The notes under the pieces were generated by a model. It saw nothing but the letters and a program-made list of their open reading frames with translations, ran no database searches and was not told the DNA's origin. The translations under genes and the position numbers were made by a program. Positions 1-64,000 of a DNA stretch of 64,000 nt are shown here, one piece after another; the first letter of the stretch is position 1, and each line of letters opens with the position of its first letter. The DNA lies in contig NZ_CP017705.1 of assembly GCF_002706795.1 (NCBI RefSeq), forward strand, positions 4,501,501 through 4,565,500, written 5' to 3'. This stretch comes from Brevibacillus laterosporus DSM 25. GTDB lineage: Bacteria > Bacillota > Bacilli > Brevibacillales > Brevibacillaceae.

Positions 1-369
1 ACCTACGGAAAGCCTAAAAGCATTTCAAATGATGAATGCTGGACGTATAGTTATGATCATCCCAAGACCACAGCCGATTTCTATTATGACCATGATTCTT
101 GCGGAGAAGAATTAAATCAGGTCAAGCCAACTACCAAATTGAACCGAATAACTGTCGAACCAGCCTATTACGATGTCAAGCTTACAGAAAATGATATTAG
201 AAAAGGCTTAGGCGAACCAACTAATGCTTATGATAATGAAGCCTATGGCGGTTATGATATGTATTATAATGTAGGAAAATATCAAATTTTCATAAAGATA
301 GACAATAATTCTCCAGATCGAAGCGTAAGTACTATTTCGGTTAGAACCCCCCTTGATTTTGATAAGTAA
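1..369 (+). CDS. C-terminal part of a DUF4309/YjgB-like envelope protein (5' end outside window)
   Basis: The reading frame is open from the first base of the window to TAA at 367-369, so this is the last 122 residues of a longer protein. It contains two copies of a short motif, GKPKSI and GLGEPTNAY, each starting a unit of Tyr-rich beta-strand-like sequence (YDMYYNVGKYQIFIKID). That arrangement resembles the DUF4309 repeat of Bacillus YjgB-type secreted proteins. The TTG at 139 is internal and has no ribosome binding site. A Rho-independent terminator follows at 385-421. The family call is by memory of the motif pattern and is tentative; the function of the family is not known. Confidence 0.5.
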   Translation, partial: TYGKPKSISNDECWTYSYDHPKTTADFYYDHDSCGEELNQVKPTTKLNRITVEPAYYDVKLTENDIRKGLGEPTNAYDNEAYGGYDMYYNVGKYQIFIKIDNNSPDRSVSTISVRTPLDFDK

Positions 370-384
370 AAAATTAGGAATAAA

Positions 385-421
385 AGCCGGGTGTGTAGGA
401 AAACAGCCCGGCTACTTTTTT
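385..421 (+). terminator. Rho-independent terminator after the first gene
   Basis: Perfect 7-bp stem AGCCGGG (385-391) / CCCGGCT (407-413) followed by ACTTTTTT. It ends the transcript of the truncated gene at the left edge and separates it from the tail locus. Confidence 0.8.
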
Positions 422-639
422 GAAATTATGTAAACTTTTTGGAGGGAATACCCTGATACTTCAAGGAAAAATCTTTCTGTGGTAGTGAATAAAAATTGGT
501 AATTCCACTAGATCACTCATATGAATACGCCATTGTCACATTTTCCCCCCATTTAAGATCCCTAATATGTCTACATCAAAAAATACAATTCCTCTTTATA
601 TTACATAATAAGGAAAAGTTAAAGACTTTGTTTTATTAA

Positions 640-815
640 TGTCCATACCTTTTTTATGGGCAGATGCCGATCTCTTTTCTATCTGCCCCTACCAGATCAT
701 TTTTTGATGGGCCAAAAATCTGTGGATAACCTACCCATAAAAATTTTATTAGTCTTTTTTAATGAGTTGGATGATGCCCATAGGAATTTAATGGGCTACC
801 CATAAAATTTTGTTT
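640..815. repeat. Iteron-like repeats and a DnaA box: candidate replication origin
   Basis: This non-coding AT-rich stretch holds CTACCCATAAAAATTTT at 731-747 and CTACCCATAAAATTTT at 796-811. A related TGCCCATAGGAATTTA lies near 775-790, and inverted relatives TTTTTTATGGGCAG (about 651-664) and TTTTTTGATGGGCC (about 699-712). TGTGGATAA at 721-729 is the exact reverse complement of the DnaA box TTATCCACA. A GGGCAGAT...ATCTGCCC hairpin lies at about 659-687. The repeats sit just past the 3' end of the minus-strand initiator-like gene (847-1848). Seen: repeats and box. Inferred: an origin or autoregulatory site for that protein. Confidence 0.45.
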
Positions 816-846
816 GTTGAAAAAAACAAAAGTATCAGGAGAATCA

Positions 847-1848
847 TTACTCATTTTCATCTATACATGCCACAAAAGTTATTTTTTCAAAGAAATGGGA
901 CGCGTTGTGGAGAGCCTCCATAATTAATTCCCGATAACGACTGGATAACCAATCTCGATGAAAAGTGTTCTTGGCGTAGATGATCAGCTCCTCTTCTCTT
1001 GTGATACAGAATGTGTCGGCATACCAGGTTTTAAAGGAGTTAATAGTTAGCCGTTGCTGGATATAAGTCAGGACGCTAATCCATAGTTTTTTATCTGCTA
1101 TACTCCTTTGATCCATAATAGTTGTAATCTTCTTTTTAGCATACAAGATACGTTCAGCAGGTGAGAGGTTAATGGGGAGCCTACCAAGCTTGCCTTTTTC
1201 ACGTAATTTCTCGAAATCATTTGTGTAATCATAACTTTCAGCAAGCTCAATATGAGTAACCTCCATGATTTGTTCAATGTATTGATCGTGCATGGTTTGA
1301 AAGGGCTTGGGTAAGTTTTCAACTAACTCTCTACTTAGAATGGGAATTGTACGTCTTACTTTATAGATAATTCCACAATCATTATTATTTTCCTCAGGAT
1401 TTTGTAACCAAAATCTAAATATAAAGCCGTGTTGTTCAAGAATGTCCATATATTTATTTAATGTCGTGGTTGTAATCTGCATTTTTAAGGCGATGGTAGG
1501 TAAATCAGGAAAGCAGAAATCCTTGTCTCCATAGCAATATCTTGTAAGATGAATATAAAGAGAAGTAGCTGTTGCTCCCATCACAGCACCCCAGAAGTCC
1601 AAAAAATAATTACTAATCGTAGTAAATCCTTTGTTATCAATTGGTAGATTTACCCCTAGTTTTTCCAGACGAAGAGACTGAAAATCTTGATAGGTGTAAT
1701 AGACCCGTTGTAAAACTTCTTGATCATACGTCTGCTCAACAGGCTTTCCTTTGACCATTCTTATCCGTGAGACAGGTTTTTTAATTCCGGTTTTTTCAAT
1801 TCGATAATATGTTAATTGTTTCAGACTTAGATGTTTCTTTTTTTTCAT
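847..1848 (-). CDS. Replication-initiator-like protein with a DnaA N-terminal-type domain
   Basis: 333 residues, read leftwards from ATG at 1848 with AGAGAGGA about 9 nt upstream. The middle part (about 80-150: TATSLYIHLTRYCYGD, then LPTIALKMQITTTTLNKYMD) looks like a winged helix or helix-turn-helix of RepA/DnaD-like initiators. The last 75 residues (WISVLTYIQQRLTINSFKTW, then FHRDWLSSRY) follow the pattern of DnaA domain I, which in DnaA mediates self-association and helicase contact. The ATPase and domain IV of DnaA are absent, so this is not DnaA itself. It is the only minus-strand gene near the tail locus and borders a DnaA box with iteron-like repeats. It could be a plasmid- or phage-derived initiator or a regulator using the same fold. 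Confidence 0.7.
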   Translation of the reverse strand: MKKKKHLSLKQLTYYRIEKTGIKKPVSRIRMVKGKPVEQTYDQEVLQRVYYTYQDFQSLRLEKLGVNLPIDNKGFTTISNYFLDFWGAVMGATATSLYIHLTRYCYGDKDFCFPDLPTIALKMQITTTTLNKYMDILEQHGFIFRFWLQNPEENNNDCGIIYKVRRTIPILSRELVENLPKPFQTMHDQYIEQIMEVTHIELAESYDYTNDFEKLREKGKLGRLPINLSPAERILYAKKKITTIMDQRSIADKKLWISVLTYIQQRLTINSFKTWYADTFCITREEELIIYAKNTFHRDWLSSRYRELIMEALHNASHFFEKITFVACIDENE

Positions 1849-1963
1849 AGAATGAATCCTCTCTATAGAAAAGAAGTAGCAGTCATATTGAATAGACGAT
1901 GACTGAGTTTGTGTTTCATTGAATAAATTTACTTGCTAATGAAATCTTTTATATAAAGAATTC

Positions 1964-1991
1964 CCCTCTCTTTTAATTTGGAAAGAGAGGG
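1964..1991. terminator. Perfect hairpin between divergent units
   Basis: CCCTCTCTTT (1964-1973) pairs perfectly with AAAGAGAGGG (1982-1991) over an 8-nt loop. It lies between the initiator-like gene on the minus strand and the first tail-locus promoter. The following T-run is short (GTTTAGTATTT), so it may be a weak terminator or insulator. Confidence 0.45.
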
Positions 1992-2068
1992 TTTAGTATT
2001 TCCTGATCATACTGTCTGTTGTGAATGTACCAATTGGGATAGGCAGTCTATTTATTTGAACACAGATT

Positions 2069-2098
2069 GTTAACAATGCTTGCTATTCACTTATATTG
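2069..2098 (+). promoter_or_regulatory. Class I locus promoter, copy 1 (GTTAA-N16-CTTATATTG)
   Basis: GTTAA at 2069-2073, 16-nt spacer, CTTATATTG at 2090-2098. One of seven copies of the same two-box motif that stand in front of gene blocks in this locus. It would serve the small gene at 2128-2373 and the following genes. Confidence 0.65.
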
Positions 2099-2127
2099 AG
2101 TTGGAAACCATCTTTGAGAATAGGGAG

Positions 2128-2373
2128 ATGAGCATATTGTTAGACAACCTGTTTACACAAATTACGTCCAGCTTCGGACGAGATACCTATTTCATGGGAC
2201 TGGCTTTCCGATTCAAAAAAGGTATTGTGGTGATAGATATATACGAAAATAGTCAACAAGAAGAGGAATACACTATAGAATTTGTTAGTTTTATTGAACA
2301 TGAGCCGCCAGTATTTGTAATCGTAAAAAGCAAAGAGGAGCTTTATATTGCTATCCAAGAACTTGCTTTGTAA
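2128..2373 (+). CDS. Small hypothetical protein
   Basis: 81 residues if started at ATG 2128. A longer version from TTG 2080 is possible but would overlap the -10 box of the promoter at 2069-2098 and has no ribosome binding site, so the shorter form is preferred. AGGGAG lies directly against ATG 2128, which is closer than usual. The sequence alternates hydrophobic and charged residues (YFMGLAFRFKKGIVVIDIYE, then EEEYTIEFVSF) and looks like a small alpha/beta protein. No family recognised. It opens the tail locus. Confidence 0.5.
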   Translation: MSILLDNLFTQITSSFGRDTYFMGLAFRFKKGIVVIDIYENSQQEEEYTIEFVSFIEHEPPVFVIVKSKEELYIAIQELAL

Positions 2374-2448
2374 CCTTTTTATTTATTACGTTTTGTTCCT
2401 TACTTTTATAGTAGTGGTCCTATCTTCATGAAAGGTTGCGAAACTTTG

Positions 2449-2500
2449 CATTCTCGTTTTGTAAGAGCCGTGGCAACAGCCAAAACGAGTATAGGAGAAT
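2449..2500 (+). other. Intergenic hairpin with alternative pairings
   Basis: CTCGTTTTG (2453-2461) pairs perfectly with CAAAACGAG (2481-2489) around a 19-nt loop. The flanking CATTCTC can instead pair with GAGAATG just downstream, and the CTC is shared, so two structures are mutually exclusive. No U-tract follows, so it is not a classic terminator. It lies between two small genes of the first transcription unit. Confidence 0.35.
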
Positions 2501-2585
2501 GTCAGATTTGATGAACTCCCGTAAGTAGATATGACGAAAAGAAATTAGGATTAGAAGATTGTTAGTAGAATTGGGTGGATAACAA

Positions 2586-2846
2586 ATGCAAGAATTAATG
2601 AGATGTGTACAGTGTGGTTTTCGCTATGTAACGGAAAAGGCAAAACAAAATTATCTAACAGAAGGATTTTCAGGGCAACCCCAAACATGCTTGCATTGTT
2701 TGGGGGAGAGAACAGGAAAAGTAATGAATGTTCATGGAAATCTTGTATTTCCTCATGAAGTTGAGTCATCTAATAAACAAATGTATATTCCTAAAACGGT
2801 TATTGAGGGATGTCGACCTTGCATGAAAAGAAGAGGACTTCTTTAG
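2586..2846 (+). CDS. Small four-cysteine (zinc-ribbon-like) protein
   Basis: 86 residues from ATG 2586, with GGGTGG 7 nt upstream. Cysteine pairs CVQC near residue 8 and CLHC near 36, plus CRPC near 78, give three CxxC pairs, typical of a small zinc-binding protein. Cysteine-rich small proteins are common among phage accessory genes, but no specific family is recognised. It lies in the first transcription unit, upstream of the tail tube gene. Confidence 0.6.
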   Translation: MQELMRCVQCGFRYVTEKAKQNYLTEGFSGQPQTCLHCLGERTGKVMNVHGNLVFPHEVESSNKQMYIPKTVIEGCRPCMKRRGLL

Positions 2847-2956
2847 GAGTTCTCCGTTATAGCACAGATCGTTTGGTGGAGTTTCGTTAACAAGGTTATT
2901 AGTAGATAGGTTAGAAAAGCCAAACAGAAAAAAGCTCTGTTTCAATACGCAGGTTA

Positions 2957-2987
2957 GTTAAACGGTGGACTACTTTAACTTATATTG
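2957..2987 (+). promoter_or_regulatory. Class I locus promoter, copy 2, upstream of the tail tube gene
   Basis: GTTAA at 2957-2961, 17-nt spacer, CTTATATTG at 2979-2987. It precedes the major tail protein gene by about 220 nt, leaving a long 5' leader. Apart from this promoter and a possible 40-codon ORF at 3107-3229, nothing else was recognised in 2847-3209. Confidence 0.65.
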
Positions 2988-3106
2988 TGATACGAACCAT
3001 GAAAAAGATGATGGGGTTTAGTGGTATCAATGTGTTCGTATCTATACGCATATGTTACGTGTTACTCGTCAGAGAACTATGATTTTCATGATTTGGATAG
3101 GAACTG

Positions 3107-3229
3107 ATGAAGTCAGATGTTTTCAGGAGTTACTTTATTGAAAAAGCGTGTAAGGAACACGAAATTACTACAACCATTGTTTTGAGAAGATTAGAGGAGG
3201 GTTTTATACATGAGTACAACGAAGAATAA
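3107..3229 (+). CDS. Possible 40-residue leader ORF overlapping the tail tube start
   Basis: ATG 3107 to TAA 3227-3229, with GATAGGA 4 nt upstream. The predicted peptide (start MKSDVFRSYFIEKACKEHE) has a protein-like, charged helical composition. It runs 20 nt into the tail tube gene in another frame. It could be a small real gene, a translationally coupled leader, or chance. Confidence 0.3.
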   Translation: MKSDVFRSYFIEKACKEHEITTTIVLRRLEEGFIHEYNEE

Positions 3230-4268
3230 GAAAATGTTAATTAAGGGTGCAGGTAAATTTATGGCAAAAATACCCAATTGCGATGAATTAATCACAATTG
3301 GTACGTTGAACAACATGCGCTTAGATATTCAACTTGACATGCAAGATATTGAAGGTGGGGATTCCAGCGTTGCTCTGGATACCCTTTTACGGAAAAAGAC
3401 TATCGATATCACTGCCGAGGATGCAAAATTTGACCTGAACCTTGTCCGTTTGGCCCTAGGTTCTAAATTACGAGAAGGTGTAAGTGGCGCCACATATAAA
3501 ATGGTGACGGAGACCGTACAGGTTCCTTCTTCCGCACCTTATCAGGGTACACTTTCTGAATCCTCCGTATCGAGTCCCGCTCATAAAGCGTATGAGAGCA
3601 CTATTAACGGAACTGACTTAACATCGAATGTAACACTTGCAGGTAAAACAATCACTTTTGATGACTCTCTTGCAGGTAAAACCGTGGTGATCGTGTATCC
3701 AGTTGCATTGAGTGGAGTTTCTTATGATGAGGATGGTTTTGTTTGGGTATTAGAAGAGAAGAATACGGTAAAAGAGACAGCTGGTAAATTCGAAGTTGAT
3801 CTTGTTTTTGGAGCTGCCCTGCATAAAGATCCACAAATTTCTGTTCGTACATTGAAAGGAAACAAACTATTAAAGAAAACGACAAGTGCTACTCCAAAAG
3901 AAAATCAGTACACAGTAAATGGCGGCACGTTATCTTTCCATTCTTCCTTAAAGGATGTAGATATTTACGTAAACTACAAACGTAACGAAGTAGTAGATGT
4001 GTTGGATATTAGCACGAAGGATATGCCTCTTACTGTTCATGTCATTCATGATGGTCAATTTGAACAAAAAGACGGTTCTATCCAGGGATATCAAACAGAA
4101 CTATACTTGTGCCGCGTGAAATCAAACTTTACGGTGGATGCACAACGTCAACAGGCTTCTACACATAGCGTAACCTTGACTGTTATTGATCCTGATCGTG
4201 TGGACGGAAAACTCGGAACAATCAAACGATACGAAGCCCAAAGTGCTAATGCTAAAAATCTTTGCTAG
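3210..4268 (+). CDS. Major tail tube protein
   Basis: 352 residues from ATG 3210 with GAGGAGGG about 8 nt upstream, the strongest ribosome binding site in the area. The N-terminus (KMLIKGAGKFMAKIP, then MRLDIQLDMQDIEGGDSS) and the C-terminal QRQQASTHSVTLTVIDPD fit phage tail tube proteins, which stack as hexameric rings. The middle (about 100-280) holds two beta-sandwich inserts (AGKTITFDDSLAGKTVVIVY; VDIYVNYKRNEVVDVL) like surface-decoration domains of tail tubes. Similar modules occur in the fibre gene at 20174. No tail sheath gene is found, so the tail should be non-contractile. A terminator follows immediately at 4268-4298, as expected where tail tube must be made in excess of downstream proteins. 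Confidence 0.8.
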   Translation: MSTTKNKKMLIKGAGKFMAKIPNCDELITIGTLNNMRLDIQLDMQDIEGGDSSVALDTLLRKKTIDITAEDAKFDLNLVRLALGSKLREGVSGATYKMVTETVQVPSSAPYQGTLSESSVSSPAHKAYESTINGTDLTSNVTLAGKTITFDDSLAGKTVVIVYPVALSGVSYDEDGFVWVLEEKNTVKETAGKFEVDLVFGAALHKDPQISVRTLKGNKLLKKTTSATPKENQYTVNGGTLSFHSSLKDVDIYVNYKRNEVVDVLDISTKDMPLTVHVIHDGQFEQKDGSIQGYQTELYLCRVKSNFTVDAQRQQASTHSVTLTVIDPDRVDGKLGTIKRYEAQSANAKNLC

Positions 4269-4298
4269 AAAGGGACCCCTCTAGGAGGGGTTCTTTCC
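4268..4298 (+). terminator. Terminator after the tail tube gene
   Basis: Stem GAAAGGGACCCCT / AGGGGTTCTTTCC around CTAGG, directly overlapping the stop codon region. Incomplete termination here would keep downstream tail genes at lower levels than the tube protein. Confidence 0.75.
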
Positions 4299-4395
4299 AT
4301 AATCATGTTCGAAATCGCTCATAGGTACTTAGAATGACAGCATAGGTAGCTATCTGGTTACCCCCGCCATTTAGCTTACCTATGTCTTACATCAA

Positions 4396-4914
4396 ATGGG
4401 GGAAATTACAAGTGGGGGTGTCACCGTTTTGAGTGATCGAAATTTTGCGATTCCAAAAAATAATGAAATGACAACGGAACAAACAATTCAACAAGAGGTC
4501 GCAAGTCAAGTCCAAGAGCAACAAGGAAATCCAATACCTGAGGAAGAGTCATCCAAGGTACTAAGTGAAGAAGAGGCGTCCATACGTGAAAAGGTTTTTT
4601 TTGAGGAGGACGAAAAGGTTAGGTTGCGAGATGGTAAGACGTATTCTATACCTCCTCTTGGTATTAGGGATGCCAGAAAGCTGATGAAATTGTTAAATAC
4701 AATTGATTCAGGAATCATTATTGCCAATTTAATTCCAGAGTCAGAGCTAGACGATGATCGTTATGAGGAATTATTAAAGGTACTCTTAATGGCGTTTAAA
4801 CCCTATTATAAACACGTGGATACGGAGTACTTGGCTGATTATGTAGACCTAGAGACTGCCAAGAGGATCATCGATGCAATGATTGGATTAAATGGATTAA
4901 AAAAGTCAATGTAA
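4396..4914 (+). CDS. Tail assembly chaperone, unshifted product (gpG-like)
   Basis: 172 residues as read from ATG 4396. TTG 4429 (behind GGGGGTG) and ATG 4468 are alternative starts and the true one is unsure. The protein is acidic, with a Gln/Glu-rich N-terminus and a helical C-terminal half (IRDARKLMKLLNTIDSG; YADY-like AKRIIDAMIGLNGL). Its position between tail tube and tape measure genes, and the slippery heptamer just before its stop, match the lambda gpG/gpGT arrangement. There gpG coats the tape measure protein and gpGT recruits tube subunits. Confidence 0.8.
   Translation: MGEITSGGVTVLSDRNFAIPKNNEMTTEQTIQQEVASQVQEQQGNPIPEEESSKVLSEEEASIREKVFFEEDEKVRLRDGKTYSIPPLGIRDARKLMKLLNTIDSGIIIANLIPESELDDDRYEELLKVLLMAFKPYYKHVDTEYLADYVDLETAKRIIDAMIGLNGLKKSM
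4899..4905 (+). promoter_or_regulatory. Programmed -1 frameshift site A AAA AAG
   Basis: In the zero frame the codons are TTA AAA AAG TCA ATG TAA, giving the heptamer A_AAA_AAG at 4899-4905, the same one used in E. coli dnaX. A -1 slip enters the frame that stays open from 4905 to the stop at 5253-5255. This is where the G/T frameshift lies in siphophage tail operons. Confidence 0.85.
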
Positions 4915-5255
4915 CCACTGAGGAAGAAGATGAGGAGTATAAGAAACGAGCTCCTATCAATTGGGCTGATATTTTTTTCAAGCTGGCCCATTATTGTCAT
5001 CTGGATAAATATCAGGTTTGGCAGCTGACATTGCCTCAGTTGGGTTTTTATTTAGAGCAATGCAATGAACATATCGAATTCACTGTGAAAGTTTCAACCA
5101 TGTCCTTTGGAAGCCTGTTTGGAGGAGGTTTATCCTCCAAGGATCAGTCACAAGGACAGATCGAGACTAGACCAGATGGGACTGGGACTTACATGGATGG
5201 CTATAAAGTAGCAGATGAAACAGATATGGAATGGCTTGCCAACGTTTTGGGTTAA
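4905..5255 (+). CDS. Tail assembly chaperone, frameshift extension (gpT-like part of gpGT)
   Basis: This frame has no start of its own with a ribosome binding site and continues the upstream chaperone after a -1 shift at 4899-4905. The extension begins VNVTTEEEDEEYKK and continues with WADIFFKLAHYCHLDKYQVW and LPQLGFYLEQCNEH, a helical pattern typical of T-domain extensions. The fused product from 4396 would be about 286 residues. The ATG-like starts inside (for example 5100) are not supported. Confidence 0.8.
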   Translation, partial: VNVTTEEEDEEYKKRAPINWADIFFKLAHYCHLDKYQVWQLTLPQLGFYLEQCNEHIEFTVKVSTMSFGSLFGGGLSSKDQSQGQIETRPDGTGTYMDGYKVADETDMEWLANVLG

Positions 5256-5260
5256 TACAT

Positions 5261-5303
5261 ACTCCTGCTCTGCTCCTGAATGGAGGGGCAGGAGTTTTAT
5301 TTT
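5261..5303 (+). terminator. Terminator-like hairpin between chaperone and tape measure genes
   Basis: ACTCCTGC...GCAGGAGT with inner CTCC/GGAG pairs, followed by TTTTATTTTAT. It lies between the frameshift product stop (5255) and the tape measure start (5321), a second point where expression may be stepped down. Confidence 0.65.
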
Positions 5304-5320
5304 ATAAGGCAGGTGAGACG

Positions 5321-8300
5321 ATGAATAATGAGATGAGAGCTACCTTTGCATCTGAGTTACGCAGTTCCATCCAAAGCTCCATTCTGTATGGGAAGGAGTT
5401 AGAGAAACTTGACTCACGATTTGGAAAATTGGTGACTCGGATAAGTACCGCACATAATTCAATACGTTCCTTTCACAAAGAAGTAAACAGAGACAGCGGA
5501 AGAAAACTAGACCAACAGCTGAATCAAGGAGGTAACTCCATGCCCATTATCAAGGGTATTGGACAGAGGACTGGGACAATCACTCAGAGGATGCCAGAAA
5601 TACAATCGCTGATGCAAAGAGTCTCAAACGAGGTTCAAGGAAAATTAAAACGAGGCATTCAGCTTGAATTGCAAGAGTTAGTAGAAAGCATTGAAACGCT
5701 AGATATTAAATCGAGCCCTAGGTTAAAAAAACACCTAATTAGTCAAATCAATTTAATCAACAAAAAGCTGATCAAAAAGATCAGGGAACAATTCGATCTC
5801 CAAGTGGAGCATTTACTGCAAGAATTTGGGTCAAGCGCTGGACGCATACAGAGCTATAATCGCTCTTTGCCACCCTTCCTCTCTTCTTCTGTCAAGTTAC
5901 GTTCATCAGATAATGGTGTAATAGGATCGGGTATAACAGCATCAGGTAAGAAAGCTAGCGTTTCTCCAGCATCAGATGAGAAGGGGACCGCTGCTAGTGT
6001 AGTGACGGCTATCAGTGCTCAAAATGCTGCTATTACTTCTATTCGTAATAACTTAGCGATAAGTGGAGCTAAAGACCCTTCCTCACTTCTCTACCAAGCT
6101 ATCGATATTTTTAATCATATTCAACAGGAAGAGATCAAGCTATACCGCAGTCTCTCTTTACTCAAAGATTATCGAGTCGATCCCACAAATTCTCAAAGCC
6201 CGGTTGATCAGGGAAAAGTATCGAGTGCTATTGAAGGTATTAAAGGCTTTGTTCGTGAACAATCTGCTTTTTATGGTCTGCCCTTTAAGCAGCTTTTTGA
6301 AGTAGCCTCCATTGGCGGTAAAACACTTAATGAACCAGCCGAAATCAAAAAGCTAGTGCAACAGGTTGCGCAAATCAAGACAATAGATCCTTCTTCTGAT
6401 ACGAAAGCAGTAGCTAGCGGTTTGTTGTCGACTAAAGATAAGCTCGGGATATCCATGCAAGAAATGGATGATAAGATCGTTCGTTCCATTGCTGCCGTAA
6501 CCCAAATGGGAGCGGCAAACAGTGAACAAATTTTGCAGATGATCAATAAATCAGGTAATACTTTAAGATCGAAAACAGACGCAGATATGCTCGTAGGGCT
6601 CTCTGCTGCGTCGATTCAAACAAATACAAATCTCGGAACCTACGAAAAAATCCTGAAGCGCTTTGAAAGTGACAAAGGAAGGGATAAAGCGAAAGAGTTG
6701 GGCGTCAAAACAGAAGAGATGGATCCAGCAACTGGTGGAACGAAAAAAAGAAGTGCAGAGCCCATGTATAAGGATTTTGCGGATATACTCTCTTCCTTAC
6801 GTAATAATGCTGAGCGAGATAAGCTTATCGATTCTTTTTTTGGTACAAAAGAAGGTGGAAAAGGTGGCGCCAGTCAGGAAGCCCTTTTAGCTAAAACACA
6901 TGCAGAGTTTATTAGTAAGATGCAAGGCTTTGAACAGTCTAAATTTGAAGGAATGCTTCAACAGTCCTTGCAAAATCCTTCTGTTAATATGAATCGGGTT
7001 AATTCAAGTTTAGAAGTAGCCTTGGATGCATTAGTTACCGAGTTGACTCCATCTATCAATAAGGTTTCTTATATGCTCATGAATATGGCGGATGGGGTTT
7101 CAAAGAATATTCATATTTTTGCTAGTCTAGCAGATGTTCTATCTAACGCATTGCTTGGTCTTACACTAATGAAAGGCATCAAGTGGGGATGGCAAAAATC
7201 AGGAATTCCTGAGAACTGGGAAAAGCAAAGAGAGCGCACTGCTTATGCCAATCGTATGAAAGGAATGGCGTCAGATCCTGTATTAAGGAGTATTATTGGT
7301 AATGATTTAAAGGGAAATAATAGTAAATTGCGCCAGCAAGCAACAGATTTACAAGGGAATGAAACCTTTTTAAAACGAATGCAAGAATTTAATTCAATGA
7401 GTAAAGCCCAGCACGAGCATTTTAAAAAATATGTAGCCAACTCAGGACAAAAGGTAAATGACTTTCCAACTTTTTTTACAATGATGGAGGAATCAAAAAA
7501 CTGGAAAGAAAAAGGAAAGGTTTCGTATCAAGAAAGATTTAATCGGAATCGGACTTATGCCAATCGATTGAAAACGAATCCTGATTCTAATAAGCTTATT
7601 CAGCCTACGTTCTTGAATACCTTGCTAACAAATACAACGGATCGTACTACCTATGTGCAAAAAATGAGTTCAAATACAGGATTTAAAAGTGCCGCTTCAC
7701 GCATGGGTGCAATGAGTCAAACTGAATTTGACGGTTTTGAGAAACATCTTCAGGAATTGCGCAGGAATGGTTCTCCAGCGATTAATAGCATTACGAGTCT
7801 AAATCAAGCTTTAGATAGTTATCAGAATTCGTTAAGGCAAAGTTCAGCAGTTACGCGCAACTCGTCTGCCACTTATTTAGAACTATCCCATGCGATGCGT
7901 AGTATGAATGAACAAGCTAATCGAAACAAAATGGGTGACAAGTTTAAGAACTTCCTAAGTGAAACCTCCGATCTAGCTAGGGGAGCAGGGGGGGCCATCG
8001 GTGGTTTAACAGCTAACATTTTCAAGATGGGTGCTCAGCTTGTAGCCATGCTGGCTTTAGCACAAGCTGCCAAGACAGTAGCCATGAACATGACGACCAC
8101 AGAAGATCAGCGTCAATTAATGAGTGCTGAAAAACAAGAGCAAGACATGGTAGGTGTGGCGAACACATTAAGAGTGGCTGGAGATAATGGGATTTGGAGT
8201 TTGCCTAACATTGGTAATACTCTTTATCTCATGTATGGAAGCTTTATGAACGGTGTTAGTCGATTCTTTGGGGGAGAAGATACACATCTAGGAGTAGGAC

Positions 8301-9805
8301 ATGCGAAAGAAATGATGGATGGAGTCCGCGAAATGTACAACAAACGGGGAGCGAACCTCAAAAATAATGAAGATCTTGCCAACTATCTAAGAGATAATGA
8401 TATTTCCCAAGAGGAAGCCGTGAATGCTTGGTCTGAAGAGAGTGGAAGGAAAAAGGAAATTCAGGAAAAGAAAAAACAAGCTTTTATAAAACAATATGAA
8501 CGGACGCAGCTTGAAAATAAAGAAAAAGCTTTGCTCCAAGAAGATGCAAAAAAAAGCTACGATGAAAAGTACAAAAATGGGCTCTTATCCAACATTACGG
8601 CAGATGAAGCTAAGACTAGACTTAGAGAAGGCTTTACAGAAGCTCAGAAAAAAAACGAGGAAGAGAGCTTACAGGCCGAATTGAATGGCGTGGCTACCGA
8701 TAGCAAAGCTTTCATTGATATGAAGGAGGGACAGATAAAAAGATTAGAAGAGGTATTACAACGGGAATTAGAAATTATTGATAGGTATATTGAGGAATCT
8801 AAGAAGCACTTGCAAAGCATTCAGGATAAAAATTCTGCAGAATACAAGGAAGAAGAAAAGCGTTATAAACAATTAGTAGATGACCGAAAAAGTACAGAAG
8901 AAGAAGGCCAAAAGCAGATACGTATAGACAGAAAAGCTGAACAGCAGAGACAATTTCAAACGAAGTTTTTTTCTGTACAAAAAGGGCTACAACAGGCAGA
9001 GCAAGTGGCTCAAGCCAAAGAATTGATGGTTGCCATTAACATGGACAGACAGTCGAAGGCTTATATTGGTGCATTACAAAAAATTACAAATTCAAAAATT
9101 AGCGACTTGAGAGTAAGACTTGCCGAATTAAAGGCGATCGAGGCAAAGGGTGATCAAAAGGACGAGATAGCCTCTGCTATTCGTGACGTGCAAAATAGCA
9201 TTTCTAGTGAGCAACTTCGCTATAAGGACCTATCATTATCAAAAATTGGAATTGAGCGTATTGATTTAGAAGAGAAAGCAGGAGATCGTGAAAATACTTA
9301 TCTGGCTGAAAAGCTAAGACGGGGAGGTGCATCAGATGATTCCTCTGGAATGAGAGCGCTACGTATTGCTTCTGCTAAACAAGAAGTTCAGGACATAAAT
9401 AAGCTAATTGGGCAATACAAGAAGGATATGGTTGGAAAGAGTCCGGAAGAACAAAAGAAGTATATGCAAGAAATTCGGGATTTGACGAAACAATCACTAC
9501 AGGCTCAGCTAGGTATTCTTGATGAAGTGAAATCGCCTGTAGGCACCTTTAATTTGCCAGACGGTGTAACAGCCATGAGTCGTTATGAATATTTGACTCG
9601 AGGAAATACGCACCAGTCCTTTACAGTTGGTTCAGGTGATGTAACGGTAAATATCGCATTGCCTAATGTATCCAACAATACTACTGAGGCACAATTAACA
9701 GCGATTGGTAATGGAATCGGCCGTGGATTATTCTCTGGACGAGTAGGTAGCATTCGAGATCAAATGCTGATGGGGACTGCTGCTTATCGTTCAAGTTATT
9801 CGTAA
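5321..9805 (+). CDS. Tail tape measure protein
   Basis: 1494 residues from ATG 5321, chosen because AGGTGA lies just upstream; a longer frame back to 5231 would cross the terminator hairpin. Long alpha-helical, Gln/Lys/Glu-rich sequence. A hydrophobic patch about residues 885-930 (GAGGAIGGLTANIFKMGAQL, MLALAQAAKTVAMN) fits the membrane-insertion segment of tape measure proteins. A dense coiled coil covers about 1030-1250, and a beta-rich C-terminus (about 1430-1494) ends near the tail tip. It is the longest gene in the window and stands in the canonical place after the chaperone. At the commonly used 0.15 nm per residue it would set a tail of roughly 220 nm (inference). Confidence 0.88.
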   Translation: MNNEMRATFASELRSSIQSSILYGKELEKLDSRFGKLVTRISTAHNSIRSFHKEVNRDSGRKLDQQLNQGGNSMPIIKGIGQRTGTITQRMPEIQSLMQRVSNEVQGKLKRGIQLELQELVESIETLDIKSSPRLKKHLISQINLINKKLIKKIREQFDLQVEHLLQEFGSSAGRIQSYNRSLPPFLSSSVKLRSSDNGVIGSGITASGKKASVSPASDEKGTAASVVTAISAQNAAITSIRNNLAISGAKDPSSLLYQAIDIFNHIQQEEIKLYRSLSLLKDYRVDPTNSQSPVDQGKVSSAIEGIKGFVREQSAFYGLPFKQLFEVASIGGKTLNEPAEIKKLVQQVAQIKTIDPSSDTKAVASGLLSTKDKLGISMQEMDDKIVRSIAAVTQMGAANSEQILQMINKSGNTLRSKTDADMLVGLSAASIQTNTNLGTYEKILKRFESDKGRDKAKELGVKTEEMDPATGGTKKRSAEPMYKDFADILSSLRNNAERDKLIDSFFGTKEGGKGGASQEALLAKTHAEFISKMQGFEQSKFEGMLQQSLQNPSVNMNRVNSSLEVALDALVTELTPSINKVSYMLMNMADGVSKNIHIFASLADVLSNALLGLTLMKGIKWGWQKSGIPENWEKQRERTAYANRMKGMASDPVLRSIIGNDLKGNNSKLRQQATDLQGNETFLKRMQEFNSMSKAQHEHFKKYVANSGQKVNDFPTFFTMMEESKNWKEKGKVSYQERFNRNRTYANRLKTNPDSNKLIQPTFLNTLLTNTTDRTTYVQKMSSNTGFKSAASRMGAMSQTEFDGFEKHLQELRRNGSPAINSITSLNQALDSYQNSLRQSSAVTRNSSATYLELSHAMRSMNEQANRNKMGDKFKNFLSETSDLARGAGGAIGGLTANIFKMGAQLVAMLALAQAAKTVAMNMTTTEDQRQLMSAEKQEQDMVGVANTLRVAGDNGIWSLPNIGNTLYLMYGSFMNGVSRFFGGEDTHLGVGHAKEMMDGVREMYNKRGANLKNNEDLANYLRDNDISQEEAVNAWSEESGRKKEIQEKKKQAFIKQYERTQLENKEKALLQEDAKKSYDEKYKNGLLSNITADEAKTRLREGFTEAQKKNEEESLQAELNGVATDSKAFIDMKEGQIKRLEEVLQRELEIIDRYIEESKKHLQSIQDKNSAEYKEEEKRYKQLVDDRKSTEEEGQKQIRIDRKAEQQRQFQTKFFSVQKGLQQAEQVAQAKELMVAINMDRQSKAYIGALQKITNSKISDLRVRLAELKAIEAKGDQKDEIASAIRDVQNSISSEQLRYKDLSLSKIGIERIDLEEKAGDRENTYLAEKLRRGGASDDSSGMRALRIASAKQEVQDINKLIGQYKKDMVGKSPEEQKKYMQEIRDLTKQSLQAQLGILDEVKSPVGTFNLPDGVTAMSRYEYLTRGNTHQSFTVGSGDVTVNIALPNVSNNTTEAQLTAIGNGIGRGLFSGRVGSIRDQMLMGTAAYRSSYS

Positions 9806-9811
9806 TATTTC

Positions 9812-9841
9812 GTTATGAAAATGACGCCCTACCTTATATTG
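9812..9841 (+). promoter_or_regulatory. Class I locus promoter, copy 3
   Basis: GTTAT at 9812-9816, 16-nt spacer, CTTATATTG at 9833-9841. The -10 box is the loop side of the terminator hairpin at 9827-9858, so the end of one unit and the start of the next share bases. It would drive the tail-tip and hub genes. Confidence 0.6.
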
Positions 9842-9858
9842 AGGTAGGGTATTTCTTT
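9827..9858 (+). terminator. Terminator after the tape measure gene
   Basis: CCCTACCT (9827-9834) / AGGTAGGG (9842-9849) with loop TATATTG, followed by TATTTCTTTTC. It overlaps the class I promoter copy 3. Confidence 0.75.
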
Positions 9859-9934
9859 TCGTATGGAACGAGTAAAACTTTCCTGAATTCTAACCCTAAT
9901 CCAAGTCTAAAAGCTCTAACAAGGAGGTAGTAAC

Positions 9935-10552
9935 GTGACCCAACAAAACAGCTTTCATTCAGAGGATTACATATATAAAAAGCGTCTCTTTTATGATAAT
10001 GGCATACGTTTTACCGAGGTAAAAGCAAAGCTTATCAATGATTACAAACCACCTTCTCCTAGTCTAAAAACACATGTAAATCAGACACTGTCGTCTTCTG
10101 CTGGATTGATCAGTCATGGAACCTCTCATTATACGACGACGCTTACTTTATTGTTTTACAGTAAAAAGGAATTTGCTGACTGGTTACAGTTTAGTGGAGC
10201 TAAGCATCGTTACTATGATGAAAAAGGAACGATTTATGTCGGGATTCTTACAGGGGAACCAGACATTAACACAGCTGAAATGGAAACGAAGTATATTGTG
10301 ACAATTGGGCTTTCCCTTATCCGTAAGCAAGAGCACGAATACCGATATATCAATCAATTTATTGATATGGAGAAGCATTGGGCAAAAACATATGTTGACG
10401 AAATGCAACAGAGAGGATTAATCGCTAACTATGAAGATGAAGGTGAAGCGGTTTCTTATTTCCGACCTGACAAAGTATGTACACGAGCAGAAGGAATCAC
10501 CTTTTTGATGAGGACATACCGTCATATTGATCGGATTCTAAGGGGGTATTAA
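9935..10552 (+). CDS. Tail-tip protein with a C-terminal SLH domain (distal tail-like)
   Basis: 205 residues from GTG 9935 with a perfect AAGGAGGT 6 nt upstream. Residues 1-135 are beta-rich (HYTTTLTLLFYSKKEFADWL, GTIYVGILTGEP) and occupy the distal tail protein position between tape measure and hub. Residues about 141-200 match an S-layer homology domain: FIDMEKHWAKTYVDEM, then RGLIANYEDE, YFRPDKVCTRAEGITFLMR. These carry the HWA, gly-loop, FRP and TRAE hallmarks. SLH domains bind pyruvylated secondary cell wall polymers of S-layer bacteria. The stop overlaps the start of the next gene (TAATG), so the two are translationally coupled. Confidence 0.75.
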   Translation: MTQQNSFHSEDYIYKKRLFYDNGIRFTEVKAKLINDYKPPSPSLKTHVNQTLSSSAGLISHGTSHYTTTLTLLFYSKKEFADWLQFSGAKHRYYDEKGTIYVGILTGEPDINTAEMETKYIVTIGLSLIRKQEHEYRYINQFIDMEKHWAKTYVDEMQQRGLIANYEDEGEAVSYFRPDKVCTRAEGITFLMRTYRHIDRILRGY

Positions 10553-11604
10553 TGGTGCGGCGTTGGATTGATATTGATCCACTAGATTGGTTTTATCGAG
10601 ACTTATTGGAAGCTACTCGTCTTCATCTCGACGGTGAAGGTACACAAAGCTTTATCGATGGAATGTATTATGATGCTTTCGAAAAGGGCTATGAGCGCAT
10701 GGTCAAGCGCTTTGTTACCGTGGATGGGCAAGAGGAATTTCTCGTGCCTGATTATAAGGTGCATGATGATAACCCTATTTTTGTGATCGTACATGGAATT
10801 GAGGTTCAGCCAGAGAAGGTGGAAAATGGAAAAATCACGATGTCGAATCCGATGTCAGGGGGAATTGAGGTCGTCTGCATTGCTTTTGGAAAGCCTAAAT
10901 ATAAACAAGTAGGCTGTGTATATACCCCTTTTAGCACCTGCGGAGAAAATGATGTTCACATGCCATCTGCGGATGTAATGAAAAAATCTCAATATACGTT
11001 TAGCTTACGTTTAAAGCCGGAAGCTTGCACTGTACTAGGTGTAAAGCTAAAACGCAAGCTAGTAGATATTCAACCAGGAGACAATCCTGAACAGAAAATC
11101 AATGAAGCTATTGGATTTAATCGGGATGTATTTGTAATACATGCAGGACGAGTTTATCTACCATACAGGTATAATGGCTATCCAGCAAAAGTGACGTATA
11201 ACTACAAGGTAGGTGGGAAATTCAAAACCACGACAGACACAGTGATTGTAGAGTCAGGATGTGTACGTTATAATGATCGGTTTTTTCCAAAAGTCCAATT
11301 GAGAAGATTTGAATTTATGGTTTTTCTACAACGGATGAGAAGAAGCTTTTACAATCGATTTACAGATAAGGAGTACAAGCCTAATCCATCTCCAACTCGT
11401 TACATCACCGATCGGGATACCTTTTCTGGTAAGTGGTACGAGACGGATGTGATTGATATTTTAGAGGAAAGATTTTTGGACGGATGCTATGCATTTCCAT
11501 TATATGAGGATGAACGTTTTGAACCCGAAGAATGTATAACTCGTGCTGAAGCAATCGTTTTTCTCAATCGTTTCATTGAATGGGCAATAGAAAGGTTTAG
11601 GTAG
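10552..11604 (+). CDS. Second tail-tip protein with SLH modules
   Basis: 350 residues from ATG 10552. Residues about 60-235 are beta-rich (FVIVHGIEVQPEKV, VYLPYRYNGYPAKVTYNY). Residues about 283-345 form an SLH-like unit: YITDRDTFSGKWYETDVIDI, ERFLDG, ERFEPEECITRAEAIVFLNR. A partial second copy lies at about 240-262 (DRFFPKVQLRRFEFMVFLQR, matching the back half of the domain). It is coupled to the preceding SLH protein and followed 10 nt later by the hub gene. Together the pair could place several SLH modules around the tail tip. A virion role is inferred from position. Confidence 0.7.
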   Translation: MVRRWIDIDPLDWFYRDLLEATRLHLDGEGTQSFIDGMYYDAFEKGYERMVKRFVTVDGQEEFLVPDYKVHDDNPIFVIVHGIEVQPEKVENGKITMSNPMSGGIEVVCIAFGKPKYKQVGCVYTPFSTCGENDVHMPSADVMKKSQYTFSLRLKPEACTVLGVKLKRKLVDIQPGDNPEQKINEAIGFNRDVFVIHAGRVYLPYRYNGYPAKVTYNYKVGGKFKTTTDTVIVESGCVRYNDRFFPKVQLRRFEFMVFLQRMRRSFYNRFTDKEYKPNPSPTRYITDRDTFSGKWYETDVIDILEERFLDGCYAFPLYEDERFEPEECITRAEAIVFLNRFIEWAIERFR

Positions 11605-11614
11605 GTGATACAAA

Positions 11615-14600
11615 ATGGCTTTTGTAAGTGATGTGAACTATCCTTCCTCCAGAATACTGGAATCTATTATGAGACGGGTAAGTGCGTATGGTACACAACC
11701 ACGTGTAATTATAGAGCTAGATAAGATGTCATACGTGCCTGGATTTCGGCAAAAATATGATGCCGTACAGTACGTGTATGATTCAGTTGTAGGAAATATG
11801 CTGTCCATCGATGGGATTACCCAATTGACTAGCGAAACAGATGGTACACCAATTAACGCCCCGACCGAACTGATTAATACAAGTATGTCAATGCCAATTT
11901 TGTCAAGCAGAACGATGAAAGGTAAAAAGAATGACAATACTCATATAAATGGGATGCTGATTACAGATTGGCATGACTCCGATCCAAGGTGTTCCCGAAA
12001 AAGGCATAAAGGGATCGATTTGGACTGTGAAAAAGGAGACTATATACATGCGGTATGGGGAGGTCGTGTCGTTCAAGCAGGATGGTTAAATGGTTACGGT
12101 GCCGCTGTGTACATTGATCACGGAAACGGTTGGTCTACTCGTTATGCTCATATGAAACCGAACCATTTGTTAGTTACAAAAGGGGAAACGGTTCATGCAG
12201 GTCAACCAATTGGGATTGGCTGGAATTCGGGACTCGTGATTAAAGGAGGGGGAGGTGACGGTTCACATCTCCACTTTGAGGTACGACATAATGATCAAGA
12301 TCTAAATCCAGAGCCATTCTTACGAGGGGAAAAGGTGATTCAGGCACCAGTACGCATTCATTCAACAACACAAAATTCCTTGCAATCAGCAGGCTCATCT
12401 GTTGAGTATTCGATGGAAGCGACTGCGTATCATGCAAAATGTACGGGGTGTACAGGTATTACAAAAGGGGGAACGGATGTTAGTGTCTGGAAAAATGATA
12501 AAATCATCGCTGTTGATCCCTCTATCATACCTCTTAAGAGTAAAGTAGAAGTTATTGTCGATGGTGTTAGCTGGGGAGAATACCTTGCAGATGACATTGG
12601 TGGAGCGATCAAGGGTAACAAGATTGATATTTTAATGGAGAACGATCAAAAGTGCAGGGCATTTGGAAGAAAACAAGTTCTGGTTCGGGTAAAGAACTGG
12701 GGAGATGGTAGGGTACGCAATTCAGATGGACAGATTAATCACACCATTTCTACCTATCAATTTAATCGGACAACAGAAAAGATTTCTTATCATAAGGATT
12801 TTACCCTGAAAAAGACGGCATTAGATCCCACTAAGTATACAGAGGTAGTGGGTGCTGAGCAGTATATCGATTACGATTCTCACAATAAATCCTGTCATCT
12901 CCTTGGATTTAAGAAAACGAATACAGCTGGACAGGTTAAAAAATTCACCTTTGAGCACGACTGGTTTAAGGCTGGTAGTTTAGGCTGGGCGTACATGGCT
13001 AATATGGAATTAGAAGATGTGGTTCAGATCAAGGTAGATGGGATCGTAGTAGTTACGATTAAGGGGATGAATGCCAAGTATGGGATAGCATATCCACCAT
13101 CTATCCCCGTTCCAAAAGGAAAACACAAAATCGAGTTTTCTTTATCAAATCCTTCCAAAGCTTCTACAGGTCGTTTCGGCATTCTTTTCTTAAAAGCACG
13201 TGAGTTCGATGTGGAATCTATTAACAGGAAAACGGTTTGGGATTACGAAGATACGATGAGCTCCGCGAAGAACTGGCTTACCTATCAACAAGCAGATGTT
13301 AAAGATAATGGTGATTATCAAACCATCACGACCAAGGGTAAGGAAGCAGGTTTAGAGCGAGTGGGACGCGTGAAAGGCTTCCCATTTACTATGCAATTTA
13401 AGGTCAAGCTTGACACAAATTCCCAAGGGAGGGTATATATCTCCGATGGAAAAAAAGTATATCAGATCGAGATTACCGATGAAGGGATCGGCACCAATGG
13501 TGGAACGTATAAAATAGACAACAAAAAGGATTTTGTGGAGTATGTTGTCGTTTGTCACAATGAAACAGATATGGATGTGTACGTTAAGAAGCTACTCCCC
13601 GATGATAAAGAAAAGTGGGAAAATACGGGAGTACGTGGAACGGCTGTTCCATATGGGACAAACCGTATTTTGTTTGCTGTTACTAAAGGAGCACTTCACC
13701 TTACAGATGTGAAGTATGCATTTGATAATTATGCTATTGAACAGTTTGCTACCCACATTGAGAATATGTACAAAGAAAAATGGTATGAGGTAGGGAGTTT
13801 TCAATATGAGGATACGTTCCTATTAGAGAATGACATCATGTCATGGGAAGTGAACTCTCATCTAGATACCTCCTCTACTACTGCTGCTATCACGCTAAAT
13901 AACGCAACAGGCCAATATTCTCCTACATTTGAGCGAAATACCATTTTTCCTGATACCTATAAAAATCTTCCGTCTCCCTATTCATATTGGGAGGAAGGAG
14001 AAATGCGCCATGTTATTAGTGAAGGGACGCCTATCCGAATCTATGCTGGCTATGGGGAAGATGTGGTTCGCATTTTTACAGGACTGATTAAGGGAGAAAT
14101 TGAAGAGGACGCCGAGGCTAAAACCATCACCTTTCATTGTGTTGATCGATACGATGTCTTAGAAGAATTTGTATTTTACAAACCGATGTCCTATCCACCA
14201 GAAGAAGCATATGCAGGTGATGGAGGAGCATTTGCATGGTTAAAATCTAGTATTGTTGAAGATATCGCAGTTACAGCTGGATTAAGCAATTGGCGTATTC
14301 ATTATGAAGATACGAAATATCCCGATTATGAAATTGAGGATACGGTCTACATTGATGTCAATAAAGGAAAGAACACCTTTATGAAATTTAACAGGAAGAC
14401 AAATGAATTAGAGGCAGTTACCCAAGAAAGCGTGAAAACAGTGGGGGGATGGCAAAATCCTTTTGTTGCGTCTGTCACCTTCCAAGCAGGGACCAGAGCG
14501 GCAGATGCCATTCAGTCATTGCTACAAGATATGCCCTATAGAGTCTACTGTGATCGATATGGAACCTTTCATGTGAAACGTCTTTCCTTTCTGGATGTTC

Positions 14601-15076
14601 CCCAATGGCAAATGATAGATTCAACGAAATGGGACTTTGTCGATAGTAACAACTTACTAGAAATGACCTCCTCTACGGATTATTCTCGTATTCGGAATCA
14701 CTTGATGATTTGGGGTTCAGCAGGTTCAGTAGAGCATTTTTTTGATAAGGGTTTATTGGTGGCAACGAAAGGAAGTATTCGAACAGCAGGTATGCATATG
14801 CCTTGGATTGAGGAAAAGGATGGAGCTACCATGCGTGGGCTTAAGGAAGAGATTGCCAATAAAATTTTCTTTGATATGAAACGCCAAGCTAGAACAAAAA
14901 ACGTAGTAGTCAAAGGCAATCCATATATTGAATTGCTGGACGGTTGCTACGTCTATGACGAAAATACCTACACAGCAGGCTACTATCTGATTAAGGGAAA
15001 CAGGCTTGTTGGCAATGAGAATGGTATGGTTAACTTTTTGGAACTTACCTGGCATTCTTTACCACAGCCTACATAG
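11615..15076 (+). CDS. Tail hub / tail-associated lysin with M23 peptidase and 3D domains
   Basis: 1153 residues from ATG 11615 (GGTAGGTGA upstream). Domains in order: N-terminal region; LytM/M23 zinc endopeptidase about 125-235 with RHKGIDLD (His and Asp ligands) and HLHFE (HxH); 3D domain about 264-355 with AVDPSIIPL and ADDIGGAIKGNKIDI, the Asp-rich motif of MltA/YuiC-type lytic transglycosylases. A beta-rich carbohydrate-binding-like stretch (about 390-720) follows, then a C-terminal gp27/Tal-like hub (about 735-1153; SHLDTSSTTAAITLNNATG, GTPIRIYAGYGEDVV). M23 cuts stem-peptide cross-bridges and 3D enzymes cut glycan strands, so one hub carries both activities to open peptidoglycan. All catalytic motifs appear intact. 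Confidence 0.88.
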   Translation: MAFVSDVNYPSSRILESIMRRVSAYGTQPRVIIELDKMSYVPGFRQKYDAVQYVYDSVVGNMLSIDGITQLTSETDGTPINAPTELINTSMSMPILSSRTMKGKKNDNTHINGMLITDWHDSDPRCSRKRHKGIDLDCEKGDYIHAVWGGRVVQAGWLNGYGAAVYIDHGNGWSTRYAHMKPNHLLVTKGETVHAGQPIGIGWNSGLVIKGGGGDGSHLHFEVRHNDQDLNPEPFLRGEKVIQAPVRIHSTTQNSLQSAGSSVEYSMEATAYHAKCTGCTGITKGGTDVSVWKNDKIIAVDPSIIPLKSKVEVIVDGVSWGEYLADDIGGAIKGNKIDILMENDQKCRAFGRKQVLVRVKNWGDGRVRNSDGQINHTISTYQFNRTTEKISYHKDFTLKKTALDPTKYTEVVGAEQYIDYDSHNKSCHLLGFKKTNTAGQVKKFTFEHDWFKAGSLGWAYMANMELEDVVQIKVDGIVVVTIKGMNAKYGIAYPPSIPVPKGKHKIEFSLSNPSKASTGRFGILFLKAREFDVESINRKTVWDYEDTMSSAKNWLTYQQADVKDNGDYQTITTKGKEAGLERVGRVKGFPFTMQFKVKLDTNSQGRVYISDGKKVYQIEITDEGIGTNGGTYKIDNKKDFVEYVVVCHNETDMDVYVKKLLPDDKEKWENTGVRGTAVPYGTNRILFAVTKGALHLTDVKYAFDNYAIEQFATHIENMYKEKWYEVGSFQYEDTFLLENDIMSWEVNSHLDTSSTTAAITLNNATGQYSPTFERNTIFPDTYKNLPSPYSYWEEGEMRHVISEGTPIRIYAGYGEDVVRIFTGLIKGEIEEDAEAKTITFHCVDRYDVLEEFVFYKPMSYPPEEAYAGDGGAFAWLKSSIVEDIAVTAGLSNWRIHYEDTKYPDYEIEDTVYIDVNKGKNTFMKFNRKTNELEAVTQESVKTVGGWQNPFVASVTFQAGTRAADAIQSLLQDMPYRVYCDRYGTFHVKRLSFLDVPQWQMIDSTKWDFVDSNNLLEMTSSTDYSRIRNHLMIWGSAGSVEHFFDKGLLVATKGSIRTAGMHMPWIEEKDGATMRGLKEEIANKIFFDMKRQARTKNVVVKGNPYIELLDGCYVYDENTYTAGYYLIKGNRLVGNENGMVNFLELTWHSLPQPT

Positions 15077-15121
15077 CTCAAAACTTTAGTTCCCTTGTAT
15101 CCTTCTTTCTCCATTTCAATA

Positions 15122-15171
15122 AAAAAGCAAGGAATGTTTACGTATCAAACGATAACTGTTCCTTGCTTTTT
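15122..15171 (+). terminator. Terminator after the hub gene
   Basis: AAAAAGCAAGGAA (15122-15134) / TTCCTTGCTTTTT (15159-15171), a 13-bp perfect stem with terminal T-run. The right arm lies inside class I promoter copy 4. Confidence 0.85.
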
Positions 15172-15180
15172 CTTATATTG
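15151..15180 (+). promoter_or_regulatory. Class I locus promoter, copy 4
   Basis: GATAA at 15151-15155, 16-nt spacer, CTTATATTG at 15172-15180. It sits on the distal arm of the terminator and would drive the long fibre block that begins at 15204. Confidence 0.65.
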
Positions 15181-15203
15181 AAATAGAAGCTGAGGTGTTG
15201 ATT

Positions 15204-15620
15204 ATGTTCAATCGTAACTTTACAAACGCTAATGAAGTTTTCCCCATTATAGACCTGATTAGAAGAGAGATGAAAAAAGGAGGGTTATACGCCGGGGGGG
15301 ACGACCTTACCATTGTTCAGAGCGGGAGAGAGCCTGAGGTTGTGAGTGTAGAAGTACTGCGAGAAATGACATCACATCCGTCACTGGTTACTACCGTTAT
15401 TTATACATATGACAATGGAGCAATTGAAAAGCTTAGTCTTGAAAGAGATGAAAGCTTAATGATCACTGGTTTTTTAATCGAGGTAGAGCTTTCCTCCATA
15501 GTAAATGAGGAGTTGGAGGAAGAGACAGACATGCAAGCTTTCAAAGCAATACAAGGCAGCATTATTCGAGAAAATGGTCTGTTTAAAAGTCTTCAACTTG
15601 ACTATGTAAGGGCGGTGTAG
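15204..15620 (+). CDS. Hypothetical protein, first gene of the fibre block
   Basis: 138 residues from ATG 15204, chosen over TTG 15195 because GAGGTG lies 6 nt upstream. An N-terminal helix (VFPIIDLIRREMKKGGLYAG) is followed by alternating beta-strands (VVSVEVLREM, LVTTVIYTYDNG, ITGFLIEVELSSIVNE). No family recognised. It opens a run of overlapping or closely spaced genes reaching 28802, so a small structural or chaperone role is likely from context only. Confidence 0.6.
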   Translation: MFNRNFTNANEVFPIIDLIRREMKKGGLYAGGDDLTIVQSGREPEVVSVEVLREMTSHPSLVTTVIYTYDNGAIEKLSLERDESLMITGFLIEVELSSIVNEELEEETDMQAFKAIQGSIIRENGLFKSLQLDYVRAV

Positions 15621-15622
15621 GC

Positions 15623-16009
15623 GTGTCTAGTGGTGCTAATTTTGCTAGTTATGTTGTTGGCGGAAGGTTCGATCCACCTTTTATGCCAACGAAAACAGCC
15701 CCGTATATTGAGGGAATCATTCTTACATCCAAGGGGCTTGGAAAGACAGATCATACATTATCGATTGCTGAGGATAGTGAATTACTTTCCATTGCAGTTG
15801 GAGTTTCCCATTATGAAGCTAAGGATTTTTGGAATTTTTATGTAAATAATCAATTGATTTGCAAGAACATTTATACAAAGGATTTACCTGAGGGGATGTA
15901 TTTAACAGCTCTTATACCGTGTTCGGCGGGAAGTACATTCTATTTTGAATTTTTTAATGAAGGTGGAAAAAATAAATATATTTGGGTTAATTACCAAATG
16001 TTGAGATAG
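15623..16009 (+). CDS. Small beta-rich tail protein, stand-alone copy of the metalloprotease N-domain
   Basis: 128 residues from GTG 15623. It aligns over its whole length with residues 1-130 of the metalloprotease at 40315: YVVGGRFDPPFMPTKT versus YVVGGRLDPPYYPTKT, FWNFYVNNQLICKNIYTKDL versus HWNLLIDNKLIAKNIYCKNF, and similar PEGMYLTALIPCSAGS versus EEGLYFQVAHPIKAGT. A domain used both alone in the tail block and as a fusion partner of an enzyme suggests a particle-docking or adaptor module. It starts 2 nt after the previous stop. Confidence 0.7.
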   Translation: MSSGANFASYVVGGRFDPPFMPTKTAPYIEGIILTSKGLGKTDHTLSIAEDSELLSIAVGVSHYEAKDFWNFYVNNQLICKNIYTKDLPEGMYLTALIPCSAGSTFYFEFFNEGGKNKYIWVNYQMLR

Positions 16010-16025
16010 TGAGGGAGAAGATTGT

Positions 16026-18677
16026 ATGTCTGATGCTCACCCTTGGCTTGATGTCATGCTGACTGAAAAACATTTGCTTGAAGGTTTAGCTGATCTATGT
16101 ATAGCGAATGGTTGGAGAAAGGAAGCTGAATTTCACAAAGTAGTGTACGCATCTCGACTGACCAAACCAACTATTGTTCGGTTCTTTTTACCCTTGGCTC
16201 GCCCCGATGTTGATATTCCCAAGCTAGCTTATCCAGATGATTTTTATATTTATTTGGATGGCAAATTAATGCCTAGTACGTATTATAGCGTAATAGAGAA
16301 GGCAAATGGAGGCTTACGAATTGAATTCGAACCAGGTGTGCAGGGACAAGCTGCGATTTACTATAGCGAGATAGAGGGTACAGAGGAGTTTGAGTTTTAC
16401 GTTGCCAAACACTATATCCTACGGAACATCTCGGGAAACTTGTTTGGAATGGCCGTACTTGGAAAGGTAAAGGAACAAATTTATAACACAGGTGAAAGAG
16501 TACCCTTTTCTGTTTATCATCCAGCTGCAGATTGGGGTACACAACTTATGCCGCATGACACAGGCATTTTTTCTTGGGCAATTAAAAAAGTGGAGGAAGA
16601 AGACCTGTATGAACGACATACGTTATATTTCTACCAACTGGATAAATTTATAGTAGGCGGCAATATGATCGTAGGCTGGCAAGATCCGAAAGAGTTTCAA
16701 CGAGTTGCGTTAGACGTAGAGGTTCAATCGTCGATGTGGGGATTACAATCCAAGTCCCAAGCATTGCAATTTAAAGTCACAGAGCAGTATCCGCAATTTT
16801 ACCAATCTCCAATCGTTACTTCAAGAACCCGAATTCCACAGCTAGAAAGCATTGATACTATCGGAGGTTTACACGTAAAATACACCAACTGGTGGAGCGA
16901 TAGCAATGTGTTTGTTAGAGGTTTTGTAGATGGTAAATCGCTCATGTTTATCATTATCTCAGATACTGCACCTGTATGGAATAGTAATGCGGTACCTGCT
17001 ATCCCTCTTTATATGGGAGATTTTGATATAGAGGGCGAGATGGAGGAAGTTCTGAAGAGAGATCTTGTCTTTGATCTTGACCAAGCATCGCGCAAAAAAA
17101 TAACTATCGTGTCCAATAATCCAATGAAATCACAGGGGTCAAAAGTCAAAGTCTGGTTATCTGGGGATGTAAATGGGGATGAAGGTGAGCTTGTAAAGGT
17201 CTCTGTAGAAGGGGTAGAGGTAGGAGTTTTTCATACAATTGACTATCAGAGTCCAGTTGATATAAAAACGGATGCAGAGTACCTAGGAGAGTTTGATGTT
17301 TTTGGAATAGACGATAAGAGCACTATTACGATTGAGGTTCAGAGTACTGCTGGGGTAAACGCATATCCTCCTGTATCAGCCCGCATATGGCTTGATTTTA
17401 CTATTTATACAGATAAGGGTGGTAAGCCAGCAGCTTTGTTCTCTGGTTCTGCTTTAAATAAAAAAGGGGCAAATGTAGACAACGCATTAAGGGCTTCTGC
17501 CACATTTGATTATGATGATTACGATGCAGACAACTGGCAAGATACCTTGTTACCCATTTTAAAGGAATATCCAGTCCATCCGAGTAACGGGATCGATTCT
17601 GTCATGGTAAAAAGAACGAAATACGGCGCACGTTATCAATCCTATTATTTTTCTTGGAATGTTCCGCCTAATAACATGCCTCCCTTGCGTGAAACCAAAA
17701 AGAAAGAAAAACATCCAAGAGCTTGGAACAACTATATGCACGAGCTATACAAATATCAATTCAGCCCTTCCAGATATAGTGAAAAAGCACATGCATCCAA
17801 AGCTATGCTGATTCATCCAGAAGATGGAGCTCATGGAACGCTACGACATGTTATTTTTGTATCTCCCTTAACTATAATGAATGGTGATGAATTAACTGTA
17901 GCCGATCAATACTGCGATATAGACGGAATGCATAAACATTTAATCTATTCCTACTACCTAGTGGAGGGAATTTCTCCCATGACGAAACGACCTGGAACTC
18001 CTTTTCGTCCAGCAGGGCTCGGGATTCTAAAGGAAGGAAACATTACGCTTCCTCCAATTCCCCCCGATCCACCGCCGCCACTGCCATTCGTGGTATCCAT
18101 TTCACCATCCTTTTCGAAAATAAAGACTGGAGAATCCGTTAACTTTACATCAAGTTATAGTAGGCATTCGCCCGTTCTACATTTTGAATGGAATGGATCG
18201 GAAGACCACCATAAGGGGAGTTATTCAGTAGATCAGGCTCAATTTACATTCAAGCAGAGTGGAACCTACACGGTAACACTAACGATTGTAAATGAACAGG
18301 GGCAAAAAGGGAAAGCGTCGGCAACGATTGAAGTTATAGAGCCGCCACCACCACCACCTCCGCCACCACCTCCAAACACGCAAAAATGTGGCAAACTGGC
18401 AGAATCGGGCGGAGGACAGCGGACGGAAAAATATCATGAGCTCGGTTCAAATGGAGGGAATGTTGTTATTGACTACGACATGTACGGAGTGCCTGATCGT
18501 ATGGATGTCTTTTATCAAGATAATCTAGTGGCTAGTACTTATGGAGAAGTAAGTAACAAAGGGAGCTTGTCGTTTCAATATAATCCATTTGGTGGAATAA
18601 CCCAGATTAAGGTCGTCGTATCATCAAGCAGTTCGGGTACTCAATGGGAATACTTGGTGCATTGCCCTAGTCCATAG
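16026..18677 (+). CDS. Large tail fibre/adhesin with PKD domain (paralog A)
   Basis: 883 residues from ATG 16026 (AGGGAG 8 nt upstream). First of three consecutive paralogs. The shared core is VKYTNWWSDSNVFVRGFVDG (about 285) and, at about 520-675, RAWNNYMHELYKYQFSPSRY, then LIHPEDGAHGTLR and GTPFRPAGLGIL. Unique to this copy are an inserted beta module (about 340-480), a PKD-like Ig domain at about 687-772 (PFVVSISPSFSKIKTGESV; FKQSGTYTVTLTIVNEQG), an 11-proline linker (about 775-787) and a small C-terminal domain. PKD domains are extracellular beta-sandwiches that usually extend or bind. A tail fibre role is inferred from context. Confidence 0.7.
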   Translation: MSDAHPWLDVMLTEKHLLEGLADLCIANGWRKEAEFHKVVYASRLTKPTIVRFFLPLARPDVDIPKLAYPDDFYIYLDGKLMPSTYYSVIEKANGGLRIEFEPGVQGQAAIYYSEIEGTEEFEFYVAKHYILRNISGNLFGMAVLGKVKEQIYNTGERVPFSVYHPAADWGTQLMPHDTGIFSWAIKKVEEEDLYERHTLYFYQLDKFIVGGNMIVGWQDPKEFQRVALDVEVQSSMWGLQSKSQALQFKVTEQYPQFYQSPIVTSRTRIPQLESIDTIGGLHVKYTNWWSDSNVFVRGFVDGKSLMFIIISDTAPVWNSNAVPAIPLYMGDFDIEGEMEEVLKRDLVFDLDQASRKKITIVSNNPMKSQGSKVKVWLSGDVNGDEGELVKVSVEGVEVGVFHTIDYQSPVDIKTDAEYLGEFDVFGIDDKSTITIEVQSTAGVNAYPPVSARIWLDFTIYTDKGGKPAALFSGSALNKKGANVDNALRASATFDYDDYDADNWQDTLLPILKEYPVHPSNGIDSVMVKRTKYGARYQSYYFSWNVPPNNMPPLRETKKKEKHPRAWNNYMHELYKYQFSPSRYSEKAHASKAMLIHPEDGAHGTLRHVIFVSPLTIMNGDELTVADQYCDIDGMHKHLIYSYYLVEGISPMTKRPGTPFRPAGLGILKEGNITLPPIPPDPPPPLPFVVSISPSFSKIKTGESVNFTSSYSRHSPVLHFEWNGSEDHHKGSYSVDQAQFTFKQSGTYTVTLTIVNEQGQKGKASATIEVIEPPPPPPPPPPPNTQKCGKLAESGGGQRTEKYHELGSNGGNVVIDYDMYGVPDRMDVFYQDNLVASTYGEVSNKGSLSFQYNPFGGITQIKVVVSSSSSGTQWEYLVHCPSP

Positions 18678-18717
18678 GAATAGGGGATTTAAATAAAACA
18701 TATAAGGGGTGTATGAT

Positions 18718-20139
18718 ATGCCTTTCATTGACACGACTGCTGCTACTTTTTCACCGAAAGTAACAGAGTCTGATTTACAAGCACGATTAGGTGATCTGCT
18801 CGCGACAGCAGGCTGGAGCGTTGCGGCTAACTTTAAGAAGGTCATTTTTGATGCAAGCTTAACAAATCCAAGGTCGACTAAAACCCCCAGTAATGTGTAT
18901 CGAATAACGGTTGCTGAGCATTTTATTTATGCAAATCAAGAAAATAAGATGTTTGGAATTGCGATTACTGGCTCTTGGAGTCCAAAACTACTGGAGTATA
19001 AATTCAGACCTGATAAAGATGCGATTGCTGATTTTGCTGATTGGACAACCAATGAATTCAGAAAATATCGGTCTCCTCAAACACTATTTGTCTACATGGT
19101 TGAAGACCTAAAGGGATTGACTCTAAATTATTCAGATGTTGTCTTAGCTTGGGATACAAGTCTAGAAAAGGAACAATTGCGCGCAGCAGTCGATATTGAG
19201 GTTGAATCCAGTAAATGGAGTGATTCTGGATCGTCGAATGTTGTATTCACAATTGACAAGGCTGAGGGAGGCCGAATGCAATCACCTGTAATGCAGGCTG
19301 GTCTTCGTACTAATTTATTAGAAAAATATTTCGAACCATCTTACAATTCTGCTGTTCAGTTTACGAACTGGTGGGCTGATTCTGAGATATCAATCAAAGG
19401 TACTCTTTCAAAGACGAATGCATTCTTTGTTATGCAATGCGATAATGTGCCTGCACCTGAAGGGAACTTAGTACCAAGTATTCCGTTTTACTTTGGCAAG
19501 CTGGATCCAATTGAAGAAGGCGACAATGCTTACGCCTTGTTTGTTGGTAGTGTACCTATTGAGAAAAATCTCAAGGATATTACGGAATATGATTACGACA
19601 ATACAGCAACTCGTCAACCCAATATTATGCCGTTGCTCAAATCGTATCCAAAATTCCCTGCTAACGGGCTGGATAACGTATGTGTACATCGTGGTAAGCT
19701 GGGTGCTCGCTATCAGGCACACTATTTGTCCTGGAATGCACCACCAAATCAGATGCCACCAGAACGATCTTCAGTCGATGGAAAACGAGATTACCCGCGA
19801 GCTTGGAATAACGCAGAGAATCCTTTATATAAATACAATTTTAATCCGTCTCGATATAGTAGTAAGGTTCATACTTCCAAAGTATACGTAATCCACCCTG
19901 AGGAAGGTGTGCGTGGAACGCTAAAAGATACCATCGCTTTGGCTGCATTCTCCTTTCATGCAAATAAATTACGAGTCAAAAAAGCTCATTGTCCAGACGA
20001 ATTTGACGTGTACCGCTATTTCATGGTAGAAGGTGTTTCTCCTCTTACCAAGAAGCCAGGGACTCAATTCCGTCCTGCTGGGATTGGCTTGTACCTGAAC
20101 ACGGTTGATAAAGAAGGAAAAGAAATCCCTACTCCTTAG
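18718..20139 (+). CDS. Tail fibre/adhesin core (paralog B)
   Basis: 473 residues. ATG 18718 is preferred (AAGGGG 8 nt upstream); GTG 18709 lies in the ribosome binding site. It is the minimal form of the family, with no PKD or inserted module: VQFTNWWADSEISIKGTL (about 215), HYLSWNAPPNQMPPERSS, RAWNNAENPLYKYNFNPSRY, VIHPEEGVRGTLK, GTQFRPAGIGLYL. The C-terminal 150 residues are the most conserved between the three paralogs, consistent with a common attachment or trimer-forming end. Confidence 0.7.
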   Translation: MPFIDTTAATFSPKVTESDLQARLGDLLATAGWSVAANFKKVIFDASLTNPRSTKTPSNVYRITVAEHFIYANQENKMFGIAITGSWSPKLLEYKFRPDKDAIADFADWTTNEFRKYRSPQTLFVYMVEDLKGLTLNYSDVVLAWDTSLEKEQLRAAVDIEVESSKWSDSGSSNVVFTIDKAEGGRMQSPVMQAGLRTNLLEKYFEPSYNSAVQFTNWWADSEISIKGTLSKTNAFFVMQCDNVPAPEGNLVPSIPFYFGKLDPIEEGDNAYALFVGSVPIEKNLKDITEYDYDNTATRQPNIMPLLKSYPKFPANGLDNVCVHRGKLGARYQAHYLSWNAPPNQMPPERSSVDGKRDYPRAWNNAENPLYKYNFNPSRYSSKVHTSKVYVIHPEEGVRGTLKDTIALAAFSFHANKLRVKKAHCPDEFDVYRYFMVEGVSPLTKKPGTQFRPAGIGLYLNTVDKEGKEIPTP

Positions 20140-20173
20140 GATTAGGTAAAACACGTAGAGAGGTGAATGCGTA

Positions 20174-22009
20174 ATGGCATGGTTTGATGGAGATTCTACC
20201 ATTCAGTTGTTTCCTGATAAACTTGAAAAATTATTTAATGATCATGGGTGGCAAACTTATGTAAAATATCGCGCGCTAACAGATCATGCAAGAAGAGTCA
20301 CAACAAAATTTGCAGATGTACGATTGTTTCGATCCGTTGGAAGTGATGGTCAAGTTCGAAATTTTGGTATGGTATATGGCTACGGTGGTAAATTCAAGAA
20401 GCCTGGTGAAGTAGATTATATTTCACAAAATTCAGTGTTAGGTGAAGCTACTTTGCTTACGGGTTCAACAACCCAATTGCAAGTCATTGTTTACCCTATC
20501 GAAAAAGGATCACTAATGCTTTACAAAAATGGAGTATTTGTTGATAAAGCAGAGTATAAGGTGGAGGACTTTACTGGAGTTATTACTCTCAATTCTCCGA
20601 CAGAACCTAATGATAAATTCACGGTTTCCTATGCCCCCGCACCAAATGCCCCTGATATGCCCAAAAGATTGTATTTCTTTACCTATGATGATGTTCGAAG
20701 CGAGAAGATTGTTCAAGGAATGGATGGCAATGTAAAAGTAGGTGATCCTGAATCAATTTTGCCTGATGGGGATGGCACCAAACGAAGCTTCCCGATTCCA
20801 ACAGTAACTACAATTAAGGAAGGAACGGTACGTCTTTATATAAACCAGATTGAAATTTCGCCTGAGGAGTACGACGTAGATTACACGACGAACACAATCA
20901 AAATTCTTTCCACTCGTCCAGCTCCTGATTTGGGGGCAGAGCTACATGCTTCCTATGTACGTGTGTTAGTTGGAACTGGAACAAAGACAATTAACTATGG
21001 CGATATCTTAGTGAAAAAATTTGATCCAGATGATGGTAAATCTATGATGGATGGTGTATATTCTGCCATTACTTATATTTATCCATCCATGCCAACTGCC
21101 TTGTCCTTTACTCCTTTAGATCATTTTGATCGAGGTTGGCAACGTGACTCTACTATGTTTTATTGGGGAAATATGACAAAGGATCGAATCGTTTTATTCC
21201 TGCGTCCTGATCCAACAGCGGGTCCTGAGAACACCTATTATGCTCCTTTATATATTGGACGTATGACAACGCTTGGTAAGTCTCCACGTAAAAATCATGT
21301 GATTATGTCAGGGTGTCGTCCAAAAGATGAGATTAAATGGAAGAAGGATATGAAATTAGGAGCTCTGTTCGTTGACTTTGGTAACCATACCTCCAATGGT
21401 AATAGTAGTGTACAGTTGCAACAATCTATTGGTGGTACGTATTACCAAGAGCATTATCTAGCTTTTATTACACATGACAAAATGGTTGATGAAGGTGAGT
21501 CACGCTTCAATCCATCTGTTTATAGTGGGAAATATCATATTTCGCCAATGTATGTAGTACATCCAAACGATGGTTTTGTTGGTAAGCTGGATGAGTGCTA
21601 TGCTATCCATCCAAAAAATATCTCTCAGTTGGACGAGCTAGAAGTAATTGAGACTTCTGAAAATGAAGATCTGGGTAAAGGAGATGGAGTGAAGAAAACC
21701 TTCCATCTCTCCCACCAACCTTCACTAAAAGATGATGGGACCCCTTTCAAGCTGGAGGTAAAAGTAGATTGTACGATGATGGTGCTTGGAACGGATTATA
21801 CGCTTGATTTTGAAACAAAGAGAATTGTGTTCTTGGATGGAAAAGAACCTGCGAAAGATGCAGAAATACTTGCTACTTATGACTATAAGCAGCTGTATCG
21901 CTATACATTGGCAGATACACCTGTATGTCCTTTAACGTTAGCAACCATAAGCCCGTTTGCACCTATCGGTCTTGGTATCCTAAAAGACACACTTGTTAAA
22001 AACAGCTAA
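20174..22009 (+). CDS. Tail fibre/adhesin with three inserted beta-sandwich modules (paralog C)
   Basis: 611 residues from ATG 20174 (AGAGAGGTGA upstream). The core is diverged but recognisable: HYLAFITHDKMV, ESRFNPSVYSGKYHISPMYV, VHPNDGFVGKLDE, FAPIGLGILKD. Three copies of a module of about 75 residues are inserted, near 85-155, 190-270 and 490-590. Each follows the pattern G-x-F-x-(I/L)-x...V-x-L-Y-x-N-x(4)...Y-x-V-D-x(3)-x-I...A-x-Y. The same kind of module occurs in the tail tube protein and at the end of the protein at 27570. Confidence 0.7.
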   Translation: MAWFDGDSTIQLFPDKLEKLFNDHGWQTYVKYRALTDHARRVTTKFADVRLFRSVGSDGQVRNFGMVYGYGGKFKKPGEVDYISQNSVLGEATLLTGSTTQLQVIVYPIEKGSLMLYKNGVFVDKAEYKVEDFTGVITLNSPTEPNDKFTVSYAPAPNAPDMPKRLYFFTYDDVRSEKIVQGMDGNVKVGDPESILPDGDGTKRSFPIPTVTTIKEGTVRLYINQIEISPEEYDVDYTTNTIKILSTRPAPDLGAELHASYVRVLVGTGTKTINYGDILVKKFDPDDGKSMMDGVYSAITYIYPSMPTALSFTPLDHFDRGWQRDSTMFYWGNMTKDRIVLFLRPDPTAGPENTYYAPLYIGRMTTLGKSPRKNHVIMSGCRPKDEIKWKKDMKLGALFVDFGNHTSNGNSSVQLQQSIGGTYYQEHYLAFITHDKMVDEGESRFNPSVYSGKYHISPMYVVHPNDGFVGKLDECYAIHPKNISQLDELEVIETSENEDLGKGDGVKKTFHLSHQPSLKDDGTPFKLEVKVDCTMMVLGTDYTLDFETKRIVFLDGKEPAKDAEILATYDYKQLYRYTLADTPVCPLTLATISPFAPIGLGILKDTLVKNS

Positions 22010-22030
22010 TAAGGCGGGGAGGTTGGCGGT

Positions 22031-25000
22031 GTGCTGAATGGTAAAAAATCTTACCTAATCAGTTTCACCGCCCTTTTTTCTAAAAAGGGCTATGAACTGG
22101 CGTTTGGTATAGACACAGTTTTTGATGGGATCAGAAATACTAAATACCATTTAACAGCCCCTGTTTACAGTACTTATAGAAGCCTTAAATTGGATACCTA
22201 CAAGACGGCAAATAAAGTCTCTTATTCCGCTACCGGTCTGCTTGGAAAAAACATGAAGTTGGCTTCTAACGTGACAGAAGTGGAGGGAGTAGAAGTAGAG
22301 TCAGTCTTTGGTAATGTCGTATCCTATCTTACGGACATCTATAGATACAGTAACGGGGAACATGCAGTGATCGACAGTAACAATCATTGTTTGCAAGAAG
22401 TAACACCATTTTTAAATGTCCAGAAACAGATCGACAGAAGTACAAAAGCTGATTCTACTTTACACGCTAAAAGCGAACAAACGGTCTTAGCAGAGACATT
22501 CGTTCCTGTTTATCAGTCAACTTTTACCTATGGATTAACAAGTCTGGAAGTCAAGAATCAGCTTACTATTAGTGCTGTAGGGTATGAACAAGATACTCAT
22601 ACAGCTACTAATTCTTTTGCAGATAAAATCTTGAATACTTATAAAGCATTGTTGGAAAATCAGGAGCTTGCATCCACAAGCAAGAGGCTAGATACTTCTC
22701 AACCTGATCAACTGACGAAAAGTAAAATGAAGAAGATAACCTATGAGGGTAAAGAAGTGCTCTCGTCACAAAATACTCTTTCTGAAGAGGTGGGAGAGCT
22801 ACAGGATACATGTCTGTTCAACAAGGTTGATTACGACGTAGAGAATCAAGCCAGTAAAGCTGCTCTCCGTATTAAGGGTGATATATTTGACAAGGAATGG
22901 GAACAGAATGCTCTTGGATATAGGGAGTCCATCTATGATGTAGATAAATTACATGATGTAACTGATACGGCTAGACAAGCCTCTTATCTAGCGGATTGTA
23001 CGGATAAGAAAGCAGCTAAGCCCGTTTTTGATTATAAAGAACAAATTGTGATTGAAACCTTACGTAATCCTATAAAAAAAGATACCCATGATGTATATTC
23101 TATCGTTCCTTTTTCTGACAGTGACTCTTTATCGATGCAAGCAGATACAAAAGAACCTCAGAATTTAATCAATGGACTAGCTTCTGAATATGTGCCTGGA
23201 AATGTTTCTGGTTCAATACAAAGCTATTTAAAACGAGATAGTGGGGTAACGATAGAAAAATTCTCTATCTCAAATTTGGGAACTGATTGGGATATTGATC
23301 ATCAAACCTCCGTTGCTGTAGAGGGACTAAAGAGCCTGTTCGTCCAAACTCCCGAAATTAGTAGAATGAGCCGCTTATTAGAAATTATGTATGGTGACAA
23401 AGCATTTAAGATGATCGAAGCAGGCATGGAAAACGTGATTAAGCATACAGTGATGCAAACTACTACAGATGTAGATATTCACTCTATCTCTCAAACAGTA
23501 ATACAACATTTACTGGAGGGTAATAGCAGTCATTCCTCAGATTCAGGAATTCAAAAATTTGTACAAGGTCTGGCTACTTATACCAGCGATGTCCAGATAG
23601 AGAGTGAAGAGCTTGGACAAAACCAGATTAAAGCGGATGGCTTTGAAGATAAAAAAATAGATGCGTTTGTAAGTACTAGTAGAAAACAGGCTTCTGTTAA
23701 CTGTTTTGTATCTACAGCGCATAGCAACTTTAAGCACCTAGTAAATAACTCTATATTTATATCTGGTCAGTCTGCACGAGCGCAATACTCAGATTCACCA
23801 GGAAACATAATCCAAGGTTCAGTAGAAAACCCTATCTTTTTAGATGTAGATCATACTGTCTTTGTAACGAAAAACCAAAATTGTTTGGGTGACATGGAAG
23901 AGCTGATTTCGTCGAATAGTGGGTTTACTCGTGAAATAGATCATCATCAACTACTGATAGCAGAAGTAAGAAAAGACATAGCTTCTGAAAATCCGATAAA
24001 CAGTACAAAGGTAAAAGTTATAAATGATGTAGATGTAGGAAATTCATTGAAATTAGATATTGGAAATAAGAAGAAGGAAGCAGAAGCTTTCATGCTCGAA
24101 GAAACATGTGGTAGTGGTATTCATTCTCGTAGTGATGCGATATCTCATAATGGAGTATCTGTCTTTAAAAATGATTTTGCTAATGCAGATACACAGAAAA
24201 TTGATTTAAGCTTTGTTGGTTTTACTGAAGATACGCAGCAAGAAACCATACGATGGATAGACAAATGGATGGATCAAGAAAGTGAATATGAGCCTCAGTA
24301 TACCGCACATTCAAGTGGAAGCGTACATGCTGTAGTAGAAGAAAGCGAAAAGGTCCGCAAGGGAACAGATTTGCCTATTGCTACGCTTGAGAACAAGGAG
24401 CTAGGGACAAAAGCTTCCTATGTAGATAGTATTCTTGATTATACAAAACAATCCAAACGAGAGTATACCAATAATGGATTGCTTATTTTCCTAACAGAAA
24501 GCACTTCTTCGATGGAAGAGGATTCGAGTGAAGTAGATTCGACAGAAACAGCAGATTATGTAATCAATTATGAAACAGTAGAGCAACGCCCAGAAATAGC
24601 CGACTATGTAACGAACTACGAAGCATCGGAGCAACGCCCAGAAGCAGCCGACTATGTAATAGATTACAATCATATAGCTGTAGATAAACCAGAATCAGGC
24701 TCATATGAAGTTAATTATGATACTAACACGAGTGACATAGAATTGGGCACCTATAAAGAAAAAATCCTGGATACCTTTACTTCTGTAAATGATACAGCAT
24801 TTGTACAACAATGCTCCTATGATTCTATTTTCGTGGAATGGAATAGTGGCGATAGACAACAGCTTACTCTGGATGCCATTTCAAATAGTCAGGAATCAGG
24901 AGAAATCAATAAACTTGACAACGCGAACCTCCAGAACATGGAGTTTGCTTCCTATGATAAAGGTTTGTCCACTGTAATAGAGGAAATGACGATGCAACAA

Positions 25001-25552
25001 GTAGGAGAAAACATCTATGATGCACATGTGGAAAACGCCGAGAGCTCTGGGGCGGATACCATTTCTTTGAGCGTTACTCAAAAGTTTGAAATGTCATATA
25101 TGGATGGAAGGAACAAGTTGGGAGTTTTACAAGATCAAGTACATGCAACAGATGACGGTGGATCTATTCAAACCACTATTAATCAAGATACGAAGGCCAA
25201 TTCCATTACAATGACTCAGGACAGCCAAGTTCACATCAATACAGATGGTGTACGGAAGAAGAAACGAATTGTAACTCATCTCCAAATAGCAGAACAGTCA
25301 AGCAAACGTAAACGTGTTTATCCAACACTCTTGTCTCATGCTTTAAAGGGTAAGCGTATGAAAAATGTAATAAAAACAGATCTGATTCAGCCTGAAGAAG
25401 CAAGAAGACCTAATAAAAAGATTAATACAGTTCTAGAACAAGGATCGAGAGCTACCAATGAAACCATCCCTTCTTCAACAAAACGTAAAATTTGGATGAT
25501 TCTTGGTAAAGTTGCTTCTTGGAGCATATGGAACTGGAAGAAAACAAGGTAG
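22031..25552 (+). CDS. Giant protein of unknown function in the fibre block
   Basis: 1173 residues from GTG 22031, with GGGGAGG 8 nt upstream. No domain recognised. The body is acidic and rich in Ser, Asp, Glu and Thr without cysteine clusters. Residues about 838-900 hold three tandem units of about 20 residues around ADYVxNYE and EQRPE. The last 90 residues turn strongly basic (KRKRVYPTLLSHALKGKRMK; STKRKIWMILGK). No signal peptide or membrane segment. Its place between fibre genes suggests a structural role, but a tail-carried payload with a basic end is equally open. Confidence 0.6.
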   Translation: MLNGKKSYLISFTALFSKKGYELAFGIDTVFDGIRNTKYHLTAPVYSTYRSLKLDTYKTANKVSYSATGLLGKNMKLASNVTEVEGVEVESVFGNVVSYLTDIYRYSNGEHAVIDSNNHCLQEVTPFLNVQKQIDRSTKADSTLHAKSEQTVLAETFVPVYQSTFTYGLTSLEVKNQLTISAVGYEQDTHTATNSFADKILNTYKALLENQELASTSKRLDTSQPDQLTKSKMKKITYEGKEVLSSQNTLSEEVGELQDTCLFNKVDYDVENQASKAALRIKGDIFDKEWEQNALGYRESIYDVDKLHDVTDTARQASYLADCTDKKAAKPVFDYKEQIVIETLRNPIKKDTHDVYSIVPFSDSDSLSMQADTKEPQNLINGLASEYVPGNVSGSIQSYLKRDSGVTIEKFSISNLGTDWDIDHQTSVAVEGLKSLFVQTPEISRMSRLLEIMYGDKAFKMIEAGMENVIKHTVMQTTTDVDIHSISQTVIQHLLEGNSSHSSDSGIQKFVQGLATYTSDVQIESEELGQNQIKADGFEDKKIDAFVSTSRKQASVNCFVSTAHSNFKHLVNNSIFISGQSARAQYSDSPGNIIQGSVENPIFLDVDHTVFVTKNQNCLGDMEELISSNSGFTREIDHHQLLIAEVRKDIASENPINSTKVKVINDVDVGNSLKLDIGNKKKEAEAFMLEETCGSGIHSRSDAISHNGVSVFKNDFANADTQKIDLSFVGFTEDTQQETIRWIDKWMDQESEYEPQYTAHSSGSVHAVVEESEKVRKGTDLPIATLENKELGTKASYVDSILDYTKQSKREYTNNGLLIFLTESTSSMEEDSSEVDSTETADYVINYETVEQRPEIADYVTNYEASEQRPEAADYVIDYNHIAVDKPESGSYEVNYDTNTSDIELGTYKEKILDTFTSVNDTAFVQQCSYDSIFVEWNSGDRQQLTLDAISNSQESGEINKLDNANLQNMEFASYDKGLSTVIEEMTMQQVGENIYDAHVENAESSGADTISLSVTQKFEMSYMDGRNKLGVLQDQVHATDDGGSIQTTINQDTKANSITMTQDSQVHINTDGVRKKKRIVTHLQIAEQSSKRKRVYPTLLSHALKGKRMKNVIKTDLIQPEEARRPNKKINTVLEQGSRATNETIPSSTKRKIWMILGKVASWSIWNWKKTR

Positions 25553-25560
25553 GGGAATTT

Positions 25561-26646
25561 ATGGGAATTTACAAGAAATGGAGTGGTTTGATTTTTGATG
25601 ATAAGTTTGATAACGGGAGTATTCACTCTTGTTACAACTTATCTCCAAGCAACGCCTGCTCACTTGATCGTAGTAAGAATCAGCTGGTTATGACCCATAC
25701 AGATTTGGAAACATCGGTGTTGTTCAATGTACCGAAGGATGAACATACCCTAATGTTTGAGGTAACAGCTGATTATGTCCCAACGGAGCTTGGTGATGAA
25801 GGTGGTATTCTCATTTGGCAAGATGGGTATCATCGACTAGAGTTTCTTGAGAGCAGAGATACGACAGTAAAGGAATACAGTAGATGGCGAGCCTATAAAA
25901 AAGGGAATAAATGGACTTTTTTTGCTAACCGAGGATATGGCTGGGAGTTATTTGATACAGATGATATAGTGGCTGAGAAGATGGGGGTTGTTGTCAAGAA
26001 TCCCTCATCATCAGGCTATATGAATCTAAATATTGATCGGCTAATCGTATGTAAGGATAGCAAAATCACAATTGGAAATCTACCACCAGGATTTTCTGTA
26101 TTTTTGTGTGATACGGATGGCTATACCGTTGCTTCTTCGACCTTAGAAGAAAATTGGACAGGAGTTGAATTAGAGCTCCCGACCTTGTCCTACCACGGCA
26201 TGATTCGAATCTATGATTCCACAGGTACACTCTTGTCCAGTCTGGGACCTGTTGAAATGTATGGTGGGGATGTCTTTTTATACGGGACAGACCTGCGGGT
26301 ACTTTGGAAAGGCGTTGAACTAAGCTCTACAGGAGAAACCTATCTGGGCACCATGTACGAAAAAACAATTATCGTTCAGATGGAGCTGCACAATCCGTCT
26401 TCCAATAAAACAGCAACAAGTATTTCCATGCGTATTTTAAAATACCTAGAGGAATTTGGATATGAGTGGGCTGATATTTGTCATGATGACGGATCAAATA
26501 TGCCGACGAACAATTATTCTCAAACCCTTGATATGGGGGACTTAGCTCCACTCACTAGTAGGAAGTTTTGGATGAAGGTAGAGAAAAAAAGTGAACGCTT
26601 TGGATTAAAGCCATTGCACTTCATTCTGGATATTAATCATTTGTAA
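25561..26646 (+). CDS. Beta-sandwich tail protein (DUF1349/lectin-like N-domain)
   Basis: 362 residues from ATG 25561, with AGGTAGGGG 6 nt upstream; an earlier in-frame ATG at 25519 lies inside the previous gene. Residues 1-170 (FDDKFDNGSI, LMFEVTADYVPTELGDEGG, ILIWQDGYHRLEFLES, GWELFD) resemble concanavalin-like or DUF1349-type beta-sandwich domains that bind glycans. The C-terminal part is also beta-rich. Followed 16 nt later by the next fibre gene. Tail adhesion role inferred. Confidence 0.6.
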   Translation: MGIYKKWSGLIFDDKFDNGSIHSCYNLSPSNACSLDRSKNQLVMTHTDLETSVLFNVPKDEHTLMFEVTADYVPTELGDEGGILIWQDGYHRLEFLESRDTTVKEYSRWRAYKKGNKWTFFANRGYGWELFDTDDIVAEKMGVVVKNPSSSGYMNLNIDRLIVCKDSKITIGNLPPGFSVFLCDTDGYTVASSTLEENWTGVELELPTLSYHGMIRIYDSTGTLLSSLGPVEMYGGDVFLYGTDLRVLWKGVELSSTGETYLGTMYEKTIIVQMELHNPSSNKTATSISMRILKYLEEFGYEWADICHDDGSNMPTNNYSQTLDMGDLAPLTSRKFWMKVEKKSERFGLKPLHFILDINHL

Positions 26647-26661
26647 GGAGGGTGTTTGGGG

Positions 26662-27495
26662 ATGGCAGGAACTAAAATGACTCTACGTCGATATGGAAAC
26701 GAATATCTATATTGGAAGGAACAAGAGATCATTGTAGACCAGGCTTATCTGGATCTCAATCGAGGTTTATTTATTCATTTAACACATCCTTATCAAATGG
26801 GTACGAAAATGTTAGATGTATATTTTAATGGTCAACACTTACTTGCAGATGGTGGCTATGAAGAAATAAATGAATATATAATTCGTCTCGATTTAGGTGT
26901 TTATCCAGAATTCCATCCATTGATGGGACAAGCTGTACCACTGGTGCTTGGCGATGAGATATTTATACGTACCTGGAAACCTGAATATCGTCAAGGAAGT
27001 GGGAGTGGTATCGATGATCTTAGATTTAAAAGACTGGAAGAAGAAATCATTTCAGCAAGAAGATATAAAACAAGCGACTTGCCTTTCTTTTCTATAGACG
27101 ACAGACTTGATCATATACAGGAAAGAGCTCATGTAAAAACGATGGTGTTCGTTTTAAATCGTGTATTTTTAGGGGTAGCAAAGCTTGAGATACGTTTCCC
27201 TTTCGATGGGAAGATTCAGGAAGTATACGCTTCTTGCGCTAAATCAGGCATCGGAAAAACCGTATTTCAAATCGAAAAATGCTCGCAAGCTAATTATGAT
27301 AGCACCCCATCCTGGAAAAATATTTTCCAGAATAAGCTTGTCATAGACAAAAATGAAAAATCCTCAAATACAGCTAATCCCAGCTATAAATTAGCAGAAG
27401 ATACAATCTTAAAAGATGATCATTTTCGCATTCATGTTAAGGAGTTAGGCGAAGGTATTGAAGGCGTAACAATTGAAATAAAGGTTATAATCTAA
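26662..27495 (+). CDS. Hypothetical tail protein
   Basis: 277 residues from ATG 26662; TTG 26656 is closer to the AAGGAGGG site and also possible. N-terminal half: EQEIIVDQAYLDLNRGLF, MLDVYFNGQHLL, AVPLVLGDEIFIRTWKP, a beta-barrel-like pattern. A short Gly/Ser hinge (QGSGSGIDD, about 113) separates a helical segment (about 118-150) from a beta-rich end. No family recognised. Organisation as a trimerising fibre subunit is plausible from the hinge and helix. Confidence 0.55.
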   Translation: MAGTKMTLRRYGNEYLYWKEQEIIVDQAYLDLNRGLFIHLTHPYQMGTKMLDVYFNGQHLLADGGYEEINEYIIRLDLGVYPEFHPLMGQAVPLVLGDEIFIRTWKPEYRQGSGSGIDDLRFKRLEEEIISARRYKTSDLPFFSIDDRLDHIQERAHVKTMVFVLNRVFLGVAKLEIRFPFDGKIQEVYASCAKSGIGKTVFQIEKCSQANYDSTPSWKNIFQNKLVIDKNEKSSNTANPSYKLAEDTILKDDHFRIHVKELGEGIEGVTIEIKVII

Positions 27496-27569
27496 TTTTA
27501 CCATCTTCGGAGAATATCTAGTCCTTTATCCCTATAATGATTGTGAATATTTTAAAAGAGGTGATAATA

Positions 27570-28802
27570 ATGGCTGGAACAAGAGGTATTGCTAGATTAC
27601 GCGGTGAGCAGGTTCATAATAAGATTATGCGAAATAATCATTTTGATTCTGCTAACAAAATTAGTGAAACATATTTAGATATTCAATTTCACAATCACCG
27701 GGAAATTCTAGAAGACACAAAGATTGATGTGTTTGTACAAGCAAACAACAAAGAAGTAAAAGGAGTTTCTCAGATTGACGTTACGGCTGACGTTGGTGCT
27801 CGTAGTATCTCGACGGGCGTGGATGTAGAAGGAGTTGTACTAACTGAAAAGGTTCAGCTTCGACTGACTGGGAGCGATACACCTATCGGGGATGCTGATT
27901 CTGATGTAGTCTATGGTCGACTGGAAGAAGCAGGAGGAGTATTTACTCTTACATTCTTTAGTATTGAAAATGGAGCAGAGCAGTTATATACGTTTGATAA
28001 AAAAGCAGAAAATATTGATTATCGCTTTGTTATTCGTACGAATCTATCTGTTATACCAGTGGATGCCATTGTTAAAGGCGGTGCAGGCTTTGTAGAGGGT
28101 GCCACAGATGCTAGAGCATACATGAACCTTGTACAGCTTATGAAGGACATCTATGGTAAGGGTGGTACGCTTGATAACGATGGTAATGCCAATCTAGCTA
28201 CATCCATTGTCCAACAAATCGCTGACGAGGAAAGCACGCGTCAAAATGCTGATAAGGCTATTCGCGATGATTTTGCTGCTACCACTGGTGCCTCTCTTGT
28301 AGGAGTTGTTAGCGATCCAAACTATACAGGCCTTACTGTTCAGAAAGTGCTTACTGACCTTGCTAAACGTATAAAAACCGTAGAGCATGGTTCTGATAAA
28401 GAGGTTGTAGATGCCCACATTCGTGATGTGGCATCGAAAAATGGTTTGTTTCCAAAAGCTAACTTTACTAGTCTGAAAGAACGTCTTGTTGAGATTGAAA
28501 ATAAGACAGATATTCGTACGAAAGAGCTAGATGATCGCATCCTTCTGCTTGAAACAGAAGAGGAAGAAGAGTTTTACGAGGCAAAGGGTGGCGAAACAAG
28601 CTATTCTCTCACAAAAGGTATGGCAAAAGACAAATCAGTTTTAGTAGCTATTAATGGCCAAATTCAAGTGCCCACGATCAACTTTGAATGTAAAAAAGAT
28701 GCTTCTAATAGAATTATTGGTATTGATTTTGCTCCAGATGTTTTAAAAGTAACTGACGGAATTCCTGATCTACTTTATATTAGGTACAAAAAATCCGTAT
28801 AG
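27570..28802 (+). CDS. Tail fibre protein with helical stalk and terminal beta module
   Basis: 410 residues from ATG 27570 (AGAGGTG 5 nt upstream), preferred over the ATG at 27537, which has no ribosome binding site. The N-terminus (MAGTRGIARLRGEQV) looks like a virion-attachment peptide. Residues about 195-340 are a helical, heptad-like stalk (EESTRQNADKAIRDDF, LTDLAKRIKTVEHG, LKERLVEIENKTD, LDDRILLLETEEEEE). The last 65 residues form a beta module like those at 20174 (SVLVAINGQIQVP, LLYIRYKKSV). It ends the long transcription unit before the terminator at 28845. Confidence 0.65.
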   Translation: MAGTRGIARLRGEQVHNKIMRNNHFDSANKISETYLDIQFHNHREILEDTKIDVFVQANNKEVKGVSQIDVTADVGARSISTGVDVEGVVLTEKVQLRLTGSDTPIGDADSDVVYGRLEEAGGVFTLTFFSIENGAEQLYTFDKKAENIDYRFVIRTNLSVIPVDAIVKGGAGFVEGATDARAYMNLVQLMKDIYGKGGTLDNDGNANLATSIVQQIADEESTRQNADKAIRDDFAATTGASLVGVVSDPNYTGLTVQKVLTDLAKRIKTVEHGSDKEVVDAHIRDVASKNGLFPKANFTSLKERLVEIENKTDIRTKELDDRILLLETEEEEEFYEAKGGETSYSLTKGMAKDKSVLVAINGQIQVPTINFECKKDASNRIIGIDFAPDVLKVTDGIPDLLYIRYKKSV

Positions 28803-28844
28803 GCGCATTCGTTTCGCTATATAGAGAAACATCACTGTAATGAA

Positions 28845-28875
28845 AAGACTCTCTCTCTAGAGGGTCTTCTTTTTG
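28845..28875 (+). terminator. Terminator ending the first fibre unit
   Basis: AAGACTCTC (28845-28853) / GAGGGTCTT (28860-28868) followed by CTTTTTG. A small GTTTC/GAAAC hairpin lies just before it at 28811-28830. Confidence 0.75.
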
Positions 28876-28976
28876 TTAGATAAAAGAGAGGTGGTACTGA
28901 TTCTATTATGTATTCGTTATTACTAAATCATCAATTGTGACCTTGGCAATCGCTTGGTTTTTGTTTCTTCGTTTGT

Positions 28977-29006
28977 GTTAAGGTTTCGTGTGGCTATCTT
29001 ATATTG
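28977..29006 (+). promoter_or_regulatory. Class I locus promoter, copy 5
   Basis: GTTAA at 28977-28981, 16-nt spacer, CTTATATTG at 28998-29006. It stands about 100 nt past the terminator and 47 nt before the next gene start, the cleanest promoter-gene pair in the locus. Confidence 0.7.
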
Positions 29007-29052
29007 AAAGTATAACAAGTGTGTTTTAAAGCACTCTCAAGGAGGTTTTCAC

Positions 29053-29544
29053 ATGCCAGCACCAGCAGTATCGTGGTATAAGACTGATAATGTAACCCAA
29101 TTAACAAAATGGGAGATTGGCACAATTGATGCCGGTTCAATTTCACCGGCTCTCGGGGTATTAATCTGGAATAACCGTGGGGGTACTGCAGACGTCTCGA
29201 CCATGACGGATTGTACCATTACAACGAAAGATAGTGCAGGGGGCGACACAGGAGATTTGGTTATCGGCACATGGATTGAGGTTCGTGTCGATAGCATGAA
29301 AGAAAGTAATTTCTCTAAAATTGGCGGACCTGTAACGAAAGCTATTCAGCCAGGTGGTAATACAACCAACCCAACAGGAACCTATTCACCAAATAATCAA
29401 GAGATACTAGGTGTCCAAAATGATGGCTCCACTGTGAATTCGAAGGGAAATTTTGTAGAGGTTACTCTACGTGCGAATGTGCCTCCTCTTGCTACAGCAG
29501 GTAACGTCAATTTCTTGACCCGGGTAGCTTATCGCTATATTTAG
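29053..29544 (+). CDS. Small Ig-like tail protein
   Basis: 163 residues from ATG 29053 with AAGGAGG 7 nt upstream. A single beta-sandwich: SWYKTDNVTQLTKWEIGTID, LGVLIWNNRGGTADV, ending FVEVTLRANVPPLATAG. The C-terminal 110 residues of the GLUG protein (30189) have the same layout (YLDFGTLIASQ, KAVWLQNNAEFP, APGAASKFYVRV), so the two may share a domain. First gene of the second fibre unit, directly behind a class I promoter. It may be a decoration or baseplate-ring protein; role unknown. Confidence 0.55.
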   Translation: MPAPAVSWYKTDNVTQLTKWEIGTIDAGSISPALGVLIWNNRGGTADVSTMTDCTITTKDSAGGDTGDLVIGTWIEVRVDSMKESNFSKIGGPVTKAIQPGGNTTNPTGTYSPNNQEILGVQNDGSTVNSKGNFVEVTLRANVPPLATAGNVNFLTRVAYRYI

Positions 29545-29586
29545 TGAGGATGCTTACATCCAATACAATGGAGGGGGACTTTTACC

Positions 29587-30204
29587 GTGTTTTCTCGTTG
29601 TAACGGCTATTCGCCTGTCACACAGGATTTCATATGGTTAGGTGAGTACGTAGATGGTACTCACCTAGCTGAGTTTGATTTTACTACGAAACAGGAGAAT
29701 AGCTTCTATGAGATTCAAAGAAGCAAGTTAATACGCTTCGGGCTAGTTGGTCATGGGCAGAAGCTTTTTTTTGAAAAAGATGGAACGTTTAATCTAGCAG
29801 GTAGATTAATTGATGTTACCTATGCAACACCTGACAAAGATTTTTATCTAACCGGAAACATTCAGAATACCTACACAGATATTATTTCGTACAAAGATGC
29901 AGAAGCAAGAGGCCTGGCCAACTTTAGTCCTATGGCTCTTGGTAGTGGAGGCAATCTTAGTAGTACAATTACTCAATATAATTTTGGATACAAATCTACT
30001 TTTATAGCAGATGATGTGACAATCCATTTTAAGGCGATTTGCTGCATTCCATTTCAGTCTCCCTTTTATATGAACTTCTGGTTAGTTAGTGATAAAAAAT
30101 TAGACGGAAAATTGCAAATTAGGGTGAATGGACTTATAGCTAATGAGTTTCATTCTCCATTACGACCAAATGTAGGAGGTGAGCTGAATTGGCAAGTGTT
30201 ATAA
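29587..30204 (+). CDS. Hypothetical tail protein
   Basis: 205 residues from GTG 29587 (GGAGGGGG about 8 nt upstream). Beta-rich: FIWLGEYVDGTHLAEFDF, SKLIRFGLVGHGQKLFFEKD, YLTGNIQNTYTDIISYKDAE. The pattern is reminiscent of uncharacterised Bacillus phage virion proteins, but I cannot name the family. Its end overlaps the start of the GLUG protein by 16 nt, so the two are translationally coupled. Confidence 0.55.
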   Translation: MFSRCNGYSPVTQDFIWLGEYVDGTHLAEFDFTTKQENSFYEIQRSKLIRFGLVGHGQKLFFEKDGTFNLAGRLIDVTYATPDKDFYLTGNIQNTYTDIISYKDAEARGLANFSPMALGSGGNLSSTITQYNFGYKSTFIADDVTIHFKAICCIPFQSPFYMNFWLVSDKKLDGKLQIRVNGLIANEFHSPLRPNVGGELNWQVL

Positions 30205-33179
30205 ATGAACAGTTGGCAAGAGAAATCCGCCAGTTTATAAAGAATGCTATGAATCGTGGACAAGATCCCGTTGTTCAAGAAGAGACGAATAGTTCCTCTC
30301 AGAAGCTGGTTGCTTCTAAAAAGAGAAGTTTGTCCAAGAGCAAAGTAAAGGCTACTTCGTCTCAAAATCTACTTTCTGTGTCAGAAGAGGGGAGAGCAGA
30401 ACCGGAGTCCTTGCAGGTCAGATTTTTTTCATCACATGTCCATCAAGGTAAAGGACAAACGACCTTAGATGCTTCCCCTATACCTGTGGAGGTACTTACT
30501 CCACATGGATGGGTATCTGTCCAGGACATTTATTTAGTCGATATGCTTTTAGCCAAGGCAGCAAACGAGCGAACAAAAGAAGAACAAAGCATCTACGAAG
30601 AGTATCAAGCCTTTGCTAGTATGTTTGGAACTAGACATCTGGAAGCAAAGGTCATTTTAGAGACTACTGATTTGTCAGAGATAGATATAAAGGGAAAAGA
30701 TAACCTATCATCTATTTCTGACGCGATTGAACAGCATGAAGAGATTCCATTCTCACGTGAATTTGTTTGGGTGGATGGTGCCAAGGATACCAAGGGAATT
30801 ATCGTGCTACCCTATGATGATTACGACAAGGTGTTTGTTGTAAGTGATGCTGATCATGATGGGAAAAATGAGATTACGTTTCTTCAAAGCAAGGAAGAGA
30901 CGAATGGTGTGAGACCATACTTTGAAAAGAAAAATGGGAAAACGTATCTCTATGTGAATCACTTTTCTGGAGGTGGTGGAACGCAAGCTGATCCTTACAT
31001 TGTTTCAAATGAACAGGATTTGAATAATGTAAGGAACAATCTTGGGGCCTGGTATGTGCAGGATCAGGATATTGTGATGGGGAGCTTTCAATCTGGGGAA
31101 GGGTTTGAGCCAATAGGGGCTTCTAATACTCCCTTTACTGGAAACTATGATGGTCGAGGTCATTTCATCAAGGGTCTCTTTATGAACCGGAACAGGAATC
31201 ACGTAGGACTGTTTGGTACTGGTCGCTCAGCAATCATTCGAAATTTACGTCTTATTGATCCTAATATTACAAATGAAAAACAAACAACAGGCGCCCTCAT
31301 AGGGTATATCGTTGGATGTAAAATATTTAATTGCAATGTTATTGGTGGAACAGTAGAAGGTCGGGATGGCAAGGTTGGAGGACTTGTTGGTGATGCCTAT
31401 GCTTATTCTGTTCATAGTAATTGGGCTACAGAAATAAAATATTGTTATAACTATAAGTGTAACGTTAAAACAGGTGGAAATATTGCTGGTGGATTGGTAG
31501 GAAATGTATATTGGGATAATAATGGGGTTTATATGGATAATTGTTATTCCACAGGAAAGGTAGAAGATATTACGGTTGCTAAGGACAGAACGAATATTGG
31601 TGGTTTGGTCGGCTATTATTCCAATAATTCTAATGCTACCAACTGTTTTTGGGACTTAGAAACCTCAGGTGCCCCTACAAGTGCAGCTGGCATTGGCAAA
31701 GCAACCTCAGAGATGAAGAATAAGGATACGTATTCTTGGGATTTTGATTTGTATTGGGATGTAAAGAAAGATGTAAACGAAGGGTATCCGGAGCATCGCC
31801 AATTTATTCGATACAAAACGGGAAAAGGGACACAGGCAGAGCCATACATCATTACTACAGAAGATGAACTTAATCAGATTCGGTGGTTTCGACATAGTAG
31901 ATTTAAAGTTGAAGATGATATTAAAATGGTTGATCATCAAACAAATAGTGGTTTTTATCCCATAGGGTTTTCTTTAATTGGACAAGATGATTACTTTCGA
32001 GGGAGTTTCGATGGTGGTGGACGATGCATTGCGAATCTGTTTATCAACCTACCATCAAATAGCTATGCCGGATTATTTGGGCAAATAACAGGAGCAACCA
32101 TCCAGAATCTAGACATTATAGACTGTAATGTTACGGGGGCCGGATCTACTGGTTCATTAGTAGGATACAGTATTAATTCGTTGATTAAAAATTGTCACGT
32201 GGATACGTTTTCATCATGTCGAATAATTAGTAAAGGCGATTATGCAGGTGCTCTGATTGGTCATGCTAACTCAAATACAATTATTGAGGATTGCTCTGCA
32301 AATGCCAATATGATTGGCGTTAGCTATATCGGCGGGTTCATCGGAACTATCACAGGCAGTAACATCAGCGTGAAAAGAAGCTACTCAAAAGGAAGAATCG
32401 AGGGTACTTCTTATGTTGCAGGATTCATTGGACATATGGGTTCTAGTAATTCCAGCATTGAGGATTGCTATACTTCTTGTGATGTAATCGGTAGTCATGT
32501 TGCAGGATTTGTTGGTTATATTACAACAGGAAATTTTAAACAATGTAATGCAATCGGTACTATCTATGGAAAAGGTGGAGGCTTTACGTATGATCACTAT
32601 AGCCCTAATAGTAAAACCCTAACCGAATGCTATTTCGACCGCCAAACCTACAAAACAACCACCGGCGGCTACGGGGGCATTCCTAAATATACAGCAGAAC
32701 TGAAACACCCATCACTCTACACAAATTGGGATATGAACACTACCTGGATTTTAGATACCAAATACAATGACGGCTACCCAGCATTGCGAAATCTACTTCC
32801 TATTGACCCGCCAATTTTAGGTTTCCGCAATGAATTTGGAAAATATTATACAGACAATGCAGGCGGGTTATTACGCTATCTGGATTTTGGAACCTTGATC
32901 GCAAGCCAGACCTCTTTGCCAAAGGCAGTATGGTTACAGAATAATGCAGAGTTTCCTGTCAATCGGATGCAGGTTTGGGTCGATAAGGCTACGGTCGAAG
33001 CAGGGATGGATGTCAAACTCAGTATAAGTGAGACACCATTTATCGGAATTTCGGAATTGGAGTTTAGCGGTACCTATGCACCGGGTGCAGCATCTAAATT
33101 TTATGTCCGAGTTGGTTCAGATATTACGGTGAAGCAGGGTGGTACCTTTGATCTCAAGGCCAAGGCTAGTCCAGCATAA
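30189..33179 (+). CDS. Large adhesin-like protein with two GLUG-repeat blocks
   Basis: 996 residues from TTG 30189, with GGAGGTGAG upstream inside the previous gene. Residues 1-250 include a basic linker and a globular part. Two homologous blocks follow, starting GGGTQADPYIVSNEQDLNNV (about 260) and GKGTQAEPYIITTEDELNQI (about 543). Each is followed by repeated GLUG-type units such as GLFGTGRSAIIRNLRLID, GGLVGDAY, GLFGQITGATIQNLDIIDCN and AGFIGHMGSSNSSIEDCYT. GLUG repeats build beta-helical surfaces in bacterial proteases and adhesins. The C-terminal 110 residues resemble the protein at 29053. Best read as a host-binding fibre of the particle. Confidence 0.75.
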   Translation: MASVINEQLAREIRQFIKNAMNRGQDPVVQEETNSSSQKLVASKKRSLSKSKVKATSSQNLLSVSEEGRAEPESLQVRFFSSHVHQGKGQTTLDASPIPVEVLTPHGWVSVQDIYLVDMLLAKAANERTKEEQSIYEEYQAFASMFGTRHLEAKVILETTDLSEIDIKGKDNLSSISDAIEQHEEIPFSREFVWVDGAKDTKGIIVLPYDDYDKVFVVSDADHDGKNEITFLQSKEETNGVRPYFEKKNGKTYLYVNHFSGGGGTQADPYIVSNEQDLNNVRNNLGAWYVQDQDIVMGSFQSGEGFEPIGASNTPFTGNYDGRGHFIKGLFMNRNRNHVGLFGTGRSAIIRNLRLIDPNITNEKQTTGALIGYIVGCKIFNCNVIGGTVEGRDGKVGGLVGDAYAYSVHSNWATEIKYCYNYKCNVKTGGNIAGGLVGNVYWDNNGVYMDNCYSTGKVEDITVAKDRTNIGGLVGYYSNNSNATNCFWDLETSGAPTSAAGIGKATSEMKNKDTYSWDFDLYWDVKKDVNEGYPEHRQFIRYKTGKGTQAEPYIITTEDELNQIRWFRHSRFKVEDDIKMVDHQTNSGFYPIGFSLIGQDDYFRGSFDGGGRCIANLFINLPSNSYAGLFGQITGATIQNLDIIDCNVTGAGSTGSLVGYSINSLIKNCHVDTFSSCRIISKGDYAGALIGHANSNTIIEDCSANANMIGVSYIGGFIGTITGSNISVKRSYSKGRIEGTSYVAGFIGHMGSSNSSIEDCYTSCDVIGSHVAGFVGYITTGNFKQCNAIGTIYGKGGGFTYDHYSPNSKTLTECYFDRQTYKTTTGGYGGIPKYTAELKHPSLYTNWDMNTTWILDTKYNDGYPALRNLLPIDPPILGFRNEFGKYYTDNAGGLLRYLDFGTLIASQTSLPKAVWLQNNAEFPVNRMQVWVDKATVEAGMDVKLSISETPFIGISELEFSGTYAPGAASKFYVRVGSDITVKQGGTFDLKAKASPA

Positions 33180-33216
33180 CGAGCTTCCAATACAATGGAA
33201 CAGGGCGTGATATTAC

Positions 33217-36200
33217 ATGTTTATTAAAAAAGGATTGGTCCTTTCCCTTCACGCTTCTCTTGCTGATAATGGTCTGACAAGAGGTAATAATGCCACACCT
33301 ACCACCAAATGGCATGATCTTAGTGGTAACAACAATCACGGTACCTTACACGGGTTTCAATATAATTCTCAAAGTGGATGGGTAGGGAACAATACGGGCT
33401 TTCATCCGTATACCCTTTATTTTGATGGATATGGCAACTATGTCACTTGCGGTAGTGCTTCTCAACTGAAGCCTACCGCAAGTATTACATTCGAAGCCTG
33501 GTTCTATTTTATTGGCGGAAGTATTGTTCTTTCTTCTGGGGGACACATTCAGGGTACACAAGGAATTGCTCTCTTATTTAACGAACTGGGGGAATTACAC
33601 GTAACAACTCCTGAATACCAGACCATGTTTAATCTTGGCTACCACCCCAAAAGCGAATGGTATCACGTGGTTGGCTCTTTTGACGAACATACGGGATACT
33701 TGAGTGCTTATCTCAATGGAGCCCCACAAGGAAGGATAAAGGCAACATCTGGAACGTTTACAGACCCTTTAGCCGATTTGATTATAGGGCGTCATCATAA
33801 AGAGATGTCAAAATGGTTCCGAGGAACAATCCCCGTAATCCGAATTTATAACAGGGCATTGTCAATGGATGAAGTAGCTCAGAACTACTTGGCTGGGTTT
33901 CTGTTATATAAAAACGAGAGCCAGATCCCCTCACATATCTTAGTCCCAAACCGGCAGGATGTTCATTGTTCATTGAAAATAGGTACCAGTGGCATTGCGA
34001 AAGGGAATTACCGAATTATTCCATCTGATGTGCAGGATATACCATCCAACATCAAGATCAACAGAACAGTTGGACTAACAGGTAGTCTTTATGTTAATCC
34101 ACATACAATCTTGCATGGGGTATACCATATTCAGCGACAGACTACTAGCAATATCCCATCTTCTGTATGTATCAACCATACGAATCACCTAGAAGCTGTA
34201 CTTTCTGTTAGACCTGAGGCTATTCTTTCGGGTAAATATCAGATTACAGAGCTGTTTAGACATGATGTACACAGTACCATCCAGATAATTCAAAGAGATA
34301 CATTAGTTTCTCACCTTTCCATTTTACTAAAGGGGCAGCTAACGGGCCGATATGCAGTGAAAGGTATAACTAGTAACGAACTCTTGTCCTCTCTCACAGT
34401 TACAAACACCTCAAATCTTGCAGGAAAACTAGGTGTTACGTCCAGACAAAAACTTGTGGCCCGATACAAGATTATCGAGACATCAGTAGATGATCTCACT
34501 TCGCAGCTACACGTCACTGCTACTTCCCAGCTATCTTCTAGAATGGGAATTAATACAAAGACCCAGCTTATCGGTAGGTATGACATTGTACCGGTTGAAG
34601 GTAGTGATTTAGTTTCTTCTCTAAACATAACTAGCAACGCCGATCTGAACAGTCGATTGAAGATAGCTACGAGTGGATTCCTAAAGGCCAAATATGGAAT
34701 GAAAAGAGGCGATTACTCTGATCTTGCCTCTAACATGTCTATTAAAGAAACAAATGATGTGCCTTCGTCTCTTGGCATTGCTCCGTATGCAAAGGCAATA
34801 GCAAAATACAGAATCATTGCAAACTATGCTTCTGATATTCCAGCAGATATATCCATTAAGGTGAGTAGCAATCTTGCAGCGCTACTACGTATTTCTCCGT
34901 ACAGTCACATGAGAAGTAAGTATGAAATTTTGTCACCACCTGAATTTACTGCGATCTTGTATGCGAATAAGGATGCTTTTGTTCGAGAAGCAGTTCCAAG
35001 ATTGAACTATGGTATTGAACAACAAATGTATATCGGACACGATTCTACACTGAAGGATACATTCCGTTCGTATATAGGGTTTGATTTAGCATCTGCTTCC
35101 ATCCCAACTAGTAATGTTACTATTAAGAAAGCGGTCGTAAAGCTATACGTTGACGGAAGAAATATTCCAACCAAGCAGGTCCAAATGATTGAACCAGTCA
35201 CAGATTGGGCTGAATATGGTATCACCTGGAAAAACCAGCCTTATCCGTTTGGATTTGATTCACCTACATCGTCGTATGATGGGATTAATGTGATAGAGAG
35301 TATCGAGGGGAATTCCAGATATATTTCTTTCGATGTAACAGGCTCAATTAAAAATTGGCATGAGAAAAGTAAAGACAATTTTGGATTTATCGTTAAAGCT
35401 TTCAACGAGTTTGAAAATTCGGCGCTTACTTTCTTTACCAGAGAACAAAAATCACATAGACCTATCTTAGAAATAACGTATTATGACACGCGAATATATA
35501 GTCTAGGTAGAGATAGCTGCTGGTCTGAACTAATAGTCAGACAAAGCAAGTCATCAGATGTAAAATCATCTTTACGGATTAGACAATTCCAGGATTATAA
35601 GGATTTGTCAGCTCGCTTATTCCTAGTCAGTCCTCGAGATCTTTTTTCAGAGATGACCGTAAGTAGAGACCAATTGATAAGTAGTATATCTGTAAGACAG
35701 TCAACTCACCATGATACCGCAGGCTATATGAAGGTTTTTACAAAAGATTCTTTCTGGATAGAATGCAGTCTATTTGTAAGTGCGCCAGATAGACCTTCTC
35801 ACATCTATATCTTAAATAGAAAAGATATAGACTCTCAGCTAGCAGTAAGACGTGAGGGCTTTCCATATCCTGAAATCAATTCTACTCTGTGCATTAATCG
35901 GGATGTAATAGATGGAGAAGTGATTGTACGGCGTTCTTCAGAAATAGATTTCTCTTCCTATTTGACTGTAAATAGAAGCGATTTACATGCTTGCCTATCG
36001 GTCTATACTGGCTTTGACACTCCAGGATTATTATCAGTTATGGTAGGAAATCAAGTTGATGTACCAGCAAGTGGATTTGTAAAATTCCATGACAGCATAT
36101 CAAGTATGCTGTTAGTCAATAAAAACCACATGCATGGTAGCTTGAATGTGGTGTATGCGTCCCATCTTGCAGCCTCTCTTCATGTACGGATTGCAGAAGA

Positions 36201-37011
36201 CGTGCAGTTACAAGCAAAACTAGTGGTGAAATCAAGAAACAATCTTTTATCAAATCTATATATTTATCCTAGATTGGATGTTCCTTCAAATATTTTTGTT
36301 CTTTCCGGATATATATCGGGGCACTTAGCTATTCCCTATCATAAAGGGAAGGATGTACCTTCATATATCACCATTAGGGTAAAAGCTGTGTCAGATTTGG
36401 AGACTACAAATCAGGTTCGATCAGGATATTTAGGGTCAAGTATTCATATTCGCACTAGTACACATCACGATCTTTCTACTAAATTAGCCGTTCAATTACA
36501 AGACCGATCGGAACGTTCTGGCCATCTGATTGTAAACGCCTTAGGTAAAGACGATTTAGAAGGCCAAATCAGTGCCCGCAAGATGCGCTATGCCTTTTTG
36601 TGGTGTGTCTTTGCCGTTCGATTATCGGGTTCTACTTCATTAGATAGTAATTTGATCGTCCGAGTAACAGATGGCAATGATTTACATTCAATGCTTTCTA
36701 TTAGAGTAAGGTCAAATGTCAATCTTCCAAGTCATACAGCCGTTAGACGAGAAGATTGTTCTGAATTGCTTTCCTTACTACTCCTAAAAGAGCATAGTAA
36801 TCTTTTAGGAAGGATTGCTATTCGGGTACAAAATAACGTCGATTTTCCGTCCTCTATGGAAATATGGGAAAAATCATTACTGAACGGAAGTATTAAGGTT
36901 AGGAAGAACATTCATACTGATCTCTCATGCTCATGCATCATCAAGGTGTGTAGTGACATTGAAAGTCATATTGATGTTGTTGCTGAATATGGATATGTCT
37001 TTATTATGTAA
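33217..37011 (+). CDS. Giant repeat adhesin: LamG-like lectin, 38-residue repeats, DNRLRE domain
   Basis: 1264 residues from ATG 33217. Residues 1-230 are a concanavalin/LamG-like domain (WHDLSGNNNHGTLHGFQY; SITFEAWFYF; WYHVVGSFDEHTGYLSAYLN; IPVIRIYNRALSMDEV). About nine repeats of 38 residues follow (about 235-575; for example DLTSQLHVTATSQLSSRMGI then QLIGRYDIV), and then a DNRLRE-type carbohydrate-binding domain (about 579-760; VRLNYG-like VPRLNYGIEQQMYIG, SYIGFDL, WAEYGITWKNQP, HRPILEITYYD). The remaining 490 residues are shorter DLxSxLxVxxx repeats, probably a beta-solenoid rod. Last fibre gene of the block, followed by a terminator. Confidence 0.75.
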   Translation: MFIKKGLVLSLHASLADNGLTRGNNATPTTKWHDLSGNNNHGTLHGFQYNSQSGWVGNNTGFHPYTLYFDGYGNYVTCGSASQLKPTASITFEAWFYFIGGSIVLSSGGHIQGTQGIALLFNELGELHVTTPEYQTMFNLGYHPKSEWYHVVGSFDEHTGYLSAYLNGAPQGRIKATSGTFTDPLADLIIGRHHKEMSKWFRGTIPVIRIYNRALSMDEVAQNYLAGFLLYKNESQIPSHILVPNRQDVHCSLKIGTSGIAKGNYRIIPSDVQDIPSNIKINRTVGLTGSLYVNPHTILHGVYHIQRQTTSNIPSSVCINHTNHLEAVLSVRPEAILSGKYQITELFRHDVHSTIQIIQRDTLVSHLSILLKGQLTGRYAVKGITSNELLSSLTVTNTSNLAGKLGVTSRQKLVARYKIIETSVDDLTSQLHVTATSQLSSRMGINTKTQLIGRYDIVPVEGSDLVSSLNITSNADLNSRLKIATSGFLKAKYGMKRGDYSDLASNMSIKETNDVPSSLGIAPYAKAIAKYRIIANYASDIPADISIKVSSNLAALLRISPYSHMRSKYEILSPPEFTAILYANKDAFVREAVPRLNYGIEQQMYIGHDSTLKDTFRSYIGFDLASASIPTSNVTIKKAVVKLYVDGRNIPTKQVQMIEPVTDWAEYGITWKNQPYPFGFDSPTSSYDGINVIESIEGNSRYISFDVTGSIKNWHEKSKDNFGFIVKAFNEFENSALTFFTREQKSHRPILEITYYDTRIYSLGRDSCWSELIVRQSKSSDVKSSLRIRQFQDYKDLSARLFLVSPRDLFSEMTVSRDQLISSISVRQSTHHDTAGYMKVFTKDSFWIECSLFVSAPDRPSHIYILNRKDIDSQLAVRREGFPYPEINSTLCINRDVIDGEVIVRRSSEIDFSSYLTVNRSDLHACLSVYTGFDTPGLLSVMVGNQVDVPASGFVKFHDSISSMLLVNKNHMHGSLNVVYASHLAASLHVRIAEDVQLQAKLVVKSRNNLLSNLYIYPRLDVPSNIFVLSGYISGHLAIPYHKGKDVPSYITIRVKAVSDLETTNQVRSGYLGSSIHIRTSTHHDLSTKLAVQLQDRSERSGHLIVNALGKDDLEGQISARKMRYAFLWCVFAVRLSGSTSLDSNLIVRVTDGNDLHSMLSIRVRSNVNLPSHTAVRREDCSELLSLLLLKEHSNLLGRIAIRVQNNVDFPSSMEIWEKSLLNGSIKVRKNIHTDLSCSCIIKVCSDIESHIDVVAEYGYVFIM

Positions 37012-37018
37012 GAATAGT

Positions 37019-37055
37019 AACCTCTGTCCTCCGTGGCAGGGGTTAATTTTTTATT
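37019..37055 (+). terminator. Terminator ending the fibre block
   Basis: AACCTCTG (37019-37026) / CAGGGGTT (37037-37044) followed by AATTTTTTATTCTTTTT. Its 3' arm supplies the -35 box of class I promoter copy 6. Confidence 0.75.
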
Positions 37056-37071
37056 CTTTTTACTTATATTA
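37042..37071 (+). promoter_or_regulatory. Class I locus promoter, copy 6
   Basis: GTTAA at 37042-37046, 16-nt spacer, CTTATATTA at 37063-37071 (last base differs). It precedes the lysis-type genes by about 160 nt. Confidence 0.6.
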
Positions 37072-37232
37072 AAGATTGTTGACAACAGATGTGATGCTTG
37101 ATGCAGTCCAAAAATCGTTTCATGTAAGCCCAGTTTAAAGTTTTGAAGACGATACGACTTCTCTAGCTTATACGAGGATCACGACCTTAAACATTACGTA
37201 ATTTTACAGACAAAAAAGAAGGTGAAATAAGC

Positions 37233-37550
37233 GTGGATGCGAATGTAATGATCGCCATTATTGGGGGAGCAGTATCCCTTAGTACAGGTATTATCGGTTA
37301 TATATCTGGCCGAAATAACAATCAAAAAGAAGTAAGTATTTCAGATCGTCAGTTATTGTCTCAAGCTGAACAGACATTTCGAGCAGAATTACGAGAGGAA
37401 TTGAGAATCTACAAAGAAGAAATCAAGGCATTAAAACAAGAGATTGAAGTATTACGGCAAGAAAACTTCAAACTTCTGATGGAAAACAGATCGCTTAATA
37501 CAAAAGTAGAATCTTTGATGCTGCGTTTAGATGGGGACCACAATGAGTAG
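37233..37550 (+). CDS. Membrane-anchored coiled-coil protein (XhlA-like lysis accessory)
   Basis: 105 residues from GTG 37233 (AGAAGGTGA upstream). One N-terminal membrane segment (VMIAIIGGAVSLSTGIIGYI), then a coiled coil (about 45-98: EELRIYKEEIKALKQEIEVL, NFKLLMENRSLNTKVE). This layout, next to an amidase and a holin-like gene, resembles XhlA-type or i-spanin-like lysis accessory proteins, but the helix order is reversed relative to XhlA, so the call is by context. Confidence 0.55.
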   Translation: MDANVMIAIIGGAVSLSTGIIGYISGRNNNQKEVSISDRQLLSQAEQTFRAELREELRIYKEEIKALKQEIEVLRQENFKLLMENRSLNTKVESLMLRLDGDHNE

Positions 37551-37658
37551 AACTGTATACTTATTCATTATGCATAAAACCGTATTAAAATCGGAACTCT
37601 TTTTAGATTAACGCAGCAGGCTATGCATATCAGATGAAAAAGTAGGTGAGCATCATTC

Positions 37659-38393
37659 ATGTTTGTAATGAAATACCCCATTCAAACAAAATATGTAACT
37701 CCAAGAACCAAAAGACGTTCAGGAATTCCTATGAAGCGAATCGGTTTTATCGTGGCTCACGATACGGGAAACCCTGGATCAACAGCTCTTGCCAATATTC
37801 GTTATTATCAAAATACCTGTGACAGCACGAATGCTTCAGCCCACACTTTTATCGATGACACAGGAGTCTGGGAATGTATTCCTGCTACTACAGGCAAGCC
37901 AGAAAAAGCATGGCATGTTCTCTACGAAATCCCACGGAATAATCAATTATTCAATGGTGATGCCAATGATATTGCGATCGGGGTAGAGCTTTGTTATTTG
38001 TATCATTTGCAACCAGAAAAACATATTGTAGCCCACTGTGATCTTGATCCCAATCGTAAATTAGACCCCACAAAAAACGCCTTTAAGAGGATGAACATCA
38101 CATGGAACCAATTCATTCAGGATGTTATTAAAGAATATAAGCTATGTACACCAAAATCCAACATAATATCTTCGGTAGTTACAAAACCAGCAGAGGGGAA
38201 TGAAGAGGACTTGAAACTAAATGAGTGGCAATTCGATATGCTGACCCAAGCCTTGGTTGATCTTACTCGTAACGGTTATTTAACGGATAAAACTTGGGAA
38301 GAAAAAGCAAAATCTAGAACATTAATACAGAGTGAGCTTAGCTTTATTACGACGATGGTATTACAGCGTAATCTAACAGGTGAAACCAAATGA
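37659..38393 (+). CDS. N-acetylmuramoyl-L-alanine amidase (Amidase_2) with an apparent internal deletion
   Basis: 244 residues from ATG 37659. The Amidase_2 fold is clear: GFIVAHDTGNPGSTALANIR (first zinc His), SAHTFIDDTGVWECIPA, DIAIGVELCY, HIVAHCDLDPNRKLDP (second His and Asp). In related endolysins about 24 residues of helix separate the VELCY strand from the following helix end; here VELCY is joined directly to LYHLQPEKH. All metal and catalytic residues remain, but the core may be destabilised. The C-terminal 80 residues (EEDLKLNEWQFDMLTQALVD) look like a small wall-binding or dimerising tail. It overlaps the holin-like gene by 4 nt (ATGA). Confidence 0.8.
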   Translation: MFVMKYPIQTKYVTPRTKRRSGIPMKRIGFIVAHDTGNPGSTALANIRYYQNTCDSTNASAHTFIDDTGVWECIPATTGKPEKAWHVLYEIPRNNQLFNGDANDIAIGVELCYLYHLQPEKHIVAHCDLDPNRKLDPTKNAFKRMNITWNQFIQDVIKEYKLCTPKSNIISSVVTKPAEGNEEDLKLNEWQFDMLTQALVDLTRNGYLTDKTWEEKAKSRTLIQSELSFITTMVLQRNLTGETK

Positions 38394-38689
38394 CAGATTT
38401 TATATTAGAAAAAGCTCAACTGCTCATCCTATTAGCCTTTTTAACAGAATCACTTACAGAAATTATTAAAGGAATGTTTTCAAAGTGGATGAAAGATCAA
38501 ATGACTTATTTTATATCCATCTTAATAGGGATTATCCTCTGCTATGCTTTTGGAATGAATCTATTTGGCATGCAACATATGGGGAAGCATGTCTCTATCG
38601 TTTCAGCTGGACTAATCGTGAGTCGAGGCGCTAATTATGTGCATAGCTTTGTCAAGAATTTAGGGATGTTATCAAAAGGACGTCAATAA
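38390..38689 (+). CDS. Holin-like small membrane protein
   Basis: 99 residues from ATG 38390. Two to three hydrophobic segments: KAQLLILLAFLTESLTEII, MTYFISILIGIILCYAFGM and VSIVSAGLIVSRGANYV, with a charged C-terminus (MLSKGRQ). Size, topology and ATGA coupling to the amidase gene fit a holin, which would let the amidase reach the wall and release particles by lysis. The sequence family was not recognised. Confidence 0.65.
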   Translation: MTDFILEKAQLLILLAFLTESLTEIIKGMFSKWMKDQMTYFISILIGIILCYAFGMNLFGMQHMGKHVSIVSAGLIVSRGANYVHSFVKNLGMLSKGRQ

Positions 38690-38770
38690 ATACTAACGGA
38701 ATATTTGCGATGTATATTAGGAAAGTATCATGTTACTTTCCCAAAACTATGATCGATAGAAAAAGGAAAA

Positions 38771-38808
38771 GAGCTAATGGCGAATGATTCGCTAATGGCT
38801 CTTTTTAT
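38771..38808 (+). terminator. Terminator after the lysis-type genes
   Basis: GAGCTAATGGCGAAT / ATTCGCTAATGGCTC, a 15-bp stem with one mismatch and two wobbles, then TTTTTATG. Downstream, 38690-39407 is otherwise non-coding and holds two candidate promoters (38891-38916 and 39198-39227). Confidence 0.8.
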
Positions 38809-38890
38809 GTATGTAAAGACGATGATTTTAAGAATTAGATTAGGAACACACATTCCTGTTTCTAAGAAATTATAAGTGGAAATATCGTGC

Positions 38891-38916
38891 AACTTTTCAA
38901 AAGGTTGCATCGACTA
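38891..38916 (+). promoter_or_regulatory. Class II (ECF-like) promoter motif, copy 1
   Basis: AACTTTT at 38891-38897, then 13 nt, then CGACTA at 38911-38916. The same two-box motif occurs at 40031, 40136 and 44603. The GCAAC-TTTT / CGAC layout resembles ECF sigma promoters (AAC in the -35, CGTC-like -10). It lies about 490 nt upstream of the ECF-like sigma gene, and its -35 is inside a near-palindrome (TGCAACTTTTC/AAAAGGTTGCA). Confidence 0.5.
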
Positions 38917-39197
38917 CTATAGTATTTGCTACTGAAGGACTATTACTTTAGATGTAAAAATATAGTTGATACCTTAGGTCTTAAACATATTATCTGTTTT
39001 TAGTCCTGGAATACATTAGTCGGTAAGTCCTGACTATATGATTTTCTGATTTGAAAGTATGCCAGGAGGATTTATATCAAACACAAAAATAGCAAGGGGA
39101 AATAAAAATGAAGAATTGACAACTAGATATAAATATAGAGAATTAAGGGATTTTCTTACTTTTACATATACTTCCTAAGAAAAAATTACTAAGGTTA

Positions 39198-39227
39198 GTT
39201 AGATCATGTCAGCAGTTACTTATATAT
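39198..39227 (+). promoter_or_regulatory. Class I locus promoter, copy 7 (weaker match)
   Basis: GTTAG at 39198-39202, 16-nt spacer, CTTATATAT at 39219-39227. It stands about 180 nt before the ECF-like sigma gene, so the same region carries one promoter of each class. Confidence 0.5.
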
Positions 39228-39407
39228 AGAAGTGAAATCCTTTGGTATCAACTACCCATTAATGACAACACGTAACATACAATCTATCGTTAATAGATTT
39301 CTCTATTCTTCTACTACCTATATGCACAAATATAAGTTTCTCTAGTAAACAATTATCAAAGTTGATTATTTCTCATAATATTTGTAGTCGTTAGGAGGAT
39401 TTATTAT

Positions 39408-39941
39408 ATGGAAAAAGCCAAGGGTACTACAGAAATCCTGGATATTGGAATCTTAAATCCAATATTTGATTTTGTGTTGTCGGGGGTCCACATAGCAGAC
39501 AGAGAGGATGTAAAGCATGATTCTATTGTCCGTATATTAACTGCAATGAACAAAGGAGCCATTAAAAAGGATCTATTTACTTTTTCTCATACGGTAATTA
39601 GAAGAACTGTCATGGATTATTATCGAAAAAAAAGACGGATGATTATACAGAAAAGTACAATGGTTCATTTTTGTGATGGGGCCGACGATGAAAAGGGATC
39701 AACTACTGATCATTTCTATGGCGTAGATTATGAAGTTGGCTATGGATTGGCTGATGTACGCAATGATTATCTGTTTCATAAACACCTTTTTACAAATCAG
39801 GAACAGAAAATTATTAGCTATATGCTATTTACCGAAGACGGAATAGATATGAAACCTACGCAAATTTCCAATCAATTAGGTTTAAATAAGTCCCATGCTT
39901 CACGAGCAATGAACAAACTTAAGCACGTATGTTTGGTGTAA
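39408..39941 (+). CDS. ECF-like RNA polymerase sigma factor
   Basis: 177 residues from ATG 39408 (AGGAGG 9 nt upstream). The region 2-like part is LFTFSHTVIRRTVMDYYRKK (about 56-76), matching the ECF pattern of an aromatic/arginine-rich helix ending in DYYRK(K/R)R. The region 4-like part is about 130-175: LFTNQEQKIISYMLF, then TQISNQLGLNKSHASRAMNK, a helix-turn-helix. The length fits ECF sigma factors. Both promoter classes of the locus occur upstream, suggesting auto- or cross-regulation. Inferred role: trigger of the locus, possibly acting on the class II motifs that precede the second sigma gene and the metalloprotease. No anti-sigma gene is adjacent. Confidence 0.75.
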   Translation: MEKAKGTTEILDIGILNPIFDFVLSGVHIADREDVKHDSIVRILTAMNKGAIKKDLFTFSHTVIRRTVMDYYRKKRRMIIQKSTMVHFCDGADDEKGSTTDHFYGVDYEVGYGLADVRNDYLFHKHLFTNQEQKIISYMLFTEDGIDMKPTQISNQLGLNKSHASRAMNKLKHVCLV

Positions 39942-40030
39942 TTCTGATAAAAAGAGGAGCCGAAATCCATTTCATAATAAATATATCATTTTGCTCATAA
40001 ATCTGCAATCCAACTAGAAGAATTTTCGCA

Positions 40031-40055
40031 ACTTTTTAAAGGCATAAAACGACAA
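40031..40055 (+). promoter_or_regulatory. Class II promoter motif, copy 2
   Basis: GCAACTTTTT ending at 40037 (TTTT 40033-40036), 13 nt, CGACAA at 40050-40055. It lies about 260 nt before the metalloprotease gene. Apart from this copy and copy 3, the 39942-40314 gap holds nothing I recognise. Confidence 0.4.
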
Positions 40056-40133
40056 TATTTTGCAAAAAAGAAAAAAACATGAAGTGTTATTAAACACATC
40101 TATCAAAAGCACATTAAATATTTGGACTTATTG

Positions 40134-40160
40134 CACCTTTTCAAAGATATAGACCGACTA
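40134..40160 (+). promoter_or_regulatory. Class II promoter motif, copy 3
   Basis: GCACCTTTT (TTTT 40138-40141), 13 nt, CGACTA at 40155-40160, about 155 nt before the metalloprotease start. It shares TTTTCAAA with copy 1. Confidence 0.5.
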
Positions 40161-40314
40161 CTTTTACATGAATATTGAATAGGATCGGACAATGGGTATG
40201 TAATCTATTCCAGAGATTGTTGATGTTCTGATCTTGATCACATTTATAAAAGACCAGATTGGTTTATCTTACACACTCTTACACAAAGAAAAAGCATGGA
40301 GGAGAATTAATTGA

Positions 40315-41442
40315 ATGTTAGCTAGATATGTAGTAGGTGGGAGATTGGATCCCCCTTATTACCCTACTAAAACAAGAGCTCATTTTATTGGACGAGATAT
40401 TTATGTAAAAGGCATGAGAAGCCCGGGTACTAAAAGAGTCATTACTGATACTTTTCGCTTATCACATGATGTAGAATTTTATGCTATTTCTATAAGATCT
40501 GATATTATTACTCCCTCAGATCATTGGAATCTTCTCATTGATAACAAATTGATTGCAAAAAATATTTATTGTAAAAATTTTGAGGAGGGGCTCTATTTCC
40601 AGGTTGCCCACCCAATCAAAGCAGGGACTATCTGTAAACTAGAGTTCTATACCGAGGTTGGTGACAGGAAGCAAATAGAGGTCATGTTCCATCTTCTTAG
40701 TGATCCAGAAGTCGAACCGATTTTGACTGGAACGATTGATAATGGAAATTATCCCGATCCGCTACCTCCTGATCCAGTTCCCGTACCAATTCCGGATGAC
40801 GATGATACATGTAAAAATCCAATTGTATGGAAGCCTTATGCAACAGCTAGGGAAGCTGAGAATTGGTGTAATAGCATAAATATTGATGCTAATTTTCAAC
40901 GCAATGTCCATGCAGCTAACTATGTAACGGAAGGACTTGTACATCTTTTGAATCATTGTTGCGGTTTCAAAACAATGATTTTAAAACATAAACTCACCAT
41001 TAATATCAAGGATGCAAAAGGAGCAAACGGATACTTTAATCCTCCAACGGGAGAGGTTGTTGTGAACAAAAAATACGATTTTTCCAATGCAGATAAGATT
41101 GCACTAGCAGAATATCAAGCTGGCCAAAAATCGTCTCCACATAAATTGCGAACCATTATCCATGAAATAGGTCATTGGTTGCATTTTCATAATGTAGGGG
41201 CTGATCAATTCTACCGATTTTCAGCGCTTGATCCCGACAATTATGGGCCTAAAACGATCTTGTCCTACTCAGAAGCTACATATATTGCTACTCATCTATG
41301 TAGCTATGCGACCAGTTGGTATCCAATCGAATTAATTCCAGAGACATTTACGGCGAAAGTGACGGATATCCCCATCGATCCCAAGATACAGGAATGGTAC
41401 CAGCAATACGGTGGGTATGAATGTAATAACTGGAAGGGGTGA
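40315..41442 (+). CDS. Tail-associated zinc metalloprotease (docking domain fused to HExxH domain)
   Basis: 375 residues from ATG 40315 with GGAGGAG 10 nt upstream. Residues 1-130 are homologous to the small tail protein at 15623. A proline-rich hinge follows (about 148-165: YPDPLPPDPVPVPIPDDDD), then a peptidase domain with HEIGHWLHFH at about 282-291. The downstream YSEATYIATH and PIELIPETFTAKV may supply the third, glutamate ligand in gluzincin style. It is not a metzincin, since no His stands at the HExxHxxGxxH position. No signal peptide, so delivery with the particle is likely rather than secretion. Target unknown: virion maturation, S-layer digestion and toxic effector are all possible. 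Two class II motifs precede it. Confidence 0.75.
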   Translation: MLARYVVGGRLDPPYYPTKTRAHFIGRDIYVKGMRSPGTKRVITDTFRLSHDVEFYAISIRSDIITPSDHWNLLIDNKLIAKNIYCKNFEEGLYFQVAHPIKAGTICKLEFYTEVGDRKQIEVMFHLLSDPEVEPILTGTIDNGNYPDPLPPDPVPVPIPDDDDTCKNPIVWKPYATAREAENWCNSINIDANFQRNVHAANYVTEGLVHLLNHCCGFKTMILKHKLTINIKDAKGANGYFNPPTGEVVVNKKYDFSNADKIALAEYQAGQKSSPHKLRTIIHEIGHWLHFHNVGADQFYRFSALDPDNYGPKTILSYSEATYIATHLCSYATSWYPIELIPETFTAKVTDIPIDPKIQEWYQQYGGYECNNWKG

Positions 41443-41447
41443 TAGCA

Positions 41448-41666
41448 ATGGATTTTACGATACCTTGTGTTTTTTGTAAATATTTAAATCGTGACAGCAG
41501 GTCAAAAATGAGTTGTATGGCCTTTCCTAATGGCATTCCCAAACAAATACAAGAATTAAGGGTTATTCACACAACTCCATTTGAAGGTGACAACGGAATA
41601 GTTTATGAGCCTTTACATGAAACAATGGACTATTTTCTTTATTTTTCGGGAGAGGTTAGAGAGTAA
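41448..41666 (+). CDS. Small cysteine-containing protein of a widespread hypothetical family
   Basis: 72 residues from ATG 41448 (GGAAGGGGTGA upstream), preferred over GTG 41439, which overlaps the previous stop. Motifs CVFCKYL, CMAFPNGIPKQIQE and FEGDNGIVYEP match a common Firmicute family of small cysteine proteins with the pattern CxxCxH/Y...CxAFPxGIP...GDNGIxFEP. Their function is not known. It is translationally close to the metalloprotease and heads a run of small accessory genes. Confidence 0.65.
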   Translation: MDFTIPCVFCKYLNRDSRSKMSCMAFPNGIPKQIQELRVIHTTPFEGDNGIVYEPLHETMDYFLYFSGEVRE

Positions 41667-41697
41667 TGTAATGAACAACAGATAGGGGGTAGATCAA

Positions 41698-41931
41698 ATG
41701 AAAAAAAAGTCAGGGCAAAAGATCAAAGTATGTAAGGATCTGGAGTTTATGGATCGAATGATTAAAACCGGTACAGTAGGTATCATCGAAGGTACTCTGA
41801 AAGGAAGCAGTGGTCTTCGAGACTATGTAATAGTAAAAGTAGCGGATATACAAATGCATATTGCAGCAGAGGAATTTGACAATCAATTTTCCTATGTAAC
41901 TGAACAAAAGACTAAGGATGGAAAAGGGTAA
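41698..41931 (+). CDS. Small hypothetical protein
   Basis: 77 residues from ATG 41698 (AGGGGGTAG upstream). Small beta-barrel pattern (TVGIIEGTLKGS, DYVIVKVADIQMHIAAEEFD) with lysine-rich ends. SH3/OB-like size and layout, no family recognised. Sits directly before the interrupted gene at 41933. Confidence 0.55.
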   Translation: MKKKSGQKIKVCKDLEFMDRMIKTGTVGIIEGTLKGSSGLRDYVIVKVADIQMHIAAEEFDNQFSYVTEQKTKDGKG

Positions 41932-41932
41932 T

Positions 41933-42238
41933 ATGAAAAAAGAGACCGTTGTAAGAAACGTTAGAAAACTGTTGATTCTTTATCCGGAAACACGTACCAA
42001 TGATAAATTACTACTCTCTTACTATTGGCGGCTTATCGACAAACTAGATTTTAGTAACATGGAATCTTTTATGTAAGATTATATCGGAAAAGCGACGATC
42101 CCAGAAACGATTACAAGAGCAAGAAGGCTTGTGCAGAAACAATCCCCTTTTACGCAACGATCCAGTGATATTTTCAAGCAGTTTCATCAGCTATCACATA
42201 TTAAAAAGCAAGATAAAAGGAAGCGGGTTGTGTTGTAA
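41933..42238 (+). pseudogene. Small phage-type gene interrupted by one in-frame TAA
   Basis: From ATG 41933 (AAAAGGG upstream) the frame gives MKKETVVRNVRKLLILYPET and on to FSNMESFM, then TAA at 42074-42076. Without that codon it continues DYIGKATIPETITRARRLVQ and on to TAA 42236-42238, 101 codons. The two halves together match a common phage protein pattern in which a Tyr/Trp-rich N-part is followed by F(I)xxATxPETIxRxRRxxQ. A single base change (from CAA, AAA or GAA) would explain the stop. The end overlaps the next start (TAATG), so the original coupling is preserved. Function of the family unknown to me. Confidence 0.7.
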
Positions 42239-42567
42239 TGATAGGTTATTTAAATAAATGTCCACATTGCAAGAAAGAGGCATCCTTTGTATTGGAAGAA
42301 TTAGAATGCGATAAATCATTGATTGCTTGGTGTCGTTCTTGCGGGAACTACATCAATCAAACTTTTACGTTAGAGACTTTTCGTAAGTGGTGGGAGAGAT
42401 ACCAGCAGGGAGAGGAAAAGATCGAACCTCCAATCAAAAAGGAAATGTTGGAAAAGTTAAAAATGTTAGAGGAAGCTATTGCACTTGATTCCTCCTGTAA
42501 TTTGAACAGGGTAGAAATACATTTGAAAGATTTTACTGATTACGTATATAAGAATGATGGGGAGTAG
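42238..42567 (+). CDS. Zinc-ribbon accessory protein
   Basis: 109 residues from ATG 42238. Two cysteine pairs, CPHC (about 8-11) and CRSC (about 33-36), form a zinc ribbon; the remainder is helical and charged (KKEMLEKLKMLEEAIAL). Small zinc ribbons of this kind are frequent phage accessory or Lar-like proteins. Family not identified. Confidence 0.6.
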   Translation: MIGYLNKCPHCKKEASFVLEELECDKSLIAWCRSCGNYINQTFTLETFRKWWERYQQGEEKIEPPIKKEMLEKLKMLEEAIALDSSCNLNRVEIHLKDFTDYVYKNDGE

Positions 42568-42677
42568 ATCGATGAAATAAGTTAGTCATCCATTCATCAC
42601 TCTATCCTGCCCGGTAATTGGAGCCTGAATAATAAATAGCATAAAATACACGAACCTATTCGTTTTGGAGTGAGAAG

Positions 42678-43016
42678 ATGATAAACCTTGATGCGCATAC
42701 CATTATCTCAGATCAAGAGATTGTTGATACGAAGGCAACCATTGATCTTCATTTACTTGTTAAAATTCTGAGTGGGTATGCAACCATGCGAGAAGAAACC
42801 AAGCAACTATTGAAAAAAAATAAAGTTTTGGCGGTTAACAATGAACAGCTTTGTAAGGAATTACAAGTCTTATACCAACAAATCAAAATGCTACAGACTG
42901 AGTTAGCTACTTATCATAAAAATCAAACTGATAAGGAAAGTAGAAAAAAAGATCAAAATGAATTCTTAATGAAGCACGATCCGTTTTTCTGGGGCTTTTT
43001 TGACAATAGAGAATAA
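42678..43016 (+). CDS. Coiled-coil hypothetical protein
   Basis: 112 residues from ATG 42678. A central coiled coil (about 45-90: EETKQLLKKNKVLAVNNEQL, ELQVLYQQIKMLQTELAT) is followed by a charged stretch and the aromatic end FFWGFFDN. No family recognised; helical accessory protein of the tail locus. Confidence 0.55.
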   Translation: MINLDAHTIISDQEIVDTKATIDLHLLVKILSGYATMREETKQLLKKNKVLAVNNEQLCKELQVLYQQIKMLQTELATYHKNQTDKESRKKDQNEFLMKHDPFFWGFFDNRE

Positions 43017-43054
43017 ATTACAAAGGAAATGGGACGCCAGATGGGAGGGAAGAA

Positions 43055-43342
43055 GTGTACACTTTAGGTATACTTATCGAGAAGATTGATGAGATTCAAC
43101 ACGTTATTCATCAAATCAACAGAGCAATGAGACATACTTCATCTGCTTCTGTAGAAGTGCTCCGTCGACATAAAGAGCAATTAGAAGAGATTGTAGAATA
43201 TATGATGGAACAAGAAATTTCGTCCTCTCTCGATTTGGAAGGCATGCTGATAAAACATAAAAAATGCTTGCGAGAATGTATGGAATCATCGTATAGCAAC
43301 AAAGGGCCCTATACAGAGAGGAGCAGGGACTATACGCCATGA
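43055..43342 (+). CDS. Small helical protein, tandem paralog 1
   Basis: 95 residues from GTG 43055 (GGGAGGG upstream). All-helical (ILIEKIDEIQHVIHQINRAM; VLRRHKEQLEEIVEYMMEQE) with KKCLRECMES near the end. The following gene ends in IAACMRECVTF with a similar helical spacing, so the pair may be diverged tandem duplicates. Overlaps the next gene by 4 nt. Confidence 0.5.
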   Translation: MYTLGILIEKIDEIQHVIHQINRAMRHTSSASVEVLRRHKEQLEEIVEYMMEQEISSSLDLEGMLIKHKKCLRECMESSYSNKGPYTERSRDYTP

Positions 43343-43584
43343 AAATAAAATGTAAGGATCTATATGAAGCGTTACATCAAACAAATAAGTCTCTTACGGA
43401 TATGGGATTAGATATCGAAAATATTGGTTGTAGTACAGCCAATTGCTTAGTTACTTATGAACATCTAAGGTTAAAAGAGAGTTACATGGAGCTCTACAAT
43501 GCAGATGTATCCATGAAGGAAGTAGACCTTGATGAAATACAAAAACAAATAGCTGCTTGTATGCGAGAATGTGTAACCTTTTAA
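43339..43584 (+). CDS. Small helical protein, tandem paralog 2
   Basis: 81 residues from ATG 43339, start overlapping the previous stop (ATGA). Helical, with DVSMKEVDLDEIQKQIAACM and the end CMREC like its neighbour. Function unknown. A terminator follows immediately. Confidence 0.5.
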   Translation: MKIKCKDLYEALHQTNKSLTDMGLDIENIGCSTANCLVTYEHLRLKESYMELYNADVSMKEVDLDEIQKQIAACMRECVTF

Positions 43585-43612
43585 GACGGGAGGAAGTACC
43601 CCCGTCTTTTTT
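43583..43612 (+). terminator. Terminator after the small accessory genes
   Basis: AAGACGGG / CCCGTCTT with a 12-nt loop and TTTTTTG. Confidence 0.85.
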
Positions 43613-43664
43613 GTTTTGATGTGTAGAACTGATAAGTACCGTCTTAGAGGGAGGATAGATAGAA

Positions 43665-44354
43665 TTGATATTTGTAAGAACGTATGTGATGGCACCTATC
43701 ATTCGCAACGATCCAGGAGGTTGGATCGACAACTATAGTATGATAATGCAGATAAAGGATGGTTGCATGATAATTGGAATGAAACCCATCATGGTTATGT
43801 TGCTGATGATAACAAATCTATCTAATTCAAATCTGATTTCACATTTGGACAGTATGCCAGCAAGTCAAAGGACTGCGGCTTCGATAGCCCTAACAGCACC
43901 AATTTTTGCTCAGCACAAACAAGTTCACGCGACGATCATACAGCATATGACCTCCAAAAATATTTCAATCACAGAGGCAGCAAAAATATCAAACTATATT
44001 CTTACTTTTTCTGATAAGTACAACGTAGATCCTACCCTAATAGTAGCTATGATAGAGGTGGAAAGTTATTATCAACCTAATCGGATTGGCAAACACGGTG
44101 ATACAGGCCTTATGCAAATCTTACCTTCTACACAGCGGTATATGGGTATAAAAGGAGAGCTTACAGATCCAGAAGTGAATATTCATGTTGGATGCAAATA
44201 TTTGGCTTACACACAAAGCAGGTTCGGACCAGATTTAGGGATCGTTGCTTATAACCAAGGAGAGGGTAATATCGTACGTGGTACATTTAAAACAACCTAC
44301 CTGATGAAAGTTAAACAAGTATGGTCAACTATGAAAAATAGGACATCCTACTAA
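43665..44354 (+). CDS. Lytic transglycosylase (SLT domain)
   Basis: 229 residues from TTG 43665 (GAGGGAGG 10 nt upstream); ATG 43689 is an alternative. A hydrophobic segment at about 35-55 (GCMIIGMKPIMVMLLMITNL) could anchor it. Residues about 110-220 form the SLT fold: catalytic Glu in MIEVESYYQPN, GLMQILPSTQRYMG, CKYLAYTQSRFG and AYNQGEGNI. It cleaves the MurNAc-GlcNAc bond. In tail loci such enzymes help particles cross peptidoglycan or assemble at the wall. It stands alone between two terminator-like hairpins and just before the second sigma gene. Confidence 0.85.
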   Translation: MIFVRTYVMAPIIRNDPGGWIDNYSMIMQIKDGCMIIGMKPIMVMLLMITNLSNSNLISHLDSMPASQRTAASIALTAPIFAQHKQVHATIIQHMTSKNISITEAAKISNYILTFSDKYNVDPTLIVAMIEVESYYQPNRIGKHGDTGLMQILPSTQRYMGIKGELTDPEVNIHVGCKYLAYTQSRFGPDLGIVAYNQGEGNIVRGTFKTTYLMKVKQVWSTMKNRTSY

Positions 44355-44426
44355 GGAATTTTGGAATTGTTTGACGAGATTAAATAAATGAATCACAGGC
44401 ACTCCTTCCAGTAGACATTGGGATTA

Positions 44427-44474
44427 CCCTTGAGTGGGCAATATCCAAGGTATTGGTAAGGGGTGTATTTTTTT
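44427..44474 (+). terminator. Probable terminator after the transglycosylase gene
   Basis: Outer CCCTT/AAGGG with an inner CAATA/TATTG stem, followed by GTGTATTTTTTT. The rest of the 44355-44659 gap contains the class II motif at 44601-44625. Confidence 0.55.
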
Positions 44475-44600
44475 ACAGTAAAAGGATATAGATGTCATAT
44501 TTGTAGTGCTACACCAAATCATTTCGAGGGTTTTCTTCTAAAGCTTCTGCATGGAAAAATAGTGATCTCATGAAACAAAACAATCCCACGCGTATTTGCA

Positions 44601-44625
44601 TCTTTTAGACAGGATAGCTCGACTA
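44601..44625 (+). promoter_or_regulatory. Class II promoter motif, copy 4, at the second sigma gene
   Basis: TCTTTT (TTTT 44603-44606), 13 nt, CGACTA at 44620-44625, only 35 nt before the start of the group-3-like sigma gene. The spacing is ideal for a promoter and supports control of this gene by the ECF-like sigma. Confidence 0.6.
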
Positions 44626-44659
44626 TTATAGGGAGACGGAACGAAAGAGATGACTAGGA

Positions 44660-45640
44660 GTGAAAGAAAGATTGTTAAGTCAACGATATCTCCATTTACG
44701 GAAAGAAAACATAAAAGACATGCATAATACAGACCTTATTCGTGCATGTAAAGAAGATAAAGAGTTGTTGGGAGAGTTTTTGGAAGAAAACAAGGAGTTT
44801 CTTTTCTCGATTATCAAACATTATAAAGGCAACATTGAAGAATTGTGTTTTAAGTTTAGAGTAACAGAAGAAGAATTGTTACAGCATGCTTATATTGGTG
44901 TTATTAGTGCTCTACAGGAATTCGATTTTCATCGAGGAATCAAGTTTACAACCTTTGTGGTCAGACCGATTATTTGGGAGATCAATCAACTGCTTTACAA
45001 CGATTCACGATTTGTAAGATTAAGTAGGGGAGCAGTTGAACAAATTAAACGTATGATAGCCATTGAGGAAAAGCTAGGATATCGACCCGGCGAGGAGGAA
45101 ATGGCAAAGCTTCTTGCTATCCCGCTGGAAAGATATAAGGAGATTGCCCGATTTAGTGATGAAATTGAACATTATCATGCTTATGAAAACTTCGAGGTGA
45201 TAGATCATAATTGCCATAATATTGAGGAGCATGTGGTGGATAAAGTATATGTAGAACATTTACTAGGTAGTTCAATATGTAACGATTTTGAGAAGACGAT
45301 TATGAAGCTTATCATGGAAGGTATAAATAATACTCAAATTGCTGAACGTCTACAGGTATATCCCATGACGATTAACAGAGCGATAATGCGTATTAGAAAT
45401 AAGGTTCTGAATTTTCAATCAAATAAATCAGACTTGCAAAATAATGTAACGTCTAAATATGATCGAGAAATCAAGTTGATAGAAGAAGAGAGCAGATCAC
45501 GCAACAAGCTGATGTGTGTTAATGAAATATCAGAACTCCTTGGGGGATATGGATTTGACAAGCAAGCATACTCTAATCGGATTTTATACTACATTCGTCA
45601 AAAGGTAAGCAAAAAGTGGCAGGATCAGCCGGACGGATGA
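44660..45640 (+). CDS. Sigma-70 family RNA polymerase sigma factor (group 3-like)
   Basis: 326 residues from GTG 44660; the AGGAG overlaps this codon, so TTG 44672 may be the true start. Region 2: LLQHAYIGVISALQEFDFHR, GIKFTTFVVRPIIWEINQLL, the DxHRGxKFxTYxxxxIRxxI pattern of SigF/SigB/FliA-type factors. Region 3: FVRLSRGAVEQIKRM and GYRPGEEEMAKLLAI. Region 4: FEKTIMKLIMEGINNTQIAE, VYPMTINRAIMRIRN, a helix-turn-helix. About 70 C-terminal residues beyond region 4 are unusual. A class II motif lies 35 nt upstream. I infer that it transcribes the class I promoters of the tail genes. It is the last gene of the locus. Confidence 0.8.
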   Translation: MKERLLSQRYLHLRKENIKDMHNTDLIRACKEDKELLGEFLEENKEFLFSIIKHYKGNIEELCFKFRVTEEELLQHAYIGVISALQEFDFHRGIKFTTFVVRPIIWEINQLLYNDSRFVRLSRGAVEQIKRMIAIEEKLGYRPGEEEMAKLLAIPLERYKEIARFSDEIEHYHAYENFEVIDHNCHNIEEHVVDKVYVEHLLGSSICNDFEKTIMKLIMEGINNTQIAERLQVYPMTINRAIMRIRNKVLNFQSNKSDLQNNVTSKYDREIKLIEEESRSRNKLMCVNEISELLGGYGFDKQAYSNRILYYIRQKVSKKWQDQPDG

Positions 45641-45870
45641 AGCAGGGAAACTCAGCAAAAAGACTGATTCAGTTAGAAGTAAAAAGCCAGTTCAAGCTAA
45701 AACAAAACGCAAGGTAAAATGGAGAATATACGATGGAATTAATCTGGTTATTGAGGAAGAAAGCTTACGATGCGAACGATACCTGCTGACATAGACGTGA
45801 CACTTGGGAGACGTATTAGCAATAGAGAAAGAGAGATAGTCAAATGAACAAAAATTCGTTACAATATAAA
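45641..45870 (+). other. Junction between tail locus and iron locus; open frame without a start
   Basis: From about 45617 a frame without a start codon stays open to TAG near 45791 and encodes a Lys-rich peptide (KLSKKTDSVRSKKPVQAK; KWRIYDGINLVIEEE). It overlaps the end of the sigma gene in another frame and could be a decayed 3' extension of it. No attachment-site repeat or terminator was recognised. Confidence 0.3.
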
Positions 45871-45885
45871 TGAGAATTATTATCA
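45871..45885 (+). promoter_or_regulatory. Fur box upstream of the AraC regulator
   Basis: TGAGAATTATTATCA matches the Bacillus 7-1-7 Fur consensus TGATAATnATTATCA at 14 of 15 positions. It lies 66 nt before the gene start. Confidence 0.8.
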
Positions 45886-45950
45886 TAATTGGTTTTTAAA
45901 CCTATGGAGAAGCAAATGAGGTAGAGAAACACAACCGGAGTGATGGACAA

Positions 45951-46934
45951 ATGAGCAACACTGGCTTTCACCAGAACTTTAATCTTTTCTTTGACGGGCT
46001 TGGGCTGGCTCGACAGAATGTAGATCGTACAGAACAGATGACGCTACGTTCTTCGATTGGAGAAGGCTCCATCCGTCGTTTTGTTCCTCGTCCGGATATG
46101 GAGGTAGTCATTTCCGATTACACCTTCCATGACAAGCATGCAATGAGTTTTGCCCCTAGAGAAGAAATGGTTGAGCTGAGTTATTGCTTTCAAGGAGCAA
46201 GAGAGGTTAGTCTTCAGGGGGTTCGTCAGGAAATTGCTTCAGGAACATGTACATTACAATTCATGAAACAGGAGCAAACTCGTTTTGAGTTTATGGGAAA
46301 GCAGCCCTTTTATATGCTTGGTATTGGTATTCCCGTTTCTAGCTTCCATCATTTTATGGAAGAGGCAGATGGTACAAGATCGATTCATTTTTCTGATATC
46401 CTGGGAAAACGATCCTTCCGGGCTTTTCAACAAACAATCGATCCTCTTTCTTCTATTATCTTACATCGATTGATAAAGCTAGTAGATTCACCAAGGACGA
46501 GAAAATTCGAGATAGAATGTACTATTATGGAAATTCTGTCAGCAGCCTTCCGAAACTTTTTATTAGATGGGAATTCAGAATCGACACAACTGACCAAGGA
46601 TGATATGGAAAAAATTCGTCAGGCACGTGCTATCATGCTTGAGTGTATGGCAGAGCCACCAACATTAATCGAATTGTCTCGTATGATTGGTCTAAATGAC
46701 TACAAGCTAAAAAACGGCTTTAAAGAAATGTACGGGACTACGGTGTTTGGATACTTACGGAATAAACGAATGGAAACAGCCCTTTTATTGCTACAAGGCG
46801 GCAAAATGAATGTAAACGAAGTATCGTGCACAGTCGGTTACTCGAATCCTAGCTATTTTGCAGAAGCTTTTCGGGAAAGGTATGGGGTTAATCCTGGTGA
46901 GTTTGTCCGCCGTTCCACTTCCTCTTTACGATAG
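45951..46934 (+). CDS. AraC-family regulator of siderophore uptake (PchR-like)
   Basis: 327 residues from ATG 45951. N-terminal sensing domain about 1-215 (MVELSYCFQGAREVSLQG; IASGTCTLQFMKQEQTRFEF), C-terminal double helix-turn-helix about 225-322 (PTLIELSRMIGLNDYKLKNG; VNEVSCTVGYSNPSYFAEAF; YGVNPGEFVRR). It follows the PchR type that answers to iron-siderophore complexes. A strong Fur box upstream and the adjoining siderophore-binding lipoprotein and MFS genes set its task as siderophore-dependent activation. Confidence 0.85.
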   Translation: MSNTGFHQNFNLFFDGLGLARQNVDRTEQMTLRSSIGEGSIRRFVPRPDMEVVISDYTFHDKHAMSFAPREEMVELSYCFQGAREVSLQGVRQEIASGTCTLQFMKQEQTRFEFMGKQPFYMLGIGIPVSSFHHFMEEADGTRSIHFSDILGKRSFRAFQQTIDPLSSIILHRLIKLVDSPRTRKFEIECTIMEILSAAFRNFLLDGNSESTQLTKDDMEKIRQARAIMLECMAEPPTLIELSRMIGLNDYKLKNGFKEMYGTTVFGYLRNKRMETALLLLQGGKMNVNEVSCTVGYSNPSYFAEAFRERYGVNPGEFVRRSTSSLR

Positions 46935-47023
46935 AGAAATTAAGATTTGTTGTCGTAGTAGAGGATAGAAGGGCAGCTGTAGTACTGGTCTTATGAAAAT
47001 AAAACCATGTAATTTTATCACCT

Positions 47024-47052
47024 AAACTGCCTAGTAAGGGCAGTTTTTTTAT
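47024..47052 (+). terminator. Terminator after the AraC gene
   Basis: AAACTGCC / GGGCAGTTT followed by TTTTATTG. Confidence 0.85.
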
Positions 47053-47201
47053 TGCATTAGGAATTTCTAATCAATAGATAAGAACAAGGAAACCCTTCCA
47101 TGGAGTAGGAAATGACTGAATCGGTAAATATCCCGCAAACCGCTATCTCATTTCCTCTACTGGTAGATAACAAGCAAACGTACATTATAAGATGTATGCA
47201 T

Positions 47202-47216
47202 TGATAATTAATCTCA
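47202..47216 (+). promoter_or_regulatory. Fur-box-like site before the siderophore lipoprotein gene
   Basis: TGATAATTAATCTCA; the left half is perfect and the right half matches 5 of 7 positions. It lies 73 nt before the lipoprotein start. A CCGC(C)T/AGCGG hairpin and AAGGAG follow before the start. Confidence 0.55.
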
Positions 47217-47288
47217 TTAGCTAGGTTACTATACGTTAATGAAACAAAACCGCCTCAGGAAGCGGTAAAAAAGGAGAAGTAGAAGAAT

Positions 47289-48260
47289 ATGTGGGGAAGA
47301 AAAATACTTTCTATTATCGTAGTGTTGGCTATGATGTGGCTTGTTACAGGATGCACAGGAGCAAGCAAACCAAATACGGGAGTGACTGAGGAACAAACAA
47401 CATCTTCCACAACTAATGAAATAACTTCATCACACGCTTTCCCTAAAACGATAAAACATATGAAGGGGGAAACAGTAATTCAGAATAAGCCAATTAAAAT
47501 CGCTTCCCCTTACATTGCTTTTGTGGACTATTTAGCTGTATTGGATGAATATCCTTATGCCGCATCAGGAATTTCAACCATTAAACAAAATTTTCCTAAT
47601 CTTAGCAAACGACTAGAAGGGAAAGCTATCATTGATTTGGGCACAGAGGCAAGTATGGAAAAATTACTAAGCTCGAAGCCTGACCTGATCATTGCAGCGG
47701 ATGACATGATTGGGCAGTACGAACAATTGAGTCAGATTGCCCCAACCGTTATTTTGCCTCAGGCAGGTGATTGGCGGGAGACATTAGAGCAGATTGCTGC
47801 TGTAATTGGTAAAGAAGATGTAGCGACTAAGATATTAGCTGATTTTGACCAAAAGTCAGCAGATTATAAGAAGAAGCTGGCTTTTAGAAGCCAAGAATCT
47901 GTGCTGTTTACTATGTCACGGAGTAAGGATCAATTTGTAACCTGGGAGGAAAAACGATTTGAGCCTTTTTATAAGGGATTAGGACTAAAGCCGGTGCAAG
48001 GAGCTGAAAAGGGTGGTCAATTATCATTGGAGAGCTTAGCTCAATTAAATCCTGATCATCTGTTTGTGATTAATAATTGGCAAGATCCAATTCCAGGGGG
48101 AGTTAAGGAAGCGTTGAAAGATAATCAGGTGTGGAATAGTTTGAAGGCAGTGAAAAATAATCAGGTGTATTTTTTAGAGGATCCTTCACTACCTGGACCG
48201 ATGGCTTTAGCTAAGATCGACGGTTTGGAAGAAATCATGCAAGCAATGGGAAAAAAATAG
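47289..48260 (+). CDS. Iron-siderophore ABC transporter substrate-binding lipoprotein
   Basis: 323 residues from ATG 47289. Lipoprotein signal peptide: positively charged start MWGRKIL, hydrophobic core, lipobox LVTGC with Cys about 22. The mature protein has the FhuD/FeuA-type two-lobed pattern: IKIASPYIAFVDYLAVL, ASMEKLLSSKPDLIIAADDM, LSQIAPTVILP, ending NQVYFLEDPSLPGPM. No permease or ATPase gene follows, so it must share a transporter encoded elsewhere. Located between the AraC regulator and an MFS gene. Confidence 0.88.
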   Translation: MWGRKILSIIVVLAMMWLVTGCTGASKPNTGVTEEQTTSSTTNEITSSHAFPKTIKHMKGETVIQNKPIKIASPYIAFVDYLAVLDEYPYAASGISTIKQNFPNLSKRLEGKAIIDLGTEASMEKLLSSKPDLIIAADDMIGQYEQLSQIAPTVILPQAGDWRETLEQIAAVIGKEDVATKILADFDQKSADYKKKLAFRSQESVLFTMSRSKDQFVTWEEKRFEPFYKGLGLKPVQGAEKGGQLSLESLAQLNPDHLFVINNWQDPIPGGVKEALKDNQVWNSLKAVKNNQVYFLEDPSLPGPMALAKIDGLEEIMQAMGKK

Positions 48261-48320
48261 GGAACCTGAGATAAAAACGATCAAACCAATCAAATCAATC
48301 AATAAGGAAGGGGATTTAAG

Positions 48321-49502
48321 ATGAAATTCAAATTCGCGGTTATGTTCTTGATTGTGCTATCTGGAATGATTTCAATAGCCGCTTTTAACCCGATCATTGG
48401 TCCTCTTTCACGCAACTTAGGACTAAGTGAGGTGCAATCAGGTTGTCTGGTTTCAATCACGGGAATTTGTTGGTTATTAGGTGGATATTATTGGGAACGA
48501 AAATCAGCCAAGAGTAGAAAAAAATTGCTAGCCTCTATTATGTTTGTCTATGTAGTTACCCTGATCGTATTTGCCTTGCTGGCCGACAATGCCGCGAGCA
48601 ATACGCTGGGCATTGGTTCCGCTGGTTTATTTTGGATATTCCTGGTTTTACGAGCCATTGCAGGCTTTTTCTTTGGAGGTATTCCTGCTAAAGCTCAAGC
48701 ATATGTAATGGGCTGGACAACGCAGGAAACGCGCACATGGGGGATGGCGTTATTCGGAGCAGCAAATGGTCTTGGATTTGTGTTGGGACCAGCGATGAGT
48801 GGAGGATTGGCGGTGATTAGTCTTACCGTACCCATGTATGCGGTAGCTGTGCTCCTGTTGGTTATTGCCGTTATTTTTCTGTTATCCATTCCAGATGAAA
48901 AGGAAAGTGAGATTCGCCGAACAACAGCCACTATCTCACCAAATGATTCACGTATCCGTCTCTATCTTTGGATTGGATTCGTTCTATCTGTTGCTCTTAA
49001 TATCGTTCAGGTTACCATCGGATTTTATATCCAAGATAATTTGGGCTACAATGCTCAAAAAGCTACCCAGCTTATAGGGCTTGGGTTAGCCATTTCGGGT
49101 GTTATGGTTGTTGCTTCCCAAATTCTGATCAGTAAGTATTTGAAATGGAAACCTGCAATAGTGTTACGCGTAGGGCTATCTTGTGTCACTTTAGGGTTAC
49201 TAGGATTTTTACTGTTCTTACGCTTCGCCTACATTGATTTTGCTATTTTGGGAATTGGGATAGGGTTTACCTTATTAGGCTATAGTTCGGGTGCTTCCCT
49301 AGCTGTTGAGGATCATGAACAAAGAAGTGTTGCTTCCTTTATTGCTGCACTTCAAGGGGGAGGCTCGTTTTTGGGGCCTCTTATCGGTACGGTACTCTAT
49401 ACGAGTAACAAGGTCCTACCATTTTCGTTTTGTGTACTTTTGATTTGTTTGTCGGGTATTTCTGTGTTTGGAAAAAGACATAGTGTAAAGCTTTCTGCGT
49501 AG
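48321..49502 (+). CDS. MFS transporter, probable siderophore exporter
   Basis: 393 residues from ATG 48321 (AAGGAAGGGG upstream). About 12 hydrophobic segments; an MFS loop-like WERKSAKSRKKLL follows segment 2. Pairing with a siderophore-binding lipoprotein suggests siderophore export or uptake across the inner membrane, as seen for similar genes beside siderophore loci. Substrate not determinable from sequence. Same transcription unit as 47289. Confidence 0.8.
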   Translation: MKFKFAVMFLIVLSGMISIAAFNPIIGPLSRNLGLSEVQSGCLVSITGICWLLGGYYWERKSAKSRKKLLASIMFVYVVTLIVFALLADNAASNTLGIGSAGLFWIFLVLRAIAGFFFGGIPAKAQAYVMGWTTQETRTWGMALFGAANGLGFVLGPAMSGGLAVISLTVPMYAVAVLLLVIAVIFLLSIPDEKESEIRRTTATISPNDSRIRLYLWIGFVLSVALNIVQVTIGFYIQDNLGYNAQKATQLIGLGLAISGVMVVASQILISKYLKWKPAIVLRVGLSCVTLGLLGFLLFLRFAYIDFAILGIGIGFTLLGYSSGASLAVEDHEQRSVASFIAALQGGGSFLGPLIGTVLYTSNKVLPFSFCVLLICLSGISVFGKRHSVKLSA

Positions 49503-49544
49503 TAGGAAAGAATCTAAAAGAGAGATGGATAATAAATGAAAGAG

Positions 49545-49587
49545 CTTCGGGAGACTTGAATATTTTCATGTCTCTCGGAGTTTTTTC
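49545..49587 (+). terminator. Terminator ending the iron uptake unit
   Basis: CTTCGGGAGAC / GTCTCTCGGAG (with G-U pairs) followed by TTTTTTCG. Confidence 0.85.
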
Positions 49588-49813
49588 GTGCATCGGTAAA
49601 AATTGCAAAACCTATTTTTTATAACCTGAATTTATGCTATGATTCAAAATATTTAAAGTCTAAAAGAACTTTAATTATATATTTTACTCGCAAAGTAGGA
49701 ATTTGTAGATAAGAAAAAAATTTGATCAACGACTAGCGAAGACCGTGTTGACATACCAGGCGAAAAGGTTTAGTTATCTAAATTATCTGATGAAATAACG
49801 AAGAGGTGGCCGT

Positions 49814-50353
49814 ATGCTTGAAATTGTAAAATTGAATAGAGATGATTATCCTAACGGAAAAAATATTACATATGAATATCAATCAGATTTTTATTACGAT
49901 GTGCAGATGAAATCTAGTGAGAGGGGATGGAGTGTAGATCTCATCGTAGAAAAATTCGAGCTAACATTTCATAAGAGGGATATCGGTAACCTCTTTGATG
50001 AAGATAGAGATGAGCTTGAGTGCTATGCTGCGCTAGTAGATAACAAAGAAGTAGGGATTATTACAATTGCTTATTCAAGTTGGAATCAGAGCTGCGTCAT
50101 ATGGGATTTATATGTACATGAAGATTGTAAGCGACAGGGAATAGGTCGAAAATTAATCCAGTTTGCGTGTAGACGCGCAAAAGAACTCGGTAGTCGTATG
50201 ATTACTCTTGAAACCCAGACCTCTAACTATCCAGCTATTCAATTTTATTTAGCCTGTGGATTTTCATTCATTGGAATTAATGTCATGAGCTATTCAAATC
50301 ATGATATTGAGAAAAAGGAGGTCAGGATTGAATTAGCTCAATGCTTGGATTAA
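49814..50353 (+). CDS. GNAT N-acetyltransferase, streptothricin acetyltransferase-like
   Basis: 179 residues from ATG 49814 (GAGGTGG upstream). GNAT fold: YAALVDNKEVGIITIAYSSW, WDLYVHEDCKRQGIGRKLIQ (motif A, acetyl-CoA pyrophosphate loop R/QGIGRK), ETQTSNYPAIQFYLACGFSF (motif B). The LETQxxNxPAxxFYxxCGF signature and overall length are those of the SatA/Sat streptothricin acetyltransferases, which inactivate the antibiotic by acetylating its beta-lysine. Substrate assignment is by similarity only. Single gene. Confidence 0.75.
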   Translation: MLEIVKLNRDDYPNGKNITYEYQSDFYYDVQMKSSERGWSVDLIVEKFELTFHKRDIGNLFDEDRDELECYAALVDNKEVGIITIAYSSWNQSCVIWDLYVHEDCKRQGIGRKLIQFACRRAKELGSRMITLETQTSNYPAIQFYLACGFSFIGINVMSYSNHDIEKKEVRIELAQCLD

Positions 50354-50685
50354 ATGATGGAGCAATTTTTAGACCCATACAATTGTCTGGGTCCTCTATG
50401 GTTTTTATAGCAATATAACTCTTGGCGTTTAATAATAAAACCGCCTCATTAAGCAATAGAAACCAAAGCAAGATTCATTCTTTAAATAAGTTATATTAAC
50501 ATTTCTGCAATCGAAGAAGAAGAGGAATCAGAAAAACGGCTCTGCTATAAACAGAGCCGTTTTATTCATTGTTCCACGCAAGTAAACAAATCAATGGATA
50601 GTAGACACGATTTATTACGCTACATATGTGAAATAAGTGAGCCTGTCATGAAGTTTTTGTATCAAACGGGTGCATGGTCAATAAT
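50354..50685. terminator. Gap with a strong terminator (50533-50563)
   Basis: AAAACGGCTCTG / CAGAGCCGTTTT, a perfect 12-bp stem with terminal T-run, usable in both directions between the GNAT gene and the minus-strand VOC gene. Nothing else was recognised in the gap. Confidence 0.75.
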
Positions 50686-51111
50686 TTATTGTTTGCCCTC
50701 TGTATAGATTTGGAAGGTTACTCCAAACTTGTCTGTTACAATCCCGTACGCAGGACTAAAATGAGTTTCTTGCAGGGGCATATTCACTTGACCGCCTTCC
50801 TGCAAGGCATCATAAATTTGTGTAGATTTTTCCTTATCGCTTGTTGCAATACAGATAGTGACTTGATTGCCTTTTTGATGCGGTTGACCTGGAAATGTAT
50901 CAGAAAACATCAGGTCCGTTTCGCCGACTTTAACCATTGCGTGTGCCACACGATCTCTTGCATTTGCTGGTAGAGGGAATTCGGGGTTTTCGGGCATCTC
51001 ACCAAATGTTTGGTTAAAAAGGACTTTGGCATCTAAAGCTTTTTCGTAAAACTGGATAGCTTCCTTGGCATTCCCGTCCATCACTAAGTAGGGGATCAAC
51101 TTCAATGTCAT
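50686..51111 (-). CDS. VOC family protein, PhnB/YjdN-like
   Basis: 141 residues from ATG 51111 on the minus strand (AAAGGAGCTGATTAG upstream). Pattern of the PhnB-like VOC group: LKLIPYLVMDGNAKEAIQFY, EKALDAKV, ARDRVAHAMVKVGETDLMFS, GNQVTICIATSDKEKS, DKFGVTFQIYT. These paired beta-alpha-beta-beta-beta proteins often bind metal or small ligands; the PhnB group has no settled function. Single gene. Confidence 0.85.
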   Translation of the reverse strand: MTLKLIPYLVMDGNAKEAIQFYEKALDAKVLFNQTFGEMPENPEFPLPANARDRVAHAMVKVGETDLMFSDTFPGQPHQKGNQVTICIATSDKEKSTQIYDALQEGGQVNMPLQETHFSPAYGIVTDKFGVTFQIYTEGKQ

Positions 51112-51393
51112 TGTCTAATCAGCTCCTTTGGCCTTACATTTTTTAATCGTTTCTACTATGCAGATTTCTAAATCGTTTAGGCTTATTTCTGGTTGCTACT
51201 ATCCAGTGAAATCAGCCCTATATTTCATTATTAACATTAATGTCATTATAAAACAAAGAACATACGTTTGTAAATTTCGAATTAGACAGGAGAAGTCATG
51301 GTTTTTTCGTTCAGACGCTACCAGAAAATTCAGAAATAAATTTGTATCAAACAGAGAGGAGAATATCAGTTATTGGTTTACACTACATTTTTC

Positions 51394-52083
51394 CTACATA
51401 TGCACCTTTGTAGTACACATTATCTGATACGGCAAATCATAGAGCTGTACTTGTTTATCTAAGTCGCCTTGAATTTTTACGAGAGTTGGAAACACACCAG
51501 GCATTCTTGCATCTGGAAACCACGGACGGCTCGTTTCAATGAGAATAAATAATCCTTCTACATCACCGATGGCAGCAAATTGTTTTTCGTCTTTTCTCCA
51601 TATTTCCTGTTCACATATCTCGTAAATATGTTTTGAGCCTTCTGCAACATTCGGAACAGGTAGTCCAATTTCGCTGATGTATAGGATACTGTGCTGGCTG
51701 AATGGAGCCTCCGAGGGATTGTGTAAAGAGTGATGTACAATAAATTCGACCAGATTACCATCTGGATCGTAAAAATAGGAGGCAGTTGCATTCCAGTCAG
51801 GAAAAAAGAATTGATCCTGATTGTCATTTGAAAAGCAAGAAATCCCCTTTTTTTGGAGCCATTGCTTTGATTCTACCAGCTTATTCGAAGGGATTGTAAA
51901 AGCAAAATGATAATAAGCACCTAGATCACAAACGGGTTTTTGGAATATTATTTTTGACTCTCCAGTTATAATAGTAAATGACTCAGCAGATTCTTGTTCA
52001 ATAGGAAAACCTAACAATTCTCCATAAAATGACTTCATTTCGTCTAAACGATTCGTTTGTAGTACGATTTCTATTATTCGCAT
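51394..52083 (-). CDS. VOC family protein, two glyoxalase-like modules
   Basis: 229 residues from ATG 52083 on the minus strand (AGGAGGG upstream). First module about 1-118: IIEIVLQTNRLDEMKSFYGE, LLGFPIE, YYHFAFTIPSN, YDPDGNLVEFIVHH (metal-site Glu). The second module (about 135-225) is diverged: SEIGLPVPNVAEGSKHIYEI, WFPDARMPGVFPT. Similar two-module proteins include dioxygenases and fosfomycin/glyoxalase relatives; substrate unknown. Confidence 0.8.
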   Translation of the reverse strand: MRIIEIVLQTNRLDEMKSFYGELLGFPIEQESAESFTIITGESKIIFQKPVCDLGAYYHFAFTIPSNKLVESKQWLQKKGISCFSNDNQDQFFFPDWNATASYFYDPDGNLVEFIVHHSLHNPSEAPFSQHSILYISEIGLPVPNVAEGSKHIYEICEQEIWRKDEKQFAAIGDVEGLFILIETSRPWFPDARMPGVFPTLVKIQGDLDKQVQLYDLPYQIMCTTKVHM

Positions 52084-52442
52084 GCAGACACATCCCTCCT
52101 AAAGTTAGTGTGGTGGCAAGGATCATCTGAATTCTAGTTTAATACATTTGTATCGTTATTCATATATTTTTCCAATCCATAAGTTTATGGTTGTAAGAAG
52201 GTATTTTGGATTACTGTGTTCGTGAAGGTAGCACCGTGAAAGAAGGATGGATCTCGCAAAAAACATTTTTTCTTATGAAACGTAAAGCAACGGCTTACAC
52301 AGGCTAACCAACAGCCTAAGATATTTCAATTTTACTTCGTTCATGAAACGGTAAGATGTAATAGAAATGATCTAGTTAAACAACTAGGTCATAAAAAATG
52401 AATTCTACTTTAGGTGTAATAAAGGAGCTTTCAGCTTTTCGA
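52084..52442. other. Non-coding gap with a palindromic hairpin
   Basis: ATGATCTAGTT (52367-52377) pairs with AACTAGGTCAT (52382-52392) with one wobble over AAAC, followed by AAAAAATG. No gene upstream on the plus strand would need a terminator here, so its role is unclear. Nothing else recognised. Confidence 0.35.
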
Positions 52443-52478
52443 TCATAAAAGAGACCGTGGGAGGAAGTCCCACGTCTT
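52443..52478 (-). terminator. Terminator of the small secreted protein gene
   Basis: On the minus strand GTGGGA / TCCCAC with flanking GAC/GGTC pairs, followed by TCTTTTATG. Confidence 0.7.
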
Positions 52479-52487
52479 GTAAATAAA

Positions 52488-52850
52488 TTAATACCAAGTG
52501 ATATAGACTTTGTAAGTCGTTTTACTTTTGTGGTCATGAATTATTGCAGGATCAAATGGAGTAGGATTAATAGCTATGACTTTTGTTCTGTTATTTGCAA
52601 AATCATTTTCAAGTCGAATCGTACCTGGTGCTCCTTCTACAAAAAAGTCTAGATTTGCAATATAAAAATGACCATCAACCACAAGGTTCTTCTGAACGAT
52701 TTTATAACCAGGATAGTCAAAGCTAGGTTGAATCGAATGTGATGGGGCAGAGGAACGTTCAAGAGTAGTGTGCGCACTAGCAGCTTGTGCTCCAAACATT
52801 AAAGAAACCGCCATTAGTGAGGAAGCAATGAATTTTACTTTCTTCATCAT
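52488..52850 (-). CDS. Small secreted protein of unknown function
   Basis: 120 residues from ATG 52850 on the minus strand, chosen because AAGGAG lies 6 nt upstream; the frame extends further back without a better site. Sec signal peptide MMKKVKFIASSLMAVSLMFG, with likely cleavage after AQAASA. The mature part of about 95 residues is beta-rich (YKIVQKNLVVDGHFYIANLD, TIRLENDFANNRTKVIAINP) without cysteines. No family recognised. Single gene with its own terminator. Confidence 0.7.
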   Translation of the reverse strand: MMKKVKFIASSLMAVSLMFGAQAASAHTTLERSSAPSHSIQPSFDYPGYKIVQKNLVVDGHFYIANLDFFVEGAPGTIRLENDFANNRTKVIAINPTPFDPAIIHDHKSKTTYKVYITWY

Positions 52851-52874
52851 TACCATCTCCTTCATATTAGACAC

Positions 52875-53191
52875 CCAACTTGATAATCAACTAGATGTGT
52901 TTTTGGATATGTATACTATCGGAAAAGGGGTATGTTTGAATTGTATACATTTTTTACCATATGTACATCCAGAACAGGAGCGAACAAACAATTAATTTTA
53001 GACGATTAATAACAGGAATAACATGAACATAATCAATAAATGACCACTTATCGTTTCTTGCATCAGAATAGAAATTTCTCTAAATAATCGCTATCTGAAT
53101 ATCTGCTTCAATTGATATAATATGCATACATGCAGCATAAGTGATACCTATACCTTACCGACATGTCAAAGTCTATTACTAGGGAGATTAT
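52875..53191. other. Non-coding gap
   Basis: AT-rich sequence between divergent genes. TTGATATAATATGC near 53110 includes a TATAAT-like box and could be the promoter of the gene at 53192. No other structure recognised. Confidence 0.35.
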
Positions 53192-53656
53192 ATGGCAGAA
53201 GAATTACTCTATTTTACATGTAAAATTAATAATAATGATTCATTTAACGAATTAAAAAGCTTGTTCAATAAACTAAAAACAGCAAAAGAAGCAGGTAAAC
53301 TGCATGACAGAGACTATGTACTTTGGAAGTCGTTTTTTACGGAAGAAAAATGGTCAAAATTTTGGAACCCCTCTCAGCAGGAATTAGATGAGTATTGGAG
53401 CTTGTACTATTCGTTACCAGCTGAGGAAAGAGATACAGATCCTAGATTAAAAGTACCATGGGATTTTGAATCATGGTTGGACGCTATCGCAAGTGCTGAA
53501 TATACCCTTGTAAGCTGTGAAAGCGTCGATCAAAATTTAGGGAGATTAGAATACGACGCATGGGCATTCCCATATGGAAGTGCTGACACTCTTCGTTTTT
53601 TACTCAGGGTTTTTGATTGTGACATTATAGAAGAAGAAACTGGATATAGAAAATAG
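53192..53656 (+). CDS. Hypothetical protein
   Basis: 154 residues from ATG 53192 (AGGGAGA upstream). Acidic, tryptophan-rich (LWKSFFTEEKWSKFWNPSQQ; VPWDFESWLDAIASAEYTL; YDAWAFPYGSADTLRFLL). Composition recalls small immunity or SMI1-like proteins, but no signature was found and no toxin gene is adjacent. Followed 57 nt later by kptA. Confidence 0.5.
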   Translation: MAEELLYFTCKINNNDSFNELKSLFNKLKTAKEAGKLHDRDYVLWKSFFTEEKWSKFWNPSQQELDEYWSLYYSLPAEERDTDPRLKVPWDFESWLDAIASAEYTLVSCESVDQNLGRLEYDAWAFPYGSADTLRFLLRVFDCDIIEEETGYRK

Positions 53657-53712
53657 TAGCAAAGAAAATGCTATACTTTATCGTGATAAAAATTCAGAAG
53701 GAAGTGTAGAAC

Positions 53713-54255
53713 ATGAATTATCAAAAATTGAGTAAAGAAATTTCGTATGCCCTGCGTCATGCACCACATGAATATGAATTAGAGTTAGATGAATATGGGT
53801 GGGTCCATATTGAGCAATTATTGCATTCCTTACATGAGCAACCGGTATGGCATAATGTTCATGAAAATGACCTGCATATCATGATTTCACAATCTGATAA
53901 GAAACGACACGAGATTCATAATGGAAAAATTAGAGCTTTGTATGGCCATTCTACAGCTAAAAAAGTTCTGAAAGAGGAAAGTGAGCCTCCAGAGTTTCTT
54001 TATCATGGCACACCAAAAAGATTCGTTGCATTGATTATGGAGCAAGGACTTATACCTAAAGGAAGACAATATGTCCACTTATCGGAAGAAATTGAGACTG
54101 CAACACAAGTGGGAAAAAGAAGGGATAAGCAACCAGCTATTCTAAAGATAGAAGCAAAAAAAGCTTGGATCGATAATGTTACCTTTTATCATGGAAATGA
54201 AATGGTTTGGCTGGCTGACAAAATAGATAAGCAGTATATTTCTATACTTGAATAA
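53713..54255 (+). CDS. kptA: RNA 2'-phosphotransferase (Tpt1/KptA)
   Basis: 180 residues from ATG 53713 (AAGGAAGTG upstream). All family hallmarks are visible: LSKEISYALRHAP (catalytic Arg-His), LDEYGWVHIEQLL, an RAxYGHS-like IRALYGHS, FLYHGTP (second Arg position replaced by the usual HGT loop), YVHLSEEIETATQVGKRRDK (the H...TAxxVGxRR NAD site). The enzyme moves a 2'-phosphate from an RNA splice junction to NAD. Bacterial copies have no known tRNA-splicing substrate. Likely cotranscribed with 53192. Confidence 0.9.
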   Translation: MNYQKLSKEISYALRHAPHEYELELDEYGWVHIEQLLHSLHEQPVWHNVHENDLHIMISQSDKKRHEIHNGKIRALYGHSTAKKVLKEESEPPEFLYHGTPKRFVALIMEQGLIPKGRQYVHLSEEIETATQVGKRRDKQPAILKIEAKKAWIDNVTFYHGNEMVWLADKIDKQYISILE

Positions 54256-54528
54256 GGGATAGATTATAGTATAACGTTATTCAGAGTATTTTGAACTTGT
54301 GGGGGAATCATAATGCTAAGTAATTAATTTTGATGTAAGGCTTCGATATACTACAAAGAAGCTTTTACTCTAAAGCAATATGAGGAGCAGATAAAGTAGA
54401 ATAACCTCCATAAATAGGGAAATGGTAGTCTAGTATGCTTCAAGTAATGGACTAGTTGTATAAATATGCAATTCTACATTGCGTTGCGTCCTTTTATTGC
54501 TTATAATCATCAGCGAGGTGGTTAATAT

Positions 54529-55116
54529 ATGTCATTAACAGTTAAAATTACCATAAAGGACGACAAAGGGAAAGAAGCTGAAATAGAGCTTCAAGAAACC
54601 GATAATCTGGCTAAATTAGTAATTGTTCAAAATGTATTCAACTTATTTGGCGTAGATAAAGATATACTGGAGACAGTAAACGAATTTGAAAAGATTGGCA
54701 AGGCTTACAGCCATTTTTTTGACAATATGAAACCAGAAGAAGAGCAATTAGAAGAGAAGCAGATGAAAGAAAAACGCATTGTTAATAATGAACAAATTAG
54801 GGAACAGATGATAAAAAGCTTTCAGGAGATAGAAGAGTCTAAAGAAGTTGAAACAAAAACGATTGATCAATCAGATTATTTAACAACTGGCATCAAGGAA
54901 GACTCAAATGGTAAAAAGAGATATAAATTAAGATATGAATGCCCAATCTGTATGAATAAGGGAGTTCATTATATTTATAAAAACTCGACTGAAACGTGGT
55001 GCCATGCGTGCGGCAGTAAGATGCCTATCAAAGCAGCACATAAGGATGGATTTCCTAATAGAGATTCACATGGGAATTTTTATCGAGCAGGAGATTATTA
55101 TGATTACACCTGTTAA
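54529..55116 (+). CDS. Zinc-ribbon protein, duplicated family copy 1
   Basis: 195 residues from ATG 54529 (GAGGTGG upstream). N-terminal domain about 1-68 (LTVKITIKDDKGKEAEIEL; VIVQNVFNLFGVDKDI), a variable charged linker, and a C-terminal four-cysteine domain (YECPICMNKGVHYIYK, TWCHACGSKMPIK). A second copy at 58852 is almost identical at both ends, including its upstream leader. Family function unknown. The 54256-54528 gap shows only the conserved leader. Confidence 0.6.
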   Translation: MSLTVKITIKDDKGKEAEIELQETDNLAKLVIVQNVFNLFGVDKDILETVNEFEKIGKAYSHFFDNMKPEEEQLEEKQMKEKRIVNNEQIREQMIKSFQEIEESKEVETKTIDQSDYLTTGIKEDSNGKKRYKLRYECPICMNKGVHYIYKNSTETWCHACGSKMPIKAAHKDGFPNRDSHGNFYRAGDYYDYTC

Positions 55117-55177
55117 TAGGGAACACTCATATCTGAATTGAAGCTGCTTTGATGAGATGTATCAAGGTGTAGTGAAT

Positions 55178-55220
55178 CTTCATTAAAACCCGCAGAATGA
55201 TTCTGGGGGTTTTAATGAAG
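55178..55220. terminator. Bidirectional terminator between convergent genes
   Basis: CTTCATTAAAACCC / GGGTTTTAATGAAG with inner CAGAA/TTCTG, a 43-nt near-perfect inverted repeat with A- and T-rich flanks, serving 54529 (+) and 55307 (-). Confidence 0.85.
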
Positions 55221-55306
55221 AGATTTGCTTTCTACCGCTTGTAGGTAATAGCAGTTTATTTGAACGAGTAAAGTATTACAAATAGATAAATATCATGTAA
55301 AGAGTT

Positions 55307-56131
55307 CTACAGACTGCCAGCAGCCTTCATATTCTGTTTTCGATATATTCTCCATGCAATAATCAAAGTAATCAGTAATATACTGGCTGTTAGATAGCTT
55401 CCCTCAGCACCAAAAGCTCCTCCAGAGAGCATGGTATCCCCCGTTGGTTGAACTTGTACAAGAGCAGGCGCCCCTGATTCACCACCTGAAACTGCAAATC
55501 CCAGAGCAGATTGTAAGAAATTCCAGATAAAGTGAGCACCAATAGGCAGCCATAGTTTGCCCGTCATCTCCCTGATCATAGCGAAAAACAACCCGTCAAG
55601 AAAAAGACATAACATCGGGAGTAGTGACTCGGTAGAACCAGTGTTGAACAAATGAATCGATGCAAACAAAAGAGAAGAGAAAAGAATTGAAACATTGGTG
55701 CCGAATGACTCCTTTACGAGTCCCTGAATATATCCTCTCACTAGTCCTTCTTCAACGACGGCAACTATTATCCACTTGGGAATGGTAGAAAGAACAGCCA
55801 CAAGTAAATAGGTATCTATTGGTACGCTTGTAAGTTGTACTCCACCAAATAACCAGATGAGTACACAGGAAAGAATAATCGTACAGGCTCCTATTCCTAT
55901 ACCCATTACAAACTGCTTCCAGCTTCCTTTTACTTCAAACCCTAGAGGCCAACGACGTTTTCGTTCAAATAGCCAATAGGTAATCCATACCCCGATAAGC
56001 ATCCCTATTTGAGAAAAATTTTTGAGTGAAGTAGGGAAAATCGCATGAAGGAAAAACGAAATGAGGAACCCCGCCATGATTGTGAGTGCTATTTTTGCGA
56101 TGACTTGTAGGGAGATGACTATCGTTTTCAC
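55307..56131 (-). CDS. CPBP family intramembrane glutamic protease
   Basis: 274 residues from ATG 56131 on the minus strand (AGGAGGC upstream). Seven to eight membrane segments. CPBP motifs: VVEEGLVRGYIQGLV (EExxxR), FSSLLFASIHLFN (FxxxH) and GAHFIWNFLQ (HxxxN). These proteases cut membrane or CAAX-like substrates; bacterial members often process bacteriocins or give immunity to them. Substrate unknown here. Divergent from the iron regulator at 56562. Confidence 0.88.
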   Translation of the reverse strand: MKTIVISLQVIAKIALTIMAGFLISFFLHAIFPTSLKNFSQIGMLIGVWITYWLFERKRRWPLGFEVKGSWKQFVMGIGIGACTIILSCVLIWLFGGVQLTSVPIDTYLLVAVLSTIPKWIIVAVVEEGLVRGYIQGLVKESFGTNVSILFSSLLFASIHLFNTGSTESLLPMLCLFLDGLFFAMIREMTGKLWLPIGAHFIWNFLQSALGFAVSGGESGAPALVQVQPTGDTMLSGGAFGAEGSYLTASILLITLIIAWRIYRKQNMKAAGSL

Positions 56132-56561
56132 AAGAGAAGCCTCCTATACCTTTTACCTATCATATTCTTCCATTTTAATCTATTGAAGTATTATGCGAAA
56201 GGTTTTTTTCCTTATTTTCACAAGTAGATGAGTGAAGCTTCTATGAATGATAGATATCGACTGAAAGTACAGTACATTCATTGATAATGATAACTATTAT
56301 CATGTATAATGAATGATGCAATTGATACACGGGTCACAATGACTGCTGAGGAGTCGAACAGACAAGTACGGTTAGATGAAAGCTTATCCAGCCTCGATTC
56401 TATCGGTTACCAACCAGTGGATTTTTGTATGCGGTACGCGGCAGTGCTACATTATAACTTGATGAGATACAGCATCAAGTAAAATGATTTCATATTTTGT
56501 ATGGTTGCAAGGGGTAAGTGGTACCGTGATATGTTGCACTTTAAGGAGATGATTTACAGTT
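56132..56561. promoter_or_regulatory. Divergent regulatory gap with a strong Fur box (56283-56301)
   Basis: GATAATGATAACTATTATC agrees with the 19-bp Fur consensus GATAATGATAATCATTATC at 17 positions. It lies 260 nt before the AraC-lipoprotein fusion gene. The remaining 250 nt of leader, unusually GC-richer than its surroundings, shows no riboswitch I recognise. Confidence 0.75.
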
Positions 56562-58529
56562 ATGCCTGTAAACGACTATTTTGTGTTATGGAATCATGCT
56601 TCCATACGAGTGTTGGATATCCGCCATACGATCCTGAGGGCAGGAGAGGAGCTTTGCTCTTATCGACTCCCCGCAAGCGGTTTTGTGTATGCGACTCGCG
56701 GTGTTGCCCAAATTCTGCTTGATGGGGAAGTTTATCGATCAGAGAGATTCCATGTGCTGCATAGCGGGAAGGGTGCATGCTTGGAGATTATAGGGATAGA
56801 AGACGAGCTCGAATACTATTTAATTCTTTATAAGGCTACTCTCCCGCATCTATGTAGTCAGGACGTTTTGGATCTGATGGAAAATAGTAATCCGTTTCAA
56901 TTACAATACAGCTTTTCTCCGAACGACCCTGTCTCACTTTTCCATAAAGTTAAAGTAATGAATCAAGAATGGAGACAGCTTGGGTCAATTGAACGTTTCC
57001 ACATAAAATCGGTTTTTTATCAATTCGTCTACAGTATTTTGCGACAGCTCCAAAGCCAAAAGATTCATAGGAAAGAACCAGGAATTGCTGCACAAGTGAT
57101 TTTGTACATGCAAAAGCATTATTTCGAATCGATTACTTTGGAATCGCTTGCAGAGACCTTGAGCTACAGTGTTCCACATTTATCAGCTCTATTCAAAAAG
57201 GAGACCGGACACAGCCTGATTCATTATCTCATTCAGATAAGGATGGATAAGGCAGCAAGCCTGCTAGTGGAAACGGATGCGACTTTACGCGAAATAGCTG
57301 TAAGTGTGGGCTATGAGGATCCATATTATTTTGGTCGTCTTTTCAAAAAGTACAAGGGTGTTTCGCCGGCCCGGTTTAGAGTCAGAGAGTTAGAGCAGCG
57401 TAAAACAGAAGATCGTCCTTTTAACACCATTCGATCCTCCATTGCAGTTCAAAAGGGTCGGCGCTATATTGATGATGATATTCGTTATCAATATAAGAAA
57501 GAGGGACTTATACCGATGTACAAACAATCCAAGTCAACTACTACGGCAACATTATTCCTTTGCATAGCATTGCTTCTTAGTGCGTGCTCTGTTGGCACTT
57601 CAAACACGAATACAGCAAATGCGGGGAGTCAGACGTCATCTGCGGTCTCAGTGTCGCAAAGCTCAACTCAATCGAATTCCGGTCAGGCTTCTGAAACCGT
57701 GCAAACCAAAGTAATATCGACGGTCACTGGTGATATACAAATTCCAGTTAATCCTAAAAAGATTATAGCCGATCAATATCTGGGCAGTTTCATCGCGCTG
57801 GGCATTACTCCGATTGGCACACCCGGACTGCACCGACAAAATCCGTATTTTGCTGAAGCACTCAAGGATGTGGAGGATATTGGTGATGTGGATGGTTCTT
57901 TAGAAAAGGTAATCGATTTACAACCAGACCTGATCGTGACAGGGTCGGCAAGCGATCATAACAGGTACCAGCAATTATCCAAGATTGCCCCTACAATATC
58001 AGTTCCCTATGGCGAATTGAAGAATGCGCATGAAGAGCTGACCTATTTTGGAAAGCTACTGGGTAAAGAAAAAGAAGCAGAAATATGGCTTGCGGAGTAT
58101 GACCGTCGTATTGCTGCTGCAAGAGAAAAGGCAAGGAAAGCAGTGCCGGCTGATGCTACCTTTTCTATATTTGAGCTAACAACCAAGTCGATCCATGTTT
58201 ACGGTGACAATTTTGGACGAGGTGGTCAAGCCGTTTATCAGGCCCTTGGATTCAAGCCTCCTACTCCTATAGCAGCAGAAATACTTGAAAAGCAGTGGGC
58301 TAAGTTGTCCGATGAGTTATTGCCAAAGTATGCAGGTGATTATATCATCCTGACGTCTAACGACCGCACCTTGGAAGATTTGAAAGCAGATCCGATTTGG
58401 TCTTCCCTTGATGCAGTAAAAAACAATCGTGTATACATATGGAAAGAAGAACGTTCCTGGTACTTTGATCCGATTGCAGTATTGTCGCAGACAGAGGAAA
58501 TCGCTGCTTGGCTGGCAGGCCAGCACTAA
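56562..58529 (+). CDS. AraC regulator fused to an iron-siderophore-binding lipoprotein
   Basis: 655 residues from ATG 56562 (AAGGAGATGA 9 nt upstream). Residues 1-170 form a cupin-like sensing part; 175-285 a double helix-turn-helix (SITLESLAETLSYSVPHLSA; VSVGYEDPYYFGRLFKKYKG; VSPARFRVREL). At about 319-342 a complete lipoprotein signal occurs in mid-chain (MYKQSKS, then FLCIALLLSAC), and residues 343-655 are a FeuA-like siderophore-binding protein (VIDLQPDLIVTGSASDHNRY; KIAPTISVPYG; VYIWKEERSW). B. subtilis Btr also joins AraC and FeuA-like parts but without a lipobox, to my knowledge. Either the fusion is membrane-tethered, or Met319 (ATG 57516, AGAGGGA upstream) starts a separate lipoprotein. 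Confidence 0.85.
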   Translation: MPVNDYFVLWNHASIRVLDIRHTILRAGEELCSYRLPASGFVYATRGVAQILLDGEVYRSERFHVLHSGKGACLEIIGIEDELEYYLILYKATLPHLCSQDVLDLMENSNPFQLQYSFSPNDPVSLFHKVKVMNQEWRQLGSIERFHIKSVFYQFVYSILRQLQSQKIHRKEPGIAAQVILYMQKHYFESITLESLAETLSYSVPHLSALFKKETGHSLIHYLIQIRMDKAASLLVETDATLREIAVSVGYEDPYYFGRLFKKYKGVSPARFRVRELEQRKTEDRPFNTIRSSIAVQKGRRYIDDDIRYQYKKEGLIPMYKQSKSTTTATLFLCIALLLSACSVGTSNTNTANAGSQTSSAVSVSQSSTQSNSGQASETVQTKVISTVTGDIQIPVNPKKIIADQYLGSFIALGITPIGTPGLHRQNPYFAEALKDVEDIGDVDGSLEKVIDLQPDLIVTGSASDHNRYQQLSKIAPTISVPYGELKNAHEELTYFGKLLGKEKEAEIWLAEYDRRIAAAREKARKAVPADATFSIFELTTKSIHVYGDNFGRGGQAVYQALGFKPPTPIAAEILEKQWAKLSDELLPKYAGDYIILTSNDRTLEDLKADPIWSSLDAVKNNRVYIWKEERSWYFDPIAVLSQTEEIAAWLAGQH

Positions 58530-58593
58530 AGGTGTTATGCTAGAAACAGTCTATATAAAGATGAAAACTTGAGAAAAACAATACCAGATCGTG

Positions 58594-58676
58594 CAGTGAA
58601 GTGTCCCCTTAGACTTTTCATCCGGTAGCCTTAGAGCTTTTCCGAAGTCTATGTAAGAGGGTACTTCACTGTTTTT
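58594..58676 (+). terminator. Long terminator-like inverted repeat
   Basis: CAGTGAAGT (58594-58602) / ACTTCACTG (58663-58671) with inner pairs CCCTT/AGAGG and AGACTT/AAGTCT, then TTTTTCATAG. A structure of about 80 nt is long for a plain terminator. It fills most of the 58530-58851 gap together with the conserved leader of the next gene. Confidence 0.6.
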
Positions 58677-58851
58677 CATAGATTTTACTTTTATGATCTC
58701 CCGTTTATCTTTTCATAAGCTACCTAGGTTAAGAATGAACAAAATGGAAAGCAAATTGCCTTTTACTGGAGTAATAGGGGTTCATAATATGCTATTCTGC
58801 ATTGCTTTATGTAGATTTATTGCTTATAATCATTTGCGGGGTGGTTAAAAA

Positions 58852-59466
58852 ATGTCATTAATAGTTAAAATTTCCATCAAGGACGATAAGGGTAAAGAAG
58901 CAGGGATCGAACTACAAGAAAATGACTATCTAGCTAAATTAGTGATTATTCAGAACGTATTTAATCTTTTCGGTGTGGACAAGGATATCCTTAAAACAGT
59001 AAACGAATTCGAAAAGATAGGTAAGGCGTATAGTAATTTCTTTGACAATATGAAGCAAGAAGAGGAGCAAGAAATAGAACAACAGGAAATAGAACAGCAG
59101 GAAATAGAACAACAGGAAGAACAGCATCAAAACAATAACAATGAAATTCAAGAACAATCGAGTAAGGATTCCCAGGAAGCTAAAGAGTCAAATGATAATC
59201 AAGTAAATGTTGTTCATGTTTCAGATTATCTAACAACAGGAATTAAAGAAGATTCAAATGGAACAAAACGTTACAAATTAAGATATGAATGTCCGATATG
59301 TATGAATAAGGGTGTTCATTATATTTACAAAAATTCGACCGAGACGTGGTGTCATGCATGTGGGAGTAAGATGCCAATAAAATCAGCTCATAAAGAGGGA
59401 TTTCCCAACAGAGATTCTCACGGAAATTTTTATCGAGCAGGAGATTATTATGACTACTCTAGCTAA
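58852..59466 (+). CDS. Zinc-ribbon protein, duplicated family copy 2
   Basis: 204 residues from ATG 58852 (GGGGTGG upstream). The same N-terminal and C-terminal domains as 54529 (IKDDKGKEAGIELQENDYLA; YECPICMNKGVHYIYK; CHACGSKMPIK). The linker differs: it has four tandem copies of EIEQQ/QEIEQ (about 72-92), likely from slippage of a 15-nt unit (near 59069-59120). About 45 nt upstream of each copy share TTATTGCTTATAATCAT, so leader and gene were duplicated together. The pair flanks the CPBP and iron regulator genes in direct orientation. Confidence 0.6.
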   Translation: MSLIVKISIKDDKGKEAGIELQENDYLAKLVIIQNVFNLFGVDKDILKTVNEFEKIGKAYSNFFDNMKQEEEQEIEQQEIEQQEIEQQEEQHQNNNNEIQEQSSKDSQEAKESNDNQVNVVHVSDYLTTGIKEDSNGTKRYKLRYECPICMNKGVHYIYKNSTETWCHACGSKMPIKSAHKEGFPNRDSHGNFYRAGDYYDYSS

Positions 59467-59558
59467 TATATCTCTCTAAACGGACAGAATGTGTTTTATA
59501 TTATGACAAAATAGAGCGTGAACCATTTACGGATAATCCTTCATAATGGGAGAGAAAG

Positions 59559-60335
59559 ATGAAAGAAATTATACAATATGAAATCAAAAAAATGGAGCAA
59601 AAACACAATATAAAAATTCTTTTTGCCGTGGAATCAGGAAGCCGAGCATGGGGCTTCCCATCACAAGATAGTGATTACGATGTGCGATTTGTTTATATCA
59701 GGCATCCTGAATGGTATCTTTCAATTGATGATAAGCGAGATGTGATTGAAGTCCCAATTAATAATTTGCTTGACATAAACGGATGGGATATTAGAAAGGC
59801 CCTCAAGCTATTTAGAAAGTCAAATCCTTCATTGATGGAATGGTTGAGTTCAGAAATCGTTTACCACGATGCTTATGGATTTAAGCATGAGCTGGTAAAG
59901 CTAAGGGAGCGTGTATTTTCTCCAAAGGCTTCTATCCATCACTATCTTAACATGGCGAAAGGAAATTATAGAGACTATCTACAGGGAGAACAGGTAAAAA
60001 TTAAAAAGTACTTCTATGTTCTTCGCCCTTTGCTAGCTTGCATGTGGATTGAGAAATACAATATGAATCCACCCATTTTGCTCCAAGACATGGTGAATGA
60101 AATGATAGTTGATTCCGAGGTGAAAAGAGAAATTGAGGAGCTACTTAGAAGCAAGATAGCTGGTGAAGAATTTAACTTTGAAAAACGTATTGATGTGTTA
60201 AATCAGTTCATTGAAGAAGGGTTTGCACATCTTACTGAAATTTCTTCTACTTATAGTTGTGACATGATAGATCCAACTGCGGAGCTTGATGAACTGTATC
60301 GCAAATACTTGAGGTTGGTATGGGACTTTACATGA
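59559..60335 (+). CDS. Predicted nucleotidyltransferase, YcgL-like
   Basis: 258 residues from ATG 59559 (GGGAGAGAA upstream). The NTase fold motif is intact: AVESGSRAWGFPSQDSDYDV (GSRxxG...DSDYD, two metal-binding Asp). It continues with RFVYIRHPEWYLSID and a helical C-terminal half (FKHELVKLRERVFSP; NYRDYLQG). This matches the B. subtilis YcgL type (COG3541-like). Biochemical substrate unknown; members of this superfamily include toxins, antitoxins and antibiotic transferases. Confidence 0.8.
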   Translation: MKEIIQYEIKKMEQKHNIKILFAVESGSRAWGFPSQDSDYDVRFVYIRHPEWYLSIDDKRDVIEVPINNLLDINGWDIRKALKLFRKSNPSLMEWLSSEIVYHDAYGFKHELVKLRERVFSPKASIHHYLNMAKGNYRDYLQGEQVKIKKYFYVLRPLLACMWIEKYNMNPPILLQDMVNEMIVDSEVKREIEELLRSKIAGEEFNFEKRIDVLNQFIEEGFAHLTEISSTYSCDMIDPTAELDELYRKYLRLVWDFT

Positions 60336-60603
60336 AATAGTAAACAGAGAACAAGAACTATTACCAAATGATCCGCACACACCTTATAAACTGGCATCAA
60401 TCGGAAGATTTTACAGACAAAAGGGAAAATATGAAATAAGAGGATTGAGTTGGATTGGATTGGATGAAAATAAAATGATTATGCTGGTATTGTCATTATG
60501 CATGATTATTACTGTTGGAATTGTTTATGTAGATAATTTAGCAGCTTCGAGCGAACAAATATTGTTCAGTATACGTACAAATAACGCTGATCCGAGGCAT
60601 TGA
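60336..60603 (+). CDS. Possible small membrane protein, or remnant of a longer gene
   Basis: From about 60317 a frame without a start is open to TGA 60601-60603 and reads protein-like (EQELLPNDPHTPYKLASIGR, FYRQKGKYEIRG, then LVLSLCMIITVGIVYVDNLA). The first ATG in frame is 60475, giving 42 residues with one membrane segment; TTG starts near 60444 or 60462 are possible. It immediately follows the nucleotidyltransferase stop. The open upstream part suggests a gene that lost its 5' end. A terminator follows. Confidence 0.35.
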
Positions 60604-60618
60604 TCAGTTTTTTCTAAA

Positions 60619-60651
60619 GGAACGCTATTCATTATATAGCGTTCTTTTTTG
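60619..60651 (+). terminator. Terminator before the sod region
   Basis: GAACGCTAT / ATAGCGTTC followed by TTTTTTG. The rest of the gap to 60886 is AT-rich; TTGTGTACAAAATATTTTAT near 60816 may hold the sod promoter. Confidence 0.85.
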
Positions 60652-60886
60652 TTGGAATTCTATACCTTTAGTAGATGGAATATTTAAATGAATCATCATC
60701 TTTTCGGCAGACGCAAATTATGCAGTCTACTTTCAAGTAAGAAGGGACAATCGAAAAATTGAGATATATCATTATGAAATATATACCAAATAAGTTGCGT
60801 TGAGTAAAAATATTTGGTTGTGTACAAAATATTTTATATCGTGTAAACTAAGGGTGTAATCAACCAAGATGGGAGGAAATAATTGA

Positions 60887-61501
60887 ATGGAACCATTTTC
60901 TTTACCAAAACTGCAATACGATTACGACGAGTTGGAACCTTACCTGGATGCCAGAACTATGGAAATCCATCATGGCAAACATCATGCAACTTATGTGACG
61001 AATTTAAACAAGGCAATCGAAAACCATCCCCAGTTCAAGAATGCTACTGTAGAAGAATTGATCAGTCATTTGGACGATGTACCTGAAGAAATTCGTACAG
61101 CTGTTCGAAACCATGGAGGTGGACATTATAGTCATAGCTTGTATTGGTCCATTATGAGTCCGACTGGGGGTGGGAATCCTGATGGTGATATAGCGAAGGG
61201 AATTGAAAAGCATTTCGGTAGCTTTGAACAGATGAAGGACGACTTGACGAAAGCTGCTGTCAGTCGTTTCGGAGCGGGCTGGGGATGGCTTGTTGTTAAT
61301 GGGGACAAGTTGGAAGTAATCAGTACCCCAAATCAAGATACTCCTTTAATGGATAAGAAAACACCGATTCTGGTCGTCGATGTTTGGGAGCATGCTTATT
61401 ATTTACAGTATCAGAACAAACGGCCCGATTTTGTATCCTCCTGGTGGAATGTAGTTAACTGGGAGGAGGTCAATCGTCGCTATAACGAAGCGATTCGTTA
61501 A
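60887..61501 (+). CDS. sodA: Superoxide dismutase, Mn/Fe family
   Basis: 204 residues from ATG 60887 (GGGAGGA upstream). Complete family pattern: [35 protein letters not shown] (His metal ligand), [11 protein letters not shown] (second His), [18 protein letters not shown], and the ligand box [19 protein letters not shown] (Asp and His). GGG-x-x-HSLYW and the AGWGW region point to the Mn or cambialistic type. Converts superoxide to peroxide and oxygen in the cytoplasm. Single gene with its own terminator; the next gene is an Fe-S type regulator. Confidence 0.93.
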
Positions 61502-61513
61502 CCTCACTCATCT

Positions 61514-61552
61514 AAACTTTGCAGAAGAGACAGATCGCTTCTGCAAAGTTTT
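61514..61552 (+). terminator. Terminator after sodA
   Basis: AAACTTTGCAGAAG / CTTCTGCAAAGTTT, perfect 14-bp stem, then TATA. Confidence 0.85.
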
Positions 61553-61593
61553 ATACTATAAACTCTTATCTTGCTCAGGAAGGAAGGGTATCC

Positions 61594-62271
61594 ATGAACA
61601 GACACGCGGCTCGATTACGGGAAAAATCAACAAGAAAAGAAATATTGCTGTTTCTCAAGAAGCGTGGTTCAGTAAGTGTCCAGGAAATATCGGAACATTT
61701 GGGAGTGACCCGTATGTCTGTTCGTAAGCATTTATACGCTTTAGAAAAGGACAGTTATATCCAAACCAGCATTCTACGTCAGCATGTAGGAAGACCGACT
61801 TTTTCTTATCGTCTTACGGTTTTATCCGAAGAATTATTTCCGAATGAATACGATAATCTGGCCATGGAATTGATTGAGGAGATCAATGACATGTTCGGGG
61901 AATCGTTAGTTACTAGCTTATTTGTACGGAGAATGGAAAAAATTGAGCAAAAGTACCGAGAGGCGATGTCTGGACAAAGTTTTGAGGAAAGAGTCGCAAC
62001 TCTGGCAAAATTTTAGGATCATGAAGGATACATGGTCAAGTTAGAAAAAAATCAAGATGGTACATATTTATTTGACGAAGCAAATTGTCCTGTTGTAGAA
62101 GTTGCAATCCGCAATCGCCAAGCATGCAAATGTGAGGTTGCCCTGTTCGCAGCTTTGCTTGACGCTGATGTTGAACGTACGGAATGCATTGCAGACGGGA
62201 ACGTGAGATGTCGTTATTTGATAAAAGAGAGGGGCAAGGCTAGTAGAACGGAAGGAGATGAATCGAACTGA
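61594..62271 (+). pseudogene. SufR-like Fe-S helix-turn-helix regulator interrupted by one amber codon
   Basis: From ATG 61594 (GGAAGG upstream) 140 codons encode a winged-helix domain (KKRGSVSVQEISEHLGVTRM, SVRKHLYALEKDSYIQ) and dimer helix, ending LAKF-TAG at 62014-62016. The same frame continues DHEGYMVKLEKNQDGTYL, then CPVVEVAIRNRQACKCEVAL and RCRYLI to 62271. These are the NCP...C...C spacing and C-terminal cysteines of SufR, which binds a Fe-S cluster. Read through, LAKF(x)DHEGYM fits the family pattern LAxxLxxEGYM, so TAG probably arose from TTG (Leu). It could be a true pseudogene, a split two-protein regulator (ATG 62032 has weak signals), or readthrough. Position beside sodA suits an oxidative or Fe-S stress regulator. 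Confidence 0.75.
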
Positions 62272-62330
62272 TATGAACAATGAATATGGGGGGAGTAATA
62301 TTTGGAATTTATTAAGCATAATTCGAATGC

Positions 62331-62364
62331 AGAGACCCTTTTGATTATACTAAGGGTCTTTCGC
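62331..62364 (+). terminator. Terminator after the SufR-like gene
   Basis: AGACCCTT / AAGGGTCT followed by TTCG. The remaining gap to 62651 is AT-rich with no other recognised feature. Confidence 0.75.
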
Positions 62365-62651
62365 TACTATAGCCTATCTTTCAGAATCCCAAACCTCTAT
62401 AAATTCCCACCTTATTAGCCTTTTCATGATCGAGAGCATGAATTATATTTCTCACATGTAGGATAAAGTATAAGTCAATAGCTGCTTACAATTATTTTTA
62501 TAAGGTCATATGATAAGACGAGTATTTGATCGAATGAATTAAGCAAAATAATAGCTTTTTGTGATCAGTGTTTTCCTTTATAATCCAAATTGAGACAATA
62601 TTAGACATTACAACTAGAAGAGAATATATATTATAAAGGAGAGGTTTTGTA

Positions 62652-63386
62652 ATGAAGAAGAGTGTGTATCAGTTTGTAGCTTTAGCTTTAACGATGAGTT
62701 TAACCGTGTGCAATGTTGTTGTCGCAAAAGAATCGAATAAAAGCGACAATCAAAAACAAGCTATTGAGCATGTAAAAATACTTAAGTATGGCGATGATTT
62801 CAATGAAAGCATGACTTTTAGTATTGAAGAACAATGGCGTAATTCGGCAAATAAGCGTACAGATTATTTTACTTATTCATATCCAACACCTCAATCGAAT
62901 AGTGTGACTGAGTATGTTACTTATACCAAGGAATTTTATAATAATGCGAAGGACTCTTCTAAACGTGTAAAGATAGAATTAGATGAGGATGGGAGAGTAA
63001 AAGGAGAAGTAGCAAATGTAAAAGGTTCGAATTTATCCTATGATTCATTGTTTGAATACTATAAATCAAAGTACAAAGAGTCAGTAAAAGAAAACTCTTG
63101 GGAGCAACTCGGAACCGTTGAATTTATTGGGAAAAAAGTGAATAAGGTTCAAATGAAAGTCAACGTTGGGTTTGGCTTATACGCAGGAGAAAGAACGGGA
63201 GAAAAAGTCATAGCGTATCTTGACCCTGAAACGGGATTACCAGTAAAAGAAGAGGTATATGCAGAAAATGCAAAAGTACCAATGATTGTGAGAATTTTTA
63301 TGTTTGATACGCTAAGTGCTTCTAATAGTAATGTGTTTGAAGAATATGGCGGAGTACCTTTAGTCGATGTAAAAACTAAAAAATAA
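62652..63386 (+). CDS. Secreted protein of unknown function
   Basis: 244 residues from ATG 62652 (AAAGGAGAGG upstream). Signal peptide MKKSVYQFVALALTMSLTVC with likely cleavage after VVVAKE-region alanine (NVVVA). The mature part is beta-rich, with a LolA-like impression (MTFSIEEQWRNSANKRTDYF; FIGKKVNKVQMKVNVGFGLY; AYLDPETGLPVKEEVY). No family assigned with confidence. Single gene. Confidence 0.65.
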   Translation: MKKSVYQFVALALTMSLTVCNVVVAKESNKSDNQKQAIEHVKILKYGDDFNESMTFSIEEQWRNSANKRTDYFTYSYPTPQSNSVTEYVTYTKEFYNNAKDSSKRVKIELDEDGRVKGEVANVKGSNLSYDSLFEYYKSKYKESVKENSWEQLGTVEFIGKKVNKVQMKVNVGFGLYAGERTGEKVIAYLDPETGLPVKEEVYAENAKVPMIVRIFMFDTLSASNSNVFEEYGGVPLVDVKTKK

Positions 63387-64000
63387 CAATTCAATCTGTC
63401 AAAGTGTTGAGGAGCCAAATCTCACAGAGAATGGCTCTTCAGCATGAAACATACATATTCATACATACACCATACTTTATACCCGGAATGGACGCATTAA
63501 TTGGGTATATTGCCTTTTGTCTTTTTACGTAGCGAGATACATGATTGAAAATGATATGGCCTATCTACTATAAACACAATAATAGTTATTCGACAACTTT
63601 TGCAAATAGCTATTATTGTTTTCTTTTCTTACTAATGCCCCAAGGCTTTTAAATATACCCTTTAAATAGAGTAACAACTTCATCTGTAAGGAATATCCCT
63701 TTGATGTTCTCATTAATAAATTCGTTATAATCAGTCAGATCTAGCTATTTCAAATTGATGTGAGAAAGAATGTTGTGCATTTTAGTTGTTTTGGTAGAAG
63801 CAATCGTTTCTACAGCTTAGAAATTCTTCAAAAAGTTCCTATGATTTGCTAAACGAACATCTCTCAACAAATTTACTGTATACTAAAGACCTCAATAATC
63901 AAAATTGGGCTTGTCCATGATGCAGAGTATTTTCTTTCGTGATAATGCTAAAAGGGCTGAGGATAACTCTAGCGTCTGATCCCTATTGTGAAGAAGGTGA
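63387..64000. other. Right-end gap with a bidirectional terminator (63576-63630)
   Basis: ACAATAATAGTTATT (63576-63590) / AATAGCTATTATTGT (63605-63619), followed by TTTCTTTTC. A weaker GAGCCA/TGGCTC hairpin lies at about 63410-63438. A 20-codon ATG frame near 63920 is too short to call. No gene recognised to the window end. Confidence 0.55.

Follow-up and report, generated by a model that had tools for sequence, protein, structure and literature searches.

Does a run of phage tail and lysis genes in a bacterial chromosome represent the ruin of a prophage, or a tail that the bacterium makes for its own use? The question is raised by a locus of ~43 kb in Brevibacillus laterosporus DSM 25, analysed here within a window of 64 kb (the whole stretch of DNA under study). 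Queries with the proteins of Brevibacillus phage Jenst, a siphovirus (PMC4909266) with a genome of 126 kb, identify positions 847–45640 of the window as the tail half of a Jenst-type siphophage, comprising genes for the tube, the tail assembly chaperone, the tape measure and the hub, over 20 kb devoted to tip and fibres, and genes for lysis and two sigma factors (Table 1). The locus is probably a chromosomal F-type (non-contractile) tailocin-like element, derived from a Jenst-type siphophage that has shed the genes for head, packaging and integration and almost all of those for replication.

Table 1. Genes and promoter-like motifs of the locus; identities are to the Jenst proteins.
Feature	Position	Strand	Remarks
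DnaA_N + HTH_36 protein, distant homologue of gp4 (replication initiation protein), 27%	847..1848	-	dN/dS 0.07, retained
Late-type motif GTTAA-N16-CTTATATTG, first operon	2069..2098	+	Same site in G003, G004
gp8 homologue, 47%	2080..2373	+	TTG start of ORF overlaps late-type motif, so true start probably later
gp174 homologue, 60%, small Cys-containing protein	2586..2846	+
Late-type motif, 17-base spacer	2957..2987	+
Major tail (tube) protein by position, gp159 homologue, 78%	3210..4268	+	dN/dS 0.03
Tail assembly chaperone (G-like), gp158 homologue	4396..4914	+
-1 frame extension (GT-like), gp157 homologue	4839..5255	+
Tape measure protein, 1524 aa	5231..9805	+	Jenst counterpart 1738 aa
Distal-tail-like protein with SLH-type domain, gp155	9935..10552	+
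Tail protein, gp154	10552..11604	+
Tail hub with M23 peptidase and 3D domains, gp153, 65%	11615..15076	+
Weaker late-type motif GATAA-N16-CTTATATTG	15151..15180	+	Similar motif at same place in Jenst
Five tail-tip/structural genes (15195, 15623, 16026, 18709, 20174), gp152-gp148	15195..22009	+
Fibre, likely receptor binding	22031..25552	+	68% identity and other length in sister species; dN/dS 0.37
Three fibre/adhesin-like genes, gp146-gp144	25519..28802	+
Late-type motif	28977..29006	+
Four tail-surface genes, including GLUG-motif protein (30189-33179) and LamG/CBM96 protein (33217-37011)	29053..37011	+
Late-type motif, lysis operon	37042..37071	+
Lysis cassette: holin-like 37233, amidase 37659, small protein 38390; gp137, gp135, gp134	37233..38689	+
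Middle-type motif GCAACT-N16-CGACTACT, before sigma 1	38889..38918	+	Exact match in G003, G004 too
Sigma factor 1, 177 aa; gp51 (annotated putative sigma-24), 58%	39408..39941	+	dN/dS 0.03
Middle-type motif GCACCT-N16-CGACTACT, before sigma 2 operon	40133..40162	+	One -35 base different in G003, G004
Virion protein, gp75	40315..41442	+	N-terminus like 15623-16009; C-terminus with invariant HExxH
Small ORFs	41439..43584	+	41439, 42238, 43055, 43339 = gp77, gp80, gp108, gp109, in order
Lytic transglycosylase, gp114	43665..44354	+
Sigma factor 2, gp117, 63%; candidate late sigma	44660..45640	+	dN/dS 0.065

Within positions 800–45700, 30 of the 110 Jenst queries found a match. From the tube through the gene at 20174 the proteins are 39–78% identical to Jenst and follow its gene order, which excludes chance; in the large fibres identity falls to 24–34%, over parts. 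The left junction gp8–gp174–tube is retained, although in Jenst the head module stands between gp174 and the tube, ~11 kb to its right, and so is the right-hand order sig51–gp75–gp77–gp80–gp108–gp109–TG114–sig117, from which the intervening Jenst replication genes are gone. An earlier note on this DNA had described tail, lysis and sigma genes on the plus strand from 2069 to 45640, and Jenst and PHROG matches confirm them, its more than 20 kb of adhesins being the tip and fibre genes; 2069 does not hold as the left edge, since the locus extends further left to the minus-strand gp4-like gene. A late-type motif (see below) begins at position 2069. What the note had seen as only tiny ORFs before the tube are indeed two small ORFs, but both are Jenst homologues (gp8 and gp174) in Jenst order.

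The module has the tube, frameshifted chaperone, tape measure, hub and fibres of a siphophage tail and lacks a sheath, as expected of an F-type tailocin; no sheath family, which an R-type tailocin or eCIS would have, appeared among the PHROG and Pfam matches of the scanned ORFs. The lysis cassette that an F-type tailocin should bring along is likewise present in the window. The chaperone gene contains the slippery heptamer A AAA AAG at 4899–4905, identical in Jenst, a conserved putative -1 frameshift site and as such a tail hallmark. A supposedly full set of tail genes thus stands as regards tube, chaperone, tape measure, hub and fibres, and falls short by one gene: the Jenst protein query found no homologue of gp160 in the locus. 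By position gp160 may be the tail terminator, and no tail-terminator homologue was found in the locus. For several tail proteins the PHROG annotation reads 'head and packaging, virion structural protein'; position and colinearity with the tail genes of Jenst point to the name of a category here rather than to a head gene. The AlphaFold model of the tube (mean pLDDT 54) is too poor for use, and the TM-scores of ~0.15–0.25 (by query length) that a fold search with it returned were set aside; alignment of the tube to PDB sequences gave no match.

The 80 unmatched Jenst queries include TerL, portal, the major capsid protein (MCP), gp160–gp164, gp166 and gp167, and no match was found between 800 and 45700 for the integrase-annotated, DNA polymerase, helicase and primase proteins, which leaves the gp4-like initiator as the sole replication-type remnant of Jenst in the locus. 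The claim that packaging, portal, capsid, connector, integrase and repressor genes are missing is borne out by these queries; no recognisable repressor or integrase was found in the locus. The earlier note had also proposed searching left of position 1 for head and packaging genes, and such a module just outside the window would have refuted its reading. With Jenst head and packaging proteins (E 1e-4), none was found in 80 kb of left or 60 kb of right flank, and Jenst head genes are absent across the 204 kb searched, a search that detects Jenst-like heads only; PHROG head and packaging families were likewise absent from ten chosen ORFs of each flank. An intact Jenst-type phage or prophage would have terminase, portal and major capsid protein together with replication genes and an integrase, and a PBSX-type defective phage would combine head genes with a contractile tail; the locus shows neither combination. 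Rather, head, portal and packaging genes are missing here, as in an F-type tailocin, and MCP and TerL of Jenst find no match in two sister species (G003 and G004) either; the headless, non-contractile type assigned by the note is supported.

A head may also be lost by accident, in which case the locus would be a dead or dying prophage whose head went by chance deletion and whose remainder has yet to decay. Against this, the synteny comparison suggested in the note places the same locus at the same chromosomal place in both sister species, at ~86% DNA identity. The amidase excepted, 34 of 35 ORFs are intact in both, and dN/dS is at most 0.28 in both comparisons for 32 of 35 ORFs, with dS about 0.3–0.9 (the table entry for the G004 transglycosylase is a 19-residue ORF; the real one has 210 residues). 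Purifying selection over nearly the whole locus and a shared place in three species are not what a remnant would show; they indicate maintenance by selection as a chromosomal locus, a further property of F-type tailocins. The late-type motif before the tube, moreover, is kept even where gp161 is reduced to its end and adjacent head remnants are fragments. Partial losses fit a remnant better. G003 and G004 have lost the catalytic part of the amidase (endolysin), as have two of the three close IMG/VR relatives (possibly the same strains as G003 or G004), and lysis there would therefore need another enzyme; the locus of one IMG/VR relative (L114) is, judging from its genes, a broken copy, since no fibre genes separate its 15195 homologue from the holin and its counterpart of 40315 is shortened; and Paenibacillus-type loci contain broken head and integrase fragments. 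Overall, a remnant is unlikely. A candidate empty site in another genome (G001), with anchors 23.7 kb apart versus ~66 kb here, was rejected, the intervening genes not being colinear.

A headless locus could also serve as tail donor to, or satellite of, a headed helper phage. In a search of the genus, the tube matched in three of five Brevibacillus genomes, and MCP and TerL matched in the window's own genome only, in a distant second Jenst-like element near 1.15 Mb that has homologues of TerL, portal, MCP and connector and would be a candidate helper; Jenst itself infects B. laterosporus (PMC4909266). However, Jenst MCP found no match in five Paenibacillus-type genomes with related loci, nor, together with TerL, in the whole genomes of G003 and G004, and the locus in the window has lost its connector genes and has no packaging gene of its own. 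Dependence on a helper is highly improbable.

If the locus is a host-kept tailocin, how might it be controlled? Both sigma factors match PHROG families (E 5e-8 and 2e-31) more clearly than Pfam, where region 2 of sigma 1 and regions 2, 3 and GerE of sigma 2 each fall below cut-off; their identity to the annotated sigma factors of Jenst (58% and 63%) is also clearer. Among nine proteins run through PADLOC, sigma 2 alone matched, weakly and partially, to two models; used as a query in IMG/VR, it led to three stretches that fit a pattern, none of which was confirmed. No anti-sigma factor was recognised in the locus, and a scan of 37000–46000 against Rfam gave one match, far below the gathering score. 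LexA-type control was rejected, there being no excess of sites (17 matches versus 12.7 expected; 13 of 100 shuffles as high).

What is new here is a pair of promoter-like motifs, evidently inherited from the phage. The middle-type motif, GCAMCT-N16-CGACYAYW, is found before sigma 1 and before the operon whose last gene is sigma 2; the late-type motif, GTTAA-N16/17-CTTATATTR, precedes the tail and lysis operons, with another weaker copy at 9812. In the whole 5.4 Mb chromosome there are two exact middle-type and four exact late-type matches, all in the locus and on its strand, versus one match for each reversed pattern. Because the patterns were derived from the locus, their presence in it is partly by construction; the independent part of the evidence is their absence elsewhere and their presence in Jenst and its relatives. 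Slightly relaxed patterns occur 13 (middle-type) and seven (late-type) times in Jenst, against a shuffled mean of 0.07 each, and of 27 IMG/VR records (several of them nearly identical, and one Jenst itself) 26 have a late-type match in the 700 bp upstream of the tube, compared with none of 200 shuffles. With one mismatch, the late-type motif has seven matches in the window, of which that at 39357 is on the wrong strand, versus 0.67 in shuffles of the locus; with two it is barely distinct from background, the 64 kb window having 17 matches and shuffles of the 43.7 kb locus 10 on average. The motif at 2957 likely corresponds to a motif that in Jenst lies within gp161, ahead of gp160 and the tube. 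A motif reported 19 times in Jenst and absent from B. laterosporus LMG 15441, for which phage sigma factors were suggested (PMC4909266), is probably the middle-type motif.

The motif pair is consistent with a sigma cascade of two steps that activates itself. Sigma 1, made at a low level at first, would read the middle-type motif before its own gene and so amplify itself, and through the second such motif, before 40315–45640, switch on sigma 2. Sigma 2 would then read the late-type motifs at 2069, 2957, 28977 and 37042 and the weaker ones at 9812 and 15151, so that the holin and amidase would be made along with tube, chaperone, tape measure, hub and fibres. Headless tails, their length set by the 1524-residue tape measure, would assemble and be released on lysis of the cell; their fibres would bind related cells, the M23 hub would open the target wall and the membrane would be depolarised. 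The sigma cascade put forward in the note thus gains support from two motifs found exactly only in the locus and shared with the parent phage. Its 'new class' does not, because sigma factors and motifs are inherited from the Jenst-type ancestor and PBSX Xpf is a precedent.

Related loci without terminase, portal and capsid genes occur in the five Paenibacillus-type genomes. They had been considered as ordinary prophages on the strength of matches to gp164, gp161 and gp160, a possibility rejected as there is no capsid gene and the matches are mostly fragments; for TerL, portal and MCP, nothing beyond short fragments was found in any of the five loci read. P. tengchongensis retains gp162, gp163, gp164 and gp160 at nearly their whole length, so that 'headless' rests there on the missing TerL, portal and capsid, and the label is less sure for two members of the tube tree (L084 and L089) with less than 900 upstream bases; a partial tube (L105) was left out of the tree. 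Four of the five loci keep both sigma factors and genes for helicase, primase and DNA polymerase. Across the eight loci read at length (window, G003, G004 and the five), the late-type motif is present in all and both sigma factors in seven, so that a two-step cascade of phage origin, insulated from host promoters, may drive them; where the replication genes are kept, the element may also copy its own DNA. Tentatively, Jenst-type phages may have given rise, perhaps repeatedly, to headless tail elements kept by Paenibacillus and Brevibacillus hosts, some of which might amplify their own DNA before expression, as self-amplifying tailocins.

The particle could have a job other than killing kin, such as protein delivery or adhesion to surfaces or insects. 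The large fibres carry carbohydrate-binding and adhesin-like domains, and the HExxH of the 40315 protein is invariant in all eight homologues compared; PDB sequences gave this protein zinc-protease matches only, at E 0.5–0.9, and its AlphaFold model (mean pLDDT 41) is too poor for use. Homologues of both the HExxH protein and the fibres are, however, present in infectious Jenst, so neither is added cargo, and the lysis genes point to release by lysis. Such a role is very unlikely; what the bacterium makes is probably a weapon that resembles a phage tail, under a control circuit of its own.

Among known systems, Jenst and SecTim467 (Jenstvirus) have homologous, largely colinear tail, lysis and two sigma genes and the same two motif classes; Jenst differs in that its siphovirus genome is complete, including genes for the head, for packaging and for replication, a third sigma factor and an integrase-annotated gene. 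The Listeria monocin (ftb cluster) is likewise an F-type tailocin of a Gram-positive host with a siphophage-like tail and a terminal holin–lysin cassette; compared by description, it has 18 genes against the ~43 kb here, and the parts of PMC7076858 drawn on do not mention a sigma cascade. Rhizoviticin of Allorhizobium vitis is also a headless prophage-like locus with tail and lysis genes, and the DnaA-type and DnaB-type genes of its regulatory region are comparable to the replication genes of the Paenibacillus-type loci (PMC10811719); unlike the present locus, with one phage ancestor and sigma factors, it is alphaproteobacterial, a chimera of two prophages, and has a LexA-family repressor gene. 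PBSX, a defective prophage of B. subtilis, encodes a sigma-like factor of its own, Xpf (PMC4243946); the prophage has a capsid protein and tail sheath (PMC9406221), whereas neither was found here and there are two sigma factors with two motif classes. The XkdK-type phage tail-like bacteriocin of the B. laterosporus group is contractile and PBSX-like, in a paper whose main text does not mention Jenst (PMC9406221). A literature search found no described counterpart of a headless Jenst-type locus, and the best reading is a new family of predicted F-type tailocins.

If so, a type called rare, of which the rhizoviticin paper, in the passages used here, names only F-pyocin and monocin besides its own subject (PMC10811719), would gain a further family, large and of different phage descent, in a species that is being developed as a biopesticide (PMC9406221). 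Jenst and the headless loci would form a before-and-after pair that tells which phage genes a host keeps on domesticating a tail. Finally, a compact two-sigma circuit whose motifs match exactly nowhere else in the chromosome could reveal how weapon-related lysis is confined to a small number of cells.

Most of the genes in the headless tail locus on the single 5.40 Mb chromosomal contig of B. laterosporus DSM 25 match Jenst, a 126 kb Brevibacillus siphovirus, and 30 of 110 Jenst protein queries find a counterpart there. These include the tube (78% identity), the tape measure (39%), the chaperone, the distal tail protein and the M23 hub, as well as the tip and fibre genes, the holin and the amidase. 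A slippery heptamer with a -1 frame at the chaperone is a hallmark of siphophage tail genes, and the locus and Jenst arrange theirs identically. On the left, the order gp4-like (minus strand), gp8, gp174, tube is that of Jenst after removal of the genes that separate gp8 from gp174 and of the gp173-gp160 piece. Past the lysis genes, sig51 (the Jenst homologue of sigma 1), gp75, gp77, gp80, gp108, gp109, transglycosylase and sig117 (that of sigma 2) stand in the order of the Jenst minus strand, and the stretch of replication and nucleotide genes has shrunk from about 34 kb to about 6 kb.

Features of the locus and its surroundings (window coordinates unless stated; negative values lie in the left flank)
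Feature	Position	Observation
Locus	847-45640	
Heptamer A AAA AAG	4899-4905	ends the chaperone gene; overlapping -1 frame
Tail protein	15623-16009	similar to the N-terminal part of the virion protein
Fibre gene	22031	dN/dS 0.37
gp144 counterpart	27537-28802	
163-residue protein	29053	no amino-acid change vs G003
Amidase	37659-38393	
Sigma 1 leader	38690-39407	718 bases; several blocks conserved in three species; no plus-strand ORF of at least 60 aa; no Rfam family above gathering score
Sigma 1	39408-39941	
Virion protein	40315-41442	HEIGHWxH (HExxH, zinc-protease-like) motif in C-terminal half, invariant in 8 of 8 homologues compared
Sigma 2	44660-45640	
Two tandem flagellin-like genes	-3359 to -592	adjoin the locus; apparently additional copies in G003
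phrog_248 protein (PHROG 'transcriptional activator')	-14334 to -13942	about 16 kb left of the locus
Second, distant Jenst-like element	chromosome (G000:C1) ~1.13-1.19 Mb	L060-L062; mostly minus strand

Among the 110 queries, the Jenst terminase, portal, capsid, connectors and integrase are unmatched in the locus, as are its replication genes, the gp4-like initiator excepted. The absence of a head and packaging module claimed by the earlier note extends beyond the window: neither the 80 kb to its left nor the 60 kb to its right holds a match to a Jenst head gene, flank matches being limited to a distant RtcB-like protein and a DNA-binding protein. The second Jenst-like element of this genome has a head set (TerL 51%, portal 47%, capsid 35%); among 39 genomes of the family that were searched, 9 more have a tube of this type, three of them carrying it near 0.68-0.71 Mb.

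A comparison of synteny across five Brevibacillus genomes, as the earlier note proposed, finds the locus at the same chromosomal place in two sister species (G003 and G004), with common flanks on both sides and a DNA identity of about 86%, similar to that of the flanks; the tube finds no match in G001 or G002. Of 35 ORFs compared, all except the amidase are intact in both sister species, and 32 have a dN/dS of at most 0.28 in both comparisons, with values of 0.03-0.04 for the tube, the distal tail protein and sigma 1. The remaining three are a fibre gene, the amidase and the G004 transglycosylase, whose value reflects a script fault. Three further close relatives occur in IMG/VR; the two readable left of the tube (L103 and L079) share the gp8-gp174-tube start, and in one (L114, which belongs to the same record as L079) the fibre block that should separate the 15195 homologue from the holin has been lost. 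The amidase is present in the window and L114, and its C-terminal end alone is left in G003, G004, L112 and L113; the transglycosylase, present in the window and both sister species, or an endolysin from elsewhere, might replace it in the latter. The gp144 counterpart is about 410-421 aa, or matches over nearly its full length, in ten headless loci (the window, G003, G004, L140, L141 and the five Paenibacillus-type loci described below); Jenst gp144 has only 119 aa and lacks the middle portion, and L114 has lost the gene.

Scanning named genomes with the hub gene yielded one B. laterosporus locus and five Paenibacillus-type loci, in P. tengchongensis, Paenibacillus sp. OK003 and MAEPY2, P. amylolyticus Heshi-A3 and 'Bacillus' sp. 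FJAT-27264. Within the 100 kb examined around each of the five, TerL, portal and capsid are represented by short fragments at most, and all five retain tube to hub, fibres and holin-endolysin. The Jenst-type capsid protein is absent from these six genomes, and a search of 12 genomes and records returned a single match, in a headed record (G049). Four of the five loci retain sig51, gp75 and sig117 together with helicase, primase and DNA polymerase genes, three of them with DnaC; the stretch examined in P. amylolyticus stops within the helicase gene, and its three polymerase ORFs include two that are shorter than their MAEPY2 counterparts. In the P. tengchongensis stretch, no sigma or replication gene finds a match. 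When MAEPY2 is compared with P. amylolyticus, dN/dS is 0.03-0.13 for 14 of the 15 tail genes that yield a value and 0.20 for the other, gp147, dS being saturated in four more. P. amylolyticus and FJAT-27264 have a shortened or broken gp160, OK003 and MAEPY2 a shortened or broken transglycosylase.

Of the 34 rows in a tube tree, 19 headless ones cluster with 2 headed ones, Jenst and L082 (100/99), and on this tree the headless label must have changed at least three times. The tree would fit either several head losses or fewer losses combined with tail exchange.

Alignments of intergenic gaps revealed a common motif. Four sites in the window (0.03 expected) fit the late-type pattern, GTTAA-N14-18-CTTATATT, exactly; they share the strand of the locus and are the only such sites in the whole chromosome. 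Allowing one mismatch raises the window count to seven, of which one is on the minus strand, against 0.67 per shuffled locus, and the 140 kb of flanks give none. The middle-type pattern, GCAMCT-N16-CGACYAYW, matches twice, upstream of sigma 1 and of the operon ending in sigma 2, and nowhere else in the chromosome. Since both patterns were read from sites in the locus, the tests that count are those outside it. Slightly relaxed patterns find 13 middle-type and 7 late-type matches in Jenst (shuffled mean 0.07 each), the former including sites upstream of sig51 and of the Gam-sig117 pair, the latter sites upstream of structural genes and at least one (43719) inside a fibre gene. A late-type match lies at most 700 bp upstream of the tube in 26 of 27 IMG/VR records, some near-identical, and in none of 200 shuffles. 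This tube-upstream motif sits within gp161 in Jenst; in four of the five Paenibacillus-type loci gp161 is cut down to its end and the motif is nevertheless kept. All five of these loci carry late-type motifs, and four carry middle-type ones. The middle-type motif resembles ECF-sigma promoters, and the Jenst homologue of sigma 1 is annotated as sigma-24; each sigma may be paired with one motif class.

On sequence evidence, the locus is most likely an F-type tailocin under an autoactivating two-sigma cascade, and such self-activation could provide a switch acting in a few cells. Any tails made would be flexible, headless and roughly 250 nm long if the 286 nm of Jenst (PMC4909266) is scaled by tape-measure length; the value for its near-identical sister SecTim467, 415 nm, widens the prediction to 250-360 nm. 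A contractile, PBSX-like particle is already known from B. laterosporus (PMC9406221). Among the titles and abstract openings surveyed on Brevibacillus and Paenibacillus tail-like particles, Jenst, F-type tailocins and tailocins with sigma factors, with subscription journals mostly outside the scope, the locus is undescribed. A repeated motif had already led the authors of the Jenst paper to propose phage sigma factors (PMC4909266); the cascade therefore comes from the phage, and the novelty lies in its persistence within a host locus that has no head.
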